DNA of 64,000 nt from Mytilus galloprovincialis (taxonomy: Eukaryota > Mollusca > Bivalvia > Mytilida > Mytilidae). This document shows, piece by piece, positions 1 through 64,000 of the stretch. Made by a program: the position numbers and the translations under genes. Position 1 is the first letter of the stretch. Every line of letters begins with the position of its first letter. The notes under the pieces are model-generated. The model searched no databases. It saw nothing but the letters and a program-made list of their open reading frames with translations, and was not told the DNA's origin. Location of the stretch: positions 34,135,102-34,199,101 of the forward strand of contig NC_134850.1 in NCBI RefSeq assembly GCF_965363235.1. Direction: 5' to 3'.

Positions 1-196
1 TTATCTTATATCTATTAAGATAAATAGGTATATCAGTAAGTATTTAACTATGATGTGAAAAAATCATCAGGGTGTTATTGGCCAAAATGTATCAAATTCT
101 ATCTAACCACATTATTTTCAACGAAACAACAGCATCTTAAAGTATGTTTTAACAGAATGCTCATACAAAAAAATAGTGAACTTTTAAAAAATTTAC

Positions 197-344
197 CTCC
201 ATGGCACTTATTAACATTCTAGTAAGTCTGAATGGGATCTTTTCTGGAAACTTCTCTCTCACCATGGCTACCTCAAAACAATCTCCAAAATCAATATGAA
301 TGATTTTACCACTCATTCTGTCCAACATCAGGTTAGATGGATGT
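197..344 (-). CDS. MTOR: mTOR kinase-domain exon (catalytic loop and DFG)
   Basis: This is a 148-nt internal exon on the minus strand, bounded by a clean acceptor (pyrimidine tract then CAG before 344) and a GTAAAT donor after 197. It begins with one base of a split codon followed by 49 codons. The peptide starts [13 protein letters not shown], contains [12 protein letters not shown], and continues [16 protein letters not shown]. These match the kinase domain of mTOR (target of rapamycin), a PI3K-related Ser/Thr kinase of TORC1 and TORC2 that controls growth. HPSN is the rest of the PIKK catalytic loop (DRHPSN) and DFG is the Mg-binding aspartate motif. The identity is near exact over the whole exon, and related PIKKs (ATM, ATR, DNA-PK, SMG1) differ in 'FEVAM' and '[11 protein letters not shown]'. 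The rest of the C-terminus should lie left of the window. No upstream exon was recognised to the right, see findings. Confidence 0.93.
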
Positions 345-469
345 CTGTAAAAAAAGATGGAAATGTATCCATTGAGAACATGATCATATATAAAAATTGT
401 AAAAAAGTAAACAGAAATGTTTTGGGTAGAAACCTACAATACTAAGTGGCCAAAATATCACCATAAAGG

Positions 470-735
470 CATCAATTCAGTGGTTTGTGTTTGTTTATGT
501 GTTACATATTTGTTTTTCGTTCATTTTTTGTACATCAATTAGGTCGTTAGTTTTCTCGTTTGAATTGTTTTACATTGTCTTTTTGGGGCCATTTATAGCT
601 AACTATACGGTATGGGCTTTGCTCATTGTTGAAGGCTGTACAGTGACCAATGGTTGTTAATTTCTGTGTCATTTGGTCTCTTGTGGAGAGTTGTCTCATG
701 GGCAGTCATACCACATCTTCTTTTTATATCATTAT
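470..735 (+). repeat. SINE-like mussel repeat, copy 1
   Basis: An interspersed repeat of about 300 bp. Its recognisable blocks are 'tcgtttgtttatgtgttaca', 'gttagttttctcgtttgaat', 'tgctcattgttgaaggctgt' and 'gttgtctcattggcaatcat', ending near 'accacatcttcttttttata'. The same blocks recur at about 12880, 13180, 18660, 29765, 38405 and 45745 on the plus strand, and inverted at 16452, 23178, 35345 and 58612. No ORF is seen. The family is not classified here; dispersed copies with a fixed 3' end fit a SINE or MITE. Confidence 0.75.
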
Positions 736-777
736 GTTTTATAATAAGATAACAAAAAGTCCATAAATTATTGCTGT

Positions 778-985
778 AATATCTTTGGTCAGATTGCTTG
801 ATAGCTGAACCATGAAGTCATTATTAGTTTATGTAAACAACCCTCCTGTAAGAGAGACAAGTCCGACAGATAACCAATCTATCTGTCTGTAGGACTACTT
901 CGAAAGGAGGGATATATACCTAACCTAACAATGACTTCACAGTTCAGCTGACAAGCAAGCTAACCAAAGATTCTGCATTTACCCA
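778..985. repeat. Foldback (palindromic) repeat
   Basis: The left arm, 'ctttggtcagattgcttgat' through 'gaagtcatta', is matched as reverse complement by the right arm ending 'caagctaaccaaagatt'. The middle ('accctcctgtaag' against 'cgaaaggagggatat') also pairs. The whole can form a long imperfect hairpin. It is probably a small MITE. No target duplication could be fixed. Confidence 0.55.
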
Positions 986-1327
986 CTCACTCAATGCATT
1001 CTGCAGTAAGTTCTGTATCATCATCCTTCAAATTAAGACAAACCAAAATATCTAATAATATAGAAATTTCCATAACATCTGACTAGGTTATAATGCAAAA
1101 TTGACGCATTTCAACAAATCTCCTCTGAGGAATTAATTTTCATAAATCTTTGCAAATTGTTTATCTGTTTGAATGCTGGAAACATTCTCCTTGGTACTGA
1201 GTAGGTTTTAATGTTCCATAAAGCTTTTTTTCTAATTCAAAAACAAGAACAGGTAGCTGCATCCATTTTTATGACATTTTTGTGTCCGTTTGGTTTCCAT
1301 GGCTTGTCATGATAATTTCATATACAA

Positions 1328-1404
1328 AGTAGTAGCTTTCATAAAAAGCTGCAGTAGTAGCTTTCATTAAAAAGCTGCAGCGGTAGCTTTCATTAAAAAG
1401 CTGC
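1328..1404. repeat. 26-bp tandem repeat, three copies
   Basis: Three near-identical units of the form 'agtagtagctttcattaaaa' + 'agctgc' lie side by side. Each unit contains the short palindrome AGCTTT..AAAGCT. Non-coding minisatellite. Confidence 0.85.
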
Positions 1405-1625
1405 AATATTTTTTGTCTTAGGTCATACATTACAGCTGTGATTTGAGATTTATCTGCCGTAAGATATTATTCATTGTCGATCTTATTTCTTGGTTTGCTA
1501 TATATTGCTATTTGAGATATCATAGTGTGATTTGAGAATTGTATTACCACCAATCAGTGAAATGGCAAGAATTTAGGCCAAAGAAACTGAATCACTTGGG
1601 GATATAGTGGTGAACCCCAAAGCTG

Positions 1626-2150
1626 AAGACACTTTAACAGAGGACAACTCGGAAATGACTATTCAACAATTGTACCAAGAATTTTCAGCAGATAGAAAAT
1701 CTAATGCTCAAAGAACAGCTTAGATTGACCGCAATATAAAACAGAGCAAAGCGTGAATTGATATAATACTTTTTGGTCTCATAGCGATGTAAGCTGAACA
1801 AAAAGAGGCAATGAATGTTAATAATGAACAGATGGGAGCAATATATCAGCAACTTCAACAGTCTGAACACAGGCTAGACCACAAGGCTAGTGGTGAGCGC
1901 TTGGTGGAATTGACGGTCAGACCATGAGAAATTCAATGCTGTGGTAAGACGGATGGACGACCTGACAGCAACTGAGGAGGGAGGCACAGTTCAATTTTAA
2001 AGTGCATTTAAAAACAGGGTACTCTTCAAAAAAAGATATCTGTTGTAAATGAATTAGTGGAGAAGAGAAATAAAGATTTAAAAATTCCTGCAATGGATAC
2101 ATCATCTAAGCCAAAATTTGACCTTAGCCATTACAACGCAAGTACACCAA
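1626..2150 (+). pseudogene. Decayed coding remnant, possibly retroelement gag-like
   Basis: The plus strand holds short open stretches with coding-like, charged composition, broken by frequent stops and frame changes: 'KFNAVVRRMDDLTATEEGG' near 1930-1990 and 'SKPKFDLSHYNAS' near 2105-2145. A '(K)fdlshYnG'-like phrase is common at the start of the capsid part of Gypsy-type gag proteins, which is the only reason for this suggestion. No protease, RT or LTR is visible. The fragment stops where the satellite starts. It may instead be a dead host exon cluster. Confidence 0.3.
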
Positions 2151-2159
2151 TAGTACATA

Positions 2160-5100
2160 TATAGGTTTTGTTCCCCTTTCTATTACCTTTCCTAGGATAT
2201 ATAGGATATACCTGTAATTAGGGGATTCAAGGGTTCAAAATTCGATCATAACGTCCTAGGGGAAGCATTTTTTCTTCAAATCAGCCATTTTTGACATTCG
2301 GGCGCTCCTTACTCCCTTAAACCGCATCTGTGCACTATATTCACTGTATAGGTTTTGTTTCCCCTTCTATTACCTTTCTCAGGATATATAGGATATACCT
2401 GTAATTAGGGGATTCAAGGGTTCAAAATTCGATCATAACGTCCTAGGGGAAGCATTTTTTCTTCAAATCAGCCGTTTTTGACATTCGGGCGCTCCTTACT
2501 CCCTTAAACCGCATCTGTGCACTATATTCACTTTATAGGTTTTGTTCCCCCTTCTATTACCTTTCTCAGGATATATACGATATACCTGTAATTAGGGGAT
2601 TCAAGGGTTCAAAATTCGATCATAACGTCCTAGGGGAAGCATTTTTTCTTCAAATCAGCCGTTTTTGACATTCGGGCGCTCCTTTCTCCCTTAAACCGCA
2701 TCTGTGCACTATATTCACTATATAGGTTTTGTTCCCCCTTTTATTACCTTTCTCAGGATATATAGGATATACCTGTAATTAGGGGATTCAAGGGTTCAAA
2801 ATTCGATCATAACGTCCTAGGGGAAGCATTTTTTCTTCAAATCAGCCGTTTTTGACATCCGGGCGCTCCTTACTCCCTTAAACCGCATCTGTGCACTATA
2901 TTCACTGTATAGGTTTTGTTCCCCCTTCTATTACCTTTCTCAGGATATATAGGATATACCTGTAATTAGGGGATTCAAGGGTTCAAAATTCGATCATAAC
3001 GTCCTAGGGGAAGCATTTTTTCTTCAAATCAGCCGTTTTTGACATTCGGGCGCTCCTTACTCCCTTAAACCGCATCTGTGCACTATATTCACTATATAGG
3101 TTTTGTTCCCCCTTCTTTACCTTTCTCAGGATATATAGGATATACCTGTAATTAGGGGATTCAAGGGTTCAAAATTCGATCATAACGTCCTAGGAGAAGC
3201 ATTTTTTCTTCATATCAGCCGTTTTTGACATTCGGGCGCTCCTTACTCCCTTAAACCGCATCTGTGCACTATATTCACTATATAGGTTTTATTCCCCCTT
3301 CTATTACCTTTCTCAGGATATATAGGATATACCTGTAATTAGGGGATTCAAGGGTTCAAAATTCGATCATAACGTCCTAGGGGAAGCATTTTTTCTTCAA
3401 ATCAGCCGTTTTTGACATTCGGGCGCTCCTTACTCCCTTAAACCGCATCTGTGCACTATATTCACTATATAGGTTTTGTTCCCCCTTCCATTACCTTTCT
3501 CAGGATATATAGGATATACCTGTAATTAGGGGATTCAAGGGTTCAAAATTCGATCATAACGTCCTAGGGGAAGCATTTTTTCTTCAAATCAGCCGTTTTT
3601 GACATTCGGGCGCTCCTTACTCCCTTAAACCGCATCTGTGCACTATATTCACTGTATAGGTTTTGATCCCCCTTCTATTACCTTTCTCAGGATATATAGG
3701 ATATACCTGTAATTAGGGGATTCAAGGGTTCAAAATTCGATCATAACGTCCTAGGGGAAGCATTTTTTCTTCAAATCAGCCGTTTTTGACATTCGGGCGC
3801 TCCTTACTCCCTTAAACCGCATCTGTGCACTATATTCACTATATATGTTTTGTTCCCCCTTCTTTTACCTTTCTCCGGATATATAGGATATACCTGTAAT
3901 TAGGGGATTCAAGGGTTCAAAATTCGATCATAACGTCCTAGGGGAAGCATTTTTTCTTCAAATCAGCCGTTTTTGACATTCGGGCGCTCCTTACTCCCTT
4001 AAACCGCATCTGTGCACTATATTCACTATATAGGTTTTGTTCCCCCTTCTATTACCTTTCTCAGGATATATAGGATATACCTGTAATTAGGGGATTCAAG
4101 GGTTCAAAATTCGATCATAACGTCCTAGGGGAAGCATTTTTTCTTCAAATCAGCCGTTTTTGACATTCGGGCGCTCCTTACTCCCTTAAACCGCATCTGT
4201 GCACTATATTCACTATATAGGTTTTGTTCCCCCTTCTTTACCTTTCTCAGGATATATAGGATATACCTGTAATTAGGGGATTCAAGGGTTCAAAATTCGA
4301 TCATAACGTCCTAGGGGAAGCATGTTTTCTTCAAATCAGCCGTTTTTGACATTCGGGCGCTCCTTACTCCCTTAAACCGCATCTGTGCACTATATTCACT
4401 ATATAGGTTTTGTTCCCCCTTCTATTACCTTTTTCAGGATATATAGGATATACCTGTAATTAGGGGATTCAAGGGTTCAAAATTCGATCATAACGTCCTA
4501 GGGAAAGCATTTTTTCTTCAAATCAGCCGTTTTTGACATTCGGGCGCTCCTTACTCCCTTAAACCGCATCTGTGCACTATATTCACTGTATAGGTTTTGT
4601 TTCCCTTTCTATTACCTTTCTCAGGATATATAAGATATACCTGTAATTAGGGGATTCAAGGGTTCAAAATTCGATCATAACGTCCTAGGGGAAGCATGTT
4701 TTCTTCAAATCAGCCGTTTTTGACCTTCGGGCGCTCCTTACTCCCTTAAACCGCATCTGTGCACTATATTCACTATATAGGTTTTGTTCCCCCTTTTATT
4801 ACCTTTCTCAGGATATATAGGATATACCTGTAATTAGGGGATTCAAGGGTTCAAAATTCGATCATAACGTCCTAGGGGAAGCATTTTTTCTTCAAATCAG
4901 CCGTTTTTGACATTCGGGCGCTCCTTACTCCCTTAAACCGCATCTGTGCACTATATTCACTATATAGGTTTTGTTCCCCCTTCTATTACCTTTCTCAGGA
5001 TATATAGGATATACCTGTAATTAGGGAATTCAAGGATTCAAAATTCGATCATAACGTCCTAGGGGAAGCATTTTTTCTTCAAATCAGCCGTTTTTGACAT

Positions 5101-5571
5101 TCGGGCGCTCCTTACTCCCTTAAACCGCATCTGTGCACTATATTCACTATATAGGTTTTGTTCCCCCTTCTATTACCTTTCTCAGGATATATAGGATATA
5201 CCTGTAATTAGGGAATTCAAGGGTTCAAAATTCGATCATAACGTCCTAGGGGAAGCATTTTTTCTTCAAATCAGCCGTTTTTGACATTCGGGCGCTCCTT
5301 ACTCCCTTAAACCGCATCTGTGCACTATATTCACTATATAGGTTTTGTTACCCATTCTATTAACTTTCTCAGGATATATACGATATACCTGTAATTAGGG
5401 GATTCAAGGGTTCAAAATTCGATCATAACGTCCTAGGGGAAGCATGTTTTCTTCAAATCAGCCGTTTTTGACATTCGGGCGCTCCTTACTCCCCTAAACC
5501 GCATCTGTGCACTATATTCACTGTATAGGTTTTGTTCCCCCTTCTATTACCTTTCTCAGGATATATAGGAT
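2160..5571 (+). repeat. 187-bp satellite array 1 (~18 units)
   Basis: About 18 head-to-tail copies of a ~187-bp unit. Each unit runs from 'tataggttttgttccccctt' through 'gtaattaggggattcaaggg', 'ttcgatcataacgtcctagg' and 'gacattcgggcgctccttac' to 'gcatctgtgcactatattca'. Copies differ by only a few substitutions, such as ctgtatagg/ctatatagg or catttttt/catgtttt, which indicates recent amplification or homogenisation. The last unit breaks off at '..atataggat', where the large TIR element begins. No ORF spans units. Tandem cores of this size are known in bivalve satellite-carrying elements (the 'pearl' type), but no such ends were identified here. Confidence 0.95.
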
Positions 5572-6020
5572 TCACTGGACACTTTTAATTTGCAAAACAC
5601 TCATTTGCAAATCCGCCGCCGCCTCAAACAAGAGCTACAATATCATGTATATAACCAAAATGTGCGGAATTACATGGGATTCAATAATTTCATTGGTTTT
5701 ATACTGTTACTTTCATATTTATTTTGCAATTTGAATTATAAAAACATGGGATTTTCAATATCCCATGGGACAGGGCAAAATCCCATGGGATTTTGGTTAA
5801 ATCCCATGGGATTTTTTTTGGTCCCATAGGATTATTGTAGTCCCATGGGATATTTGTTGTCCCATGGGACAAAAAAAATCCCATGGGACTATAATTATCC
5901 CATGGGATTTTTAATATCCCATGGGACAAAATAAAATCCTATGGGATTAAAATTATAAATATATATATATATAAATATAAAGTTATGTGTATGTTACAAT
6001 GAATGCTGTTTGGTAGTAAA
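5572..6020 (+). repeat. Left TIR with CCCATGGG palindrome cluster
   Basis: The outer ~180 bp is unique sequence (CACTGGACAC.., a GC-rich 'ccgccgccgcctc' patch, then AT-rich). From about 5745 to 5945 come roughly a dozen copies of the palindrome CCCATGGGA with 5-15-bp AT-rich spacers, with a few CCCATAGGA/CCTATGGGA variants. The inner end shares 'atgtgtatgttacaatg' and 'tttggtagtaaa' with the right TIR, after which similarity ceases. The translated repeat (SHGTT.., PWD..) reads open in several frames only because the motif has no stop codons. Confidence 0.85.
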
Positions 6021-6905
6021 ATGTTTTAAATGTATACGAGTTTTTTTTATATTTTTTATATATACATATATATAATTTTTTTTAAATTTTGTCACAAACA
6101 TGTTTTTTATTTGTTTATATGACAATAAAGATTATTCTTATTTTGGAATGTATAATAATAATATTTTACAGTCAAAGAATAAAGTCCTTTCACTGAAACA
6201 AAATGATGAAATTTCTAAATAAATGAAAAAATATTGTTTTGAAATCTTTGTCTTGTTTATTCTATTATGAAAAATAGAACTGAAAAAATATTTCATATTC
6301 TGACTGAATAGTTCACTCTTTTCATGAGATAAGATTTTCTTTGTTATAGGTTCATTGCAATACTTGTATAGGCAAACGATTTGAATTATAATATATAACT
6401 TTGTGGTGTACATAATAGTATGCTTATATTTGCAAATTTATAATATAAACACTTTTTGTTAAAGTTTTTGCTTTCTTTATTCACAACTTGCTATGTACAA
6501 TTATTCAGTCCACTATATAAGAGTGAAGTCAATAAATAATTTCATTCACTAGAATATTCCTGCAATTCTTAGACAAAACATTTTTTCAATCTGTTCTTCA
6601 AAGATCTTCCTCTGTACATCTTTATTGAATCGAGAGATTCAAATGAGAAGACAAAGCAAGTTTATTTGGACAACAACATTCTAATATCTTGTTCATTCGT
6701 TCCATCTTTCAATTGATAATTACATTGTTGTATTTATATGATCAAGTTCTTGTGCATCAATGATCGTGATGATATGACTCCTTTTTGTTTATAGTCATCA
6801 TGTTGAAATTTCCTCTTTCAAATAAATGTAGGAAAAAACATGTTCCATTTCAAATTAATAAAAAAGTCGCACTATGGAGAAAAATATCAGCTTTAAGTTT
6901 TCCGT
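6021..6905. other. AT-rich interval without recognised gene
   Basis: Very AT-rich sequence. At about 6165-6222 it contains a ~55-bp piece ('acagtcaaagaataaagtcc'..) that reappears at 7841-7897 between the copies of the next repeat. A minus-strand AATAAA lies near 6621-6626 and could serve the exon pair just to its right. Nothing else is seen. Confidence 0.5.
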
Positions 6906-8712
6906 TCAGTATTGATCTGTGAATGATGACCATGAAAATCCAGATTTCTGACCTACAAATACACAAACTCAAAAATTATCAGTGAAGAGATCAATAAAAT
7001 GGCTATTTTATCATGTTTATGATTAATATGATAAACTTTCATTTAAATATTCAAGTACTGAATTACAGAAATCGCTTAAATTTTATAATAGTTTAGTTAA
7101 AGTACAGCTTATTTAAAATTATAATAAAAAATATAGGCCACCGTTGAGTTAAATAAGATATTACATTTTTAATGCCAAAAAATGGCATTTTTGCACCAAA
7201 GGGAGATAATTTGGAGCTTTTTCAATGATATATGCATTTTAAAAGTCATCTGGGGCCAAACCGAATTGATTGTTTTGAATGATTTGGTGTACCATATAAT
7301 AAAGATATAAATAAATTGAGTTATGAAAAAAAAATATTAAAACATTTTTCTGAAATTGTTATACCCTAGAGCCTCCTTAAATGTCATTTGATCTCTATTG
7401 GAGAAATGTCTCATTGGAAATCAGACTGCTAAGTGTTTCTTATTTTTATATCAACCCAGCCATATTATACCTGTCTAATATCAGGAGCTTGTACATAGTT
7501 CAGTGGTTGATGTTGGTTCATACCCGTCATTTTTATTTTTCATAATTTTTTGTTTTTATAAATTAGTCTGGTATATTTGACAATTTCAGAAAAATGTTTT
7601 AATATTTTTTTTTCATAACTCAATTTATTTATATCTTTATTATATGGTACACCAAATCATTCAAAACAATCAATTCGGTTTGGCCCCAGATGACTTTTAA
7701 AATGCATATATCATTGAAAAAGCTCCAAATTATCTCCCTTTGGTGCAAAAATGCCATTTTTTGGCATTAAAAATGTAATATCTTATTTAACTCAACGGTG
7801 GCCTATATTTTTTATTATAATTTTAAATAAGCTGTACTTTACAGTCAAAGAATAAAGTCCTTTCACTGAAACAAAATGATGAAATTTCTAAATAAATAAG
7901 TACAGCTTATTTAAAATTATAATAAAAAATATAGGCCACCGTTGAGTTAAATAAGATATTACATTTTTAATGCCAAAAAATGGCATTTTTGCACCAAAGG
8001 GAGATAATTTGGAGCTTTTTCAATGATATATGCATTTTAAAAGTCATCTGGGGCCAAACCGAATTGATTGTTTTGAATGATTTGGTGTACCATATAATAA
8101 AGATATAAATAAATTGAGTTATGAAAAAAAAATATTAAAACATTTTTCTGAAATTGTTATACCCTAGAGCCTCCTTAAATGTCATTTGATCTCTATTGGA
8201 GAAATGTCTCATTGGAAATCAGACTGCTAAGTGTTTCTTATTTTTATATCAACCCAGCCATATTATACCTGTCTAATATCAGGAGCTTGTACATAGTTCA
8301 GTGGTTGATGTTGGTTCATACCCGTCATTTTTATTTTTCATAATTTTTTGTTTTTATAAATTAGTCTGGTATATTTGACGTTTGAATTGATGCTCTGTTT
8401 CAAATTTGGTTAGTGTTGACTTTTATAGATTACTATAACATGTATAGGGTATGGGTTTTCTCATTACTTACAGGTCATCAATGGCCTCTAATAAGTAATT
8501 ACAATGCTTACATCCACTAAATTGAACTCTGATGGATAGTTTTCTCTTTAATCATACCACATCTTATTTTAATAAATATTTAATTATTATTCAAGGACAA
8601 AAATTTTTATAACAGTGGACTTACCATTTAGGCTTTGTTGACCTCTGTAAATCTTATTTTGTTGATAATTTCTTCTGTTTATAGTTTCCCCTTGATCTTT
8701 CATGTTCTTGCC
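6906..8712 (-). CDS. Possible 3' exons of an unknown small gene
   Basis: Two exon-like segments lie on the minus strand. The first, 8625-8712, has acceptor 'ttttatgtgtag' and donor G|GTAAGTCC and reads GKNMKDQGETINRRNY.., a polar, basic peptide. The second, 6906-6952, has acceptor 'gtgtatttgtag'; after a split Gly it reads QKSGFSWSSFTDQY and ends in TGA. The splice phase (1) agrees at both sides, giving about 45 residues. The intron between them holds the inverted triplication at 7101-8379. No homology was recognised. The exons sit just inside the left TIR, so they may belong to the large element. Upstream exons were not found, although a promoter-like first exon on the same strand lies near 24440-24540. 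Confidence 0.3.
7101..8379. repeat. 481-bp segment as direct-inverted-direct copies
   Basis: Copy 1 (7101-7581) and copy 3 (7899-8379) are direct, equal-length and nearly identical. Both start 'agtacagcttatttaaaatt' and end 'ttagtctggtatatttgac'. Between them, about 7581-7842 is the reverse complement of the first ~259 bp of the unit. A ~55-bp piece copied from about 6168-6222 is spliced between the inverted copy and copy 3. The internal sequence includes a decayed SINE-like block (7380-7460). The pattern resembles a duplication-inverted triplication product of template switching rather than a transposon. Confidence 0.85.
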
Positions 8713-9223
8713 CTACACATAAAAGGGTAAACATCATTTAATGACAAAAATAACTACTACATGTATTACATAATTAGTAGGCAACTGAAAATTTTGTCTT
8801 ATTTGTATATAACATCAACTTACTCATCATTCTTGCTGTTCAATATCATGAATATTATCATTATTCTATGAATATGAGGTCACAGTCAAATTAACCTTGG
8901 CAGGCAGACATCTTTTTTTATTTGATACCTTGTAGTCATTCCATACAACAAGTAGACCTATGCTTAAAAAATCTAAGGCCAAAATTAAAAATATGTTTGT
9001 TTCCCCTCCCCCCACACGGGTCAAAAAATTATTTTCCACAAAAAAATCGAAATTATTTTTTTCCTGAAAATAATTTGTTTCCATTTTTGGAAAGTGCTTG
9101 AAAGCAGAAGGATTGATAATCTAAATAAATACACTCAAATTGAGCACAAACAACTGATAAGTGGCCTGGACTGGACAAGTCAAACCATTCATGTGACCAT
9201 GCTATGACAATCACATCCAGTTA
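8380..9223. other. Interval with diverged repeat, no clear gene apart from exon 8625-8712
   Basis: 8390-8580 resembles a very diverged copy of the SINE-like repeat ('gtatgggttttctcattact', 'aatcataccacatcttattt'). 8866-9084 gives an open minus-strand stretch that is low in complexity and matches nothing recognised. The rest is AT-rich. Confidence 0.4.
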
Positions 9224-10500
9224 AAAAAAAACTAGAGGCTCTCAAGAGCCTGTGTCGCTCACCTGTTAATGTGTTTACTGATGTCGGCCATCTTCGTTGG
9301 TAGGCGGGGTCATTAGACACTTTTTTTTTAAATAGATACCCTAGTATTATGATTGTGGCCAAGTTTGGTTAAATTTGGCCAAGTAGTTTTAGAAATGATT
9401 TTTATACAAGTTACAAAAATGACGAAAAGTTGTTCAATATTGACTATAAAGGGCAATAACTCCTTAAGGGGTCCTCTAACAATTTTGATCATGCTGACTT
9501 ATTTGTAGATCTTACTTTGCTGAACATTATTGCTGTCTACAGTTTATCTCTATCTATAATAGTATTCAAGATAATAACCAAAAACTGCAAAATTACCTTA
9601 AAATCACCAATTTTAGGGCAGCAACCCAACAACAGGTTGTCCAATTCAACTGAAAATTTGTGAAGGGATATATCTTATTCTGATGGACATTTAAATCTTG
9701 AAAGATTTGCCCTAAATGTCTTAGTTTCAAAGATATAAAGCAAAACCTGCATTTTACCACTATGTTCTAATTTTAGCCATGTCGGCCATTTTGTTTGGTA
9801 GGCTGGGTCAGCGGACACATTTTTTAAACTACAAACCACAATGATAATTGTGGCCAAGTTTGGTTAAATTTGGCAAAGTAGTTTCAGAGAAGAAGATTTT
9901 TAAAAAAGTTACAAAAAATGATGAAAAGTTGTTAAAAATTGACTATAAAGGGCAATAACTCCTTAAGGGGTCGACTGACAATTTTGGTCATGTTGACTTA
10001 TTTGTAGGTCATACTTTGCTGAACATTATTGCTTTTACAGTTTATCTCTATCTATAATAGTATTCAAGATAATAACCAAAAACTGCAAAATTTCCTTAAA
10101 ATAACCATTTCACAGGCAGCAACCCATCAACAGGTTGTCCGATTCGTCTGAAAATTTCAGGGCAGATAGATCTTGACCTGATCAACAATTTTACCCCATG
10201 TCAGATTTGCTCTAAATGCTTTGGTTTTTGAGTTATAAGCCAAAAACTGCATTTTACCCCTATGTTCTATTTTTAGCCATGGCGGCCATCTTGGTTGGTT
10301 TGACAGGTCACGCCACACATTTTTTAAACTAGATACCCCAAGGATGATTGTGGCCAAGTTTGGTAGAATTTGGCCAAGTAGTTTCAGAGGAGAAGATTTT
10401 TGTAAAAGTTTACGGACGACGGACGCAGGACGACAGACGACGAACGCCAAGTGATGAGAAAAGCTCACTTGACCTTTCAGGTCAGAAGAGCTAAAAAAAA
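9224..10500 (+). repeat. Bivalve interspersed repeat with three ~500-bp internal units
   Basis: It starts 'ctagaggctctcaagagcct' + 'gtgtcgctcacctg' and ends with a GAC-rich block ('gacggacgcaggacgac'), then 'aaaagctcacttgacctttc' + 'aggtcagaagagct'. Inside are three units about 500 bp apart, each with 'tcggccat(c/t)tt.gttggt' (9282, 9781, 10281), 'attgtggccaagtttggt' and 'gggcaataactccttaaggg'. Both borders are followed or preceded by an A-run plus C, which may be a target duplication. Non-coding; an open minus-strand stretch at 10157-10591 is a by-product of the repeat. Confidence 0.8.
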
Positions 10501-10611
10501 CCTGCCTTCCTGGTCTGTTTACAAAGGGTAGACCTGGGGGAGGGGAAACAGACATTCTTTTAAATGTGGCCTGATAAAATGACAAAACCAAGAAAACTTA
10601 TCATTGACCAA

Positions 10612-11391
10612 CAGTCAGGGGACTTACTGAAATAAGTGATTTTTAAATCACTTATTTGAGTAACAAATTCGAAGTTTTGTCACAAATCAGGATTTTGTAG
10701 TTTTTTTTTCAAAATTTTAAACACATAGGTGTTAAATAATATCTTTTAATTATTAAAATTGAAAAAAATAAACTTTTTGCTTCTTTTTAGTAGCAAGGTT
10801 AATGCCTTTGATGCTATCATTTAGCTGAAAATTCTATTTTAGTTGAAAAAATGCTATAATAATGGCTTTACATAATAAACTGATACTTTCTTAAAAGATT
10901 TTTCCCAGCAGTGGGAGTATTTTTCCTGTGAAGTTCAAGGTTTTATCTTACAGATTATGTAATAAAATTCTTCTGTTCGCGATAAAAATTTCACTGTTCG
11001 GGGGGTGTTGAAATTAGTGGGGGTTATTAAAATAATGATACTTAAAAAAGTGATTTTTGGGAAGGAAATTGAGGTACAGTACTTAAACAAGTGATTTTTA
11101 TGTCATTATCCTAGATTCAGTACAAGGTCATCACCTGAAATGACCTGGTCATCCTAGACAACACAGATGTTGGTTCTGATAAGTTTAGTAACATAATTAG
11201 TCCCTGGATCATTAGTATTCTATATTTAAAACTACAATAAAATTAAATCACTTAGTCTAGTGATAAAAAATTGTACTACTCAAATAGGTGATTATTAAAG
11301 AAAGATAACTCTTACTTTCAACCTTTATGAACAAAATGTTACTTGAATCAGTGATTTAGAAAATCACTCATTTAAGTAAGTCCCCTGACTG
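10612..11391. mobile_element. MITE with TIR CAGTCAGGGGACTTAC
   Basis: The left end CAGTCAGGGGACTTACTGAA is matched inverted by the right end ..AAGTAAGTCCCCTGACTG. Both ends continue into imperfect pairing (AAGTGATTTTTAAATCACTT). The flanking ACCAA on both sides is a 5-bp target duplication. The inside is AT-rich, with several further 'aagtgattttt' copies and no ORF. Superfamily not assigned. Confidence 0.8.
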
Positions 11392-11699
11392 ACCAAAGAA
11401 CAATAAAATGCGGTCATGGTTTATATATGAATCTGCCATTCAGACATGCACACCTTACAATTGTTTCATATCTACCAAATATAATCTACCTGTAACTTTA
11501 AACATATGATAAACTGACAAACAATGCAGTGTTTCATTGACCAATGAACCATGCATGAAAATGAGGTCAAGTTCATATAAAATATGACAGACAGCCAAGT
11601 GCATCTTACAATTATTTCATTCACTAAATAAAGGGGCCTTATTGCTTACAGTATCCAGAAAATAGACCAAACCACAAAAACTAAATATTTTCAAAGTTC

Positions 11700-11830
11700 C
11701 TTATACCCTGCCAATTTGTTATGGTTGTGCCTGTTCCAAGTCAGGATCCGATAATTCAGTGATTGTCGTTTGTTTATGTGTAACATATCTGTTTTTCAAT
11801 TTTTTTGTACATAAATTAAAGCACAATACA
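11700..11830 (+). repeat. SINE-like mussel repeat, 5' part only
   Basis: Contains 'gttccaagtcaggatccga' and 'gattgtcgtttgtttatgtg', the head of the SINE-like repeat. It lacks the 'ctcattggcaatcat' tail. Confidence 0.6.
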
Positions 11831-12879
11831 TTTGTACATGAAACACAAAGCTCATCACTGAGATAGTAGTCTCAGATAGAGGGAGGCGGGGTCAACCAAA
11901 CTCCCCTATTCAATCTGAATGCAGGACAGAAAGTCACAGTCAAAAAGTCACACACTGTCACAGGACAAAAAGTCACAATTTAGTTTTGAGATTATTTTTC
12001 TTTGAACAAGAAAACACTCTTTTTGTATTTTTCTTGAAGTTTTATACATGAACATGATGTAGCAACTTTTAAATTAAAATTTATTAAAAACAAATAAATT
12101 AGTGCATTAGGTTTGCGCACATTACCATTACATTTGCACACAAAAATCATTACGTTTGTGTGCAGCTTTTGATTACATTTGCACGCATTTTTTAACATGT
12201 AAATATAAAAAAAAAGGTATAGTATGCACCCAGCTAACAATGTTACGTCATAATTACGTCGTGACAATGTCATGTTTTCGTCGCATTGACGTCAGGTTAT
12301 TACGTTGTATTTACGTAAAAGTGTATGGTTTTCTTGACGTTGTCACAACGTCGTACATTAACGTTGTGGTGACGTAAAATTACGTTTCTACAACGTTATT
12401 CCTGACATTACAACAACGTTTATATCACGTTATGTCGATGTTGTCACAACGTCATGGTGACGTAAAATTACGTTTCTACAACGTTATTCCTGACATTTGT
12501 GGTGACGTAAAACGTAAAATTACGTTTCTACAACGTTAATATCACATTATGTCGACGTAATATACTTGCACTTTTATATTATGCTTTATAATTGGCCAAA
12601 AAATGATCGTATATACACACACATAGTATCAACTGTGTTTGGGACCATGAGGTGACCTCTAGATGATATATGTTGGTGTTATTCTCTGAAGGAATTCGTA
12701 TATTCTGCATCATCATCTTTTTTTTTTTGTAGCTTCAATCGAATTACTGTTTCAGTAATTGTGATATAACAGAAATGAATCCTAGGGCCATCTATAGCTG
12801 AGTGGCTGCCTATTCGTATGCAGTTCTTGATAGTGCTTGTAAAAATAATATGCATTTATCATATATGTTACTCTATAAG

Positions 12880-13055
12880 AGGGATGTTGCCCCGGTCTCT
12901 TTAACCCGTTTTTAATTGCTGCCTATACGATATGGGATTTGCCCATTGTTGAAGGCAGTACATTGACCTCTATAGTTATTTTCTGTGTCGTTTGGTCTCT
13001 TGTGGAGTCTCGTTGGCAATCATAGTACCACATCTTCTTTTTTTATATTCAATTT
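12880..13055 (+). repeat. SINE-like mussel repeat, 3' part
   Basis: Contains 'gctgcctatacgatatggga', 'ttgcccattgttgaaggcag' and 'ggcaatcatagtaccacatc'. A truncated copy of the family at 470-735. Confidence 0.65.
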
Positions 13056-13179
13056 ATTTCATCGTAATATACATTTCTCATTAAGCATGTTCACGTTCTG
13101 AATATAATATCTGGCTAGCTAAATACCCACCCATGAAAGTTATAAAAAAAAGTTTATGAAAAGTAAATAATGCCTGCAA

Positions 13180-13495
13180 ATGTTTGCACCTGTCCTAAGT
13201 CAGGAACTGTACAGTACTAGTGAGTTGTCGTTTGTTTATGTAATTTATACGCGCTTCTTGTTTCTCGTTTTTTTTAAAAATTTTATATAGATTAGACCGT
13301 TGTTTTTCTCGTTTGAATGGTTTTACACTAGTAATTTTGGGGCCCTTTATAGCTTGTTGTTCGATGTGAGCCAAGGCTCCGTGTTGAAGGCCGTACATTG
13401 ACCTATAATGATTTACTTTTTCGAGTTAAATTGTTATTTGGACGGAGAGTTGTCTCATTGGCACTCACACAACATCTTCCTATATCTGTATATCA
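13180..13495 (+). repeat. SINE-like mussel repeat, variant subfamily
   Basis: The head is 'gcacctgtcctaagtcagga'. The middle 'gtgagccaaggctccgtgtt' and the tail 'gtctcattggcactcacac' differ from the main type and match the copies at 45745 and (inverted) 58612. This shows at least two subfamilies. Confidence 0.7.
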
Positions 13496-13535
13496 AAAAG
13501 TAAAGAATTGATCGTTAACTTTGTTTATTTAATTT

Positions 13536-14631
13536 TTAAATGTTCTCCTGGGTCCCTGGTAGTGGTATTTCCGGAGCTGCTGCAATTATCCTTTTAACAG
13601 TTGGTTCCTGCAATGACAATACAAAAACTTATTTGTACAAAAAGTTAAATTGTAATTATTCTAGGTCAAACATTATTGCAAATAAATACTAGATCTATGT
13701 AGCTGTGTGTAAGACGTGGCTTTCCAAATCTCCTTGAAAAACACATAAACTACATAATCATATATTCAGTTAAATTTAATGTTAGTCTACCCTTAATTTA
13801 TTGTCCCAAAAGAGTATCTTCATCTTCACAATGCTAGTTACAAATGCATATCTATAAGGCCACCCTTAAAAAATTGTTTGTTTAGCATTGCCGACCCACA
13901 CTATCAGCAGGTGGGTAGGTAGGTAGGGATTTTTTTTTTTTTTTACATTTAAAAGATTTATACATGTAAATCATGAAGTCTCTAGATCAATGTTGTCTAA
14001 AGCATTGCAGCATTGTTGTGTGTACATGCTGGTGGTTTCTTTGAAAGGGGTCAACCGTCAATGTCACATTCTACATCATACACAGAAACAAAATCAAGAG
14101 CATACCAGGCACTAGTAAGACCCAAACTGGAATATAGTTGTAGTATCTGGGACCCCCATATGAAAGAACAACAGATACAATTAGAAAATTTACAGAGACT
14201 TGCTGCTCGTTAAGTACACAACAACTACGATTACCCGAGCAGTGTCACAAACATGCTAAATCAGTTGAAATGGCCACCACTAGCTGAGAGACGCTTAAAA
14301 ACCAGACTTATTTTATTTTATAAAGTAATACATTGTCTTGTTGCCATTCCATCGCATATTCTTGAACAAACAGACAGCAGAACAAGACAAAATTTTAGGC
14401 CTAATAACAATTTCGTGCTGAATTAAAAAAAAACAACAACATAGAATACAAACAATAATAATTTTGGGAAATATTCCAATATAGGTTGCACTATACGGGG
14501 AAATAAGGGTATTCTTACCTTATAGCGTGTTCCGCCTGGTTTTGGGGGTATATGTTTTACGGTTTCCCCAATCAATTCTTCAATATCTGATGTCCTTGCT
14601 GAGGGGTACATGTAGTTCTTCATGCAAGACT
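13536..14631 (-). CDS. Unknown gene, last two exons
   Basis: Exon 14519-14631 has acceptor 'ttttgtag' and strong donor AAG|GTAAGAAT. After two bases of a split codon it reads SCMKNYMYPSARTSDIEELI then GETVKHIPPKPGGTRYK. Exon 13536-13607 has acceptor 'gtcattgcag' and reads EPTVKRIIAAAPEIPLPGTQ followed by ENI and TAA. Lengths (113 and 72 nt) and phase (0) agree, so these look like the true 3' end of a gene. No domain was recognised. A promoter-like first exon with a donor lies upstream at 17633. The coding start and middle exons were not found. The location inside the 12227-18656 element suggests a transposon-borne gene or a captured host gene. Confidence 0.42.
14010..14426 (+). pseudogene. 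LINE reverse-transcriptase C-terminal remnant
   Basis: The reading frame gives SRAYQALVRPKLEYSCSIWD, then QLENLQRLAAR, an in-frame TAA at 14211-14213, and in the same frame NNYDYPSSVTNMLNQLKWPP and LAERRLKTRLILFYKVIHCL to a stop at 14424-14426. 'LVRPxLEY..SIWDP' and 'QR.AAR.....Y....SV..ML..L.WPxLxxRR' are hallmarks of the tail after the RT domain in CR1/L2/Jockey-type LINEs. The 5' part (endonuclease and RT fingers/palm) is missing, as usual for 5'-truncated copies, and the internal stop shows it is dead. Confidence 0.85.
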
Positions 14632-15404
14632 CTACAAAAATTGACATTGATAAAATTTGCATAGTGATATTAAATATAATTTAAAAATAAACCGTAGACT
14701 GTCAGGGAGCAACAATTTAACTTCAAGGAGGGTCATGGTTTTTGCTTGAGTCAGTGAAGTGCAAACAATTTTATTCAATTTTTCAACGATATCAATCAAA
14801 TTATTTTTTTTTTAAGTCTAACACTATAAGGTGTGGGTGGAATCTGGATTCAGAATATTTTTTGTCCTGTACTCGAACAGAATATTTTGTTTCATCAATT
14901 TGGAAATCTTAAGAAAAAACTCTATGACCCCCCCCCCCCCTTTTTATAGTTAAATGGTGGTTCCTTAATTTCAAAGGCAAATTCGGTATTTTCATTAAAT
15001 ATTTATGAGTTTGAAGCTATAATATTGATTTTGTTAGATATTACTATTAGATGGCATAATGATTTATCATTTATCAAATTAAATACACAGCTTTTTTACA
15101 TTTTTTATTAATTTTTACATTATGACATATTCCAATCTTCATTGTGACTGATATATCTTTTTAAACTCCACAAAGAACCGGTAAAAAAAACAAATTCACA
15201 GTATTGTCAGCGCCGGCAAAATAGCCATTACTTTTGAATTATGCTATAGCTATTTATAGCTCGCTTTTAATCGAGATATTATAATCATATCATAATTACT
15301 GTTTCACCGGCAAATAAGCCACTGCCAAAATAATAAAAAAAAAAATATAATTGAAAATTATGACCATAAATGTATGTTTTACATTTACAAATTTGCCATA
15401 TATA

Positions 15405-16029
15405 TGTTCCAGACCATTGAGTATTTGGACCGTACGAGTACGGTCCGGACCGTATATACGTATACTCGTACGATCCGACCATACGCGTGCGGTCGGACCG
15501 TATGAGTATACGCGTATGGTCCAGTACGAACTGACCTAATGTTATTGGATCATATGGTTTACATTTAGACAACCATTATCACAATCTTTATTTTTATTAT
15601 TACAAATTGTTATTATTACAATTAGATGGACGTATTTTTTTTTTGCGTTAAATGTGTGCTGTTCATGCATGTTCCCTTGCATTTACATTTTTGTTTCTAA
15701 AATTGCTAAATAGTGTCCTCCCACATTATGTTTTCTTCCGATATCTTCAATTTCAGTGATCATATAATTCAATTAATGTATTACTGGTCGACATGTTCAG
15801 ACACACAAGAAATTGACAGATTTAATTAGCGCGAATTTTTTAAATAGTTAAAATATAAAGTTTTTATTTCAATTACATTTGAACTTTTTTATATAAATTT
15901 GAGAGTTAAGTTATCTTGATCTGTTTATATATGCATTTGCATTAAACTTGAACAACTTCTTTATATTAGTTTGAGTATTTTGAAAAAGTAAGCATACGGT
16001 CCAAAAACTCATCGATACGGTCTGGAACA
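15405..16029. mobile_element. 625-bp non-autonomous relative of the 7-kb transposon
   Basis: It begins TGTTCCAGACCATTGAGTAT then TTGGACCGTACG, and ends ..CATACGGTCC then ..CGATACGGTCTGGAACA. TATA flanks both sides (15401-15404, 16030-16033) as a 4-bp target duplication. These ends match those of the autonomous element at 27615-34661, which also has a 4-bp duplication (TTTA). The left subterminal 110 bp holds many short palindromes of the GTACGAGTACGG/CGTATACG type. No complete ORF; the interior is AT-rich. Confidence 0.88.
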
Positions 16030-16451
16030 TATAAATACAGATTAATCGTTGACTATTTATTCAGTCATTATATACATATAATAATAATAATTAAAGGAGT
16101 AGTGGTATGATTTTTTTGTAAATTATATTGTCCCTTGCAAAAATAAATAACTATAAATAATAATTTATTTTATTAAAGTGTCACATACTCGTCTACTGAT
16201 GTTATACATACAGATAATATTATATAATATACATTGCACAATAGTAAGATAAGACAAATACCCAGCCTACATAGGCTTATGAGACACTATATACAAATAT
16301 ATACCTATTTATTAAACAAATACAAATTGTAAAACATAGTAAAATGTCAAAAATGTTTAAAATTATCCGGATTTTTCAAATAATAATAAAAATTAAAATA
16401 TGTAATTAAAAAAAAACCATAACCTTAATTTAAAAACAGAAATATAAATAT

Positions 16452-16535
16452 AAAAAAGAAGATATGGTATGAATGCCAATGAGACAACTCTCCACAAGAG
16501 ACCAAAATGACAAAGAAATTAAAAACTACAAAGTT
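16452..16535 (-). repeat. SINE-like mussel repeat, 3' part
   Basis: Contains 'atgccaatgagacaactctc' and 'cacaagagaccaaaatgac', the inverted tail of the family at 470-735. Confidence 0.7.
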
Positions 16536-16876
16536 GATTTTTGTAAAAAATCTTTTGTATTTATTCATTCTAAATTTTTATCAGTTCTTTAGTTTATGAG
16601 TTCAATGCACAAGACTTTATATTGTAAATACACTTGAGTTATTTTCAAGGTATGCCATCACTGTGTGTGTATAAAGTTAACATGACATGGCAAATACATA
16701 CCACTGATAGCTCGCTATCCTGACCTCAATTAGAATCAAATTAGCTACACGTGTGTAAGGTTTCTGCAGACGAAATTAGCAAAAGTTTTTTGTAAAAATA
16801 ATTTATAAAGCAAGAGTACAACAAAATTTAATTTCATATCTATCATGTCACTCTTCTAAAATGGTTTTATGTATTA

Positions 16877-17165
16877 GGGAGCTACCATTTGATTTTTATG
16901 GGGGGGGGGCTAGGATGAAAAATTTTGTCCTGCATTTTTTTTTAGCTGTAATCTCTGTCCTGCCTTTTTATTTTTCACTCTGTTTGGTCCTGCTTTTTTT
17001 TTTTTAGTTTATCCTGACTTTTTTTTTTACCAAAATTGTCGTCCTGACATTTTTTTTTTTGGCAATTGTCTCATCCTGCCTTTTTTTTTTACTTAAAACT
17101 CCTGTCCTGCCTATTTTTTTCAAATTTCATCCTAGCCCCCCCATAAAAATCAAATGGTAGCTCCC
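16877..17165. mobile_element. Harbinger-type MITE (TTA duplication)
   Basis: The ends GGGAGCTACCATTTGATTTT + TATGGGGGG are inverted perfectly at the right side, and TTA flanks both ends. A 3-bp TWA duplication plus GGG ends is the signature of PIF/Harbinger non-autonomous elements. The interior consists of repeated 'tcctgcctttttttttt' stretches, an internal minisatellite. Confidence 0.8.
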
Positions 17166-17632
17166 TTACATCATGCAAGTGTTGTAAAACCAGAATAGTG
17201 GTGCGATATGTATAAATTATCGGGTTTTCTACATGCTGATATCGTAAAAATATCAGCCCCGAGGCACAATGTGAACCTTTTTGACGAGCGGCTGATATTT
17301 TCCGACATATATACGAAGAAAACCCGCATTGTCACGATTGTGACGTTGCTGTCAGATAATTTCACCTCTCACATCATTTTGCACATTGTGACGTCGCTGG
17401 TAGTGATAATGCTTGGAGCACAAAAATCATGCTTGAAACACCAGATCCTGTATTTTGACATATATACCGGCCTCTCTAACTTTTGACAATCACTTTTCCA
17501 TTGTGGCGTCAGATGTTTTGTTTTATGACGTCAAAACTTTACGGGAACATCATTCTGTTCCTTTATAATAGAAACTTTATAAAAAGTAAGAAGAAAAAAC
17601 AACAGTTAAAGAATACAGATAAATGTACTTAC

Positions 17633-17735
17633 GTTGGATCTTAGTGCAGTGGCTTGGTGGATGGCGTTTACTTTGAATATGACGTCATCACTTAAATAGC
17701 GTCACAACTAAAAGCCCTAACAACGGAACCAAAAT
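17633..17735 (-). promoter_or_regulatory. Possible promoter and 5' non-coding first exon
   Basis: The minus strand shows a GC-richer stretch with a perfect cAMP-response element TGACGTCA (17680-17687) and ends in a strong donor (CAAC|GTAAGTAC). The only ATG (in 'gtgatgacg') opens a seven-codon uORF. It could be the first exon of the gene ending at 13536. The ACGTC motif is common throughout this element, so the CRE may be incidental. Confidence 0.3.
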
Positions 17736-17969
17736 CGGAAACGTTACGGTATTTCCGTATCTTTTTTTAACGTACAGACTCCGTCCCCTTTCCCAGGTAA
17801 TGCCTGCCTCATATCAAATATTGTTCATTAGTTCTACCAATACAAACAAGACAAATTAACTCTAGTACATAATAAAAGAAGAAATTTTGCTATTGTAAAT
17901 TTTAGGGATGTCTACAATTACGTTGCTACAACGTTTTAATTACGTGATTTATTTGATCGATGTACAGTA

Positions 17970-18281
17970 GAGGGGAGGACAGGGGTAAGGGAGACAGGGA
18001 GAAAGGGGGTAGGAGAAAGGAGAAAGGGGGTGGGAGAAAGGAGAAAGGGGATAGGAGAAAGGAGAGGAAGGCTGGGAGAAAGGAGAAAAAGTTGGAGAAA
18101 GGAGAAAAAGTTGGAGAAAGGAGAAAAAATAAAATATCTCTAATTTTAAAAAAATTTCTAATATTTCAATAAAAAATATCTCAAAAGGAGATGTTTTATT
18201 CTAATGGGAGAAAGGAGAACGTGGGAGAAAGGAGAAGAGGGGTAGGAGAAGGGAGAAGGGTACCCCCCTGTCCTCCCCCTC
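17970..18281. mobile_element. Purine-rich MITE (ACAGTA duplication)
   Basis: The TIR GAGGGGAGGACAGGGG is inverted at the right as CCCCTGTCCTCCCCCTC. ACAGTA (17964-17969 and 18282-18287) is a 6-bp target duplication. The inside is almost pure purine: many GGGAGAAAGGAGAA repeats broken by a short AT-rich spacer. The open frame across it is a repeat artefact. Confidence 0.8.
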
Positions 18282-18659
18282 ACAGTACATATTGCAATTA
18301 TTTTTTATTATTTTTTTTTTATTATTACGATGTTTTATTGATGACAAAAACATGGTTCCTCTTTTATAATAGCGTAAAAATCAACTTAATACTTTATCGA
18401 CCAAAAATATGACGACGTTGCTATAACGTCACAGATACGTGACAGATGCGTCGCAATATGACATTGCAACAACGTAATATAAACGTTATTAAAAACAATA
18501 ATAACGTTGTCCTGACGTCGTTTCTACGTCGTATCTGACGTGACGTAAAATTACATTCTCACAACGTTGCAACAACGTCGTACTAACGTAACGTCAGCCA
18601 TGACCTTTCAGCGACCAATACGTAACGTCGCAAGGACGTCATGTGTTTCCTGGGTGATT

Positions 18660-18822
18660 GCTTTTTACAGCTGACTATGCGGTATGGGCTTTACCTCGGG
18701 CTTTGCTCATTGTTGAAGGCTGTTTGGTGACCTATGGTTGTTAATGTCTGTGTCATTTTGGTCTCTTGTGGACAGTTGTCTCATTGGCAATCATACCACA
18801 TCTTCTTTTTTATATTATGAAC
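18660..18822 (+). repeat. SINE-like mussel repeat, 3' part
   Basis: Contains 'ctgactatgcggtatgggct' and 'gttgtctcattggcaatcat'. A short 'tacctcgggctt' duplication is inserted relative to other copies. Confidence 0.7.
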
Positions 18823-19021
18823 AATTTCCTAAAATTAAAAATGAATATATGTAATAAAAAGAAGATATTTCAAAATCTTTTTTCATTTATATTCAATCAA
18901 TTGTCAACAAATTGTTTGTGACTTTTTGTGCTATCAACTTTGTTACTTTATGCCTGAGTTTGACATGTGTTTGACTTTTTGTCCTGTGACTTTTTGTCGG
19001 AATGTCCTGTGACTTTCTGTT

Positions 19022-22000
19022 CGTTTACCTTCCATCTAAATCAGTGAACTGAATAATTGTTTTTTGCAGAAGTCCGGGGAGTGTTAAAAAATCACATGTG
19101 CAAGTTGAGAGTCAACACTTACACAGGGACTACACAATACTTTTTCAGAATGTCAGCAAAAAAGAATCACTGGAGACAGGGGAGTGTAACCGATGAATTG
19201 ATCCTGAATCAGATAAGATTTTCCCGGTACGTCTAAACACCGCTCAGGAGGACCTCCTGGGTGCACACATGCAGGACATACAAAGTGCACTCATGGCAGA
19301 CCCTATATAGTCGCCGTCGTATCTGCACACATGATGGATGTATATATTCGTTATAGATCGTCATACACTTCTCATTTTAGAGTTAAATTTGCAAGCAACC
19401 TCTTAAGATTTTAAAATAATAATGCTACTAAAAATATATTATTTCCCCCAATTTTCGCAATTTTTTCGCCATATAAAATATTTAGGCGACTGTGCTTTTA
19501 GTGAATATAAACGATTACGAGGCCTCACGAATAAATATAAATATGAAATAAACTGGAACATCGATTAGCATAGATCGAGCAGCAGAGTAAACTTCCACAT
19601 AAATCTCGAAGTTATTTACGCCGGATAATATAGACTGTGCTCCTGAATAAAGTTGTCAAATACATTAATTTGTGTTTTTTACTTCTACAAGAAATTTGAT
19701 TCAAATGCTAATTACGCACCATTTGCTGAGCAGAGAATCATTCTAAGCCAGGAACCGTCTATACTAACTGATAACAGTAAGAATAGAACTGAAGTCTCTG
19801 TAAAAAGGCAGTCAATCCTAACAGAACTGTATTAACTTAATGATACATGTACATCAAGTTCCAGCACCTCACCAAGCACCCTTGCCTTGCATACTGAGAT
19901 GGCAAACTGGTGTGTGTCAGTATTTTAATATAAAACTGCGTAGGTTCATATCGTTTGATTCAACGTTTGTTTGGTTATTTTTTAAGGATCGTTGTAAAAT
20001 TATATCTAAATCTTTGTTAAAATACGATATTAAATTGTTCAATTCTTTCTATTTCATAATTTTGTCAAAGTCTACTTTTTAAAGTTTTAAATTTTACAGA
20101 AAAAATGAATATTCCATTTTGATTTGAAAAAAATCTTTTTGAACTGTCATGACATGGTGTTGCAAAGCTGATTACAGGTAACTATAACATACAGTAATTT
20201 TCCATTTCGACTGCGTGTATTCTCGGGTGTGTATAACGTATAGTTTTCTAGAGAACATCCTGTCTACGTGTAATACAGATTGATGACATTATACAACATT
20301 TCTTTGGTTAAATGTGATAAGGTATCTGTGTCCATTCCCTATTTCAACACCACTAATTTTTCGAAGAAAAAAAAAAAAAAAAAAATTATATGAAATTAAG
20401 AAGAAAAGTAGCAAATATAAACTTCAGTAATTGCGCATTGAGTAAACATAATTCCAATATTGCATTAACAAATCCGTGAGAAAACGTATATATACATGTA
20501 TGAATAAAGATGTGTTTTAAAAGACCTATTGGCATTATTTCACACTAGGACCTAAGATAACTAGAACTAAGCAATGGTTGATCCAGAAATTTTCATAAGT
20601 GGGGACTCATTGACTGCCTTAGAGTGTTCACGTCCAGTCATGCTTCCGTGATTCCCTATATAATCTACCATTTGTTTCCAAAGATTTAGGAGGGGGGCTG
20701 GTACACACATATATATATAAATATACCTCTGCGGCGGAGCCAGCCATTTGAAAAGGAGGGGGGTCTCAACCCAGGAAAAAAGGGGGAGGGGGTGGTTCCA
20801 ACCATATGTCCCCATTCAAATGCATTGATCGTTCAAAAAAAGGGGAGGTTCCAACCCCCGAAACCCTCCCCCTGGATCCGCCACTGATACCTAGTATGCA
20901 TATAATTAAGAACAGCTTTGAATATATGCATATAAAATAATGGTACGTTTAAAAACCGTTCAGGATCTCCTGGTTGCACACAGGACATTAAGTAACTTAG
21001 GACATATATATATAATAGTAAGAGTTCAGGGTATACATTCGATAACTAACATATTTTATAATTTTGTTATTTTTGTTTTGATAAAATCAGAGACATATAA
21101 TACATGTATTGAGACATATATATATGTGTGTCTCTGAAAAAATCAAACCATCTTTAAAGAAGTTATTTCAGTTTGAATCGACTGTCTTTTGCATTAGAAT
21201 TCCAAAACGTTAAAGTTATTTACAAATGCCAAAACCTGCAAGAAAGAAACATTTATATTCGGTGATTTTTACACTAAACGTTTTCGTAATTTGTTTTAAA
21301 AAATATTAAAAAGTACATGTACATCGTTTTTTCAAGATTTGTGTAGTAACTGGTTTAATTAAGTCCCCTTGATGAAATTTAAATTGCGAGACGCTAATTA
21401 ATAAACTATGATCTATCTATCGGCATGCGTCGTTATTTGGGATACGTCACGGATGATCGATGATCATATTCAATACGATATACCAATCATCATTTGAATT
21501 TGGTCAATTGATTTTTAATAATTAGGACTAATTGGTGATGACAGAGAATAAGTCGCTGGTGATGGTTAAAAATACATAGAAGTAAACTTTGCAAAAAAAA
21601 AAGGTTTCCTCGGAAAAAATTATGAAAATATATGAATATGCTAAATATTTTTTTTTCCGAAATAATAATTAAAGACGTTTAGAAATAACAAATTTTCACA
21701 GTTGGGAAATTTTCAATTCAAGTTATTTCATTTTGAAAACGTTGAGAAATATAGATCTTATTATATGTTAAATATGGGCCGCTTGGAGATCAACTTGTGA
21801 AACCCTGCATAATTAGGGTTTGTCTACTTTCGTCTTTTTCAATTGCCAAACATTCTATAATCAAGGATTTGTACAAGGCCTTGTTATAATGAATATTATC
21901 GCCAATATCACCATAATTAAATAAAGAACAGATACAATATTCGCCTAAAGAGTTTGCCATCTAACAATTCAAAATGAAATGTTAAGTCGAAACTGAGGTA

Positions 22001-22300
22001 CCAAATCTATAAAAAGAATCACTATTTTAGTCGAAATTAAACTGTATACATTCTTTTTTTCAAAACTCCTGAAATAATTTAACATTATCTATAGAGAGCT
22101 TACATATGCAAATCTGTTTAGAAGTATGTGAGCGTAAATAAAATTTGTTTATTACCCCCCCCCCTTTTTTCCTTCTATAAAATTTAATTGTAAACAATTT
22201 TCGTTCTTAATTTGTGTTTGCTCATTAACTGGGGTTCATGCTGTCAAAAAACAAAAATGTCTCCTTGTGTAAAAGTTATTGATAAAAAAAAAATTGAAGC
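19022..22300. other. Non-coding interval with repeat fragments
   Basis: 19238-19400 ('gtacgtctaaacaccgctca', 'agtgcactca') and 20940-21010 are partial copies of the terminal repeat of the element at 22305-24160. An A-run sits at 20369-20386. No gene is recognised. Open stretches at 19653-20082 and 20940-21137 have no conserved features. Confidence 0.5.
20573..20890. repeat. GGATCC-ended MITE family copy
   Basis: It begins 'aatggttgatccagaaattt' + 'tcataagtgggg' and ends 'cctggatccgccactgat'. The left part is inverted at 25540-25690 ('ttatgaaaaattctggatcc'), and the right part recurs at 23812-23995 and 26390-26440. It contains G/C homopolymer runs. These look like diverged or composite copies of one MITE family. 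Confidence 0.55.
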
Positions 22301-23177
22301 TTCCAGAAGAATAACGCTACGTCAAAACACCGCTTGAAGGACCTCCTGATTGCACTCATGACATACGAAGTGCACTCAGGACCCTTTATAGTCATCGCAC
22401 ACAGGATGGATGCATATATTCTTTATACGCTTCTTATTTTAGAGTTAAATTTGGTAGAATTTGAAATCGAACTTAGATAGATATGTTACATTTGTAATTC
22501 TTAGAAAATAATAAGGGCACGTGTCACTGATTACACAACTACTGAGCCATGAATTATCCAATCAACAAAATTAATTGGATTATCTTTATTGTTGTTTTAT
22601 ACATTGTGTTGTAAGTACAGTGTGACCATGCGGGAAGTAATATTGTGACGTCTAGAATGAATATCACGATGTTTTAAGATTTTCGTCTTTTATTAAGATT
22701 TCGTTCCATAAATTTTTAAGTTTTATTCTTAATTTTATTATCATGTCCTGGACCAGTAATTAATTCTTTGCACGAGTTTGAAAAGGGAAATAAATGTTCA
22801 TACTTTAAAAGAATTTATATTAATTAAAGTTTTGTATATGGAATCCGCGTTCTAAACGGTAAAAGCCGTACTTTTCAAACAATCAAACTCATATACATGT
22901 AGTTAGATGTTATTTCTCATTTTTATCGAACTTGTCCAGGAATTTTATTTTTGAGTTATACGAATATTTTAAGAAATCCGTTTTTATTAAGTTTTTTTTC
23001 TCTAATTAAAGTCGTTTTGTCCAGTTTCACAAGCCTGAAACGAATTTCAATGCGAAAATAAATTCTGAAAATGAACTTGTCTCCGTTTTCGTCTCCGTTT
23101 TTTAAAAATTATGATATTTTGGGTATAATTATTTCTAAAAAAATATGTAAGTTAGATTGTAGTAGCGAGAAATTATA

Positions 23178-23250
23178 AAAAAGAAGATGTGGTATGATTG
23201 CTAATGAGACAACTATCCACAAAAGACCAAAATGACACAAACATTAACAA
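23178..23250 (-). repeat. SINE-like mussel repeat, 3' part
   Basis: 'aagaagatgtggtatgattg' then 'ctaatgagacaactatccac' and 'aaaagaccaaaatgacac' are the inverted tail of the family. Confidence 0.65.
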
Positions 23251-23811
23251 AGAAAGACTATTTCGAAGACAGTTTATTGACACGAAATCCGTTCAAACCA
23301 CGACTAAGTCTTCGTGCACAGATTTCCGTTAAGGTTAAACTGAATATTGTACATAATTGTCTTCTCTTGTATAATGGTTTGTTGAGAATAAAGATATACA
23401 AATGTAATAAAATTTGATATTCAGTCAACATTGTGTTTGTTTAAAAACTTGATTTAGATAGAGAGAGAGAAAAGAATCACACTGAAAAAACAAAAATCGA
23501 ACTTGTTACAGAAAAAAAACTATAAAATAATTTTCTTTATTCGTGAACTGCAAAACACAACAAATTAATTTACCCGTCATCATGAAAAATAAACTGAAAA
23601 AGCACATCGAATGAGATATATATTTTATTTTTTCTATATGCAAATTCATGTTAAAGGTAAAACTGAACTAAACAATACAATTCCTAAAAAACAATAAAGA
23701 TAATCCAATCAATTTTGTTGATTGGATAATTCATGGCTCAGTAGTTGTGTAATCAGTGACACGTGCCCTTATTATTTTATAAGAATTAACATATCTATCT
23801 AAGTTCGATTC

Positions 23812-23995
23812 AGGCGCGGATCCAGAGGGGGGAGGGGGTTCCGGGGGGGGGGGGGGGGTTGGGGGGTTGGAACCCCCCCTTTTTTTGGCCGATCAATGCA
23901 TTTGAATGGGGAAAATGTAGTTGAACCCCCCCTTTTTTTGCCCTGGGTTAGGACCCCCCCCCTTTTTAAAATGGCTGGATCCGCCCCTGCGATTT
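23812..23995. mobile_element. GGATCC-ended G-run MITE inserted in the right arm
   Basis: Starts 'aggcgcggatccagaggggg' and ends 'ggctggatccgcccctgcga', inverted ends. It contains runs of G and C up to ~16. The host sequence 'cgatt' appears on both sides, consistent with a target duplication. It interrupts the inverted arm of the 22305-24160 element, so it is younger. Confidence 0.65.
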
Positions 23996-24160
23996 CAACT
24001 TCTACCAAAATTTAACTCTAAAATAAGAAGCGTATAACGAATATAAACATCCATCATGTGTGCAGATATGATTACGGTAATGGGTCCTGAGTGCACTTTG
24101 TATGTCCTGAGTGCACTCAGGAGGTCCTGAGCGGTTGTTTAGACGTACCCGAAGAATCAT

Positions 24161-25500
24161 TTCCTGAACCTAAAATACATTTATCTGTAATTAAAGAAAA
24201 TTCGCCTAAAACATTCTCTCATATATTTAAACAATTAATTGTAAAATAATTAATTCAACGTCGGACTTTCTGTCTGTTTACTAATACTTTTCTTGTTCAG
24301 TTTAGTTTATACCCATAATCAAGAACGGAAATAAGTACTTTTTTTAGGAAAATTTACAACTAGATGAACGGAATTAAGTACTTTTTAGGAAAATTTACAA
24401 CTCAAATTTTCAAAAACAAAATTCTACACTTTTTACCTGGATGTTTTTCTCTGTCTCGAAGCCGCAACCTTTGACCCCGTATCAAACGTAACGACCAACA
24501 CCTCACATGACGTATTCTCGATGTTGAGGTATTGACAATATACAATCACATTTATCAATATACAGCAAGTAAGTAATTTGGTGTTGAATGCCAGTAGATC
24601 AGAATTTGTTAATTGAACTTTACCTGTTTAAGGGGCACTAGCTGCCAAATTCATGTTCTTCATCGATTTTAATAAAATTCACATTAAACGTGTATATAGT
24701 GTTGAATTGTTTGGTAAAATGTTGCGCATAATCTTGGCTGATATGCATAAAACCATTATATTTCATGACACTGCATGCAAAAAAAATTGACTTATCGTAT
24801 AATACCAGAACCAGAGACATATATGTTGTATCTAATATCTCTGCCAGAACTAAAAAATAAACTACCGTAAGTCCACATAAGAGGGTATGGATGTGAATTA
24901 ACAGAATAGAGAACAAAGGACAAAGAAAAAAAAAGGAATAAAGAATAGTGAAAGAAAGAGAATAATGGAAAAAAGTGTAAGTTATTAAAAATATAACTAA
25001 AAAAATAAGACAGAAAAAAAGACACCCCTCCGAGACGAGCCTTACATGCACTGTTATTACCCAAGGTTAATTTTACGGCGGCTCATTTTATTTTGGCTTA
25101 TAAATAAACATAATTGACAAGTTTCCTTCCCCTGCATTCTCGATCCCACATGTAAATAGCACGGTGATTTTCAAAAAGACATTGATACATCATTACAACA
25201 CACACTAGCCGTCAGTATTTGAATATATTGATTAAGAAGGTATAGAAGATTAATGCACGCACACTATTATCCACCACTGGCCTAAATAGTTAGTCCGCAA
25301 ACAACGAGGGTAATAAAAACCCAGCACTTTGAACACAGCCACCGGCATGGTGTGAATCTGAAAGCTTCCCACTATCCATTTCTACCCATAGAAAACTTTT
25401 GCCTTTCATTTATCAAAAATGAAATATGTTGATATTAATGATATATAAGAATTATTGGGGAATTCAAACCATTCCTATTGTAAGTGATAAAACTAAATTT
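24161..25500. other. Interval without recognised gene; possible minus-strand first exon
   Basis: 24328-24400 is a short direct duplication ('aagtactttttaggaaaatt' + 'tacaact'). At 24440-24540 the minus strand has a GC-richer stretch with TACGTCA and a donor (CCAG|GTAAAAAG), which could be a 5' non-coding exon. 24890-25040 is an A/G-rich low-complexity tract whose complement gives hydrophobic open frames without support. Confidence 0.35.
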
Positions 25501-25690
25501 ATATCAGGGTGATTGAAATGAGGAAAAAAAAGGGGGGATCAGGAGTTCAGGGCCCCCTGTTTGGGAAAAGAATTGGTTGATTATATATGGAATCACTGAG
25601 TCATGGCAGGAGCAGGCCCCTCTTAGGCAGTCGGTGGGCCCCACTTATGAAAAATTCTGGATCCACCACTGTGGTCAGGGTGGTCTTCAG
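25500..25690. repeat. GGATCC-ended MITE, inverted relative of 20573 copy
   Basis: 'gttgattatatatggaatca', 'taggcagtcggtgggcccca' and 'attctggatccaccactg' are the reverse complement of the first part of the copy at 20573. Confidence 0.55.
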
Positions 25691-25799
25691 TTGTATTATC
25701 TTTTAAAAAAAAAATTACACCTGTATAGTGTATATTCTTTAGTGTAAATCAAGGGAAAATACTGTGAACTATCTGTGCATTGGGCTTATTAAAAGGTAT

Positions 25800-26440
25800 T
25801 TCGGGGGGAAAGAAAGAAGGGAGGGTGAGTCCATGGGAGGTAATCCCCACCCCTTTCAATTTGAGAATATGCTATTATCTTGTAAACGGTCCAGATCCCC
25901 ATCCCTAAACCATATATATTCTTGAATGGGACGATAAAACAAATCAAATGAAATTAAAAGGAGGTCTTTGGGGGTTTCACCACTCTGTTCAATTTGAGAA
26001 TGTGCTATTATCTTGTGAACGATCCAGATCCCCACCCCTAAACCATATATATTCTTGTCGGGGACAATAAAATTAATAATGAAATAAAATAAAAGTGAAG
26101 TCCCACCCCCTCTAGTTTGAAAACTTGTAAACGGTCAAGATCCCCACCCCTAAACCATATTTATATATTCTTGTATAGAACAATAAAACAAATAAAAGGA
26201 AATATAGGGAGAGTCCATGGGGTTCACCCCCACCCCCACATGTTTGAGAAACTTTTAAATGGTTGAGATCCCCTGTCATCCAGTGGTTAGGTGAAAAAAT
26301 TTCAGGATCCCTGATCCCCACCGTCAAACCATATATATTCTTGTATGAGACAATAAAACAAATCAAATGAATATAGGATTATCCCCTTTGTCTTGGGTTG
26401 GGAACCCCCCTTTTTAAAATGGCTGGATCCGCCCCGGCAT
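25800..26440. repeat. Degenerate ~125-bp tandem repeat
   Basis: Four imperfect units share 'gatccccacccctaaaccat' + 'atatattcttg', 'gacaataaaacaaatcaaat' and 'caatttgagaatgtgctatt'. The array is followed by a fragment of the GGATCC-ended MITE ('ggctggatccgccccggca'). Non-coding. Confidence 0.7.
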
Positions 26441-26654
26441 ACCATCTAGCTAGCTATAAAGGCTTTAAAAATATGAAATCAAACAAGGAAATTAACAGTG
26501 TAGGCAACTGTTTTGAATTTAAAAAAAAGTCTTTTACATATATAACAATGTTAAATTTTTTGTGCATTTATTTTTGCTTATCGTATTTTCAATAATGGAC
26601 AAAATTGCATGATTGAATATTGTAATTTAAGAAAAATCAGCATACATGATATAA

Positions 26655-26765
26655 AATGGGAAGTGGAAACTGGGAATTTGACAAAGAGACAACAACCCAA
26701 TCAAAGAGCAGACAACGGCCGAAGGTCACCTATGTGTCTTCAATGCACTGGTCTTCAGCTCATAA
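26655..26765. repeat. Second interspersed mussel repeat, fragment
   Basis: 'gggaatttgacaaagagaca' + 'acaacccaatcaaagagcag' and 'acggccgaaggtcacctatg' look like a repeat family distinct from the SINE-like one. Its full extent cannot be defined from one copy. Confidence 0.4.
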
Positions 26766-27614
26766 ATATGTATCAGAAATGAAAACGAGATACAGCTTTC
26801 AGTTGTATTAATAAAAACCTCACAATAAGTTCTGAATATCAGAATATACAGTATTGCAAGATTCTCTCAAAATGTACACATAGAGCTGAAAAACTGTCAG
26901 TGACTGTAAAATTAATCATGCTAACATTAAAGTCCATGGAGTCCATCTTAATATGCATACTCTCGTACAAAGGAATATAAGTATGCAATAGACATCAAGT
27001 TTTCAAAAATAAGAGTATCTATGCCATTAATTTACGACAAGATCTTAATCAAGTAATAATTTCGGTTTGTTTAAATATTTCGGAGGTTAGTATGACCTCC
27101 TCTTTGGTGATGATGTTTTCGTTTTAAAGTTGGGAAAATTGTTTGTACATGTACCAACAAAAATAAAAACACAAAGTCAATCTAGAATTATGTTTTTATC
27201 ATTTTTTTATGTTTAGGTTGTCAGCAAGATGAAAAGGACAAGTATGCAGTTCAAAATTCAAAATGTGGATAAGTTGAGGTTCTAGGTCTTACCTTTGCAG
27301 ATTTTCATATTTTGCATGAATGAAATCAAAGGTTATATGATGGACAGCAGAGAAAGAAAAAAACAACTTTTCAATTATCCTGCTCCTGGATAAATGTAAA
27401 ACATCTTGTTTTTCGGTAAGTTTTATGCTCTGTTTTGATAGTGTTAGTGCATTCATCTTTCCAGTCTTTCCTCTAAATTGTAAGTTTTTGGTGAGTGTTC
27501 ACCATGAATTTCAGTAAGTAACTTGTGGATTTAAATGTATATACTCAAAATTTAGTACTAATATTAATGGGATTTTAGCATGACATCCTGCCAAATGCTT
27601 GTTAATCATGTTTA

Positions 27615-27660
27615 TGTTCCAGAACAAACAAGTATTTGGACTGTACGCTTGCCCAATTTT
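27615..27660 (+). repeat. Left TIR of the 7-kb transposon
   Basis: Shares TGTTCCAGA.CA....AGTAT and TTGGAC.GTACG with the right end (inverted, 34620-34661) and with both ends of the 625-bp element. The TSD TTTA is just outside. Confidence 0.85.
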
Positions 27661-28102
27661 AAGAAGTTGGTCAAGTTTATTACAAACAAATGTACAGTAC
27701 AGATCAACATAACTGAAATCTTTAATAGATTAATACAAAAAGTTTAATTGCAGTTAAAATAAAAACACAGGTTTGGTCGAGCTGGTACCAGACAGTACAA
27801 ATATACTTAAATGGTCTGGGCCAAAATAAAAAGATTGTATGTTTGCCCAAACGCGACCGACCCGAAAAAAACCCGCCGACTCAAATTCTTTTTTTGCCGT
27901 TTTTTGGAAGAATTTTTTTTTTTCCGGATATTTTTTGTGTCCGCTCCGTCATCGTATGAAACTAAATGTAGTCATCTTTGCGTTTGAAAGTGACAGTGTT
28001 TAAGATTAAAAGAAAGCGTGTAGGAGATGCAGTAAATCGATATTCGATGTTCTCGGTTTTTATCTACTAATTCAACGAAAGTAAAGAAGTGAACATGTGA
28101 AG

Positions 28103-28966
28103 ATGGCAGACAGTTTTTTTACACTGTCATCGTCTGTTATTCTTAAAGTAAACAAAAAAATAAAGCCCATTGTGTCGAATAGACTTTACCGGTTCAACAG
28201 TAAAAAGACATGGAATGATGTATTTGACGAGGTTGCCGATCCGGATGAGATCGGCATGGGGAAAACGGACGTAGTCATGGTAAATGTATCAGACAAAAGT
28301 GGACTTCAAACATTTGAGCCCGATATGAGTGAGTCGATAGAGGTGGTCCAGGAATTTGACAACACGCTAAAGTTCGCGACTTTCACTGTGAACAGGTACA
28401 ATTTGGAATCGGACGAAGAGCCAGAGGAAAATAACAATGTCAACAAAGAAAAATCATACTTGGATGTGTTGATGTCCAATGCCAGGCATTTGGCATGCAC
28501 TAAAAACCCAATTCGAATAACTGAAGAAAATCCCCGCTTTACAGGTATGTGGAACTATATATTATATGTAATATCAAGTTAATTGTAAGGTAAACTCTGC
28601 AAGCTGACATGTTCAATGTTATAAATGTCAGTTTTCCCCTTCAGAGTTTTATAATCTGCCATCGGCCTGGGTGTAGGGTAGGGGGGATGAAGAACAAAAT
28701 GTGTTTACTAGGGGAAGTGCTGCCCAATTTTTTTTTATACCCTTACCATGCTTACTGTGATGTAAATTAAAAAAAAATGGAAAAGGGGGGGGGGGGGGGG
28801 GGTTAACCTATACGAAAGATTCCTAAACCCTCATTTCAACAATGGAAGGAGTGTAGATTGTCTTTCCACATTTTTGTCACAATTTTCTGACTCTGACACT
28901 TAGCCTAATAATATCAAATTCTATGTGTATTGAATTTAGGGAACAAGGGGTGGGGTATTCTGAATG

Positions 28967-29005
<39 letters not shown>

Positions 29006-32000
29006 ATCACATTAAAAGTAGCATGAAACTTAAGTTTTTTGTGAAACTCCATGTACTGATTATGATATAAATGCTCAGAGCATATGTCTAAAGGATTCAA
29101 TGAAACTTTGAGAAGATTTGTGGCATGTGTCTGACATATAACATGTATAATATTTTTTTTTAATACATTTTAGATGTTAAAGAATGCTTTAGATTCTGAT
29201 TTGATTAAATTTACTCTGACATTATTTATTTCAGCCAAAGATGCCTTATACAATAAAGTATGTGATATGTTTGAAGAATGTCAGGCTAAATTTCCTACAA
29301 CATATTTGAATGATGAGGTGAAGCAGTACACCATGATACTAGCTGATGCTTTGTGGTATCTGAATGGACACTTTGGTGGCTTGCAAGAAAAAGCATCACA
29401 CATACCAGATATAGTTGCCATTCCAGAGAGGTATGAAATATGTTTATTCATTGTCAGGAATAAAATTTGCCCTTATGCTACTTAATAAATTGGATATTTA
29501 TGCCAGACAAAAATTCTGACACTCCCGCCTCCAGGGTAATATATTATATTCTTTTATATAAAAAGAATTTAATACTGAGACTTACAGGAAATTTTATCAA
29601 ATCTATCCTAAATTTAATGAGACTTGTATGTCCAATTGAATTCTTTATGGAACAACCATATTTATACCAAAACACACATTAAAGTGGTGAGGTATGTCCA
29701 TCCCCAGGTGCCAGGTTTCCAGATGATATCCTTGGACTGGATTAACCTGGCATATTTAACCCCGCCACATTATTTGTGTATGTGCCTGTCCCAAGTCAGG
29801 AGCCTGTAATTCAGTGGTTGTCGTTTGTTTATCTGTTACATATTTGTTTCTCGTTCATTTTTTTTACATAAAATAAGGCCGTTAGTTTTCTCGTTTGAAT
29901 TGTTTTACATTGTCTTATCTGGGCCTTTTATAGCTGACTATATGCAGTATGGGCTTTGCTCATTGTTGAAGGCTGTACGGTGACCTATAATTGTTAATGT
30001 TTTTGTCATTTTGGTCTTTTGTAAATAGTTGTCTCATTGGGAATCATACCACATCTTCTTTTTTATATGAATTGTTTTGAAACTTTGTACAATTGTTAAG
30101 CATGATGAAATACAGGTAAAGTTTAAATGTCAGACTTTTTTCATTTTGTTTCATCCACTTTTTTATACCGAAATATGTTTTCAGATATAATTTATACAAA
30201 AGCAATTGGTTAATATTAGTACAATAAATTTTGAATGTGTTTTGTAATTCTATTTTGTAGGTTTTTGGACTTTGAAGGCTTCAATGATTATAAAAGGAAA
30301 AAACAGAAATGTCCAAATTTACAGTCTAATGTTCTAAATGGTCATGCCAAAACACTTTTACAACTGGCTTCGAAACAGTTTTGTGTAAATTGGAAGGATC
30401 TACACGATGATATTGAAAAACTAGCTACAACTTTCAGTTCATACAGTACATTCCTTGACAACTCTACAAAACAGCAAAAAGAGCGACAAAATAAATTCAC
30501 ACCATCTCGACAAATTGAAAAAGATATTTGGTTGGACAAACGTCAAGCTACTACAAATGACATCAAACTTGAATACCAAGGTCTTGACAATCGTATCAAT
30601 GAGACAGAACACTTTATACCCATCTTTTTTAACGAGGAACTTTTTTTGACAAAGCCTTTTGATAGTAGCATGGATAGATTCCGATTTTTCCAGAAACTTA
30701 GTCTTTCTAGTGAGGTGGCAATCTGTAGATATGATCCTGGTGGTTCAAATACTACAATTACATACGTTTGGAAAGTACCAGAAAATATTCCTGATGCTGA
30801 ACTGTTGACATCGTCCACCCGTATAGTTCAAGGGTTGAGGCAAAACCTGTTTGAATTTCATACTCGTCAGATGAGGAGAGACTTTCTCCATAAATTTTCA
30901 AATCTTGGTGGCTCTAGAATTCCGCCCCACATCATGAGAGCAATATATGCTGAACTAACACTTGATGCATCTGCAGACCAAAATCCTGAAATAGACCAGC
31001 GGGCTAGAATGGCAATATTAGGTGAGGATCCGGAACTTATTATAGACATGAGACATCTGAATAAGGGACGACCTGGAGACACTTTTAACCAGTTTTTTGA
31101 ACAGCTTGAGAAAGAAGTTCAGTCGATCATGGCTGCCGATGAACGGCGTCATAATGTAGAACATATTGCCCACTACATCTCAGTACCAGATCTGATTAAG
31201 CAAGTGAAAAGTAATTTACCAGATGATGCTCCAATCCCAAGTGAACCTACTGTGTTATTCTCATTTGTACCAAAGAACACTCACAATAATGTCTCAAAAC
31301 TTTACAAAAGTAAAGTTCCACTTCGTATGAGCATTCAGACAAGACAACTGAGAGCATCACATATGGATGATCACTTCTGTGCTGCTATGTTCAAATACAT
31401 GAGAGAATACTCAGTGCTGTACAGAGATGAAACAACATTTGTTTGTCTTGATGATAAGTCCAAATTAGACTTTGGGGAGCCGTCTTTAGCTTTATCGTCT
31501 GGAGTACGAGGAAAGAAAGCCATTGTCCCTTTGAATTCAATGTTATCTTGTCTTGACCATGACTGCCAAAGTAAAGGGTCATTAACACCCTCTGTATGCC
31601 TTGATGTTGATATTCCAGATGCAAACGATGAGTCTTTTTATAGGGGACAGGTAACCCTTGGCATGAAAGACAGCGTTTTCCAGTCAAGTAATCCATTCAG
31701 GCATGCCGTTGAACTTCAACATATGCTTAATCTAAAAGGGCAACAAAAGCCTGTGCTTATGATGTTTACAGATGGTGGCCCTGATCACCGTGTGACATAC
31801 CATGCTGTCAAATTGGCTCTTATCATCTTATTTAAAAGATTGGGGTTAGAGATGCTTGTTGCTGGAAGAACAGCTCCAGGGCATTCTTGGACAAACCCAG
31901 CAGAACGTATAATGTCACTTCTAAATCTGGCTTTCCAAAATGCAGCATTGTCGAGGAACGAGTGCTCAAGTGACATGGAACAGGTGCTAAGAAGTTGTGG

Positions 32001-34239
32001 TGGTATGGCTGATATCCGGAAGAAAGCTGAAACTGTAAAGGACTTGAAAACTGGTTGGATTGCATCGCTTCAGGAGATGATAAAAATGTTAGAAGAACGT
32101 GTAAAACGAGTGGAGTTAAAAGGAAAATCATTCAGTTGTATACCACCTGCTACTGATGAAGAAGTCATAGAATTTGAAAGAGAGGTTAATCAGATTGATC
32201 CAATTATAGTTATGGGGCAATACCAACAGCAACACCTGAAAAGGGCAGAGAGATACAAACAGTTTATAGGTATTTTAGATGTATTTATGTCAGAGCTTAC
32301 ACATATGAATCATATCTTTCCAACGTATTTTGAATTATCAGAACACAATGTATTATAAGTACTAGCATCATTGAAGGTGACCGCAATTCTAAAGTTATAC
32401 AAAATCTAAAGTCCAGGGACATGTACAAAACTTGGAAAACAGAAACAAATTTTAGTACTGTTAACAGGTTGATTTGTTTTGTGTTTGTAGCATTAAATAA
32501 AATCCTACTTTACTAATGGCCCCCAATAAATGGATATAAAGAAGGGATTTGGTGAACAAGACCTAGACACAAAATCAAAACATTTTACATGTTGTATTAA
32601 GTTACAGCAAAGGCACAGTGCTTTTATTGCTTTTTTCATATCAATAACACTCATATGAATATTCATGAATGTTCTGACACAAAAAAAACTTTTTTTTTCC
32701 ATTTTTCATAAAATTTAATGTATATTGAAACCTTTTAATTTCAGAGAGACATTGCATTGAACGACAGTATTGTTTCCAGATCAAAAGGTGCAATGATGAA
32801 ATGTGCTGTGAAAAACCCACTAAAGAAAGACCTTGGGTGCCAGATCCAATGTACAGTGATGAAAATGGTACACATTATAAAAAGCTTGAGGATGTAATTG
32901 GAACTGAGACATCGGAGAAAGATCGTCCCTCTGCTCAGAAACAGACTGTAACAGCTGTAGCTGAAGAGCAACAGGTATAAATATTTGTGTATTATATATC
33001 TTTCAATGTATACATTTTTGTTTTTGTCTCTGTCTTCAGTTGGTATATTTTCCTGGACTTTTGAAGTTTGCATACTGTTAATAGAATATTGGTCTTGTTT
33101 TTACTTTCTATATCCATCATTTTTAATCATAAGACTTACAGAGACACATGAGAACACATACTGCTGATAAACCTAAGTCCTTATGAATAGGATCCATATG
33201 TGATAAAGGGTTAAGTCTGACAGAGTTATAACTTTAATACAGGTACACATGAGAACACACAGATGGCAAAACTGGTATGTAGTAAAATAAATATTGTATT
33301 TAAGCACTTTCAAAGATATATGACATCACAGTGATGAACCTCATAATATATTTTCTGTCTTTCATTTGCAGGGTTGTAAAAACTCTGTTCTGGTTGGACA
33401 GAATGTTAGAATGACAGTTGATTGTACAGACTGTACAAAACCAAGGTGTATCTATTCTAAATTAAAGCTGACACCTAGGGAGATGAGAGGCCTAAAGCTA
33501 TTGCTTAATTCACATGATTACAGCTGTGGGGCTGTGATTACAACTGACGGTATGTTGAACTGAAATACAAAATGCAGATTAACATTTTTTGAACATTGAA
33601 GGAAAAAACAACACATGTGCTTTATTAATTTTTATTAAAGATGGTGTTTTGTGGTGTCATGTATTTATCTCCCTCAGAAATGGAATGGAAGTCTAATATG
33701 TCTTCAGAAAGTCTTTTACAACTTTACATTTACATCAAGTATACACATATACAAGAATTAAATCAGCCTGTAGAAATACTAGTATCTGTCTGACAAATAT
33801 GCAGACATAAACAATGATATACATCAAATTAAAATGGTCCAACTGGAAAAGAAGAAAAAAAACTGCATTTTTATAATATTTTCTATACTTTCGTTGAAGT
33901 CTAGCATTGAAAAATGTTGAATGTTCCTTGAGAATGTTTTAGTTTTTAAAATTTATTGTATGTGTTACTTTTTAAATGTTTTTTTTTGTTATTAATACAG
34001 GTCATGTTCTTCAAGGAAAGGTCTTTGTGAAACTGCAGCTAAATTGCCAATCACCCATTGAATTTTCATACTACTCATCTGGTATTAACGGCAAACTTGA
34101 TCTCTGCTGCTATTGTAAGACTGAAGGTGTACAGCAGGATAAAGAGTTAAAAAAACAATTCAGAGTTGTCCTACCAGTGTGTCAAACTTGTCTTGATAAT
34201 CACAAACCCATACTGAAGAGAAATCCAATCAAGAAATGA
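28103..34239 (+). CDS. DDE-like transposase, six exons, 1097 aa
   Basis: Exons: 28103-28544, 29235-29430, 30261-32269, 32745-32974, 33372-33549, 34001-34239. All introns are GT..AG and every phase agrees, giving 1098 codons. The start is the ATG of MADSFFTLSS; an upstream ATG is followed at once by TGA. Residues ~1-210 are acidic with no known domain. A large exon follows with a conserved-looking segment RPGDTFNQFFEQLEKEV..ADERRHN. A probable RNase H-fold catalytic core comes next: D610/D611 in FVCLDDKSKLDFGEP, D717 in MMFTDGGPDHR, and E761 in GHSWTNPAERIMSLLN, with 43 residues between the last D and E. The C-terminal exons are Cys-rich (HCIERQYCF..RC..CC; CTDCTKPRC; CCYC..CQTC), suggesting zinc binding. 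It probably cuts and inserts its own TIR-bounded element. Catalytic residues are inferred, not aligned. Confidence 0.85.
28776..29005. repeat. G-run and (TA)n microsatellite in intron 1
   Basis: An uninterrupted G tract of about 19 sits near 28784-28802 and a (TA)n tract near 28972-29001, both in the first intron of the transposase gene. Simple repeats prone to length error. Confidence 0.85.
29765..30070 (+). repeat. SINE-like mussel repeat in transposase intron 2
   Basis: A nearly full copy: 'gtcccaagtcaggagcctgt', 'gttagttttctcgtttgaat', 'tgctcattgttgaaggctgt', 'gttgtctcattgggaatcat'. It lies in the intron in the same orientation as the gene and does not disturb its splice sites, so it inserted after the transposon formed. 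Confidence 0.85.
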
Positions 34240-34336
34240 ACTGTTTCTGACAGTATATGGACAAAATGTTGATTTTTTATTCTAGTCTATGACAGTGTTT
34301 ATATATATGTTCATGTGCATAAGTCTACACATTATA

Positions 34337-34342
34337 AATAAA
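34337..34342 (+). terminator. Poly(A) signal AATAAA of the transposase gene
   Basis: AATAAA about 100 nt after the TGA at 34237-34239 and inside the right TIR of the element. The usual distance for a metazoan polyadenylation signal. Confidence 0.6.
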
Positions 34343-34619
34343 GTTCAGTTTATTGTTGAATGATTTAATTCAGTATAATAGACTAATACATGTATATACA
34401 GGTCTTAAATTCATGGCTTTTGATTGTCTCTACAAAGGTATGATGGTGAAAAAGATATACTCAGTGTTTCAATATCTTCATGCAAATTCTGAAAAAAAAA
34501 AAAAAAGAATTTGCCTACCTACCTACCCACACCCAGTCATCATGGGTCGGGTTTGGACAAACTGAAATATTTTTAATTGTGGCCCTGACTGTACACATAT
34601 GGTGGGACTGTAAGTTCTG

Positions 34620-34661
34620 GACCGTAAAAGTAACATCCGAATACTGATATGGTCTGGAACA
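34620..34661 (-). repeat. Right TIR of the 7-kb transposon
   Basis: Ends ..ATATGGTCTGGAACA, inverted to the left TIR, followed by the duplicated TTTA. Confidence 0.85.
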
Positions 34662-35055
34662 TTTATACATGTCTTAAAATTAATATCAAACACATTGGTG
34701 TTTGATAGAACTATAATGTTTTGGGATATCAAAATCAAAAATATCCCATTTTTACTTTTAATAAAGAAGAAGATTATTGATGTATGTTTAAATGTATATT
34801 AAAATGAGACAGCAAGCCAACAACACAAAAAAATAAGGATAAAACATACATATTTTTTTTGTATCAATGTTATAATTTCCAATATGTTCAAGGTATTTTT
34901 TCATTGAAATAAAACACAAATTGAAATCTGTCTGAACTTCAAAAGCTTAAAGAAATATTGTTTCTGTTGTCTGCATTTTGTATAATATATTGCAAATTCT
35001 TGTGAATAATGGAATGTTATTATAGTTGTCTAAAGTTTTAACATTGATCTTTATA

Positions 35056-35260
35056 CTGTAAATTCATAAATTATTGCGTGCATTTATTATTGCGATTCTG
35101 TCATTTTAAACTTAAATGCGATTTTAAATTTTACGATTTTGAGAAAAATCCTGTTTAATCCATATAAAATATTTCATAATGCGAGTTTAAATTATTGCGT
35201 TTACAACTCCGTTGCATTTTTCGCAATAAAAAAAAACTCGCATTAATTCCGAATTTACAG
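35056..35260. mobile_element. TA-flanked MITE (CTGTAAATTC ends)
   Basis: The ends CTGTAAATTC..GAATTTACAG are inverted and each is flanked by TA, the Tc1/mariner signature. The inside repeats 'aattattgcg', 'aatgcgattttaaattttac' and 'cgcaataaaa'. A second copy is at 51791-51974. Confidence 0.82.
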
Positions 35261-35344
35261 TATATATATATATTATGTATATAACTTGGGAAAATACCCA
35301 AATGTTATAAAGAAGAATAAATTAATTGATTGTTATATGATATT

Positions 35345-35470
35345 AGAATAGGAAGATGTGGTATATTGCTAATTTGACAACCCTCCATCAGAGACCAAAG
35401 GATGTAGGCCGTTAGCAACTGATGACACTGGACAACCTTTAACAATCAGTAAAATCCATATCGCATAGCT
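35345..35470 (-). repeat. SINE-like mussel repeat, diverged 3' part
   Basis: 'aggaagatgtggtatattgc' and 'tttgacaaccctccatcaga' with a variant 'accaaaggatgtaggccgtt' are an inverted, diverged tail of the family. Confidence 0.5.
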
Positions 35471-35711
35471 ATTTTTATTGAAAATCATATTATTGCTACA
35501 TGTATGAAAACAATTTTGTATAATCCATTACTTTAGATTTTATTGGTTCTTTTTCAGAAGGATTGAAATTCACCACCTAGAATAAATGGAGAAAACATAG
35601 AAACAAGACCAGAATAAATTCAAAGACAAAAGTTGGATCAGTTATTATTTTCATCACTCAGTCAATGATTTGAAGTTCTTTTAAATTCAAAAAAATATTG
35701 AAACCACAATA

Positions 35712-35831
35712 ATGTCAAAGTTCTGTGCTGAATGTCCAAAAAGTGGACTATACCATCAAACAATGCTGGATGATAAGAAACTATTAATGTTTTGTGTTGA
35801 GGGATATTGTGAAAAAAATAGATTTACTTAA
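35712..35831 (+). CDS. Small Cys-rich ORF (39 aa), unknown
   Basis: It reads MSKFCAECPKSGLYHQTMLD, then DKKLLMFCVEGYCEKNRFT and TAA. CxxC followed by CxxxxC spaced ~20 residues later could form a small zinc-binding loop. An acceptor-like 'tttttcag' lies ~150 nt upstream, so it could be the end of a spliced gene. It sits between the 7-kb transposon and the right TIR of the 31-kb element. No homologue is recognised, and an ORF this short may be chance. Confidence 0.2.
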   Translation: MSKFCAECPKSGLYHQTMLDDKKLLMFCVEGYCEKNRFT

Positions 35832-36060
35832 ATAGCTACTAGTATGTTAAGCCTAACAATAGAGTTTTTATTGATTTCAAATGGCAAATAATTGTGTTTC
35901 AAGAAAGTATTCTATAATTCATGAATAAACATATATTGATACTTACATTATCTGCTTTGTTGTTTAAAAGTTTAGTTTTGAACAGTTAAAGAACAATATG
36001 CTAAATTAACATTTCCCAAGAAAAAAAGATATTCAATTAAAAAGATTCATCTTATAATAA

Positions 36061-36528
36061 TTTACTACCAAATAGAAAACATTGTAACATACACATTACT
36101 GTTTATTTATATCTATATATTTACAATTAGAATCCCATAGGATTTTAATTTGTCCCATGGGATATTAAAAATCCCATGGGATAATAAAAATCCCATGGGA
36201 TTTTTTTTGTCCCATGGGACAACAAATATCCCATGGGACTACAATAATCCCATGGGACAAAAAAAAATCCCATGGGATTTAACCAAAATCCCATGGGATA
36301 ATGGTAAATCCCATGGGATTTTGCCCTGTCCCATGGGATATTGAAAATCCCATGTTTTTATAATTCAAATTGCAAAATAAATATGAAAGTAACTGTAGAA
36401 AACCAATGAAATTATTGAATCCCATGTAATTCTGCACATTTTGGTTATATACATGATTTTGTAGCTCTTGTTTGAGGCGGCGGCGGATTTGCAAATGAGT
36501 GTTTTGCAAATTAAAAGTGTCCAGTGTT
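36061..36528 (-). repeat. Right TIR with CCCATGGG palindrome cluster
   Basis: The inverted copy of 5572-6020. The outer ~180 bp matches with a few substitutions, such as tgcgga/tgcaga. The CCCATGGGA cluster is one or two motifs longer than on the left ('tttaccattatcccatggga' is extra). It ends ..AAGTGTCCAGTG-TT, followed by GAT and satellite. Confidence 0.85.
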
Positions 36529-36531
36529 GAT

Positions 36532-37697
36532 ATACCTGTAATTAGGGGATTCAAGGGTTCAAAATTCGATCATAACGTCCTAGGGGAAGCATGTTTTCTT
36601 CAAATCAGCCGTTTTTGACATTCGGGCGCTCCTTACTCCCTTAAACAGCATCTGTGCACTATATTCACTATATAGGTTGTGTTCCCCCTTCTATTACCTT
36701 TCTCAGGATATATAGGATATACCTGTAATTAGGGGATTCAAGGGTTCAAAATTCGATCATAACGTCCTAGGGGAAGCATTTTTTCTTCAAATCAGCCGTT
36801 TTTGACATTCGGGCGCTCCTTACTCCCTTAAACCGCATCTGTGCACTATATTCACTATATAGGTTTTGTTCCCCCTTCTATTACCTTTCTCAGGATATAT
36901 AGGATATACCTGTAATTAGGGGATTCAAGGGTTCAAAATTCGATCATAACGTCCTAGGGGAAGCATTTTTTCTTCAAATCAGCCGTTTTTGACATTCGGG
37001 CGCTCCTTACTTCCTTAAACCGCATCTGTGCACTATATTCACTATATAGGTTTTGTTCCCCCTTCTATTACCTTTCTCAGGATATATAGGATATACCTGT
37101 AATTAGGGGATTCAAGGGTTCAAAATTCGATCATAACGTCCTAGGGGAAGCATTTTTTCTTCAAATCAGCCGTTTTTGACATTCGGGCGCTCCTTACTCC
37201 CTTAAACCGCATCTGTGCACTATATTCACTATATAGATGTTGTTCCCCCTTCTATTACCTTTCTCAGGATATATAGGATATACCTGTAATTAGGGGATTC
37301 AAGGGTTCAAAATTCGATCATAACGTCCTAGGGGAAGCATATTTTCTTCAAATCAGCCGTTTTTGACATTCGGGCGCTCCTTACTCCCTTAAACCGCATC
37401 TGTGCACTATATTCACTATATAGGTTTTGTTCCCCCTTCTATTACCTTTCTCAGGATATATAGGATATACCTGTAATTAGGGGATTCAAGGGTTCAAAAT
37501 TCGATCATAACGTCCTAGTGAAAGCATTTTTTCTTCAAATCAGCCGTTTTTGACATTCGGGCGCTCCTTACTCCCTTAAACCGCATCTGTGCACTATATT
37601 CACTATATAGGTTTTGTTCCCCCTTCTATTACCTTTTTCAGGATATATAGGATATACCTGTAATTAGGGGATTCAAGGGTTCAAAAGTCGATCATAT
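36532..37697 (+). repeat. 187-bp satellite array 2 (~6 units)
   Basis: The same unit and orientation as array 1. It starts in mid-unit at 'atacctgtaattagg', exactly where array 1 stopped. About six units follow, and the last decays at 'ggttcaaaagtcgatcatat', after which one degenerate 'ccgttttcggtattcgggtg' remains. Confidence 0.95.
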
Positions 37698-38747
37698 TGT
37701 GTTGGCCGTTTTCGGTATTCGGGTGCTCCATAATACAGATATCCTATTAGTTAGTGCTATAATTATTAGATTTTATCGAGGAAACACCCCTAGTTTTTTA
37801 TACGAAACTTTCAGTCCTTGGGTATATTACCTCCTATAGTCCTAATAGACTTTTCATATTTTACTTAAAGTCTTTATATTTAAATGTATAAGTATGTGAG
37901 AAATTTTAATATTGGAAAATGAGATTTTGAAATTTAAAATTGGCACTTTAAGACATGATTACTCTTTTGCCCTCCCCTGACACATCGAGTACCGTTTAAA
38001 CGGTTTATTTCATTTTATGTGGACATGCCAAGCCGGAAACGAATGCGTATTTTAATGCTTGATTAATAAAAGTGGACCCCGCACACCCATTGAAATATAT
38101 GTAATAATTGTGACAATATGTGCAACAATTGTACCATAAGCTCCTAGATATGCATAAGTGGATTTTTAATGCATGATCAAGTTCAATTTTACGTAAAAAA
38201 TAAATAATTCTAGATAAAAGGGATAGGCATAACAAATATCCTATCTGTTTATACCTTAATACTATATATTACACAGACCTCGTATTCTAATCGAATTCCT
38301 ATAGCAATTCATTACAGACATTACACTTAACAAATCAACTTAACGATCGATCTTTTAAATAAACTTATTCTAAAAGGTTACGATTTCAACCCTGATAAAA
38401 TAATAATGCCGTTAGTTTTCTCGTTTGAATTGTTTTACATTGTCATTTCGGGGCCTTCAAAACTGACTGTGCGGTAGGGACTTTGTGCATTGTTGAAGGC
38501 CGTACGGTGAGTAGCTGTTTTAAATGTCTGTGCCGGTCATTTGGTCTCTTGTAGAAAGTTGTCTCATTGGCAAGCATACTTAGCATATATGGGTTTTTTC
38601 TCACATTTTTACATATACAAGTTGATACTAAATTTATTCAATTTCATAAACTTGAATAGTGAATAGTGCAAAAAAACACAGTTCACTATTCAAGAATTTT
38701 GAATAGTGAAAAGTGAATAGTGAATAGTGAACGTACTTCAGCCCGGT
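37698..38747. other. Unannotated interval with one SINE-like copy
   Basis: No gene recognised. 38405-38600 (plus) is a SINE-like repeat copy ('gttagttttctcgtttgaat', 'agttgtctcattggcaagca'). 38655-38735 holds several 'gaatagtgaa' repeats, partly inverted ('gttcactattcaag'). The remainder is AT-rich. Confidence 0.5.
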
Positions 38748-40025
38748 TATAATAAACTAATGATAAAGGGTTTTACGGACAAATAAATATAGGCAGGAGC
38801 TGCTTTTTAAGGTCTTTGTGTCCATCACAATTTATGTGTGGAGACCTTTTGTATATAAATATATACTAAGTTAAACTTTTCATACATAAAGTAAACTCGT
38901 CTTGCAACTTTAAGTCGACACCATTAAATATAGAATATTAATTTTCAAAATGAAAGGGTGTTTTATATGTCGAAAAACTTCTAAAATTCTGTGAATGTAT
39001 CGCGCAGTCTCTATTTCAATGCATCATTCTGTAATTAAGAAGACACGTCGTCGTGAAGCACAATGGTTTAACACTAACTGTTTCTGTAAAGTTCCTATGT
39101 GCAAAATGACCAAAAACTAGCCTTAGAGTTAAGTCCCTGCCAAACTGAAGTCTACATGTTTCAGCTCTAGGGCTCCCAGTGAAGACATTTTTTTGGCATT
39201 TACACATTTGAAGTATACAGCTACTAAAGGAAAACAAAGATGAAAATCTCTGGAAAATCTTGACTTATACTCGACTGTGAACATTTTTGAACTGCTTAGA
39301 TATTTAAATGGAGTCAATAGACACATTGGAAAAGTCGCATTTTTTAACCTACGATTTTCTATTTCGTTTGTTAGTTAGACAGATTTGCCATCCATACAAC
39401 TCTGACACTTAATTTCACAATGCTTTCTGATTAAAAGAAATATTTAAAAATGACGATAATCTTCCCTATAAAAGAAATAGCATAACTAATAATTTTAAGC
39501 CACTGATGTCAACCTAAAAGACACAGTACTTATAGTTTACATTCATAAAAATGACAGGAACTATATTTATGGACAACCGAAATACGAGCGACCCAACAGG
39601 TCATTTTTGAAAATAAGATCATTTCTTTTTTTTCCTGTCAGGTCTATTTATCTTCTCTTCAGCTTTTATCAGCCTACAATAACTCATTTACTACATGTTT
39701 GAAAATTTACAATGTCCATCAAAAACAAGTGTGGTGTAAACGTCAATAAACCGCAACCTAACGACAAAAAAAAAAAAGCCCAAAAGACATGCGCAAAGTT
39801 GACGTGAAATAGAGATGTGAGTTTCCCTCAATGGGACAGCATCCCAGCGACAAAATATATGTATGCATGAACTATTCACTTGGCTCATGCTAGCACAAAT
39901 TTATTTTTCTCTCAATTTTTCGGCATTTTCAGATACTAAAAATTACTGTTCGTATGAAATATCCCATAGTGATGAAAGTGGCATTAAACACCAATAATCA
40001 ATAAATCAATCATTGTTTATTTCAG

Positions 40026-40239
40026 ACGTTTTTCTACATCGATCATTGGTTTGGTAAACAAGAAACTAATAACTGGAATTGTTATTTCACTAGAGCAATG
40101 TTTTGCATCACAAACTTGTTACTATATATGTGGCATTATGACTGTAATATTTGCCGCTGGTCATAAAGCAGTTTCATCAATTTTAATGATTTCTCCAATA
40201 CCTCGAACAAAAGATGCCTTTAATCCCGGAATATTTTGA
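40026..40239 (+). CDS. Exon-like ORF in tandem unit 1 (membrane-like peptide)
   Basis: It follows an acceptor ('ttgtttatttcag') and, after one base, gives about 70 residues to a stop: RFSTSIIGLVNKKLITGIVI, then SLEQCFASQTCYYICGIMTV, then IFAAGHKAVSSILMISPIPR. The hydrophobic middle could be one membrane segment. Equivalent copies lie at 41569-41782 and 44721-44934. No family was recognised and no upstream exon was found, so a terminal exon of a duplicated gene or a chance frame in a repeat are both possible. Confidence 0.3.
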
Positions 40240-41568
40240 AAACGACAATCGACTGTTTGTCCAAAAAAATTGTACACGAAAAGAAGTATAATAAACTAAT
40301 GATAAACGGTTTTACGGACAAATAAATATAGGTAGGAGCTGCTTTTTAAGGTCTTTGTGTCCATCACAATTTATGTGTAGAGACCTTTTGTTTATAAATA
40401 TATACTAAGTTAAACTTTTCATACATAAAGTAAACTCGTCTTGCAACTTTAAGTCAACACCATTAAATATAGAATATTAATTTTCAAAATGAAAGGGTGT
40501 TTTATATGTCGAAAAACTTCTCAAATTCTGTAAATGTATCGCGCAGTCTCTATTTCAATGCATCATTCTGTAATTAAGAAGACACGTCGTCGTAAAGCAC
40601 AATGGTTTAACACTAACTGTTTCTGTAAAGTTCCTATGTGCAAAATGACCAAAAACTAGCCTTAGAGTTAAGTCCCTGCCAAACTGAAGTCAACATGTTT
40701 CAGCTCTAGGGCTCCCAGTGAAGACATTTTTTTGGCATTTACACATTTGAAGTATACAGCTACTAAAGGAAAACAAAGATGAAAACTCTGGAAAATCTTG
40801 ACTTATACTCGACTGTGAACATTTTTGAACTGCTTAGATATTTAAATGGAGTCAATAGACACATTGGAAAAGTCGCATTTTTTAACCTACGATTTTCTAT
40901 TTCGTTTCTTAGTTAGACAGATTTGCCATCCATACAACTCTGACACTTAAATTCACAATGCTTTCTGATTAAAAGAAATATTTAAAAATGACGATAATCT
41001 TCCCTATAAAAGAAATAGCATAACTAATAATTTTAAGCCACTGATGTCAACCTAAAAGACACAGTATTTATAGTTTACATTCATAAAAATGACAGGAACT
41101 ATATTTATGGAAAACCGAAATACGAGCGACCCAACAGGTCATTTTTGAAAATAAGATCATTTCTTTTTTTTTCTGTCAGGTCTATTTATCTTCTCTTCAG
41201 CTTTTATCAGCCTACAATAACTCATTTACTGCATGTTTGAAAATTTACAATGTCCATCAAAAACAAGTGTGGTGTAAACGTCAATAAACCGCAACCTAAC
41301 GACAAAAAAAAAAAAAAAAAGCCCAAAAGACATGCGCAAAGTTGACGTGAAATAGAGATGTGAGTTTCCCTCAATGGGACAGCATCCCAGCGACAAAATA
41401 TATGTATGCATGAACTATTCACTTGGCTCATGCTAGCACAAATTTATTTTTCTCTCAATTTTTCTGCATTTTCAGATACTAAAAATTACTGTTCGTATGA
41501 AATATCCCATAGTGATGAAAGTGGCATTAAACACCAATAATCAATAAATCAATCATTGTTTATTTCAG

Positions 41569-41782
41569 ACGTTTTTCTACATCGATCATTGGTTTGGTAA
41601 ACAAGAAACTATTAACTGGAATTGTTATTTCACTAGAGCAATGTTTTGTATCACAAACTTGTTACTATATATGTTGCATTATGACTGTAATATTTGCCGC
41701 TGGTCATAAAGCAGTTTCATCAATTTTAATGAATTCTCCAAAACCTCGAACAAAAGATGCCTTTAATCCCGGAATATTTTGA
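41569..41782 (+). CDS. Exon-like ORF in tandem unit 2
   Basis: The same frame and acceptor as at 40026, still open, with a few substitutions (CVSQTCYYICCIM; MNSPKPRTK). Preservation of the frame in separate copies is weak evidence of function because the copies are young. Confidence 0.28.
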
Positions 41783-43106
41783 AAACGACAATCGATTGTT
41801 TGTCCAAAAAAATTGTACACGAAAAGAAGTATAATAAACTAATGATAAAGGGTTTTACGGACAAATAAATATAGGTAGGAGCTGCTTTTTAAGGTCTTTG
41901 TGTCCATCACAATTTATGTGTGGAGACCTTTTGTTTATAAATATATACTAAGTTAAACTTTTCATACTTAAAGTAAACTCGTCTTGCAACTTTAAGTCGA
42001 CACCATTAAATATAGAATATTAATTTTCAAAATGAAAGGGTGTTTTATATGTCGAAAAACTTCTAAAATTCTGTGAATGTATCGCGCAGTCTCTATTTCA
42101 ATGCATCATTCTGTAATTAAGAAGACACGTCGTCGTAAAGCACAATGGTTTAACACTAACTGTTTCTGTAAAGTTCCTATGTGCAAAATGACCAAAAACT
42201 AGCCTTAGAGTTAAGTCCCTGCCAAACTGAAGTCAACATGTTTCAGCTCTAGGGCTCCCAGTGAAGACATTTTTGTGGCATTTACACATTTGAAGTATAC
42301 AGCTACTAAAGGAAAACAAAGATGAAAATCTCTGGAAAATCTTGACTTATACTCGACTGTGAACATTTTTGAACTGCTTAGATATTTAAATGGAGTCAAT
42401 AGACACATTGGAAAAGTCGCATTTTTTAACCTACGATTTTCTATTTCGTTTGTTAGTTAGACAGATTTGCCATCCATACAACTCTGACACTTAAATTCTC
42501 AATGCCATCTGATTAAAATAAATATTTAAAAATGACGATAATCTTCCCTATAAAAGAAATAGCATAACTAATAATTTTAAGCCACTGATGTCCACCTAAA
42601 AGACACAGTACTTATAGTTTACATTCATAAAAATGACAGGAACTATATTTATGGAAAACCGAAATACGAGCGAGCCAACAGGTCATTTTTGAAAATAAGA
42701 TCATTTCTTTTTTTTTCTGTCAGGTCTATTTATCTTCTCTTCAGCTTTTATCAGCCTACAATAACTCCTTTACTGCATGTTTGAAAATTTACAATGTCCA
42801 TCAAAAACAAGTGTGGTGTAAACGTCAATGAACCGCAACCTAACGACAAAAAAAACCAACCCAAAAGACATGCGCAAAGTCGACGTGAAAGAGAGATGTG
42901 AGTTTCCCTCAATGGGACAGCATCCCAGCGACAAAATATATGTATGCATGAACTATTCACTTGGCTCATGCTAGCACAAATTTATTTTTCTCTCAATTTT
43001 TCGGCATTTTCAGATAATAAAAATTACTGTTCGTATGAAATATCCCATAGTGATGAAAGTGGCATTAAACACCAATAATCAATAAATCAATCATTGTTTA
43101 TTTCAG

Positions 43107-44128
43107 ACGTTTTTCTACATCGATCATTGGTTTGGTAAACAAGAAACTATTAACTGGAATTATTATTTCACTAGAGCAATGTTTTGCATAACAAACTTGT
43201 TACTATATATGTTGCATTATGACTGTAATATTTGCCGCTGGTCATAAAGCAGTTTCATCAATTTTAATGATTTCTCCAATACCTCGAACAAAAGATGCAT
43301 TTAAACCCGGAATATTCTGATTAAAATAAATATTTAAAAATGACGATAATCTTCCCTCTAAAAGAAACAGCATAACTAATAATTTTTAGCCACTGATGTC
43401 CACCTTAAAGACACAGTACTTATAGTTTACATTCATAAAAATGACAGAAACTATATTGATGGACAACCGAAATACGAGCGAGCCAACAGGTCATTTTTGA
43501 AAATAAGATCATTTCTTTTTTTTTCTGTCAGGTCTATTTATCTTCTCTTCAGCTTTTATCAGCCTACAATAACTCCTTTACTGCATGTTTGAAAATTTAC
43601 AATGTCCATCAAAAACAAGTGTGGTGTAAACGTCAATGAACCGCAACCTAACGACAAAAAAAACCAACCCAAAAGACATGCGCAAAGTCGACGTGAAAGA
43701 GAGATGTGAGTTTCCCTCAATGGGACAGCATCCCAGCGACAAAATATATGTATGCATGAACTATTCACTTGGCTCATGCTAGCACAAATTTATTTTTCTC
43801 TCAATTTTTCGGCATTTTCAGATAATAAAAATTACTGTTCGTATGAAATATCCCATAGTGATGAAAGTGGCATTAAACACCAATAATCAATAAATCAATC
43901 ATTGTTTATTTCAGACGTTTTTCTACATCGATCATTGGTTTGGTAAACAAGAAACTATTAACTGGAATTATTATTTCACTAGAGCAATGTTTTGCATAAC
44001 AAACTTGTTACTATATATGTTGCATTATGACTGTAATATTTGCCGCTGGTCATAAAGCAGTTTCATCAATTTTAATGATTTCTCCAATACCTCGAACAAA
44101 AGATGCATTTAAACCCGGAATATTCTGA
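43107..44128 (+). pseudogene. Two exon-like copies with the same nonsense change
   Basis: Copies starting at 43107 and 43915 have 'tttgcataacaaacttg' where the intact copies have 'tttgcatcacaaacttg', creating a TAA after the conserved CFA. The shared mutation shows that the 0.81-kb duplication happened after the change. Confidence 0.5.
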
Positions 44129-44720
44129 TTAAAATAAATATTTAAAAATGACGATAATCTTCCCTCTAAAAGAAACAGCATAACTAATAATTTTTAGCCA
44201 CTGATGTCCACCTTAAAGACACAGTACTTATAGTTTACATTCATAAAAATGACAGAAACTATATTGATGGACAACCGAAATACGAGCGAGCCAACAGGTC
44301 ATTTTTGAAAATAAGATCATTTCTTTTTTTTTCTGTCAGGTCTATTTATCTTCTCTTCAGCTTTTATCAGCCTACAATAACTCCTTTACTGCATGTTTGA
44401 AAATTTACAATGTCCATCAAAAACAAGTGTGGTGTAAACGTCAATGAACCGCAACATAACGACCAAAAAAAAACCCAAAAGACATGCGCAAAGTCGACGT
44501 GAAAGAGAGATGTGAGTTTCCCTCAATGGGACAGCATCGCAGCGACAAAATATATGTATGCATGAACTATTCACTTGGCTCATGCTAGCACAACTTTATT
44601 TTTCTCTCAATTTTTCGGCATTTTCAGATAATAAAAATTACTGTTCGTATGAAATATCCCATAGTGATGAAAGTGGCATTAAACAGCAATAATCAATAAA
44701 TCAATCATTGTTTATTTCAG

Positions 44721-44934
44721 ACGTTTTTCTACATCGATCATTGGTTTGGTAAACAAGAAACTATTAACTGGAATTGTTATTTCACTAGAGCAATGTTTTG
44801 CATCACAAACTTGTTACTATATATGTTTCATTATGACTGTAATATTTGCCGCTGGTCATAAAGCAGTTTCATCAAATTTAATGATTTCTTCAATACCTCG
44901 AACAAAAGATGCCTTTAATCCCGGAATATGTTGA
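44721..44934 (+). CDS. Exon-like ORF in last tandem subunit
   Basis: An open copy of the ORF at 40026, ending ..RTKDAFNPGIC. It lies at the right border of the array, which breaks within 15 bp of its stop. Function unknown. Confidence 0.28.
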
Positions 44935-44996
44935 AAACTTCAATCGATTTCATGAAGAAGAAAATATGTACATGAAAAAGAAGGATTGTAAGGTAT

Positions 44997-45654
44997 CAGT
45001 GGAGATGACGTCTAACCTCTCAATAGATTTTTCAGAATAATCTGTCATAGAACTGTTCCAATCTGTTCTAGAACAGTTTCAAACTGTTCTAGAACAGTTT
45101 TACCTAGAACAGCTCTTCCCTAGAACAGCTCTTAGTAGAACTGTCCAAATCAGTTCTAGTCGTAGAACTGTCAGCATAACTGACTAAATTTGTTCTATCC
45201 TTAGAACTGACTAAAACACATACTGTATAAAACTGTTCTAGGCGTAGAACTGACCAAACCTTTCAGGTTTGTAGAACAGTTCTTAATTCTGTGATGAGAA
45301 TTTTTTAATATATATTATATTCTTTTGACGTATTGATATTTCAGACAAAGAGTTCTTAATCAATTCTAGCCGTAGAACTGACCAAATCAGTATAATCGTA
45401 GAACCGTACTAGTCGTAGAACTTTTCTAGCCGAAGAACTGTTCTAGTCGTCAGTTCTATGTCGAAGTGTCTAAAACTGTTTAAGGCTAGAACTGTCAGGA
45501 TAAGCTCTAGGTAGAACTGTCCTAATCAGTTCTAGGTGAGAACTGTTATAGCTAATAATGTCTAAAGGAGTCAAGATGGCAGGCTATATACTGTCCTAGA
45601 ACAGTTCTTCTGACAGATTTGATGAGCGGTTAGAAGTGATCTCCATGGCCACTG
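44997..45654. mobile_element. MITE packed with AGAACTGT/ACAGTTCT motifs
   Basis: The left end 'cagtggagatgacgtctaac' + 'ctctcaatag' is inverted at the right ('cgcattag'-free form 'gagcggttagaagtgatctc' + 'catggccactg'). The ~650-bp interior holds more than a dozen AGAACTGT, TAGAACAG or inverse motifs in both orientations, giving many potential hairpins. No ORF. The target duplication was not resolved. Confidence 0.65.
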
Positions 45655-45744
45655 TAGTTTATAAAGACTTTACTATGTTGTGATGTCATACTATTCTTTC
45701 CGAAAAAGGGAGAAGGTTTGAAACCATTAAAACGTTTAATCCCG

Positions 45745-46045
45745 CTGCAAATGTTTGCACCTGTCTTAAGTCAGGAATCTGATGTACAGTAGTTGTCGTT
45801 TGTTTATGTAATTTATACGTGTTTCTCGTTTTTTTCTTTTTTTCTATATATTAGACCGTTGGTTTTTCCGTTTAAATGGTTTTACACTAGTAATTTTGGG
45901 GTCCTTTATAGCTTTTTGTTCGGTGTGAGCCAAGGCTCCGTGTTGAAGGCCGTACCTTGACCTATAATGGTTTACTTTTATAAATTGTTATTTGGATGGA
46001 GAGTTGTCTCATTGGCACTCACACCACATCTTCCTATATCTATTT
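45745..46045 (+). repeat. SINE-like mussel repeat, variant subfamily
   Basis: 'gcacctgtcttaagtcagga', 'gtgagccaaggctccgtgtt' and 'gttgtctcattggcactcac' match the copy at 13180-13495 almost throughout. Confidence 0.8.
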
Positions 46046-48554
46046 ACGTTTTAGTTTTTACTTTTTTGTGGTAACAATGAACGTTTCTTCCTAAATTTTG
46101 GGATGAGCGTGTCTTCTTCATTGTCATCAGTATATGAATCTCTTAATCTGGCTTCTTCCAGGGGTGTCTTGCACCAATTGAAAAATAAAATCTTACAATC
46201 GTAAACGTCAAGCGCATTGGTTTAAGTCCTCGTCTAACTATAAAGTGTTTATCATTTGATGGATAAGGACATAATTTAAAAAGACGAAAAAAAATAAAAT
46301 AGAACGTAGTGTTGTACATTTGTCATCTAAAGAACTAACATTCTTTTTCGTTCTTTTTCTAGGGGCTTTAAAATCTGTTGTATTGAAATCATTAATATGC
46401 TGATTTAAAGAAACAGTGTGAAATTCATCTCTTTGAAAACTATTCCTTTAGATTGTAAAATTTTTCCGACATCTTCGAGGCGATGTTTTTATCTTAGTAA
46501 ATCGTCACGTGACATGTGACTACTGTTAATGATACCAGATATTTCAAATACAATGTGTTTGTCATGTGTAATTGTTAAAGAAATTTACAGTTGAAGTAGC
46601 TGGGATGAACATTTTTAAAACATTTCATTCAATCGGTTCATGAACCTTTTTGATCTCTATCCCTTTGATGTTTAAACCTTTTGGTACAGTTGGTATACTT
46701 TGAAGTTTGATATACATGATATATGATGCTCAGTTTAAACCTTTTGGTACAGTTGGTATACTTTGAAGTTTGATATACATGATATATGATGCTCAGTTTA
46801 AAGCTTCTTTATAGCTAAAGATCTTAATATCTTAAAATGCAGTGTATTATCAATAGGTGATTTCTGGAATCATGTCTTTCACCGGAAAAAATCATCAATT
46901 TCGCACACCTTTATGACGTCATTTACCAGATAGAAGTCGCGCCTGTATCCCTGCTCTATTTAAATTTTCCAGCACCTTCATAATCGTCATATGTAGGGTT
47001 GTATGAAAATAATTAATGTTCAGTGAGTACATAATCGTGATTGCCGTATGACTGAAGGAGGGTAACCATCCTTTTAGATTTTTATTTCCCAAATATTTTG
47101 TGCAGTATAACATAAAACTTTCTCACCCGTTTGCTCAACATGCGTTGGAAATTTCTATGCATACATTTTTGTCACGTTGTGATGAAAGTCACACGACAGT
47201 TTCGTCTAAAAACGTATCCCGGAACTGGCCTATGATGTAAAGATAGCGGTACATTCGAACGGATTACACAAACATTTACAGGTAGGATCATCGGACAATC
47301 TGTTTAAACTAAATACAAGTACCTTCATGAAGAATTATGCGAAGTTTAGTTTCATATGGTCCTGATGTGTAAGAGAAAAACATTTTGTGACAGAAAATAA
47401 GGACTGACACCAGACACCAAGATATGACGAAACTAACACTAGCATAATTAGGAAGATGGCCTAAAAGTAAAACAACAAATAGACTAAAGAAAATTCAAAA
47501 CTGAAAGAATGTATCTATAACAAATTTGAAACCAAAATAAAATATAGTTTTGAAAGTGGGATTTATTTTCGACATTTATTCTTTTAATATTTATATACAG
47601 AAATGAGCCAGGTTCAATGACTAATCGAACATTAATGATATGAGCCATCATATTTTTGTTGTATTAAGTTTTTAACTTTGTAAACATCAAAAAAGTCTTA
47701 GGAATTTGCTGCTTAAAGTCAGAACTTTCACTCAACGAAATTGTCTCCTGAAAGGAATAGGGAGTAATATATATATTCTGAAATACTAGTAATGCATATT
47801 TATTTAGTACTAACCGTTATATGTATAACATATGTATATGCTGTCTGTTCTTTAAAAACAAATTACTGTCATCACATTCAAATTAAGTAAAGTATTAATG
47901 TTTAAATTACATAATCTGTTATTTTAGTTTATTACTCGAGTTCATTTTTTACTGAAAAACACTGTCAGCAATTTAAAGTGATAACAACTACCTAGTAACC
48001 ATTTACATTTTTAACCTTTTTTACCATTTTACTCTGTAATAAATCATTATAAATAAGAGCTCTTATCATATATATGAATACAAATATTTTCATACAAGAT
48101 TTCAACATAGTAAGCTTAATTTTTTTTAATATTTTTTTTTCTTTAGAATTTACAAGTATCAACATATTTTTATTTTGTGGCAAAATAATCAAGCAAGTGG
48201 AATAGATAAGCATAATAAGCATTCTATGAACTAACACTATGAAATCTATGGACTAAGTATAGTAATACCATTTTCATTAATATAGTAATAATAGTAATAC
48301 ATGTAGTAGTGCAAGATATATATGAGCATGCATATGGTATAACAGTATACAAATTATTTCAAAAACTCATATATACACATGTATATACATTTACCTCATT
48401 TAAATTTAATTAATGATCTTAGTTCAGGGATTCCAGTACAAGTTGTGTTCTTCCACACTTAAAAATTCATCTTCACAAGTAAGTTTCATTTAGTAAAGGA
48501 ACAATCCATTCTATAAACTGTTAACTGCATAACAGTGTAGCTTTTAAAGTAACT
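46046..48554. other. Interval downstream of the caspase-like gene, no gene seen
   Basis: 46670-46803 is a 63-bp direct tandem duplication ('gtttaaaccttttggtacag' + 'ttggtatactttgaag' ..). 47940-48420 is very AT-rich. No exon with convincing coding character is visible. An ATTAAA variant poly(A) signal for the minus-strand gene may lie near 48405. Confidence 0.45.
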
Positions 48555-51500
48555 TTAATCTGTTGGTACACAAACTGGTCGCCCGTACATTCCATATAAA
48601 TCGATAGGTTCGACGCCTTTATAAACTGGTGCTTTAATAACAAGACCTGGGAAAAAGTAAAGTTCTTTGTCTTCAGAATATTCTAATAAGACAATTTGTG
48701 CAACAGGTCTTTTCTCTACAGTCCCACTATTTTTTCCGTCGTCGGTCAGCTTTGGAATCATAGCTTGGCCCAGACATATATTCGCCTGTAAAGATAAGAT
48801 GTCAAATGCTTAAATAGTATGTAAATGAGAAACTAATATAGCTCTTAATGGCAAACATCTTTGGATTCTAAAAGTTTTACAAATGCTCAAATTTGTGTTG
48901 TGCAATCGTAGATTGTTTTGTGAACCTGTTGTTTGTCTGTTTATCTGTTTATGTAGGTTCTGTTGTTGATTGGAATTCCTGACTTATAGTTTTGATACTC
49001 TGTCCGTATAAACATTATTTTTAAATGCAATGGATTATTCAGGAGATTTATGTATACAAAAATATGATCCAAAACAATTATATCAAACATGTCAAAGTAA
49101 AAATGAATAATCTATAATGTAATATGAAAAGTGATCATTATATAATAATCAATAAAAAAGAGTTCCTCACAATAGACTGATAATTTTACAATTTCGAGGC
49201 CAAATACAATTTGACAGTAATTCAAGTCTCAGAAAAAAAGCAATTTTGTTCCTATTCAATTGTTCCTTAACGCTACAGTTATTTTAGTGTCAATTTTTTT
49301 CTGGTGCTGAATTTTGAGGGTTTGTACTGGTAGTACTGTATCAGACTGACCTGCCATTTGACCACAATTGATTACCTGCTAAAAAATCCATAAAAGCAAG
49401 ACAACAAAAGATAACTAAAGGATAAATATAGCCAGTGGCAACGTTAAAACAGAAGAGAGATATAACATGACAACCAGAAGGCTTTTGACATGAAGAGGTA
49501 ATTCAGTTAAATCGATCAATACTGATTATTATTCCATTTGACAACAATTATGTAATATCAGCAAAACAAATAAGAAGCACATGTGGTATGCTCAAATATT
49601 AAACAGCTATAATTTATAATTAAATTTAAAACATTAAAGCACAACGTAAAATGAGTGTGCATAAAACACAAAATTGATGCTACCTTAATCATAGTTATCC
49701 TTTATTCCACAATATAGACTATTCTATATTGTTGTTCCTTTTTTACTTCACATTTTAAATTTGAAGTTTACAAAAGTTGAAATATTGAAAAAGCCAAAAT
49801 CATATGATCAGTTCTATATCTACTAAACCAACGAATGCAAACAATTGCACTATTCCTTTCTCAGCGCATGTGCCTAGTGGATAAATGAATGAAAATATAA
49901 CAAAAATCTTGGCAATAACGTATAAACGTATAAACATTCTGCATAATGTAAAAGTTATAGATCTCCCCTGGAAAAAATATGTAAACGCGAACCAAAATAA
50001 ATAATGTAATATATATAACAGACGACAGGAATGATAACTTGGGTACAAATACATGTCCGTAGTGCTTCATATATGCTGGCATATAAATAGAGGTAATCAT
50101 AGGGATAATAGCATAACTAGTTTGCTTCCAATACGCAGTTCCATATAATATTAAAAAGACTAAGCAAAGAGTTTGTAGCGTGCTTAAAAGATTTTCACCG
50201 AGTGACCCTTATGATGTATGATTTTTTACATATGTGTTTTCTTATCATCAAATACCTCTTTTAATAATTCCATAAAGGACTTTTTATATGCTGAGTTTTT
50301 GAACACATGTACGAGTGCCTGAATGAAGTATGATCCAATCATGTTTTCACCAATTATCCATGGACCTTGCCCTGAAACGAATAAGTATAGCTTTTGGCTT
50401 ATGCAAACAAGTGTGGATCTCTGAAAATCATCCATTAATTTGTTTTGAAAAACAACCGAAGTATGCAGAATCACAGTATCATACTTTTATACAATCGTAA
50501 TTGTCATTAATGGCAGCGATCTCTTTATTTTAAGAGATAATTCAAAACTTTAGTTATCGAGAAGTCATCATTTTTCAGTACAAATTAAAAGACAAATGAA
50601 AAAAAAAATCATAATTAGCTTGATCATTCAAAAAATAAAGACATCATTTTACCTCTATATCTATTTTCAGTTTCCGAAATTTACATATTAAATTTAATCG
50701 TAATAATAAATTATAAAATAATGTCAAAACTTGACGCATGTCCCGCATCCAGATATGTGCACGAGTTTAGTGAAAATACACGTCACATTAAGCAAATAAT
50801 ATAATCCTGGTACCTTTGATAACTAACTAACTACTATAAACTCAGAAACATATAAATGAACTAAAATAAAAAAAAAAACCAAACATACAAGACGAGCAAC
50901 ATGAACAAAGACCAGTGACTCCTGATTTGGGACAAGGACAAAAATGCGACGAGGTTAAATAAATATGTTTTGTGATATTTTAACCCAACCCTATACCTCT
51001 AGCCTATGTAGATACACCAATGAAGGCAACACTAGTATACCACTGTATAATAGTCATAAATCGATAGAGAGAAAACAAATCCGGGTTACAAACTAATACC
51101 GAGGTAAACACATCAACTATCAGAGGGAAACAACGAAACAACAGAGCACCGAAGTGCAACAAAATAAACTACAACGCAACATACATACATACAAACGAAC
51201 TATTAGATAACAACTGACATATTCCTGACTTGGTACAGGTCATTTATAAAGAAATGGTGGGTTGAACCTGGTTGTTTGGCTAGCAAAACCTTGCGCTTTT
51301 CGGCAATGTTAAATATACCAATAAATTGACAACATTACAGGAATAAAGTACAAATATATGCAAGAATAATTAATACAAAAATAAATAATATAATACTACA
51401 TTTCGACATGTTATACCCAGAATCACAACAAATAACTAAAATTAATTTAGAACAGTATACAAAGACAGCATAATATCATTACGAACTATGTGTTGGAACA

Positions 51501-54500
51501 CGAATGTATCTTCGCCACAAAAACTGACATCACAGGTAAATTTCTACAAATTGGATATAAATCAAGATTAGGTGTGTAGTTATGTTTTTGATGTATTTTA
51601 TAACAATTTCAAAAACATTAATATAGACTTGTTTTAGTAATTTTGCAACTAACTGCACTATCCAACTATGTCGATGTTTCTTCCAAATCAAACAGGTTAG
51701 AGGAACAGTAGTAATATTATATTCTTACTTATGTTCACACATGCGTAACAAAATATGTATTATTTATGAACTGTTATTTTCTCTGTACTACTGTCAATTC
51801 AGAAATTATTGCATGCATTTAATATTGCGATGTTGTCATTATAGACTTAAATGCGATTTAAATTTTTACGATTTTGATAATATATGTCAAAATGCGAGTT
51901 TAAATTATTACGTTTACAACTCTGGCGCATTTTTCGCAATAGTAAAAACCTCGCAATAATTTCTGAATTTACAGTATTTCATGTACTTATTTATGAGAAT
52001 AAAATAATTCATTCATTCATGCTGTGTAAAACAAAAAAAATCATGTACACATAGTTATCTTTACTTTAGCAAACGAACAGAAAATAAAAAATAGAATCAC
52101 AACTACACGCAATACGACACAAAATAATTACAAAATCAAGTCTCAATCAATGTTTAGTATCTGAACATACAATTCCTTTCAGTTTTGTAATGTTCATCCA
52201 ATTATGTACATTTAAAATTGACTCGAGAGATTCTGACATCTTTGCAATCCTTTTGATACTAATTCATATAACTGTGTAGCTGTATCTGACATATTGCATC
52301 TTAAAAAAAAACCCACATATTTAGGAATATAACGACTGGGTTTTATCTTGTTTACACAAATAAAGTGATATGTGTAATAATTAAATACCCTTTCTCCTAC
52401 TTTCAATGGATTGAGAGTAAAAAAAATATTCAACATCGCTTGATTTAAAAAAAAGTTATATTATATCTAGAATTGTTCAGTTAAAGCAAACGATGGAGAT
52501 AAATGGGGATCAAACCATAAACACGCCATATTAGTCCTTTTCTAACTTTATATGACTTAATATCTAGTTAGATATAAAATGTTTAATTTAAATTACTGTC
52601 TTCATGAAGTACTTGCCAATATTTGTTATTACCTATTCTTGGGTAACTTGATACCACAAATAGGTCATCAGTGTTTGGCTCACAATTGGTGATGAAATCA
52701 TTAGCTATCGAATCTAAAGGATCCATACTGTCCATAGGTTCTGTTTCTTCTGCAATTAAATATAAACAGTTTGAAAATACTATTTAATCAGGATATACTG
52801 TGACAACTGTAACTAAAGGTATCGTAGTTCTCCATTTATATTTGATGTGTTTCCCTCAGTTTCAGTTTATAACACAGATTTGTTTTTTTTCTCAATCGTT
52901 TTTATGAATTTCGAACACCGGTATACTACTGTTGACTTTATTCAATATAATATTTAATTGTTTTGTATAAAATTCTAAGTATGAATCACAGAAATTGTAG
53001 TGTTTCTGTAAATGGGACAGCAGTCTAACAACACAAAATAGGAACCCCGAGATAGATAGAAGTCCTTCTATAATCAATAAATGATTTTTATGAGATTCCC
53101 ACCATCTTCCATTTCCAATCTGTTTCGATGAAAAGCAAAATATGAAAACAACTATTACATAATGAAACTAGTTAATAAAAATGACTTTTATCTAAAAAAA
53201 AAAAAAGACAGTTATGACAACATTAACAAACAAAGAAGAAAAATTCTACATATGTAAGACATGAAAGCCTGAATTAAAAGTAATCAAATGGTATTAATTA
53301 TTTGACACAATCCTATATGTACACCAGAATATCAATAAATATAGCAAAATTATGACGTCGAAATGAAGTGTCCCGATGTGTACATAAGAAAGTCATAATA
53401 CGGGCAATTCCACCTGATGACAAGTACTCCTACTATTATGGTTTTAATGTAAAAATGTCGTCGGGAATTTTTGTTAACAAGTTTTCATTGCGTCATCATA
53501 TTAAAAGTCCCATAACTCGCGTTAAAAGTTTTCAAATCAAATTGTTAATAATGTTTGGTCAAGGAGTTTGGGGGAACATAATCGAAAAGGTAGTATTCAA
53601 ACTGTTTGTCAACTGATTTAGTATAGTGTGTGAAATTGGATTAAAAGACAGACTATTACTTTATCAAAAAGCAATTGCAATAGTATTACTCAAACACTCA
53701 AATCAAGAGGGAGGTATCACTTCAACAATGTTAAATACCCTTCATATAGTCAGTGGTATCAGAATAATTCTATAAGTTCCATTTATGTAAATATAGACAA
53801 TGAAATTTTCCAAAGAACTCCTTTTACGGCTTAAACTGTACAAATTTTACTATGAAGTTTCTAAAAAAAAATATATCCTAGAATGAAAAGCTCATATGCA
53901 CTACTATTTTTATCAAAGGTCAAAATAAAGGGCTGTGAGGCACATTTTAATATTTATATACCCTGAGTTTCTAAGAGTTTAAACTTATACTTTAATTCTG
54001 CACTATCCCTATCTTTACTTTGGGACTCCCTAAATATTCAAGGCTGACGCTATGTTTTTTATTCATACTTGTAATATTCCAAGGTTATGTCTCGATGAGA
54101 AGAAACATAGAAACCATAACTGGTAACCAGTATGTAAACAAAACAAAATATTTATTAATATTATATATCTATTAAAAGAGACGTGGTTTGTCAACAGGTA
54201 TTTTTACAAGGTGCGCCCAATAACTTTTTGTGAAGCTGCGAAAAGTAAAATTATGCAATGAAAACATAGCAAATTAGTTAGGAAACAATAGACCTTCAAT
54301 ATATTGATTAGTTTTAGAACTATGATATTTTCATTACATCTATGCAACTAAAATATCAATGCATTTATATTTTACTGATTGTTCCTGTTCCTCAGAATAT
54401 TAATATTTACATTATAAATATTTATGTGAATTGAAAAAGTTCTATTTTACTAAAGAAAATCATTAATAAAAGAAAATAATTTCTGCATAGCTACCTATAT

Positions 54501-57500
54501 AATACTCTAACCTTATCTGATCCAAAATTATGTTTGTATAAAAAAGCATTAACTTAGACATTTTATTTGTTCGGAAGGACTAACTATAAGTTTTCAGAAA
54601 AAAAAGCGAAAACGTATTAATATCTAAATATGTATTAAAAAGAAAGTACCTGTGAAACTGAAGGATTGAACAAATATAATCTTTGGTTTCCCCTTGAAAT
54701 ATTTACATTCTTTAATGATGTCTAAAATCTCCCTCCTTGGAAGAATGTCTCCATTTTTGTCATAAATCTTTCCGGCATCACACAATAATTTTCCTGACAA
54801 AAACAATATTACCAGGCTATCGTACTGGAAAGACGAATCATTGTCAATCTCTATTAATTTCGTTTTTAAGAAATCTTTGATTTCCTGTAAACAAAATATT
54901 TAGAATAATTATTTAAAAGAACCGTATAGTTATTTTTTCACAAAAGTTTGTAAACACATGATAAATTTTCACTCTCATTAGGAGTATTTTCAATGTTAAA
55001 AGATATCTAAATGTTTCAAAAATCACTTAAGGTTCATAATAGACGTATGTAATATTACAGTTATTGATAAAATTCAACTATAATATTTGTCATACAGTGG
55101 TAGTTTTAGCTAGCTAAACAATCAAGTTTAATCCATCATTTACTTTAGAAATGCCTATACCAAGTCAGGAATATGACAATTGTTTTAATTCGACAATTAT
55201 ATATTATAAATAGAAAATAAATGCAATAAGTCTGAGTTTTTCTGTTTTTCAAAGCAAAAACACAATGTACAAAATCAATGGTAGGCCAAAGACAATAACA
55301 GCAGCTGTATTCGGCTGGGAACAGGCATGATAGCTCACCGAAGCTCGCATTACACTTGTTCCCTAGCTTTGTACAAATAAAGCTGATATTTAAAGACACT
55401 CAACAGTTATTGTTTATTTGTTCACTAAGAACATGACAAGTAATCCACATCACTCTATGACTAATCAACCATGAACATGAGATCATAGTCGCGCGAACCC
55501 TATAAAAAACACATGTACTTGTTTTTCACTTAATTTCTAGTTCTTCATTCCCTCGAAAAAGAGAAGCGAGCAAATGATCATTTAATTTTGATTTTTTTTT
55601 CACAATTAGATTTTCCATATGCGAAATTGTATATATCTAGCATTCGACATTATTTTCTAAGAAATATCATTAAGACATTTGTAATACAATTTTTTGTTTA
55701 GCGAGCAACGTTGTGTTTATGTTATTAAAATAGAAATTAACACAATATGGCTAAGTGATATCAAGTTTCCCCAACGCTGCATAAAGGAGAAATTCATTCG
55801 TGTCACAGTGTGAAATTGTGACTTGATATTTAAATAAAGTAAATGTCCAATGAATCGAATAAAAATGGTCAATTGAAAATAAGGGTTCAATGCTGTACCC
55901 TAATTTGATGACAACCATAGTTCACATGACTGAGAAATAGGCAATCACAAATCACCATAAGGCCCTCAATATCGAGGTATACAGTTTACTTAAGGTTAAC
56001 CAATTTAAGGTTCATGAGCTAGAACCATTGTTTTGCCTGTGGTAATTAAAGTCATATAATATCATAATTGTGGTAAAGAGCTTGGATCGTTTATATGACA
56101 TTTGAACATATCAGTGACAAGAAATCGTCCAAACATGCTGTTACAAGTCAATAAATATCAAAGGTACTAGGCGTTTAATTTGATACGCCAGACGTGCGTT
56201 TCGTCTACATGAGACTCATCCAACCTGTTATCACATTGGCATTCGTACCCCACTCCAATCCATTACCATTTACCCACGTTCTGAATTAAGAAAAAGAATT
56301 TGATTTCAAACAAAGACTTAAATGATAATATACCTCTTTTGTAGAATTCTTAACCTGGTAGCCACCTTTTGAGTCATATCCCATGTACTTGAGTAGCTGA
56401 CTCATGTTGGATTTATCAAAGTCTAAATTCCTGATACATTCTGAATATCTCTCTGCCGTCACCTTGTTTTCTTCATATTGGTTGTCTGGTATGCAATGAG
56501 CATTAGATATCAAAATGAACTTTCCTCGGTTTGCACTTGTCATTGTGTAAATCTTAAAGAAAGTAACATTTGAACAGACATGTGTTAACTAGCTTTTGGT
56601 TAACTATTCGTCGAATGAAAAATAAATTTCACACAGATTAAGTTTTAAAAATAGGGAAAATGTTTTCTCCGTTCAACAACCAAACTCACGAAGAATTGTG
56701 GATTTATTGTGTTCAAACCAAATATGTGGTAACTTATACAGATATCTATGAAAAAGAAAGGCAGCAACAGCAAAGCGAACTTCTCCTTGCAATGTTTGAG
56801 CAGTCTTTACATAATCACTGTACAGTTGTAAATATATGTAGTCAATTTGATAATTACCGATCCATTCTGTTTATTGATATTCTCATTCTACTCCACATTA
56901 GTCATGTATCTTACTCCGGTAAGAAGATTTTACAGATACAAATGATCAATAAGTTTTTTAAATGTTTAGGTTTGAGCGTTTCTTTTAAAAGTAAATCACG
57001 AAAGAAAAATAAAACGCGTCGGATGCACGACATTTATTAAGTGTAATTATTAGTTGTTATTTTTAGAACTCGGTGTGAAGATAGTGGGATATTCCTAAAG
57101 AAAAAAAAGAAGCTTACCGATTATGCCTTGTCATATGACTGTAGTAATAAATATTAGGTAATGGGGACTCGGAGGAATTTTATATTTAGATTTAATTTGA
57201 GATGATGACTTAGTGAGGTATAATTTATAATACGATATTTATAACATCCAATACCTTTTCTTTGTGTCTGTTCAGGAAGAAACCCAGTTCAGACTTTTTG
57301 ACATTCTTCTTCTGAACCGGTATTACACCATTTGTTAGGTCTGGCCATCCAGGTACTTCAAGAGCAGTAAATTATCAACAGTTAGCACACATGATTTAAG
57401 ATCATTAAATCGAATACCTCTTCGTAATGTTCATATATATATGGTTTTATATTAAATACAGATCTATTTCAGATCATTATTTGAAAACGGAACAAATGAC

Positions 57501-60500
57501 AAACATCATCGCCGTTTCTTTTTATAATTAAGATAATTAAGATAAGTATTTACGCTGTTAATGCTATACTTAATTAGATAAATTTCCTTATATCACCTGA
57601 GACTAATATATAAATCTCTAATTTCAGATTTAAGCTACTATTTATCATATATCTAGTAGTAAATATAGTAGTTTTGAATATTTGATAAATAGTCTGCTGC
57701 TTAATCTGTATCGCTCAACTTTTGATACAGATCCTTTATCGCATTTCTACCCTATATCAAACCCCTTTATCGCATGCCTCCCCTTCATCACAAACCTTCT
57801 CGGAAATATGAAAATAGCACAAAGATAAAAGTCAGATTTTTTTCAATGGGTCTAAAATGGAACGATCATAACGGCATTTTTTGAATGACGTCATTGTTTG
57901 GCATGTGACGTCACAGACGTCGACTTTTCATATTTTTCTGGCACACGAAATGAAATCATAAAAAAGGTAAAAGTGCACATTTCACTCAACAGTCTCAAGC
58001 AGTCTTTTGTTTATCACAGTATATTTGTTATTAAGTTGTTGGTTTATTGTTACTATTTTTATTCAATGAAAACAAAAGACAAATAAACAACAATAAAATA
58101 CAAAAAAAATTTGTTTCTGTGGACTACAGGACACAAACTGTTAGGTAATCCAGGTGCTTCGGATGAATAAATAAGCATATTTTACATATGATGAATATGT
58201 TAAAACAAGGGGGAAATCAATCTAAAAGTAACACAGGTGCTTTAGATCAGAAAGCAGTTATAGCCATGGCGTTGTCAGTTTGTTTTGGATTTGTGAGTTT
58301 GACTGTCCCTTTGGTATCTTTCGTCCCTCTTTTATACTTTCCTATTTAATAAATGATAAAGCGTATAAAACATGGTAACATCTGTATAACATGCTGTATC
58401 TCCCTCTACTTATATCATCCCTCGGGTCTAAAGGCTCTCAGGCTGATATTGGTATTTTGGGATGATACGGCATGTGATACGGATTTTGCCATGAAATATT
58501 ATATATATAGTATTGCAACATATTTTTAAATGTTTCACTGTTTTTGCGCTATTTAACAAATGATTTTACAGTTACTGTGATATGAACAGTAATTTAATGT
58601 TTTATTACATAGATATAAGATGATGCCGTATGAGTGCCAATGAGACAACTCTCCACCCAAGTAACAATTCATCAAAGTAAACCAGTATATGTCAAGGTAC
58701 GCCTTTAACACGGAGCCTTGACTCACACCGAATAGCAAACATTATTACAATGTTTTCTATTTTTCTTACATTAATAGTTTTTATATTTTTAGTTTAAAAA
58801 CTAAATATATACAACAAGTAGAAGAGTGTGTAAAAGGAGCATATTTACAGTCTTTAAATGAAGTTTTTTGAAAATTAATATTACGTTACGTTTCATTGAG
58901 TGTTGTTTTGAATAAAAAGTTTCTAAAGAGGATAAGCAAATACTGATAGTCCCATTACCTTTCATGTGATTTGCAGGAACCCCAGACAATCCTGGAAAAA
59001 AGAACAATTCTTTCTCTTCACATTGTTCAAGAATAAATATTTCTGCTACAGCCTCCTTTCTATGATCAGCCACCATAGCATTTTGAAGACAGTCTCCTAC
59101 CTACAAAAAAAGTTCACTTTATTATTTGTGCTTGCACATAACCCATGACCTTATGTTATATATGATATTGTTTGTATTTGCATTGTATTGAATGGTTTGT
59201 AATGTACATATAAATGTAAAAAGATAACATATATACGAGACATAAAAATTAACTAGAATTGTAACGTTCTGTTCTAAATGTTTTGAAAATGATAGATGTA
59301 TTAATTCGTTCCTTCATATTTTTCTTCTCTGTCTCTCTTTATATATTACAAATATCTAAATAGATAGTCCACCAGCAGAGGTATCGACCCAGTGGTGTAA
59401 AATATTGAAAACAACACGTTTAATAATTTCTTGCGTCCGAAGCGCTTTTCTGGATTTACCTTCATCAGGAACGCTCAAAGCCAACATTTGAAATCCGAAG
59501 ATGTATAAGTTCCGAAACCGTTGAAGAGCTATATGTAAAAAAATATTTAAAATACATAGCCAAATCCATCTAAAGCCAACTTTGCCTGAGGGAGTTGAAA
59601 CCTCAGTTTCTTAATAATTTATAAACATACAATTTTAGTAAAGTTTGTTAAATCATGTCAGTACCTTAGTACTGAATACTGAGCTGATGATACCCTCGGG
59701 GACTGATAGTCCACAAATATCTGTTGATAACACATGAATTGCATACAGTTAACTTAATGTCACCTGACATTATATTATAACTTTCCCATTCCGTGCCGTT
59801 TTTCCTGCGTTAACAATGTATTTTATATTTAAAGCCATTGAAAAACCACACACCTAGACAGACTGACTTTACTGTACTCTGTATCAAATTATTGATTAAT
59901 GAAGAAAAAAAAACAATCACTAAACTAATCAAGTTTCGAAAATATAGAAAGCAGAAGTCTCGATACAGTCAATGATGGACAATATCTTAACTTATACATC
60001 TAAGCAAGAAGTGAAACACATCTTAGCACAAGGTGATAGAATTCGACATAAACATATGCATTTAACGCTCTTGTTAATTTTGGTACATTGATATGTTTCG
60101 GAGTTTAGTGTCACGTCCATTTTCGCTAGTACAGATTGTTTTAAAGGGGAAAGCTGTAGCCCGCCTCCGAGCTTGCGATTTTCGCACTATGTTGAAGACC
60201 CATTGACGACTTTAGGCTGTTTTGTGCTATTTGATCCGTTTGTTGTCTCCTTCACACATTCCCCGTTTCAATTATAAAATGTATTTGAACTGTAATGTGA
60301 AAAACAACTTGAGATAATGACAGCATCTTGTAAATTTCTCAACTTTATGCTTGATATATATATGGCTGTGTCAACCAGAGTAAATTTGTCACTAGTTTGT
60401 TCAATTGAGAACTTTTTAGCAATGTTTTACTAAAAATGTATTTTGAGTTGTTTTATTGCCGTCATATTTGTTTCATTTGCAATTATTAACCTTATTTTTC

Positions 60501-63500
60501 GTATGGATCTACAAAAAAGCGTAGGTGCAAGTTAAATATCCTTCTGAATCAAAATTATATAGATTACCTTAACTGTATTTGGCAAAACTTTTAGAAACTT
60601 TGGTGCTCAATGCTCTTCAACTTCGTACTTTAATTGGTCTTATTTACTTTTTGGGATTCGCGCGTCACTGATGAGTTTTTTATAGTCGAAACGCGCGTCT
60701 GGCGTTAATACACAAGTTTATCTTCGTATCTATGAAGAGTGTATGTATATCAAAAATTGGCGGTTGTATTTTCAAATTTCATCTCTTTTGTTCATAACAA
60801 GCTTTATTTTGTGCATGGATATTATACAATTATAGCCTTTGTATGAGGTCGATACGAGGTTATATCGACCTAAGAGAAGCATATTGACTGAGGACGAAGT
60901 CCGAGGTCGATATGCTTCTCTAGGTCGATATAACATCGTATTGACCTCTACCAAAGGCTACAATTGTTATATTATTAATCAACAACTATTGCATGAACAA
61001 TATAAAATTGGGGTTTTCTAGAATGTATTTTTAGTAACATGCTGTATGCCCTGTGCAATATGCTGTTTTTGACCTACGAAAAGCTTAACACAACAGTATT
61101 GGCGTGCAATCTGAGTAAATACAAATGTACATGTGATCAAGTTTTAACAAATCACAAATCCTTAAAAATATTTGATTAATAATATTGATAAATAATGTAC
61201 ATTTTTGTACTGTTTTGAATGTTTTAAATAGTCATTCTTGGATATTCAATAAAAAATCTTTCTGTGAATTTTATATAGTATTACTTTCATTACTTTGTGT
61301 CCGATGTTTATGTTAAGTTATGCTATTACAATATTTGGTGGATTAAAACCATCAATTAAAAATATTCAATTGATTTTTGTTTTGATTAAGCTGTGAATAC
61401 AAATGCATTCTCAAAGTTGAGACCTCAGTTAACGTATTATAAGATGTCTCTCTTTACAATGAAAACCATAATTTTAATTTCTGTTCCCTTTCACTTATCA
61501 TGATGTTTTTGATTTTTTTTTAGATTAAATAATGTCATTTAGAATTGAGAGTCGTCCAATTTTCCACGACATCATAGAATGAAACATAACTAATTTATGA
61601 TAAACATTAGCCTAATGACGATTGCAACAAATTGAGTGCAACCTTCTTACCCTTCAGGAGCATCTGATATCTTCATCCAGATTTGGTGGTATTCGTGTGT
61701 CTGAGTTCTTAGGAGGTTTCTTTATAATGTTTAATCAATTGTTGTTTGTTTTTTCCCCTAGTTTTTGACATGGAGTTGATGGTGGTTTTACTTATGATGT
61801 GTGATTGTTCCATCAGAATCGTCTGCCTCGTTTGTTTTAAGAAAACTAGTTGATTGAATCATCAATTATAATTTTTAAATGCATGTCTAACTTGAAAATA
61901 CTAAGAGCTTTGATAGCAATAAGCCCTTAGCATAATTCTGAATATCAAGTTTTTAATCTTTAATTTGGTAATAGTCATCCAGGTTAAGATTTTCCTGTTT
62001 GAAATGATTTAGCGGTTTAATCTTTTGGATATATCTGTTTTAATTTCTACTTTGAATTGAATAGACATGCATAGTTCGTGTCAAATATGTCATTATCTGC
62101 ACTCGTTAAGAAAATCTTACATTATCTCTTAGAAATGCCAGCCAATTGTTCAATATTAGCAAAAAAAGAAGTCTATTATAAACCTTCATTGTAAAAGACC
62201 TTATCCATTGACATTTTTCAAAGAACACATCAACAGCCATTGAAATAGTAAACAATTAAATAAACGTATACATGTGTTGATTTAAAATACCTCTATCATC
62301 ATTTCCTGGAATGATTTTTCATGTGCCATTTTCTTGAACACATGTACAAAAGCCTGTATAAAATATGATCCATTCATTTCATCTCCAATAATCCATGGCC
62401 CTTTTTCTAAAATTATAATTATGTTTCAAATACATTTTGAATAGTTCTATACGAAAAAAAATATGTTACATGTAAAATTTTTGTATTATTTTTTTTAAAC
62501 TTTTAAACTACGGTATAGCGGGTTATTTTCGAGGGTGTAAAATTACGCGATTTTCATTGAATAAGGTAAAATTTTGGGGGTTATTATTTTGGCGGATTCA
62601 AAACTTTAATCAATACCTTTGAATGTACACTTTTAATTTGGCGGAATTTGTTTAAGCGATTTTGTTCTATCCGCGAAAATAAGCGAAAATTTACACTCCG
62701 CGAAAAAACCCCGCTATACGGTATTTCCTCATTAAACATCAAAACGAGCTATTCAGTCATTTTATAGATTAAAGTAATGATAACGCTTTAAAATATTATA
62801 TCTTTATTTGATATATACAATAAACTTTAGTTATCGGCAAAATGCTATAACGACCATACCTTCTTTAGTTTTTTTTGGTAAACATCATATGGACAATCAA
62901 CTTTAAATTACAAAAATGCTGTTTGTAGAAATTCTTTCCTTTAAATTTTATAGTCAAAAACGCTAACTAGCCATCTAGTTACAACATCGCCATTTAAGCA
63001 TTGACAGGCACAGAGTTGAAAAAAAAACTAATAAACATGGTCTATCTTCTTTATCACTTTTAACGGTACTGTTATTACGATACAGTTTTACCCTCAGAGG
63101 TTAAAAGGTGTTAAAGGGAAGATCAGAAGAATTAAGGAACATGATGCAGGTTATTTCTTATTTCTTACGGAGGACAACGTGTTTTACAAGAAACGATAGA
63201 CATTCAAATGGATTGGCTAGTACTATACCTCAACTTTACATTATACAGATTTTGTCCTCTCATTAAGTAATCCATAGTTTGGTGTTCGTGTTGAACGGCT
63301 TTATCTGATCGAACTTGCAATAAGGAATACAACATATGTACTTAAGTCTGCTTAAAATCTTGAATTTACAATTGAACACGACTTTATGACAAAAGTGTTA
63401 ATTTTAGTTTCACAATTATGAAGTTTCCATTTCTGTGAAGCAGAGATTGCATTTTCTGTAAACATTTCACAGATAAAGGGTTGCAGCTTACGAGGAAGCT

Positions 63501-63864
63501 TTTTGCTATAATGTTCCACTTGAAGTTGAAGTCATCTTCGACATACTACCTGATATAACATTAAATAATTATTATATTATCAGCTAAATATTAATCCGCA
63601 CACATTTTGATATCGTTATCATAACTAAAAACATTAAATGGAATGAATGATTATTGATTTTCTTTGTTACTATTGTACATTTGTACCGGGTTATATTTTT
63701 AAGTATATAACATTCATAAATATTTTTTTTTATATTGTAAAACTACAAATGTATTCTATAATTGTTCATACTTGTCTTTGGTTTCGCTGTTACAACAAAT
63801 AAATCATCTGTGTTTATCTTAGGAATCTGTACAGCAGCCAGTTCATCAAATACGTGCGTTTCTT
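48555..63864 (-). CDS. Tandem caspase-like (CASc) protein, 3' part of gene
   Basis: Nine minus-strand exons: 63772-63864, 62291-62406, 58959-59100, 57255-57355, 56334-56552, 54650-54884, 52633-52749, 50256-50371, 48555-48785 (stop). All have GT..AG borders and matching phases, giving 455 visible residues; the 5' end is outside the window. Two caspase units are seen. Unit A (residues 1-116) has only the linker and p10-like part. Unit B (~118-455) has p20-like and p10-like parts. The exon pattern of the shared region is the same in both: a linker exon, a 116-nt exon with GSYFIQAxVHVFK, then an exon with EKEL(Y/F)FFPGL. This indicates internal duplication. Exon 58959 ends in phase 1 and 57355 starts in phase 1, so the units join in one frame. 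Caspases are cysteine proteases of cell death and inflammation; here the visible complete domain lacks the catalytic residues. Likely a cytosolic regulator or scaffold. Confidence 0.75.
50800..51350. repeat. Interspersed repeat in intron of caspase-like gene
   Basis: Polar, A-rich sequence with 'ccagtgactcctgatttggg' + 'acaagg', 'gaaacaacgaaacaacagag', and 'cctgacttggtacaggtcat' + 'ttataaagaaatggtgggtt'. It resembles a common mussel interspersed repeat, probably SINE/LTR-derived. Not part of the coding sequence. Confidence 0.5.
51791..51974. mobile_element. TA-flanked MITE, second copy
   Basis: CTGTCAATTC..GAATTTACAG ends flanked by TA, with the same interior motifs ('aaatgcgatttaaatttttac', 'tttttcgcaatagtaaaaac') as the copy at 35056-35260. 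It lies in an intron of the caspase-like gene. Confidence 0.82.
52750..54649. other. Intron of caspase-like gene, nothing further seen
   Basis: AT-rich intron. An open plus-strand stretch at 53368-53616 has no recognisable domain or splice context and is not called. Confidence 0.5.
54885..56333. other. Intron of caspase-like gene, repeat fragment only
   Basis: AT-rich intron between the two p20 exons of unit B. It contains the repeat fragment at 56150-56230 and no other supported feature. Confidence 0.5.
56150..56230. repeat. Interspersed repeat fragment ('cgccagacgtgcgtttcgtc')
   Basis: 'cgccagacgtgcgtttcgtc' + 'tacatgagactcatc' recurs inverted at about 60660-60710 ('actgatgagttttttatagt' + 'cgaaacgcgcgtctggcg'). 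Both are fragments of one dispersed family. They lie in introns of the caspase-like gene. Confidence 0.6.
58255..58350. repeat. Interspersed repeat fragment
   Basis: 'gccatggcgttgtcagtttg' and 'gagtttgactgtccctttgg' + 'tatctttcgtccctctttta' look like the end of a dispersed mussel repeat. Judged from memory of such repeats; only one copy is in the window. Confidence 0.4.
58612..58745 (-). repeat. SINE-like mussel repeat, variant subfamily
   Basis: 'gagtgccaatgagacaactc' and 'aacacggagccttgactcac' + 'accgaatag' are the inverted tail and middle of the subfamily at 13180 and 45745. It lies in the intron between units A and B. Confidence 0.75.
59375..59600. repeat. Interspersed repeat fragment ('tcatcaggaacgctcaaagc')
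   Basis: 'cgtccgaagcgcttttctgg' + 'atttaccttcatcaggaacg' resembles a dispersed mussel repeat related in style to the 56150/60660 family. Intronic. Confidence 0.4.
60823..60976. repeat. Near-perfect ~70-bp hairpin
   Basis: The left arm ('tatagcctttgtatgaggtc', 'gatacgaggttatatcgacc', 'taagagaagcatattgac') is followed after ~12 bp by its reverse complement ('gaggtcgatatgcttctcta' ... 'cctctaccaaaggctacaa'). It is rich in GGTCGATA/TATCGACC motifs. The open frames on both strands here are mirror artefacts. Probably a foldback element in an intron. Confidence 0.75.
62511..62721. mobile_element. TA-flanked MITE (CGGTATAGCGGG ends)
   Basis: CGGTATAGCGGGTTATTTTCG at the left is inverted at the right (CGAAAAAACCCCGCTATACCG as seen on the complement), with TA on both sides. 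The interior has 'ttggcggaatttg' and 'ccgcgaaaataagcg' motifs. Tc1/mariner-like by the TA duplication. Intronic, next to the unit A p10 exon. Confidence 0.78.
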
Positions 63865-64000
63865 CTAAAATTAAACACCGAGAGTGATGTTTAACTACAA
63901 AATTATTCTCTTTATTCTGTGGTATAGCAAAAGTACATTTTTCACCCATTCATATATTGAGAAATAAATACTTTACTTAGTGTAATTTATGCGTAGGTCT

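Follow-up and report, generated by a model that had tools for sequence, protein, structure and literature searches.

A probable giant non-autonomous DNA transposon family in Mytilus galloprovincialis, seen from a copy most likely enlarged by nested insertions

A giant inverted-repeat block within a satellite array

The 64,000-nucleotide stretch of Mytilus galloprovincialis DNA analysed here (the window) carries a 187-bp satellite array that is interrupted by a block of 30,954 bp bounded by terminal inverted repeats (TIRs; Table 1). The satellite has the same orientation and phase on both sides, as the sequence-only reading of the window had stated, and the inverted ends that it described as bounding the block are confirmed, measuring 457 and 475 bp and delimiting positions 5573-36526. 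With the altered outermost two bases left out of the count, the outer 180 bp of the two ends differ at four positions, and a shared 20-mer, CACTGGACACTTTTAATTTG, lies at 5573-5592 on the plus strand and at 36507-36526 on the minus strand. When the flanks are joined without one GAT, a 187-bp unit is restored that matches the array consensus at 184 of 187 positions, which supports the earlier proposal of a single insertion into one satellite unit. Both TIRs harbour arrays of the palindrome TCCCATGGGA, all 18 occurrences of which in the window fall inside these repeats, compared with 0.06 in shuffled sequences. The arrays are likely docking sites for the mobilising enzyme or for a helper protein.

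Table 1. Positions of the satellite, the inverted-repeat element and its nested blocks in the window
Feature	Position	Strand	Remarks
187-bp satellite array, left of insertion	2158-5571	+	TRF: 18.3 copies, 97% matches
Left target site	5569-5572		GAT with one additional T; the left end here reads TT for the usual outer AA
Left terminal inverted repeat	5573-6029	+	90% identity with 36052-36526, rising to near-identity over the outer 180 bp
Core segment 1	5573-7581	+	Found in close copies
Eight palindromes TCCCATGGGA in left TIR	5761-5926	+	Spacing 19-21 bp except one gap of 39
Window-specific block	7582-7897		Belongs to a local duplication, direct and inverted, without mismatches
Core segment 2	7898-10611	+	9281-10410 is a tandem repeat of ~500 bp
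Nested insertion A, 778 bp	10612-11389		Absent from 9/9 close copies
Core segment 3	11390-12226	+	Found in close copies
Nested insertion B, 6.4 kb	12227-18654		Absent from 9/9 close copies
Core segment 4, the largest	18655-27818	+	Many small repeats; no gene recognised
Nested insertion C, Zator-like, 6.8 kb	27819-34584	+	Absent from 9/9 close copies
707-aa open frame, DDE-type transposase of insertion C	30235-32358	+	
Core segment 5	34585-36527	+	Found in close copies
Right terminal inverted repeat	36052-36528	-	Ends CCAGTGTT
Ten palindromes TCCCATGGGA in right TIR	36153-36338	+	Spacing 19-21 bp
Right target site	36529-36532		GATA
187-bp satellite array, right of insertion	36529-37696	+	TRF: 6.2 copies, 98% matches

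Comparison with nine close copies from elsewhere in the genome separates a core from additions. Exactly four blocks, 14,288 bp in all, are absent from every one of the nine, and each remaining position of the window element occurs in at least six of them, so that a core of 16.7 kb is common to the window and the nine close copies. Because the other 14.3 kb are missing from all nine, they were most likely added later. The four blocks comprise one local duplication, in which 7100-7581 recurs directly at 7898-8379 and 7098-7359 recurs inverted at 7580-7841, and three insertions. Insertion A has inverted ends of about 55 bp, CAGTCAGGGGACTTACT, and its empty site shows a 7-bp overlap, TGACCAA; insertion B has the ends CACCCAG../..CTGGG with a 2-bp overlap, TG, and contains no open frame of at least 100 aa. 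Most likely, then, the 31-kb block began as an element of about 17 kb and came close to doubling its length as other transposons inserted into it. The initial description of a 31-kb TIR element swollen by other elements holds for the inverted repeats and for the swelling, but not for a mobile unit of 31 kb.

Insertion C is flanked by a 3-bp duplication, CTG (27816-27818 and 34585-34587), and has the ends GGCCAAAAT../..GTGGCC; its duplication, read from one insertion against the empty site, has the length expected of Zator. Upstream of its transposase frame, further exons (for example, 28085-28582 and 29174-29485) are a guess. In an alignment of 16 sequences, D406/D407, D513 and E557, which presumably form the triad, show little or no variation. 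The relatives of this transposase fit an animal as the probable host. The protein itself has no Pfam match to PF07592 (the ISAzo13-type DDE domain), which was flagged in four of 90 relatives and scored above cut-off in four of the seven relatives scanned, those four having been chosen because they were already flagged. Searched against viral contigs, the transposase returned one weak 40-residue match.

Copies, target duplications and age of the family

The outer 20-mer has 188 exact matches genome-wide, which exceeds chance, since its reversed control pattern has none. On contigs C1-C5, 132 distinct ends were found, and 45 of the 51 neighbouring ends lying less than 40 kb apart are convergent, with a median span of 17.9 kb; for 188 randomly placed sites, about one neighbour would be expected. 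The sequence-only reading had named a genome in which every TIR is the end of a short element as evidence that would count against it; on C1-C5, 35 of the 45 convergent pairs span 15-21 kb and one spans less than 10 kb, and short elements are rejected as the usual form. One short member of about 735 bp was seen, and a 7.3-kb pair on C6 is known from the listing alone.

Fixed termini and a target duplication of constant length, as in TIR (cut-and-paste) transposons, characterize these copies. Among the 22 ends compared (the window and E1-E10), 21 carry AACACTGG, giving family ends of AACACTGG...CCAGTGTT; the exception is the left end of the window copy, which has TT where the family usually has an outer AA. 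Of 32 pairs, 24 have a 4-bp target duplication, two a 5-bp one and six neither, against a mean of 1.7 and a maximum of 7 with a 4-bp duplication in a shuffled pairing control. Eight pairs lack a perfect 4-bp duplication. The window copy belongs to these, with GATA to its right and GAT plus T to its left, and also to the six (itself and five others) with neither a perfect 4-bp nor a perfect 5-bp one. The 3-bp GAT duplication originally read at this site is accordingly replaced by the 4 bp of the family, and CACTGG as the true terminus next to GAT was rejected because AACACTGG with a 4-bp duplication accounts for 24 of the 32 pairs. In a typical copy, inverted repeats of about 460-480 bp, starting with AACACTGGACAC, enclose a core of about 16.7 kb, and 4-bp AT-rich target duplications flank the whole. 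EnSpm/CACTA elements start with CACTA or CACTG and make 2-3-bp duplications; assignment to that group was rejected, as the duplications here are 4 bp long and align with ends starting AACACTGG.

Long stretches of twelve other copies were retrieved, one copy being incomplete. Over the left-hand 1.5 kb, the window copy and the nine close copies are 0.4-2.9% apart (divergence was taken from the left ends, as insertions in E1 and E9 disturb the right-end comparison), and, judging from such sequences, the family is young. An older 6.7-kb member is 77-93% identical over the longer matches. Nested insertions are also common to different loci: both junctions of an insertion of about 273 bp are identical in E1, E5 and E11, and E7 has the same left junction; E2, E3, E4, E6 and E8 are without it.

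A further 36 ends are unpaired, and 20 of these were read 600-1,700 bp inward. The core accounts for most of the sequence in six of the 20 and for part or none of it in the others; several run into DNA unlike the core. Eleven unpaired tips keep parts of the inverted repeat, with best matches of 42 to 483 bp at 77-98%. No transposase was recognised inside the 20 of 36 that were read (1.1 kb). Of ten unpaired-end frames of at least 90 aa, seven were compared with Pfam and none scored above cut-off; they gave five weak matches in two frames, four of them in a repetitive one (E 0.003-0.08), none to a transposase.

Gene content and mobilization

No gene was recognised among 83 core frames compared with Pfam, which gave one match, at chance level, and no polymerase, integrase or capsid domain. 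A DDE transposase was not recognised in the family core of any copy read, and searches of PHROGs, the PDB (by sequence) and Rfam returned nothing useful. The initial statement that no matching transposase could be recognised therefore stands for the core; the block as a whole does hold a transposase gene, in the nested Zator-like insertion C. Many near-identical copies without a transposase, here the nine close copies, are what a non-autonomous giant transposon would leave. We consider it probable that 5573-36526 is one copy of a giant non-autonomous family of cut-and-paste DNA transposons that is moved in trans, and that the window copy grew later. Among the sequences read, none coded for a transposase between ends of this type, so supply in trans is proposed from the lack of recognised genes in the copies seen.

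Under an alternative reading, which we regard as unlikely, the 17-kb element is autonomous, with a transposase split into many short exons or belonging to a protein family missing from the libraries searched. Transposons with introns exist, and three of the six core halves hold more frames of at least 50 aa than Markov controls (reached in 0, 1 and 3 of 100 runs), but such frames are equally in excess in two window stretches outside the element (0 and 6 of 100 runs). The longest frames in the six halves stay within first-order Markov controls, being reached in 4-24 of 100 runs; this test supersedes a cruder shuffle of base content only, in which the longest frame lay above all 20 shuffles in two of the six halves. 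Against the diverged copy E9, in a comparison that reaches no further than about 6.1 kb of the element in the window, substitutions are spread over all three frames and 52 of 72 core indels are not multiples of three. The older 6.7-kb member, furthermore, has no frame above 100 aa, and the Pfam result for the core likewise argues against a hidden gene.

The 707-aa frame might instead suggest a 31-kb composite moving as one unit by its internal transposase. This idea is largely refuted and very improbable, and the frame was rejected as the element's own enzyme: it lies in a nested block with its own 3-bp duplication, and that block is missing from 28 of the 29 other copies looked at (all nine close copies lack it, as do 19 of the 20 additional pairs; the coverage did not extend to the site in the remaining pair). 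Furthermore, the 188 exact 20-mer ends compare with two full copies of the transposase at 99-100% identity (among 63 of 73 candidates scored), the second of which sits at 98.8 Mb on C6, where the exact 20-mer ends listed reach 72.4 Mb at most. In E2, the left side of the insertion C site is also lost. A Polinton/Maverick or another virus-like giant element would share the 15-20 kb size and the long inverted repeats, but is refuted for the copies seen by duplications of 4 bp rather than 6 bp (the latter value from PMC10045372), by the lack of polymerase, integrase and capsid domains among the 83 core frames and by the 20-mer having no match in viral contigs. Nor is it at all probable that segmental duplication or ectopic recombination spread the copies, or that they reflect an assembly artefact: although two C3 copies (13.43 and 13.54 Mb) share an identical span of 19,429 bp and so resemble a segmental duplication, 24 of 32 loci have different flanks and their own 4-bp duplications, and the window copy has its in-phase satellite empty site.

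Under the favoured reading of a non-autonomous family, an enzyme coded elsewhere would recognise the ends and move copies in trans. The window copy would have landed once in a satellite unit as an element of about 16.7 kb, and its four blocks would be later than that event, the growth to 31 kb coming from the local inverted and direct duplication and from three nested insertions, one of which is a Zator-like transposon that itself carries an open transposase frame. More speculatively, and as a tentative suggestion only, an animal genome may sustain a geneless transposon lineage of about 17 kb through several subfamilies, still moving and gathering foreign DNA, with the palindrome arrays of the TIRs serving as a synapsis device that frees transposition from a length limit.

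Comparison with known systems

DNA transposition is said to become less efficient with growing distance between inverted ends, in the account of PMC6431247. With paired ends mostly 15-21 kb apart in a young family without a recognised gene, such a limit becomes testable, as the family offers dozens of natural substrates that vary in size but hardly in their ends, together with candidate binding arrays in the subterminal region. One route to long non-coding DNA in genomes is illustrated as well, in which nested insertions travel when their host element moves again.

The family ends AACACTGG matched no named family, and no description of the family was found in the literature searched, a search that says little about print as a whole. 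Sola1 and Chapaev, like this family, make 4-bp target duplications. A length of 4 bp is given in PMC10045372 for Ginger1 and one of 3-4 bp for AcademX. Academ, Sola and Zator are apparently restricted to bivalves among the molluscs surveyed in PMC10294476. Insertion C resembles Zator in its 3-bp duplication and in PF07592 in some transposase relatives, whereas the window protein is without a PF07592 match.

Large retrotransposon derivatives and Pack-MULEs, as outlined in PMC6431247, likewise hold long internal DNA between mobile ends and depend on enzymes in trans; the former differ in being LTR elements that rarely exceed 10 kb, and the latter in carrying gene fragments and using MuDR transposase. 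In the brown alga Ectocarpus, the giant DNA transposons described in PMC12477816 (KDZ, EnSpm and Sola-1) are generally longer than 10 kb, some exceeding 30 kb, and several giant families without a transposase are presumed to be moved in trans. These transposase-less families carry other genes, according to the same source, whereas none was recognised in the mussel core; the mussel family is like the Ectocarpus giants in its large size and in nested unrelated insertions common to several copies (PMC12477816).

Inverted ends, target sites and genomic copies

The sequence-only reading had described one block with inverted ends, flanked by satellite in a single phase and removable to restore a satellite unit, and each of these features proved genuine: the outermost 20-mer stands at 5573 (+) and 36526 (-), 187-bp units keep one phase to left and right, and the rejoined flanks agree with the consensus at 184 of 187 positions. 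The two inverted repeats share 90% identity; four of their differences fall within the outer 180 bp, and most of the others in the palindrome arrays or inward from them. At the target site, the right flank reads GATA and the left GAT followed by T, the expected form being GATA followed by AA.

The 1.38-Gb genome, probably eukaryotic to judge from its size and content, in which the window sits on contig C13, holds 188 exact matches to the 20-mer (87 +, 101 -), versus none to a reversed control pattern. Among the 100 matches listed, there are 33 cases of neighbouring ends less than 60 kb apart, against about one expected by chance; the ends converge in 32 of these, whose median span is 17.9 kb. 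A 28-mer characteristic of left ends gives 204 matches, 100 of them listed; contigs C1-C5, covered in full by both listings, carry 132 distinct ends (66 per strand) in the merged lists, and 45 of 51 neighbouring ends within 40 kb are convergent, the spans of these pairs being 15-21 kb in 35 cases, below 10 kb in one and above 30 kb in two.

In ten other copies (E1-E10), the end sequence is AACACTGGACAC on both sides. Across 32 pairs of ends (window, E1-E11 and 20 more), the flanking 4 bp are identical in 24, versus 1.7 on average and at most 7 after shuffled pairing; a 5-bp duplication fits two more, and neither length is found in six, the window among them. Target sites are 84% A+T. The left ends of the window element and its nine close copies (E1-E8 and E10) differ by 0.4-2.9%. 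The presence of near-identical copies at separate loci, most of them flanked by a 4-bp duplication of their own, implies that transposition was recent.

Other members vary in form. Two copies on C3, about 117 kb apart, have exactly equal spans and are likely a segmental duplication. A member of about 735 bp (L143), with four palindromes and both ends present, one of them altered, is a miniature form of the family. An older 6.7-kb member with both ends is 77-93% alike over its longer matches, shows an ATTT duplication in its flanking sequence and contains no frame above 100 aa. At five unpaired ends (L116, L117, L118, L124 and L132), the 600-1700 bp inside have no match to the window or to the diverged copy E9; they may belong to fragmented copies or to different families that share these ends.

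Features of the window and of related loci
Feature	Position	Observation
Left inverted repeat	5573-6029
Right inverted repeat	36052-36526
Window-specific block	7582-7897	part of a perfect local inverted/direct duplication
Block A	10612-11389	7-bp overlap at empty-site junction
Block B	12227-18654	2 bp at empty-site junction
Block C	27819-34584	3-bp CTG duplication at empty-site junction
Insertion-C site	27818/34585
Transposase frame	30235-32358	707 aa, within block C
Dispersed repeat, ~300 bp	474-740, 13174-13487, 29759-30078, 45745-46053, 58600-58738	inside and outside the element
Tandem direct repeats	38748-44986	right of satellite; ~1.5-kb and ~0.8-kb units, 94-99% identical
Short tandem arrays	45039-45546	several; palindromic units of type TAGAACAGTTC/GAACTGTTCTA
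Equal-span family copies	C3:13425749-13445177, C3:13542482-13561910
Miniature member	C3:92995600-92996400 (L143)
Older member	C1:56.18 Mb	6.7 kb
Transposase relatives	C6:30128450, C6:30233697, C6:30239782	equal scores, internal stops, within 115 kb
Frames in E9	L026 4254-6775	resemble a nested reverse transcriptase (YLDD motif, recognized by eye)

A common core and added blocks

E1-E10 were fetched whole in halves, E11 in part and one older short member whole; coverage was counted over the nine close copies, leaving out E11 and the diverged subfamily of E9. Exactly four blocks, which make up 14,288 bp of the 30,954-bp window element, are found in none of the nine, and every other position is present in at least six, which therefore defines a core of about 16.7 kb. 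Blocks A, B and C each have ends and an empty site. Core size differs between copies, E10 lacking about 3.7 kb of it, and the extra length of E11, a 33-kb copy, comes from other DNA, including a frame that by eye resembles a Gypsy-type retroelement.

The sole long frame with relatives encodes the 707-aa transposase in block C, which is a passenger in the family element. The protein has 90 relatives at E ≤0.001, the named ones mainly from bivalves, with two from gastropods, which would be consistent with the mussel host of the sequence-only reading. The ISAzo13-type DDE domain PF07592 was found in four of the 90; on rescanning, the Pfam cut-off is passed by these four, whereas three other chosen relatives fall below it, and the window protein itself has no PF07592 match in Pfam. 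The expected DDE triad residues are invariant or nearly so across 16 aligned sequences. We call block C Zator-like because Zator is described as ISAzo13-like with 3-bp duplications (PMC10045372).

Block C is missing from all nine close copies (E2 has also lost the sequence on the left of the site). Of 20 further pairs, 19 have an unbroken site, and in the remaining one the fetched stretch does not reach it; these counts exclude E11, whose site was unfetched, and E9, in which the flanking pieces are about 90 bp apart. The transposase has 59 genome matches (63 of 73 candidates scored), with two full copies at 99-100% and the others partial or more distant. Three relatives on C6 are probably a local duplication. 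To the right of the insertion-C site, the sequence falls into two or more forms in the 19 pairs compared (L073-L112), five being 99-100% identical to the window and most others 81-92% with extra bases, so sub-lineages exist.

Coding content and probable mode of movement and growth

The core contains 86 frames of at least 50 aa, of which 83 were scanned against Pfam after omission of three exact duplicates from a rearranged block; the single match (E 0.0037) is at chance level for 83 scans. The longest frames in six core halves, flanks included, are 120-144 aa, lengths that are equalled or exceeded by 4-24 of 100 first-order Markov runs. Counts of frames of at least 50 aa are high in three of the six halves (reached in 0, 1 and 3 of 100 runs), and also in two parts of the window that lie beyond the element (reached in 0 and 6 runs). 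Over about 6.1 kb matching between E9 and the window element, substitutions are distributed across all three frames, and of the 72 indels counted in seven core pieces, 52 have a frame-shifting length, an eighth piece, in block C, being excluded. With no recognised gene of their own, the copies would have to be moved in trans.

All 18 window copies of TCCCATGGGA lie inside the two inverted repeats, against 0.06 expected, and are 19-21 bp apart except for one 39-bp gap in the left array. This spacing, near two helical turns, suggests that a protein array on the repeats may help to bring the distant ends together. An insertion of about 273 bp, 93-97% alike in E1, E5 and E11, lies between identical junctions in these three copies and is missing from E2, E3, E4, E6, E8 and the window; E7 has the left junction in common, and its right side differs and fails the flank test. 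Identical junctions in several copies therefore indicate that copies continued to move once they carried insertions. As the four blocks occur in the window copy alone of those compared, the simplest order, though not a proven one, would put insertion into the satellite first and growth by the blocks later.

No description of this family was found in the literature searched, which says little about print as a whole. Academ, Sola and Zator are reported in bivalves, in which the longest curated autonomous superfamilies average about 5.5 kb (PMC10294476). A review of giant transposons states that transposition efficiency drops as the distance between ends grows (PMC6431247). The family resembles the giant DNA transposons of Ectocarpus, which are reported to carry nested insertions and to include some that lack a transposase (PMC12477816).
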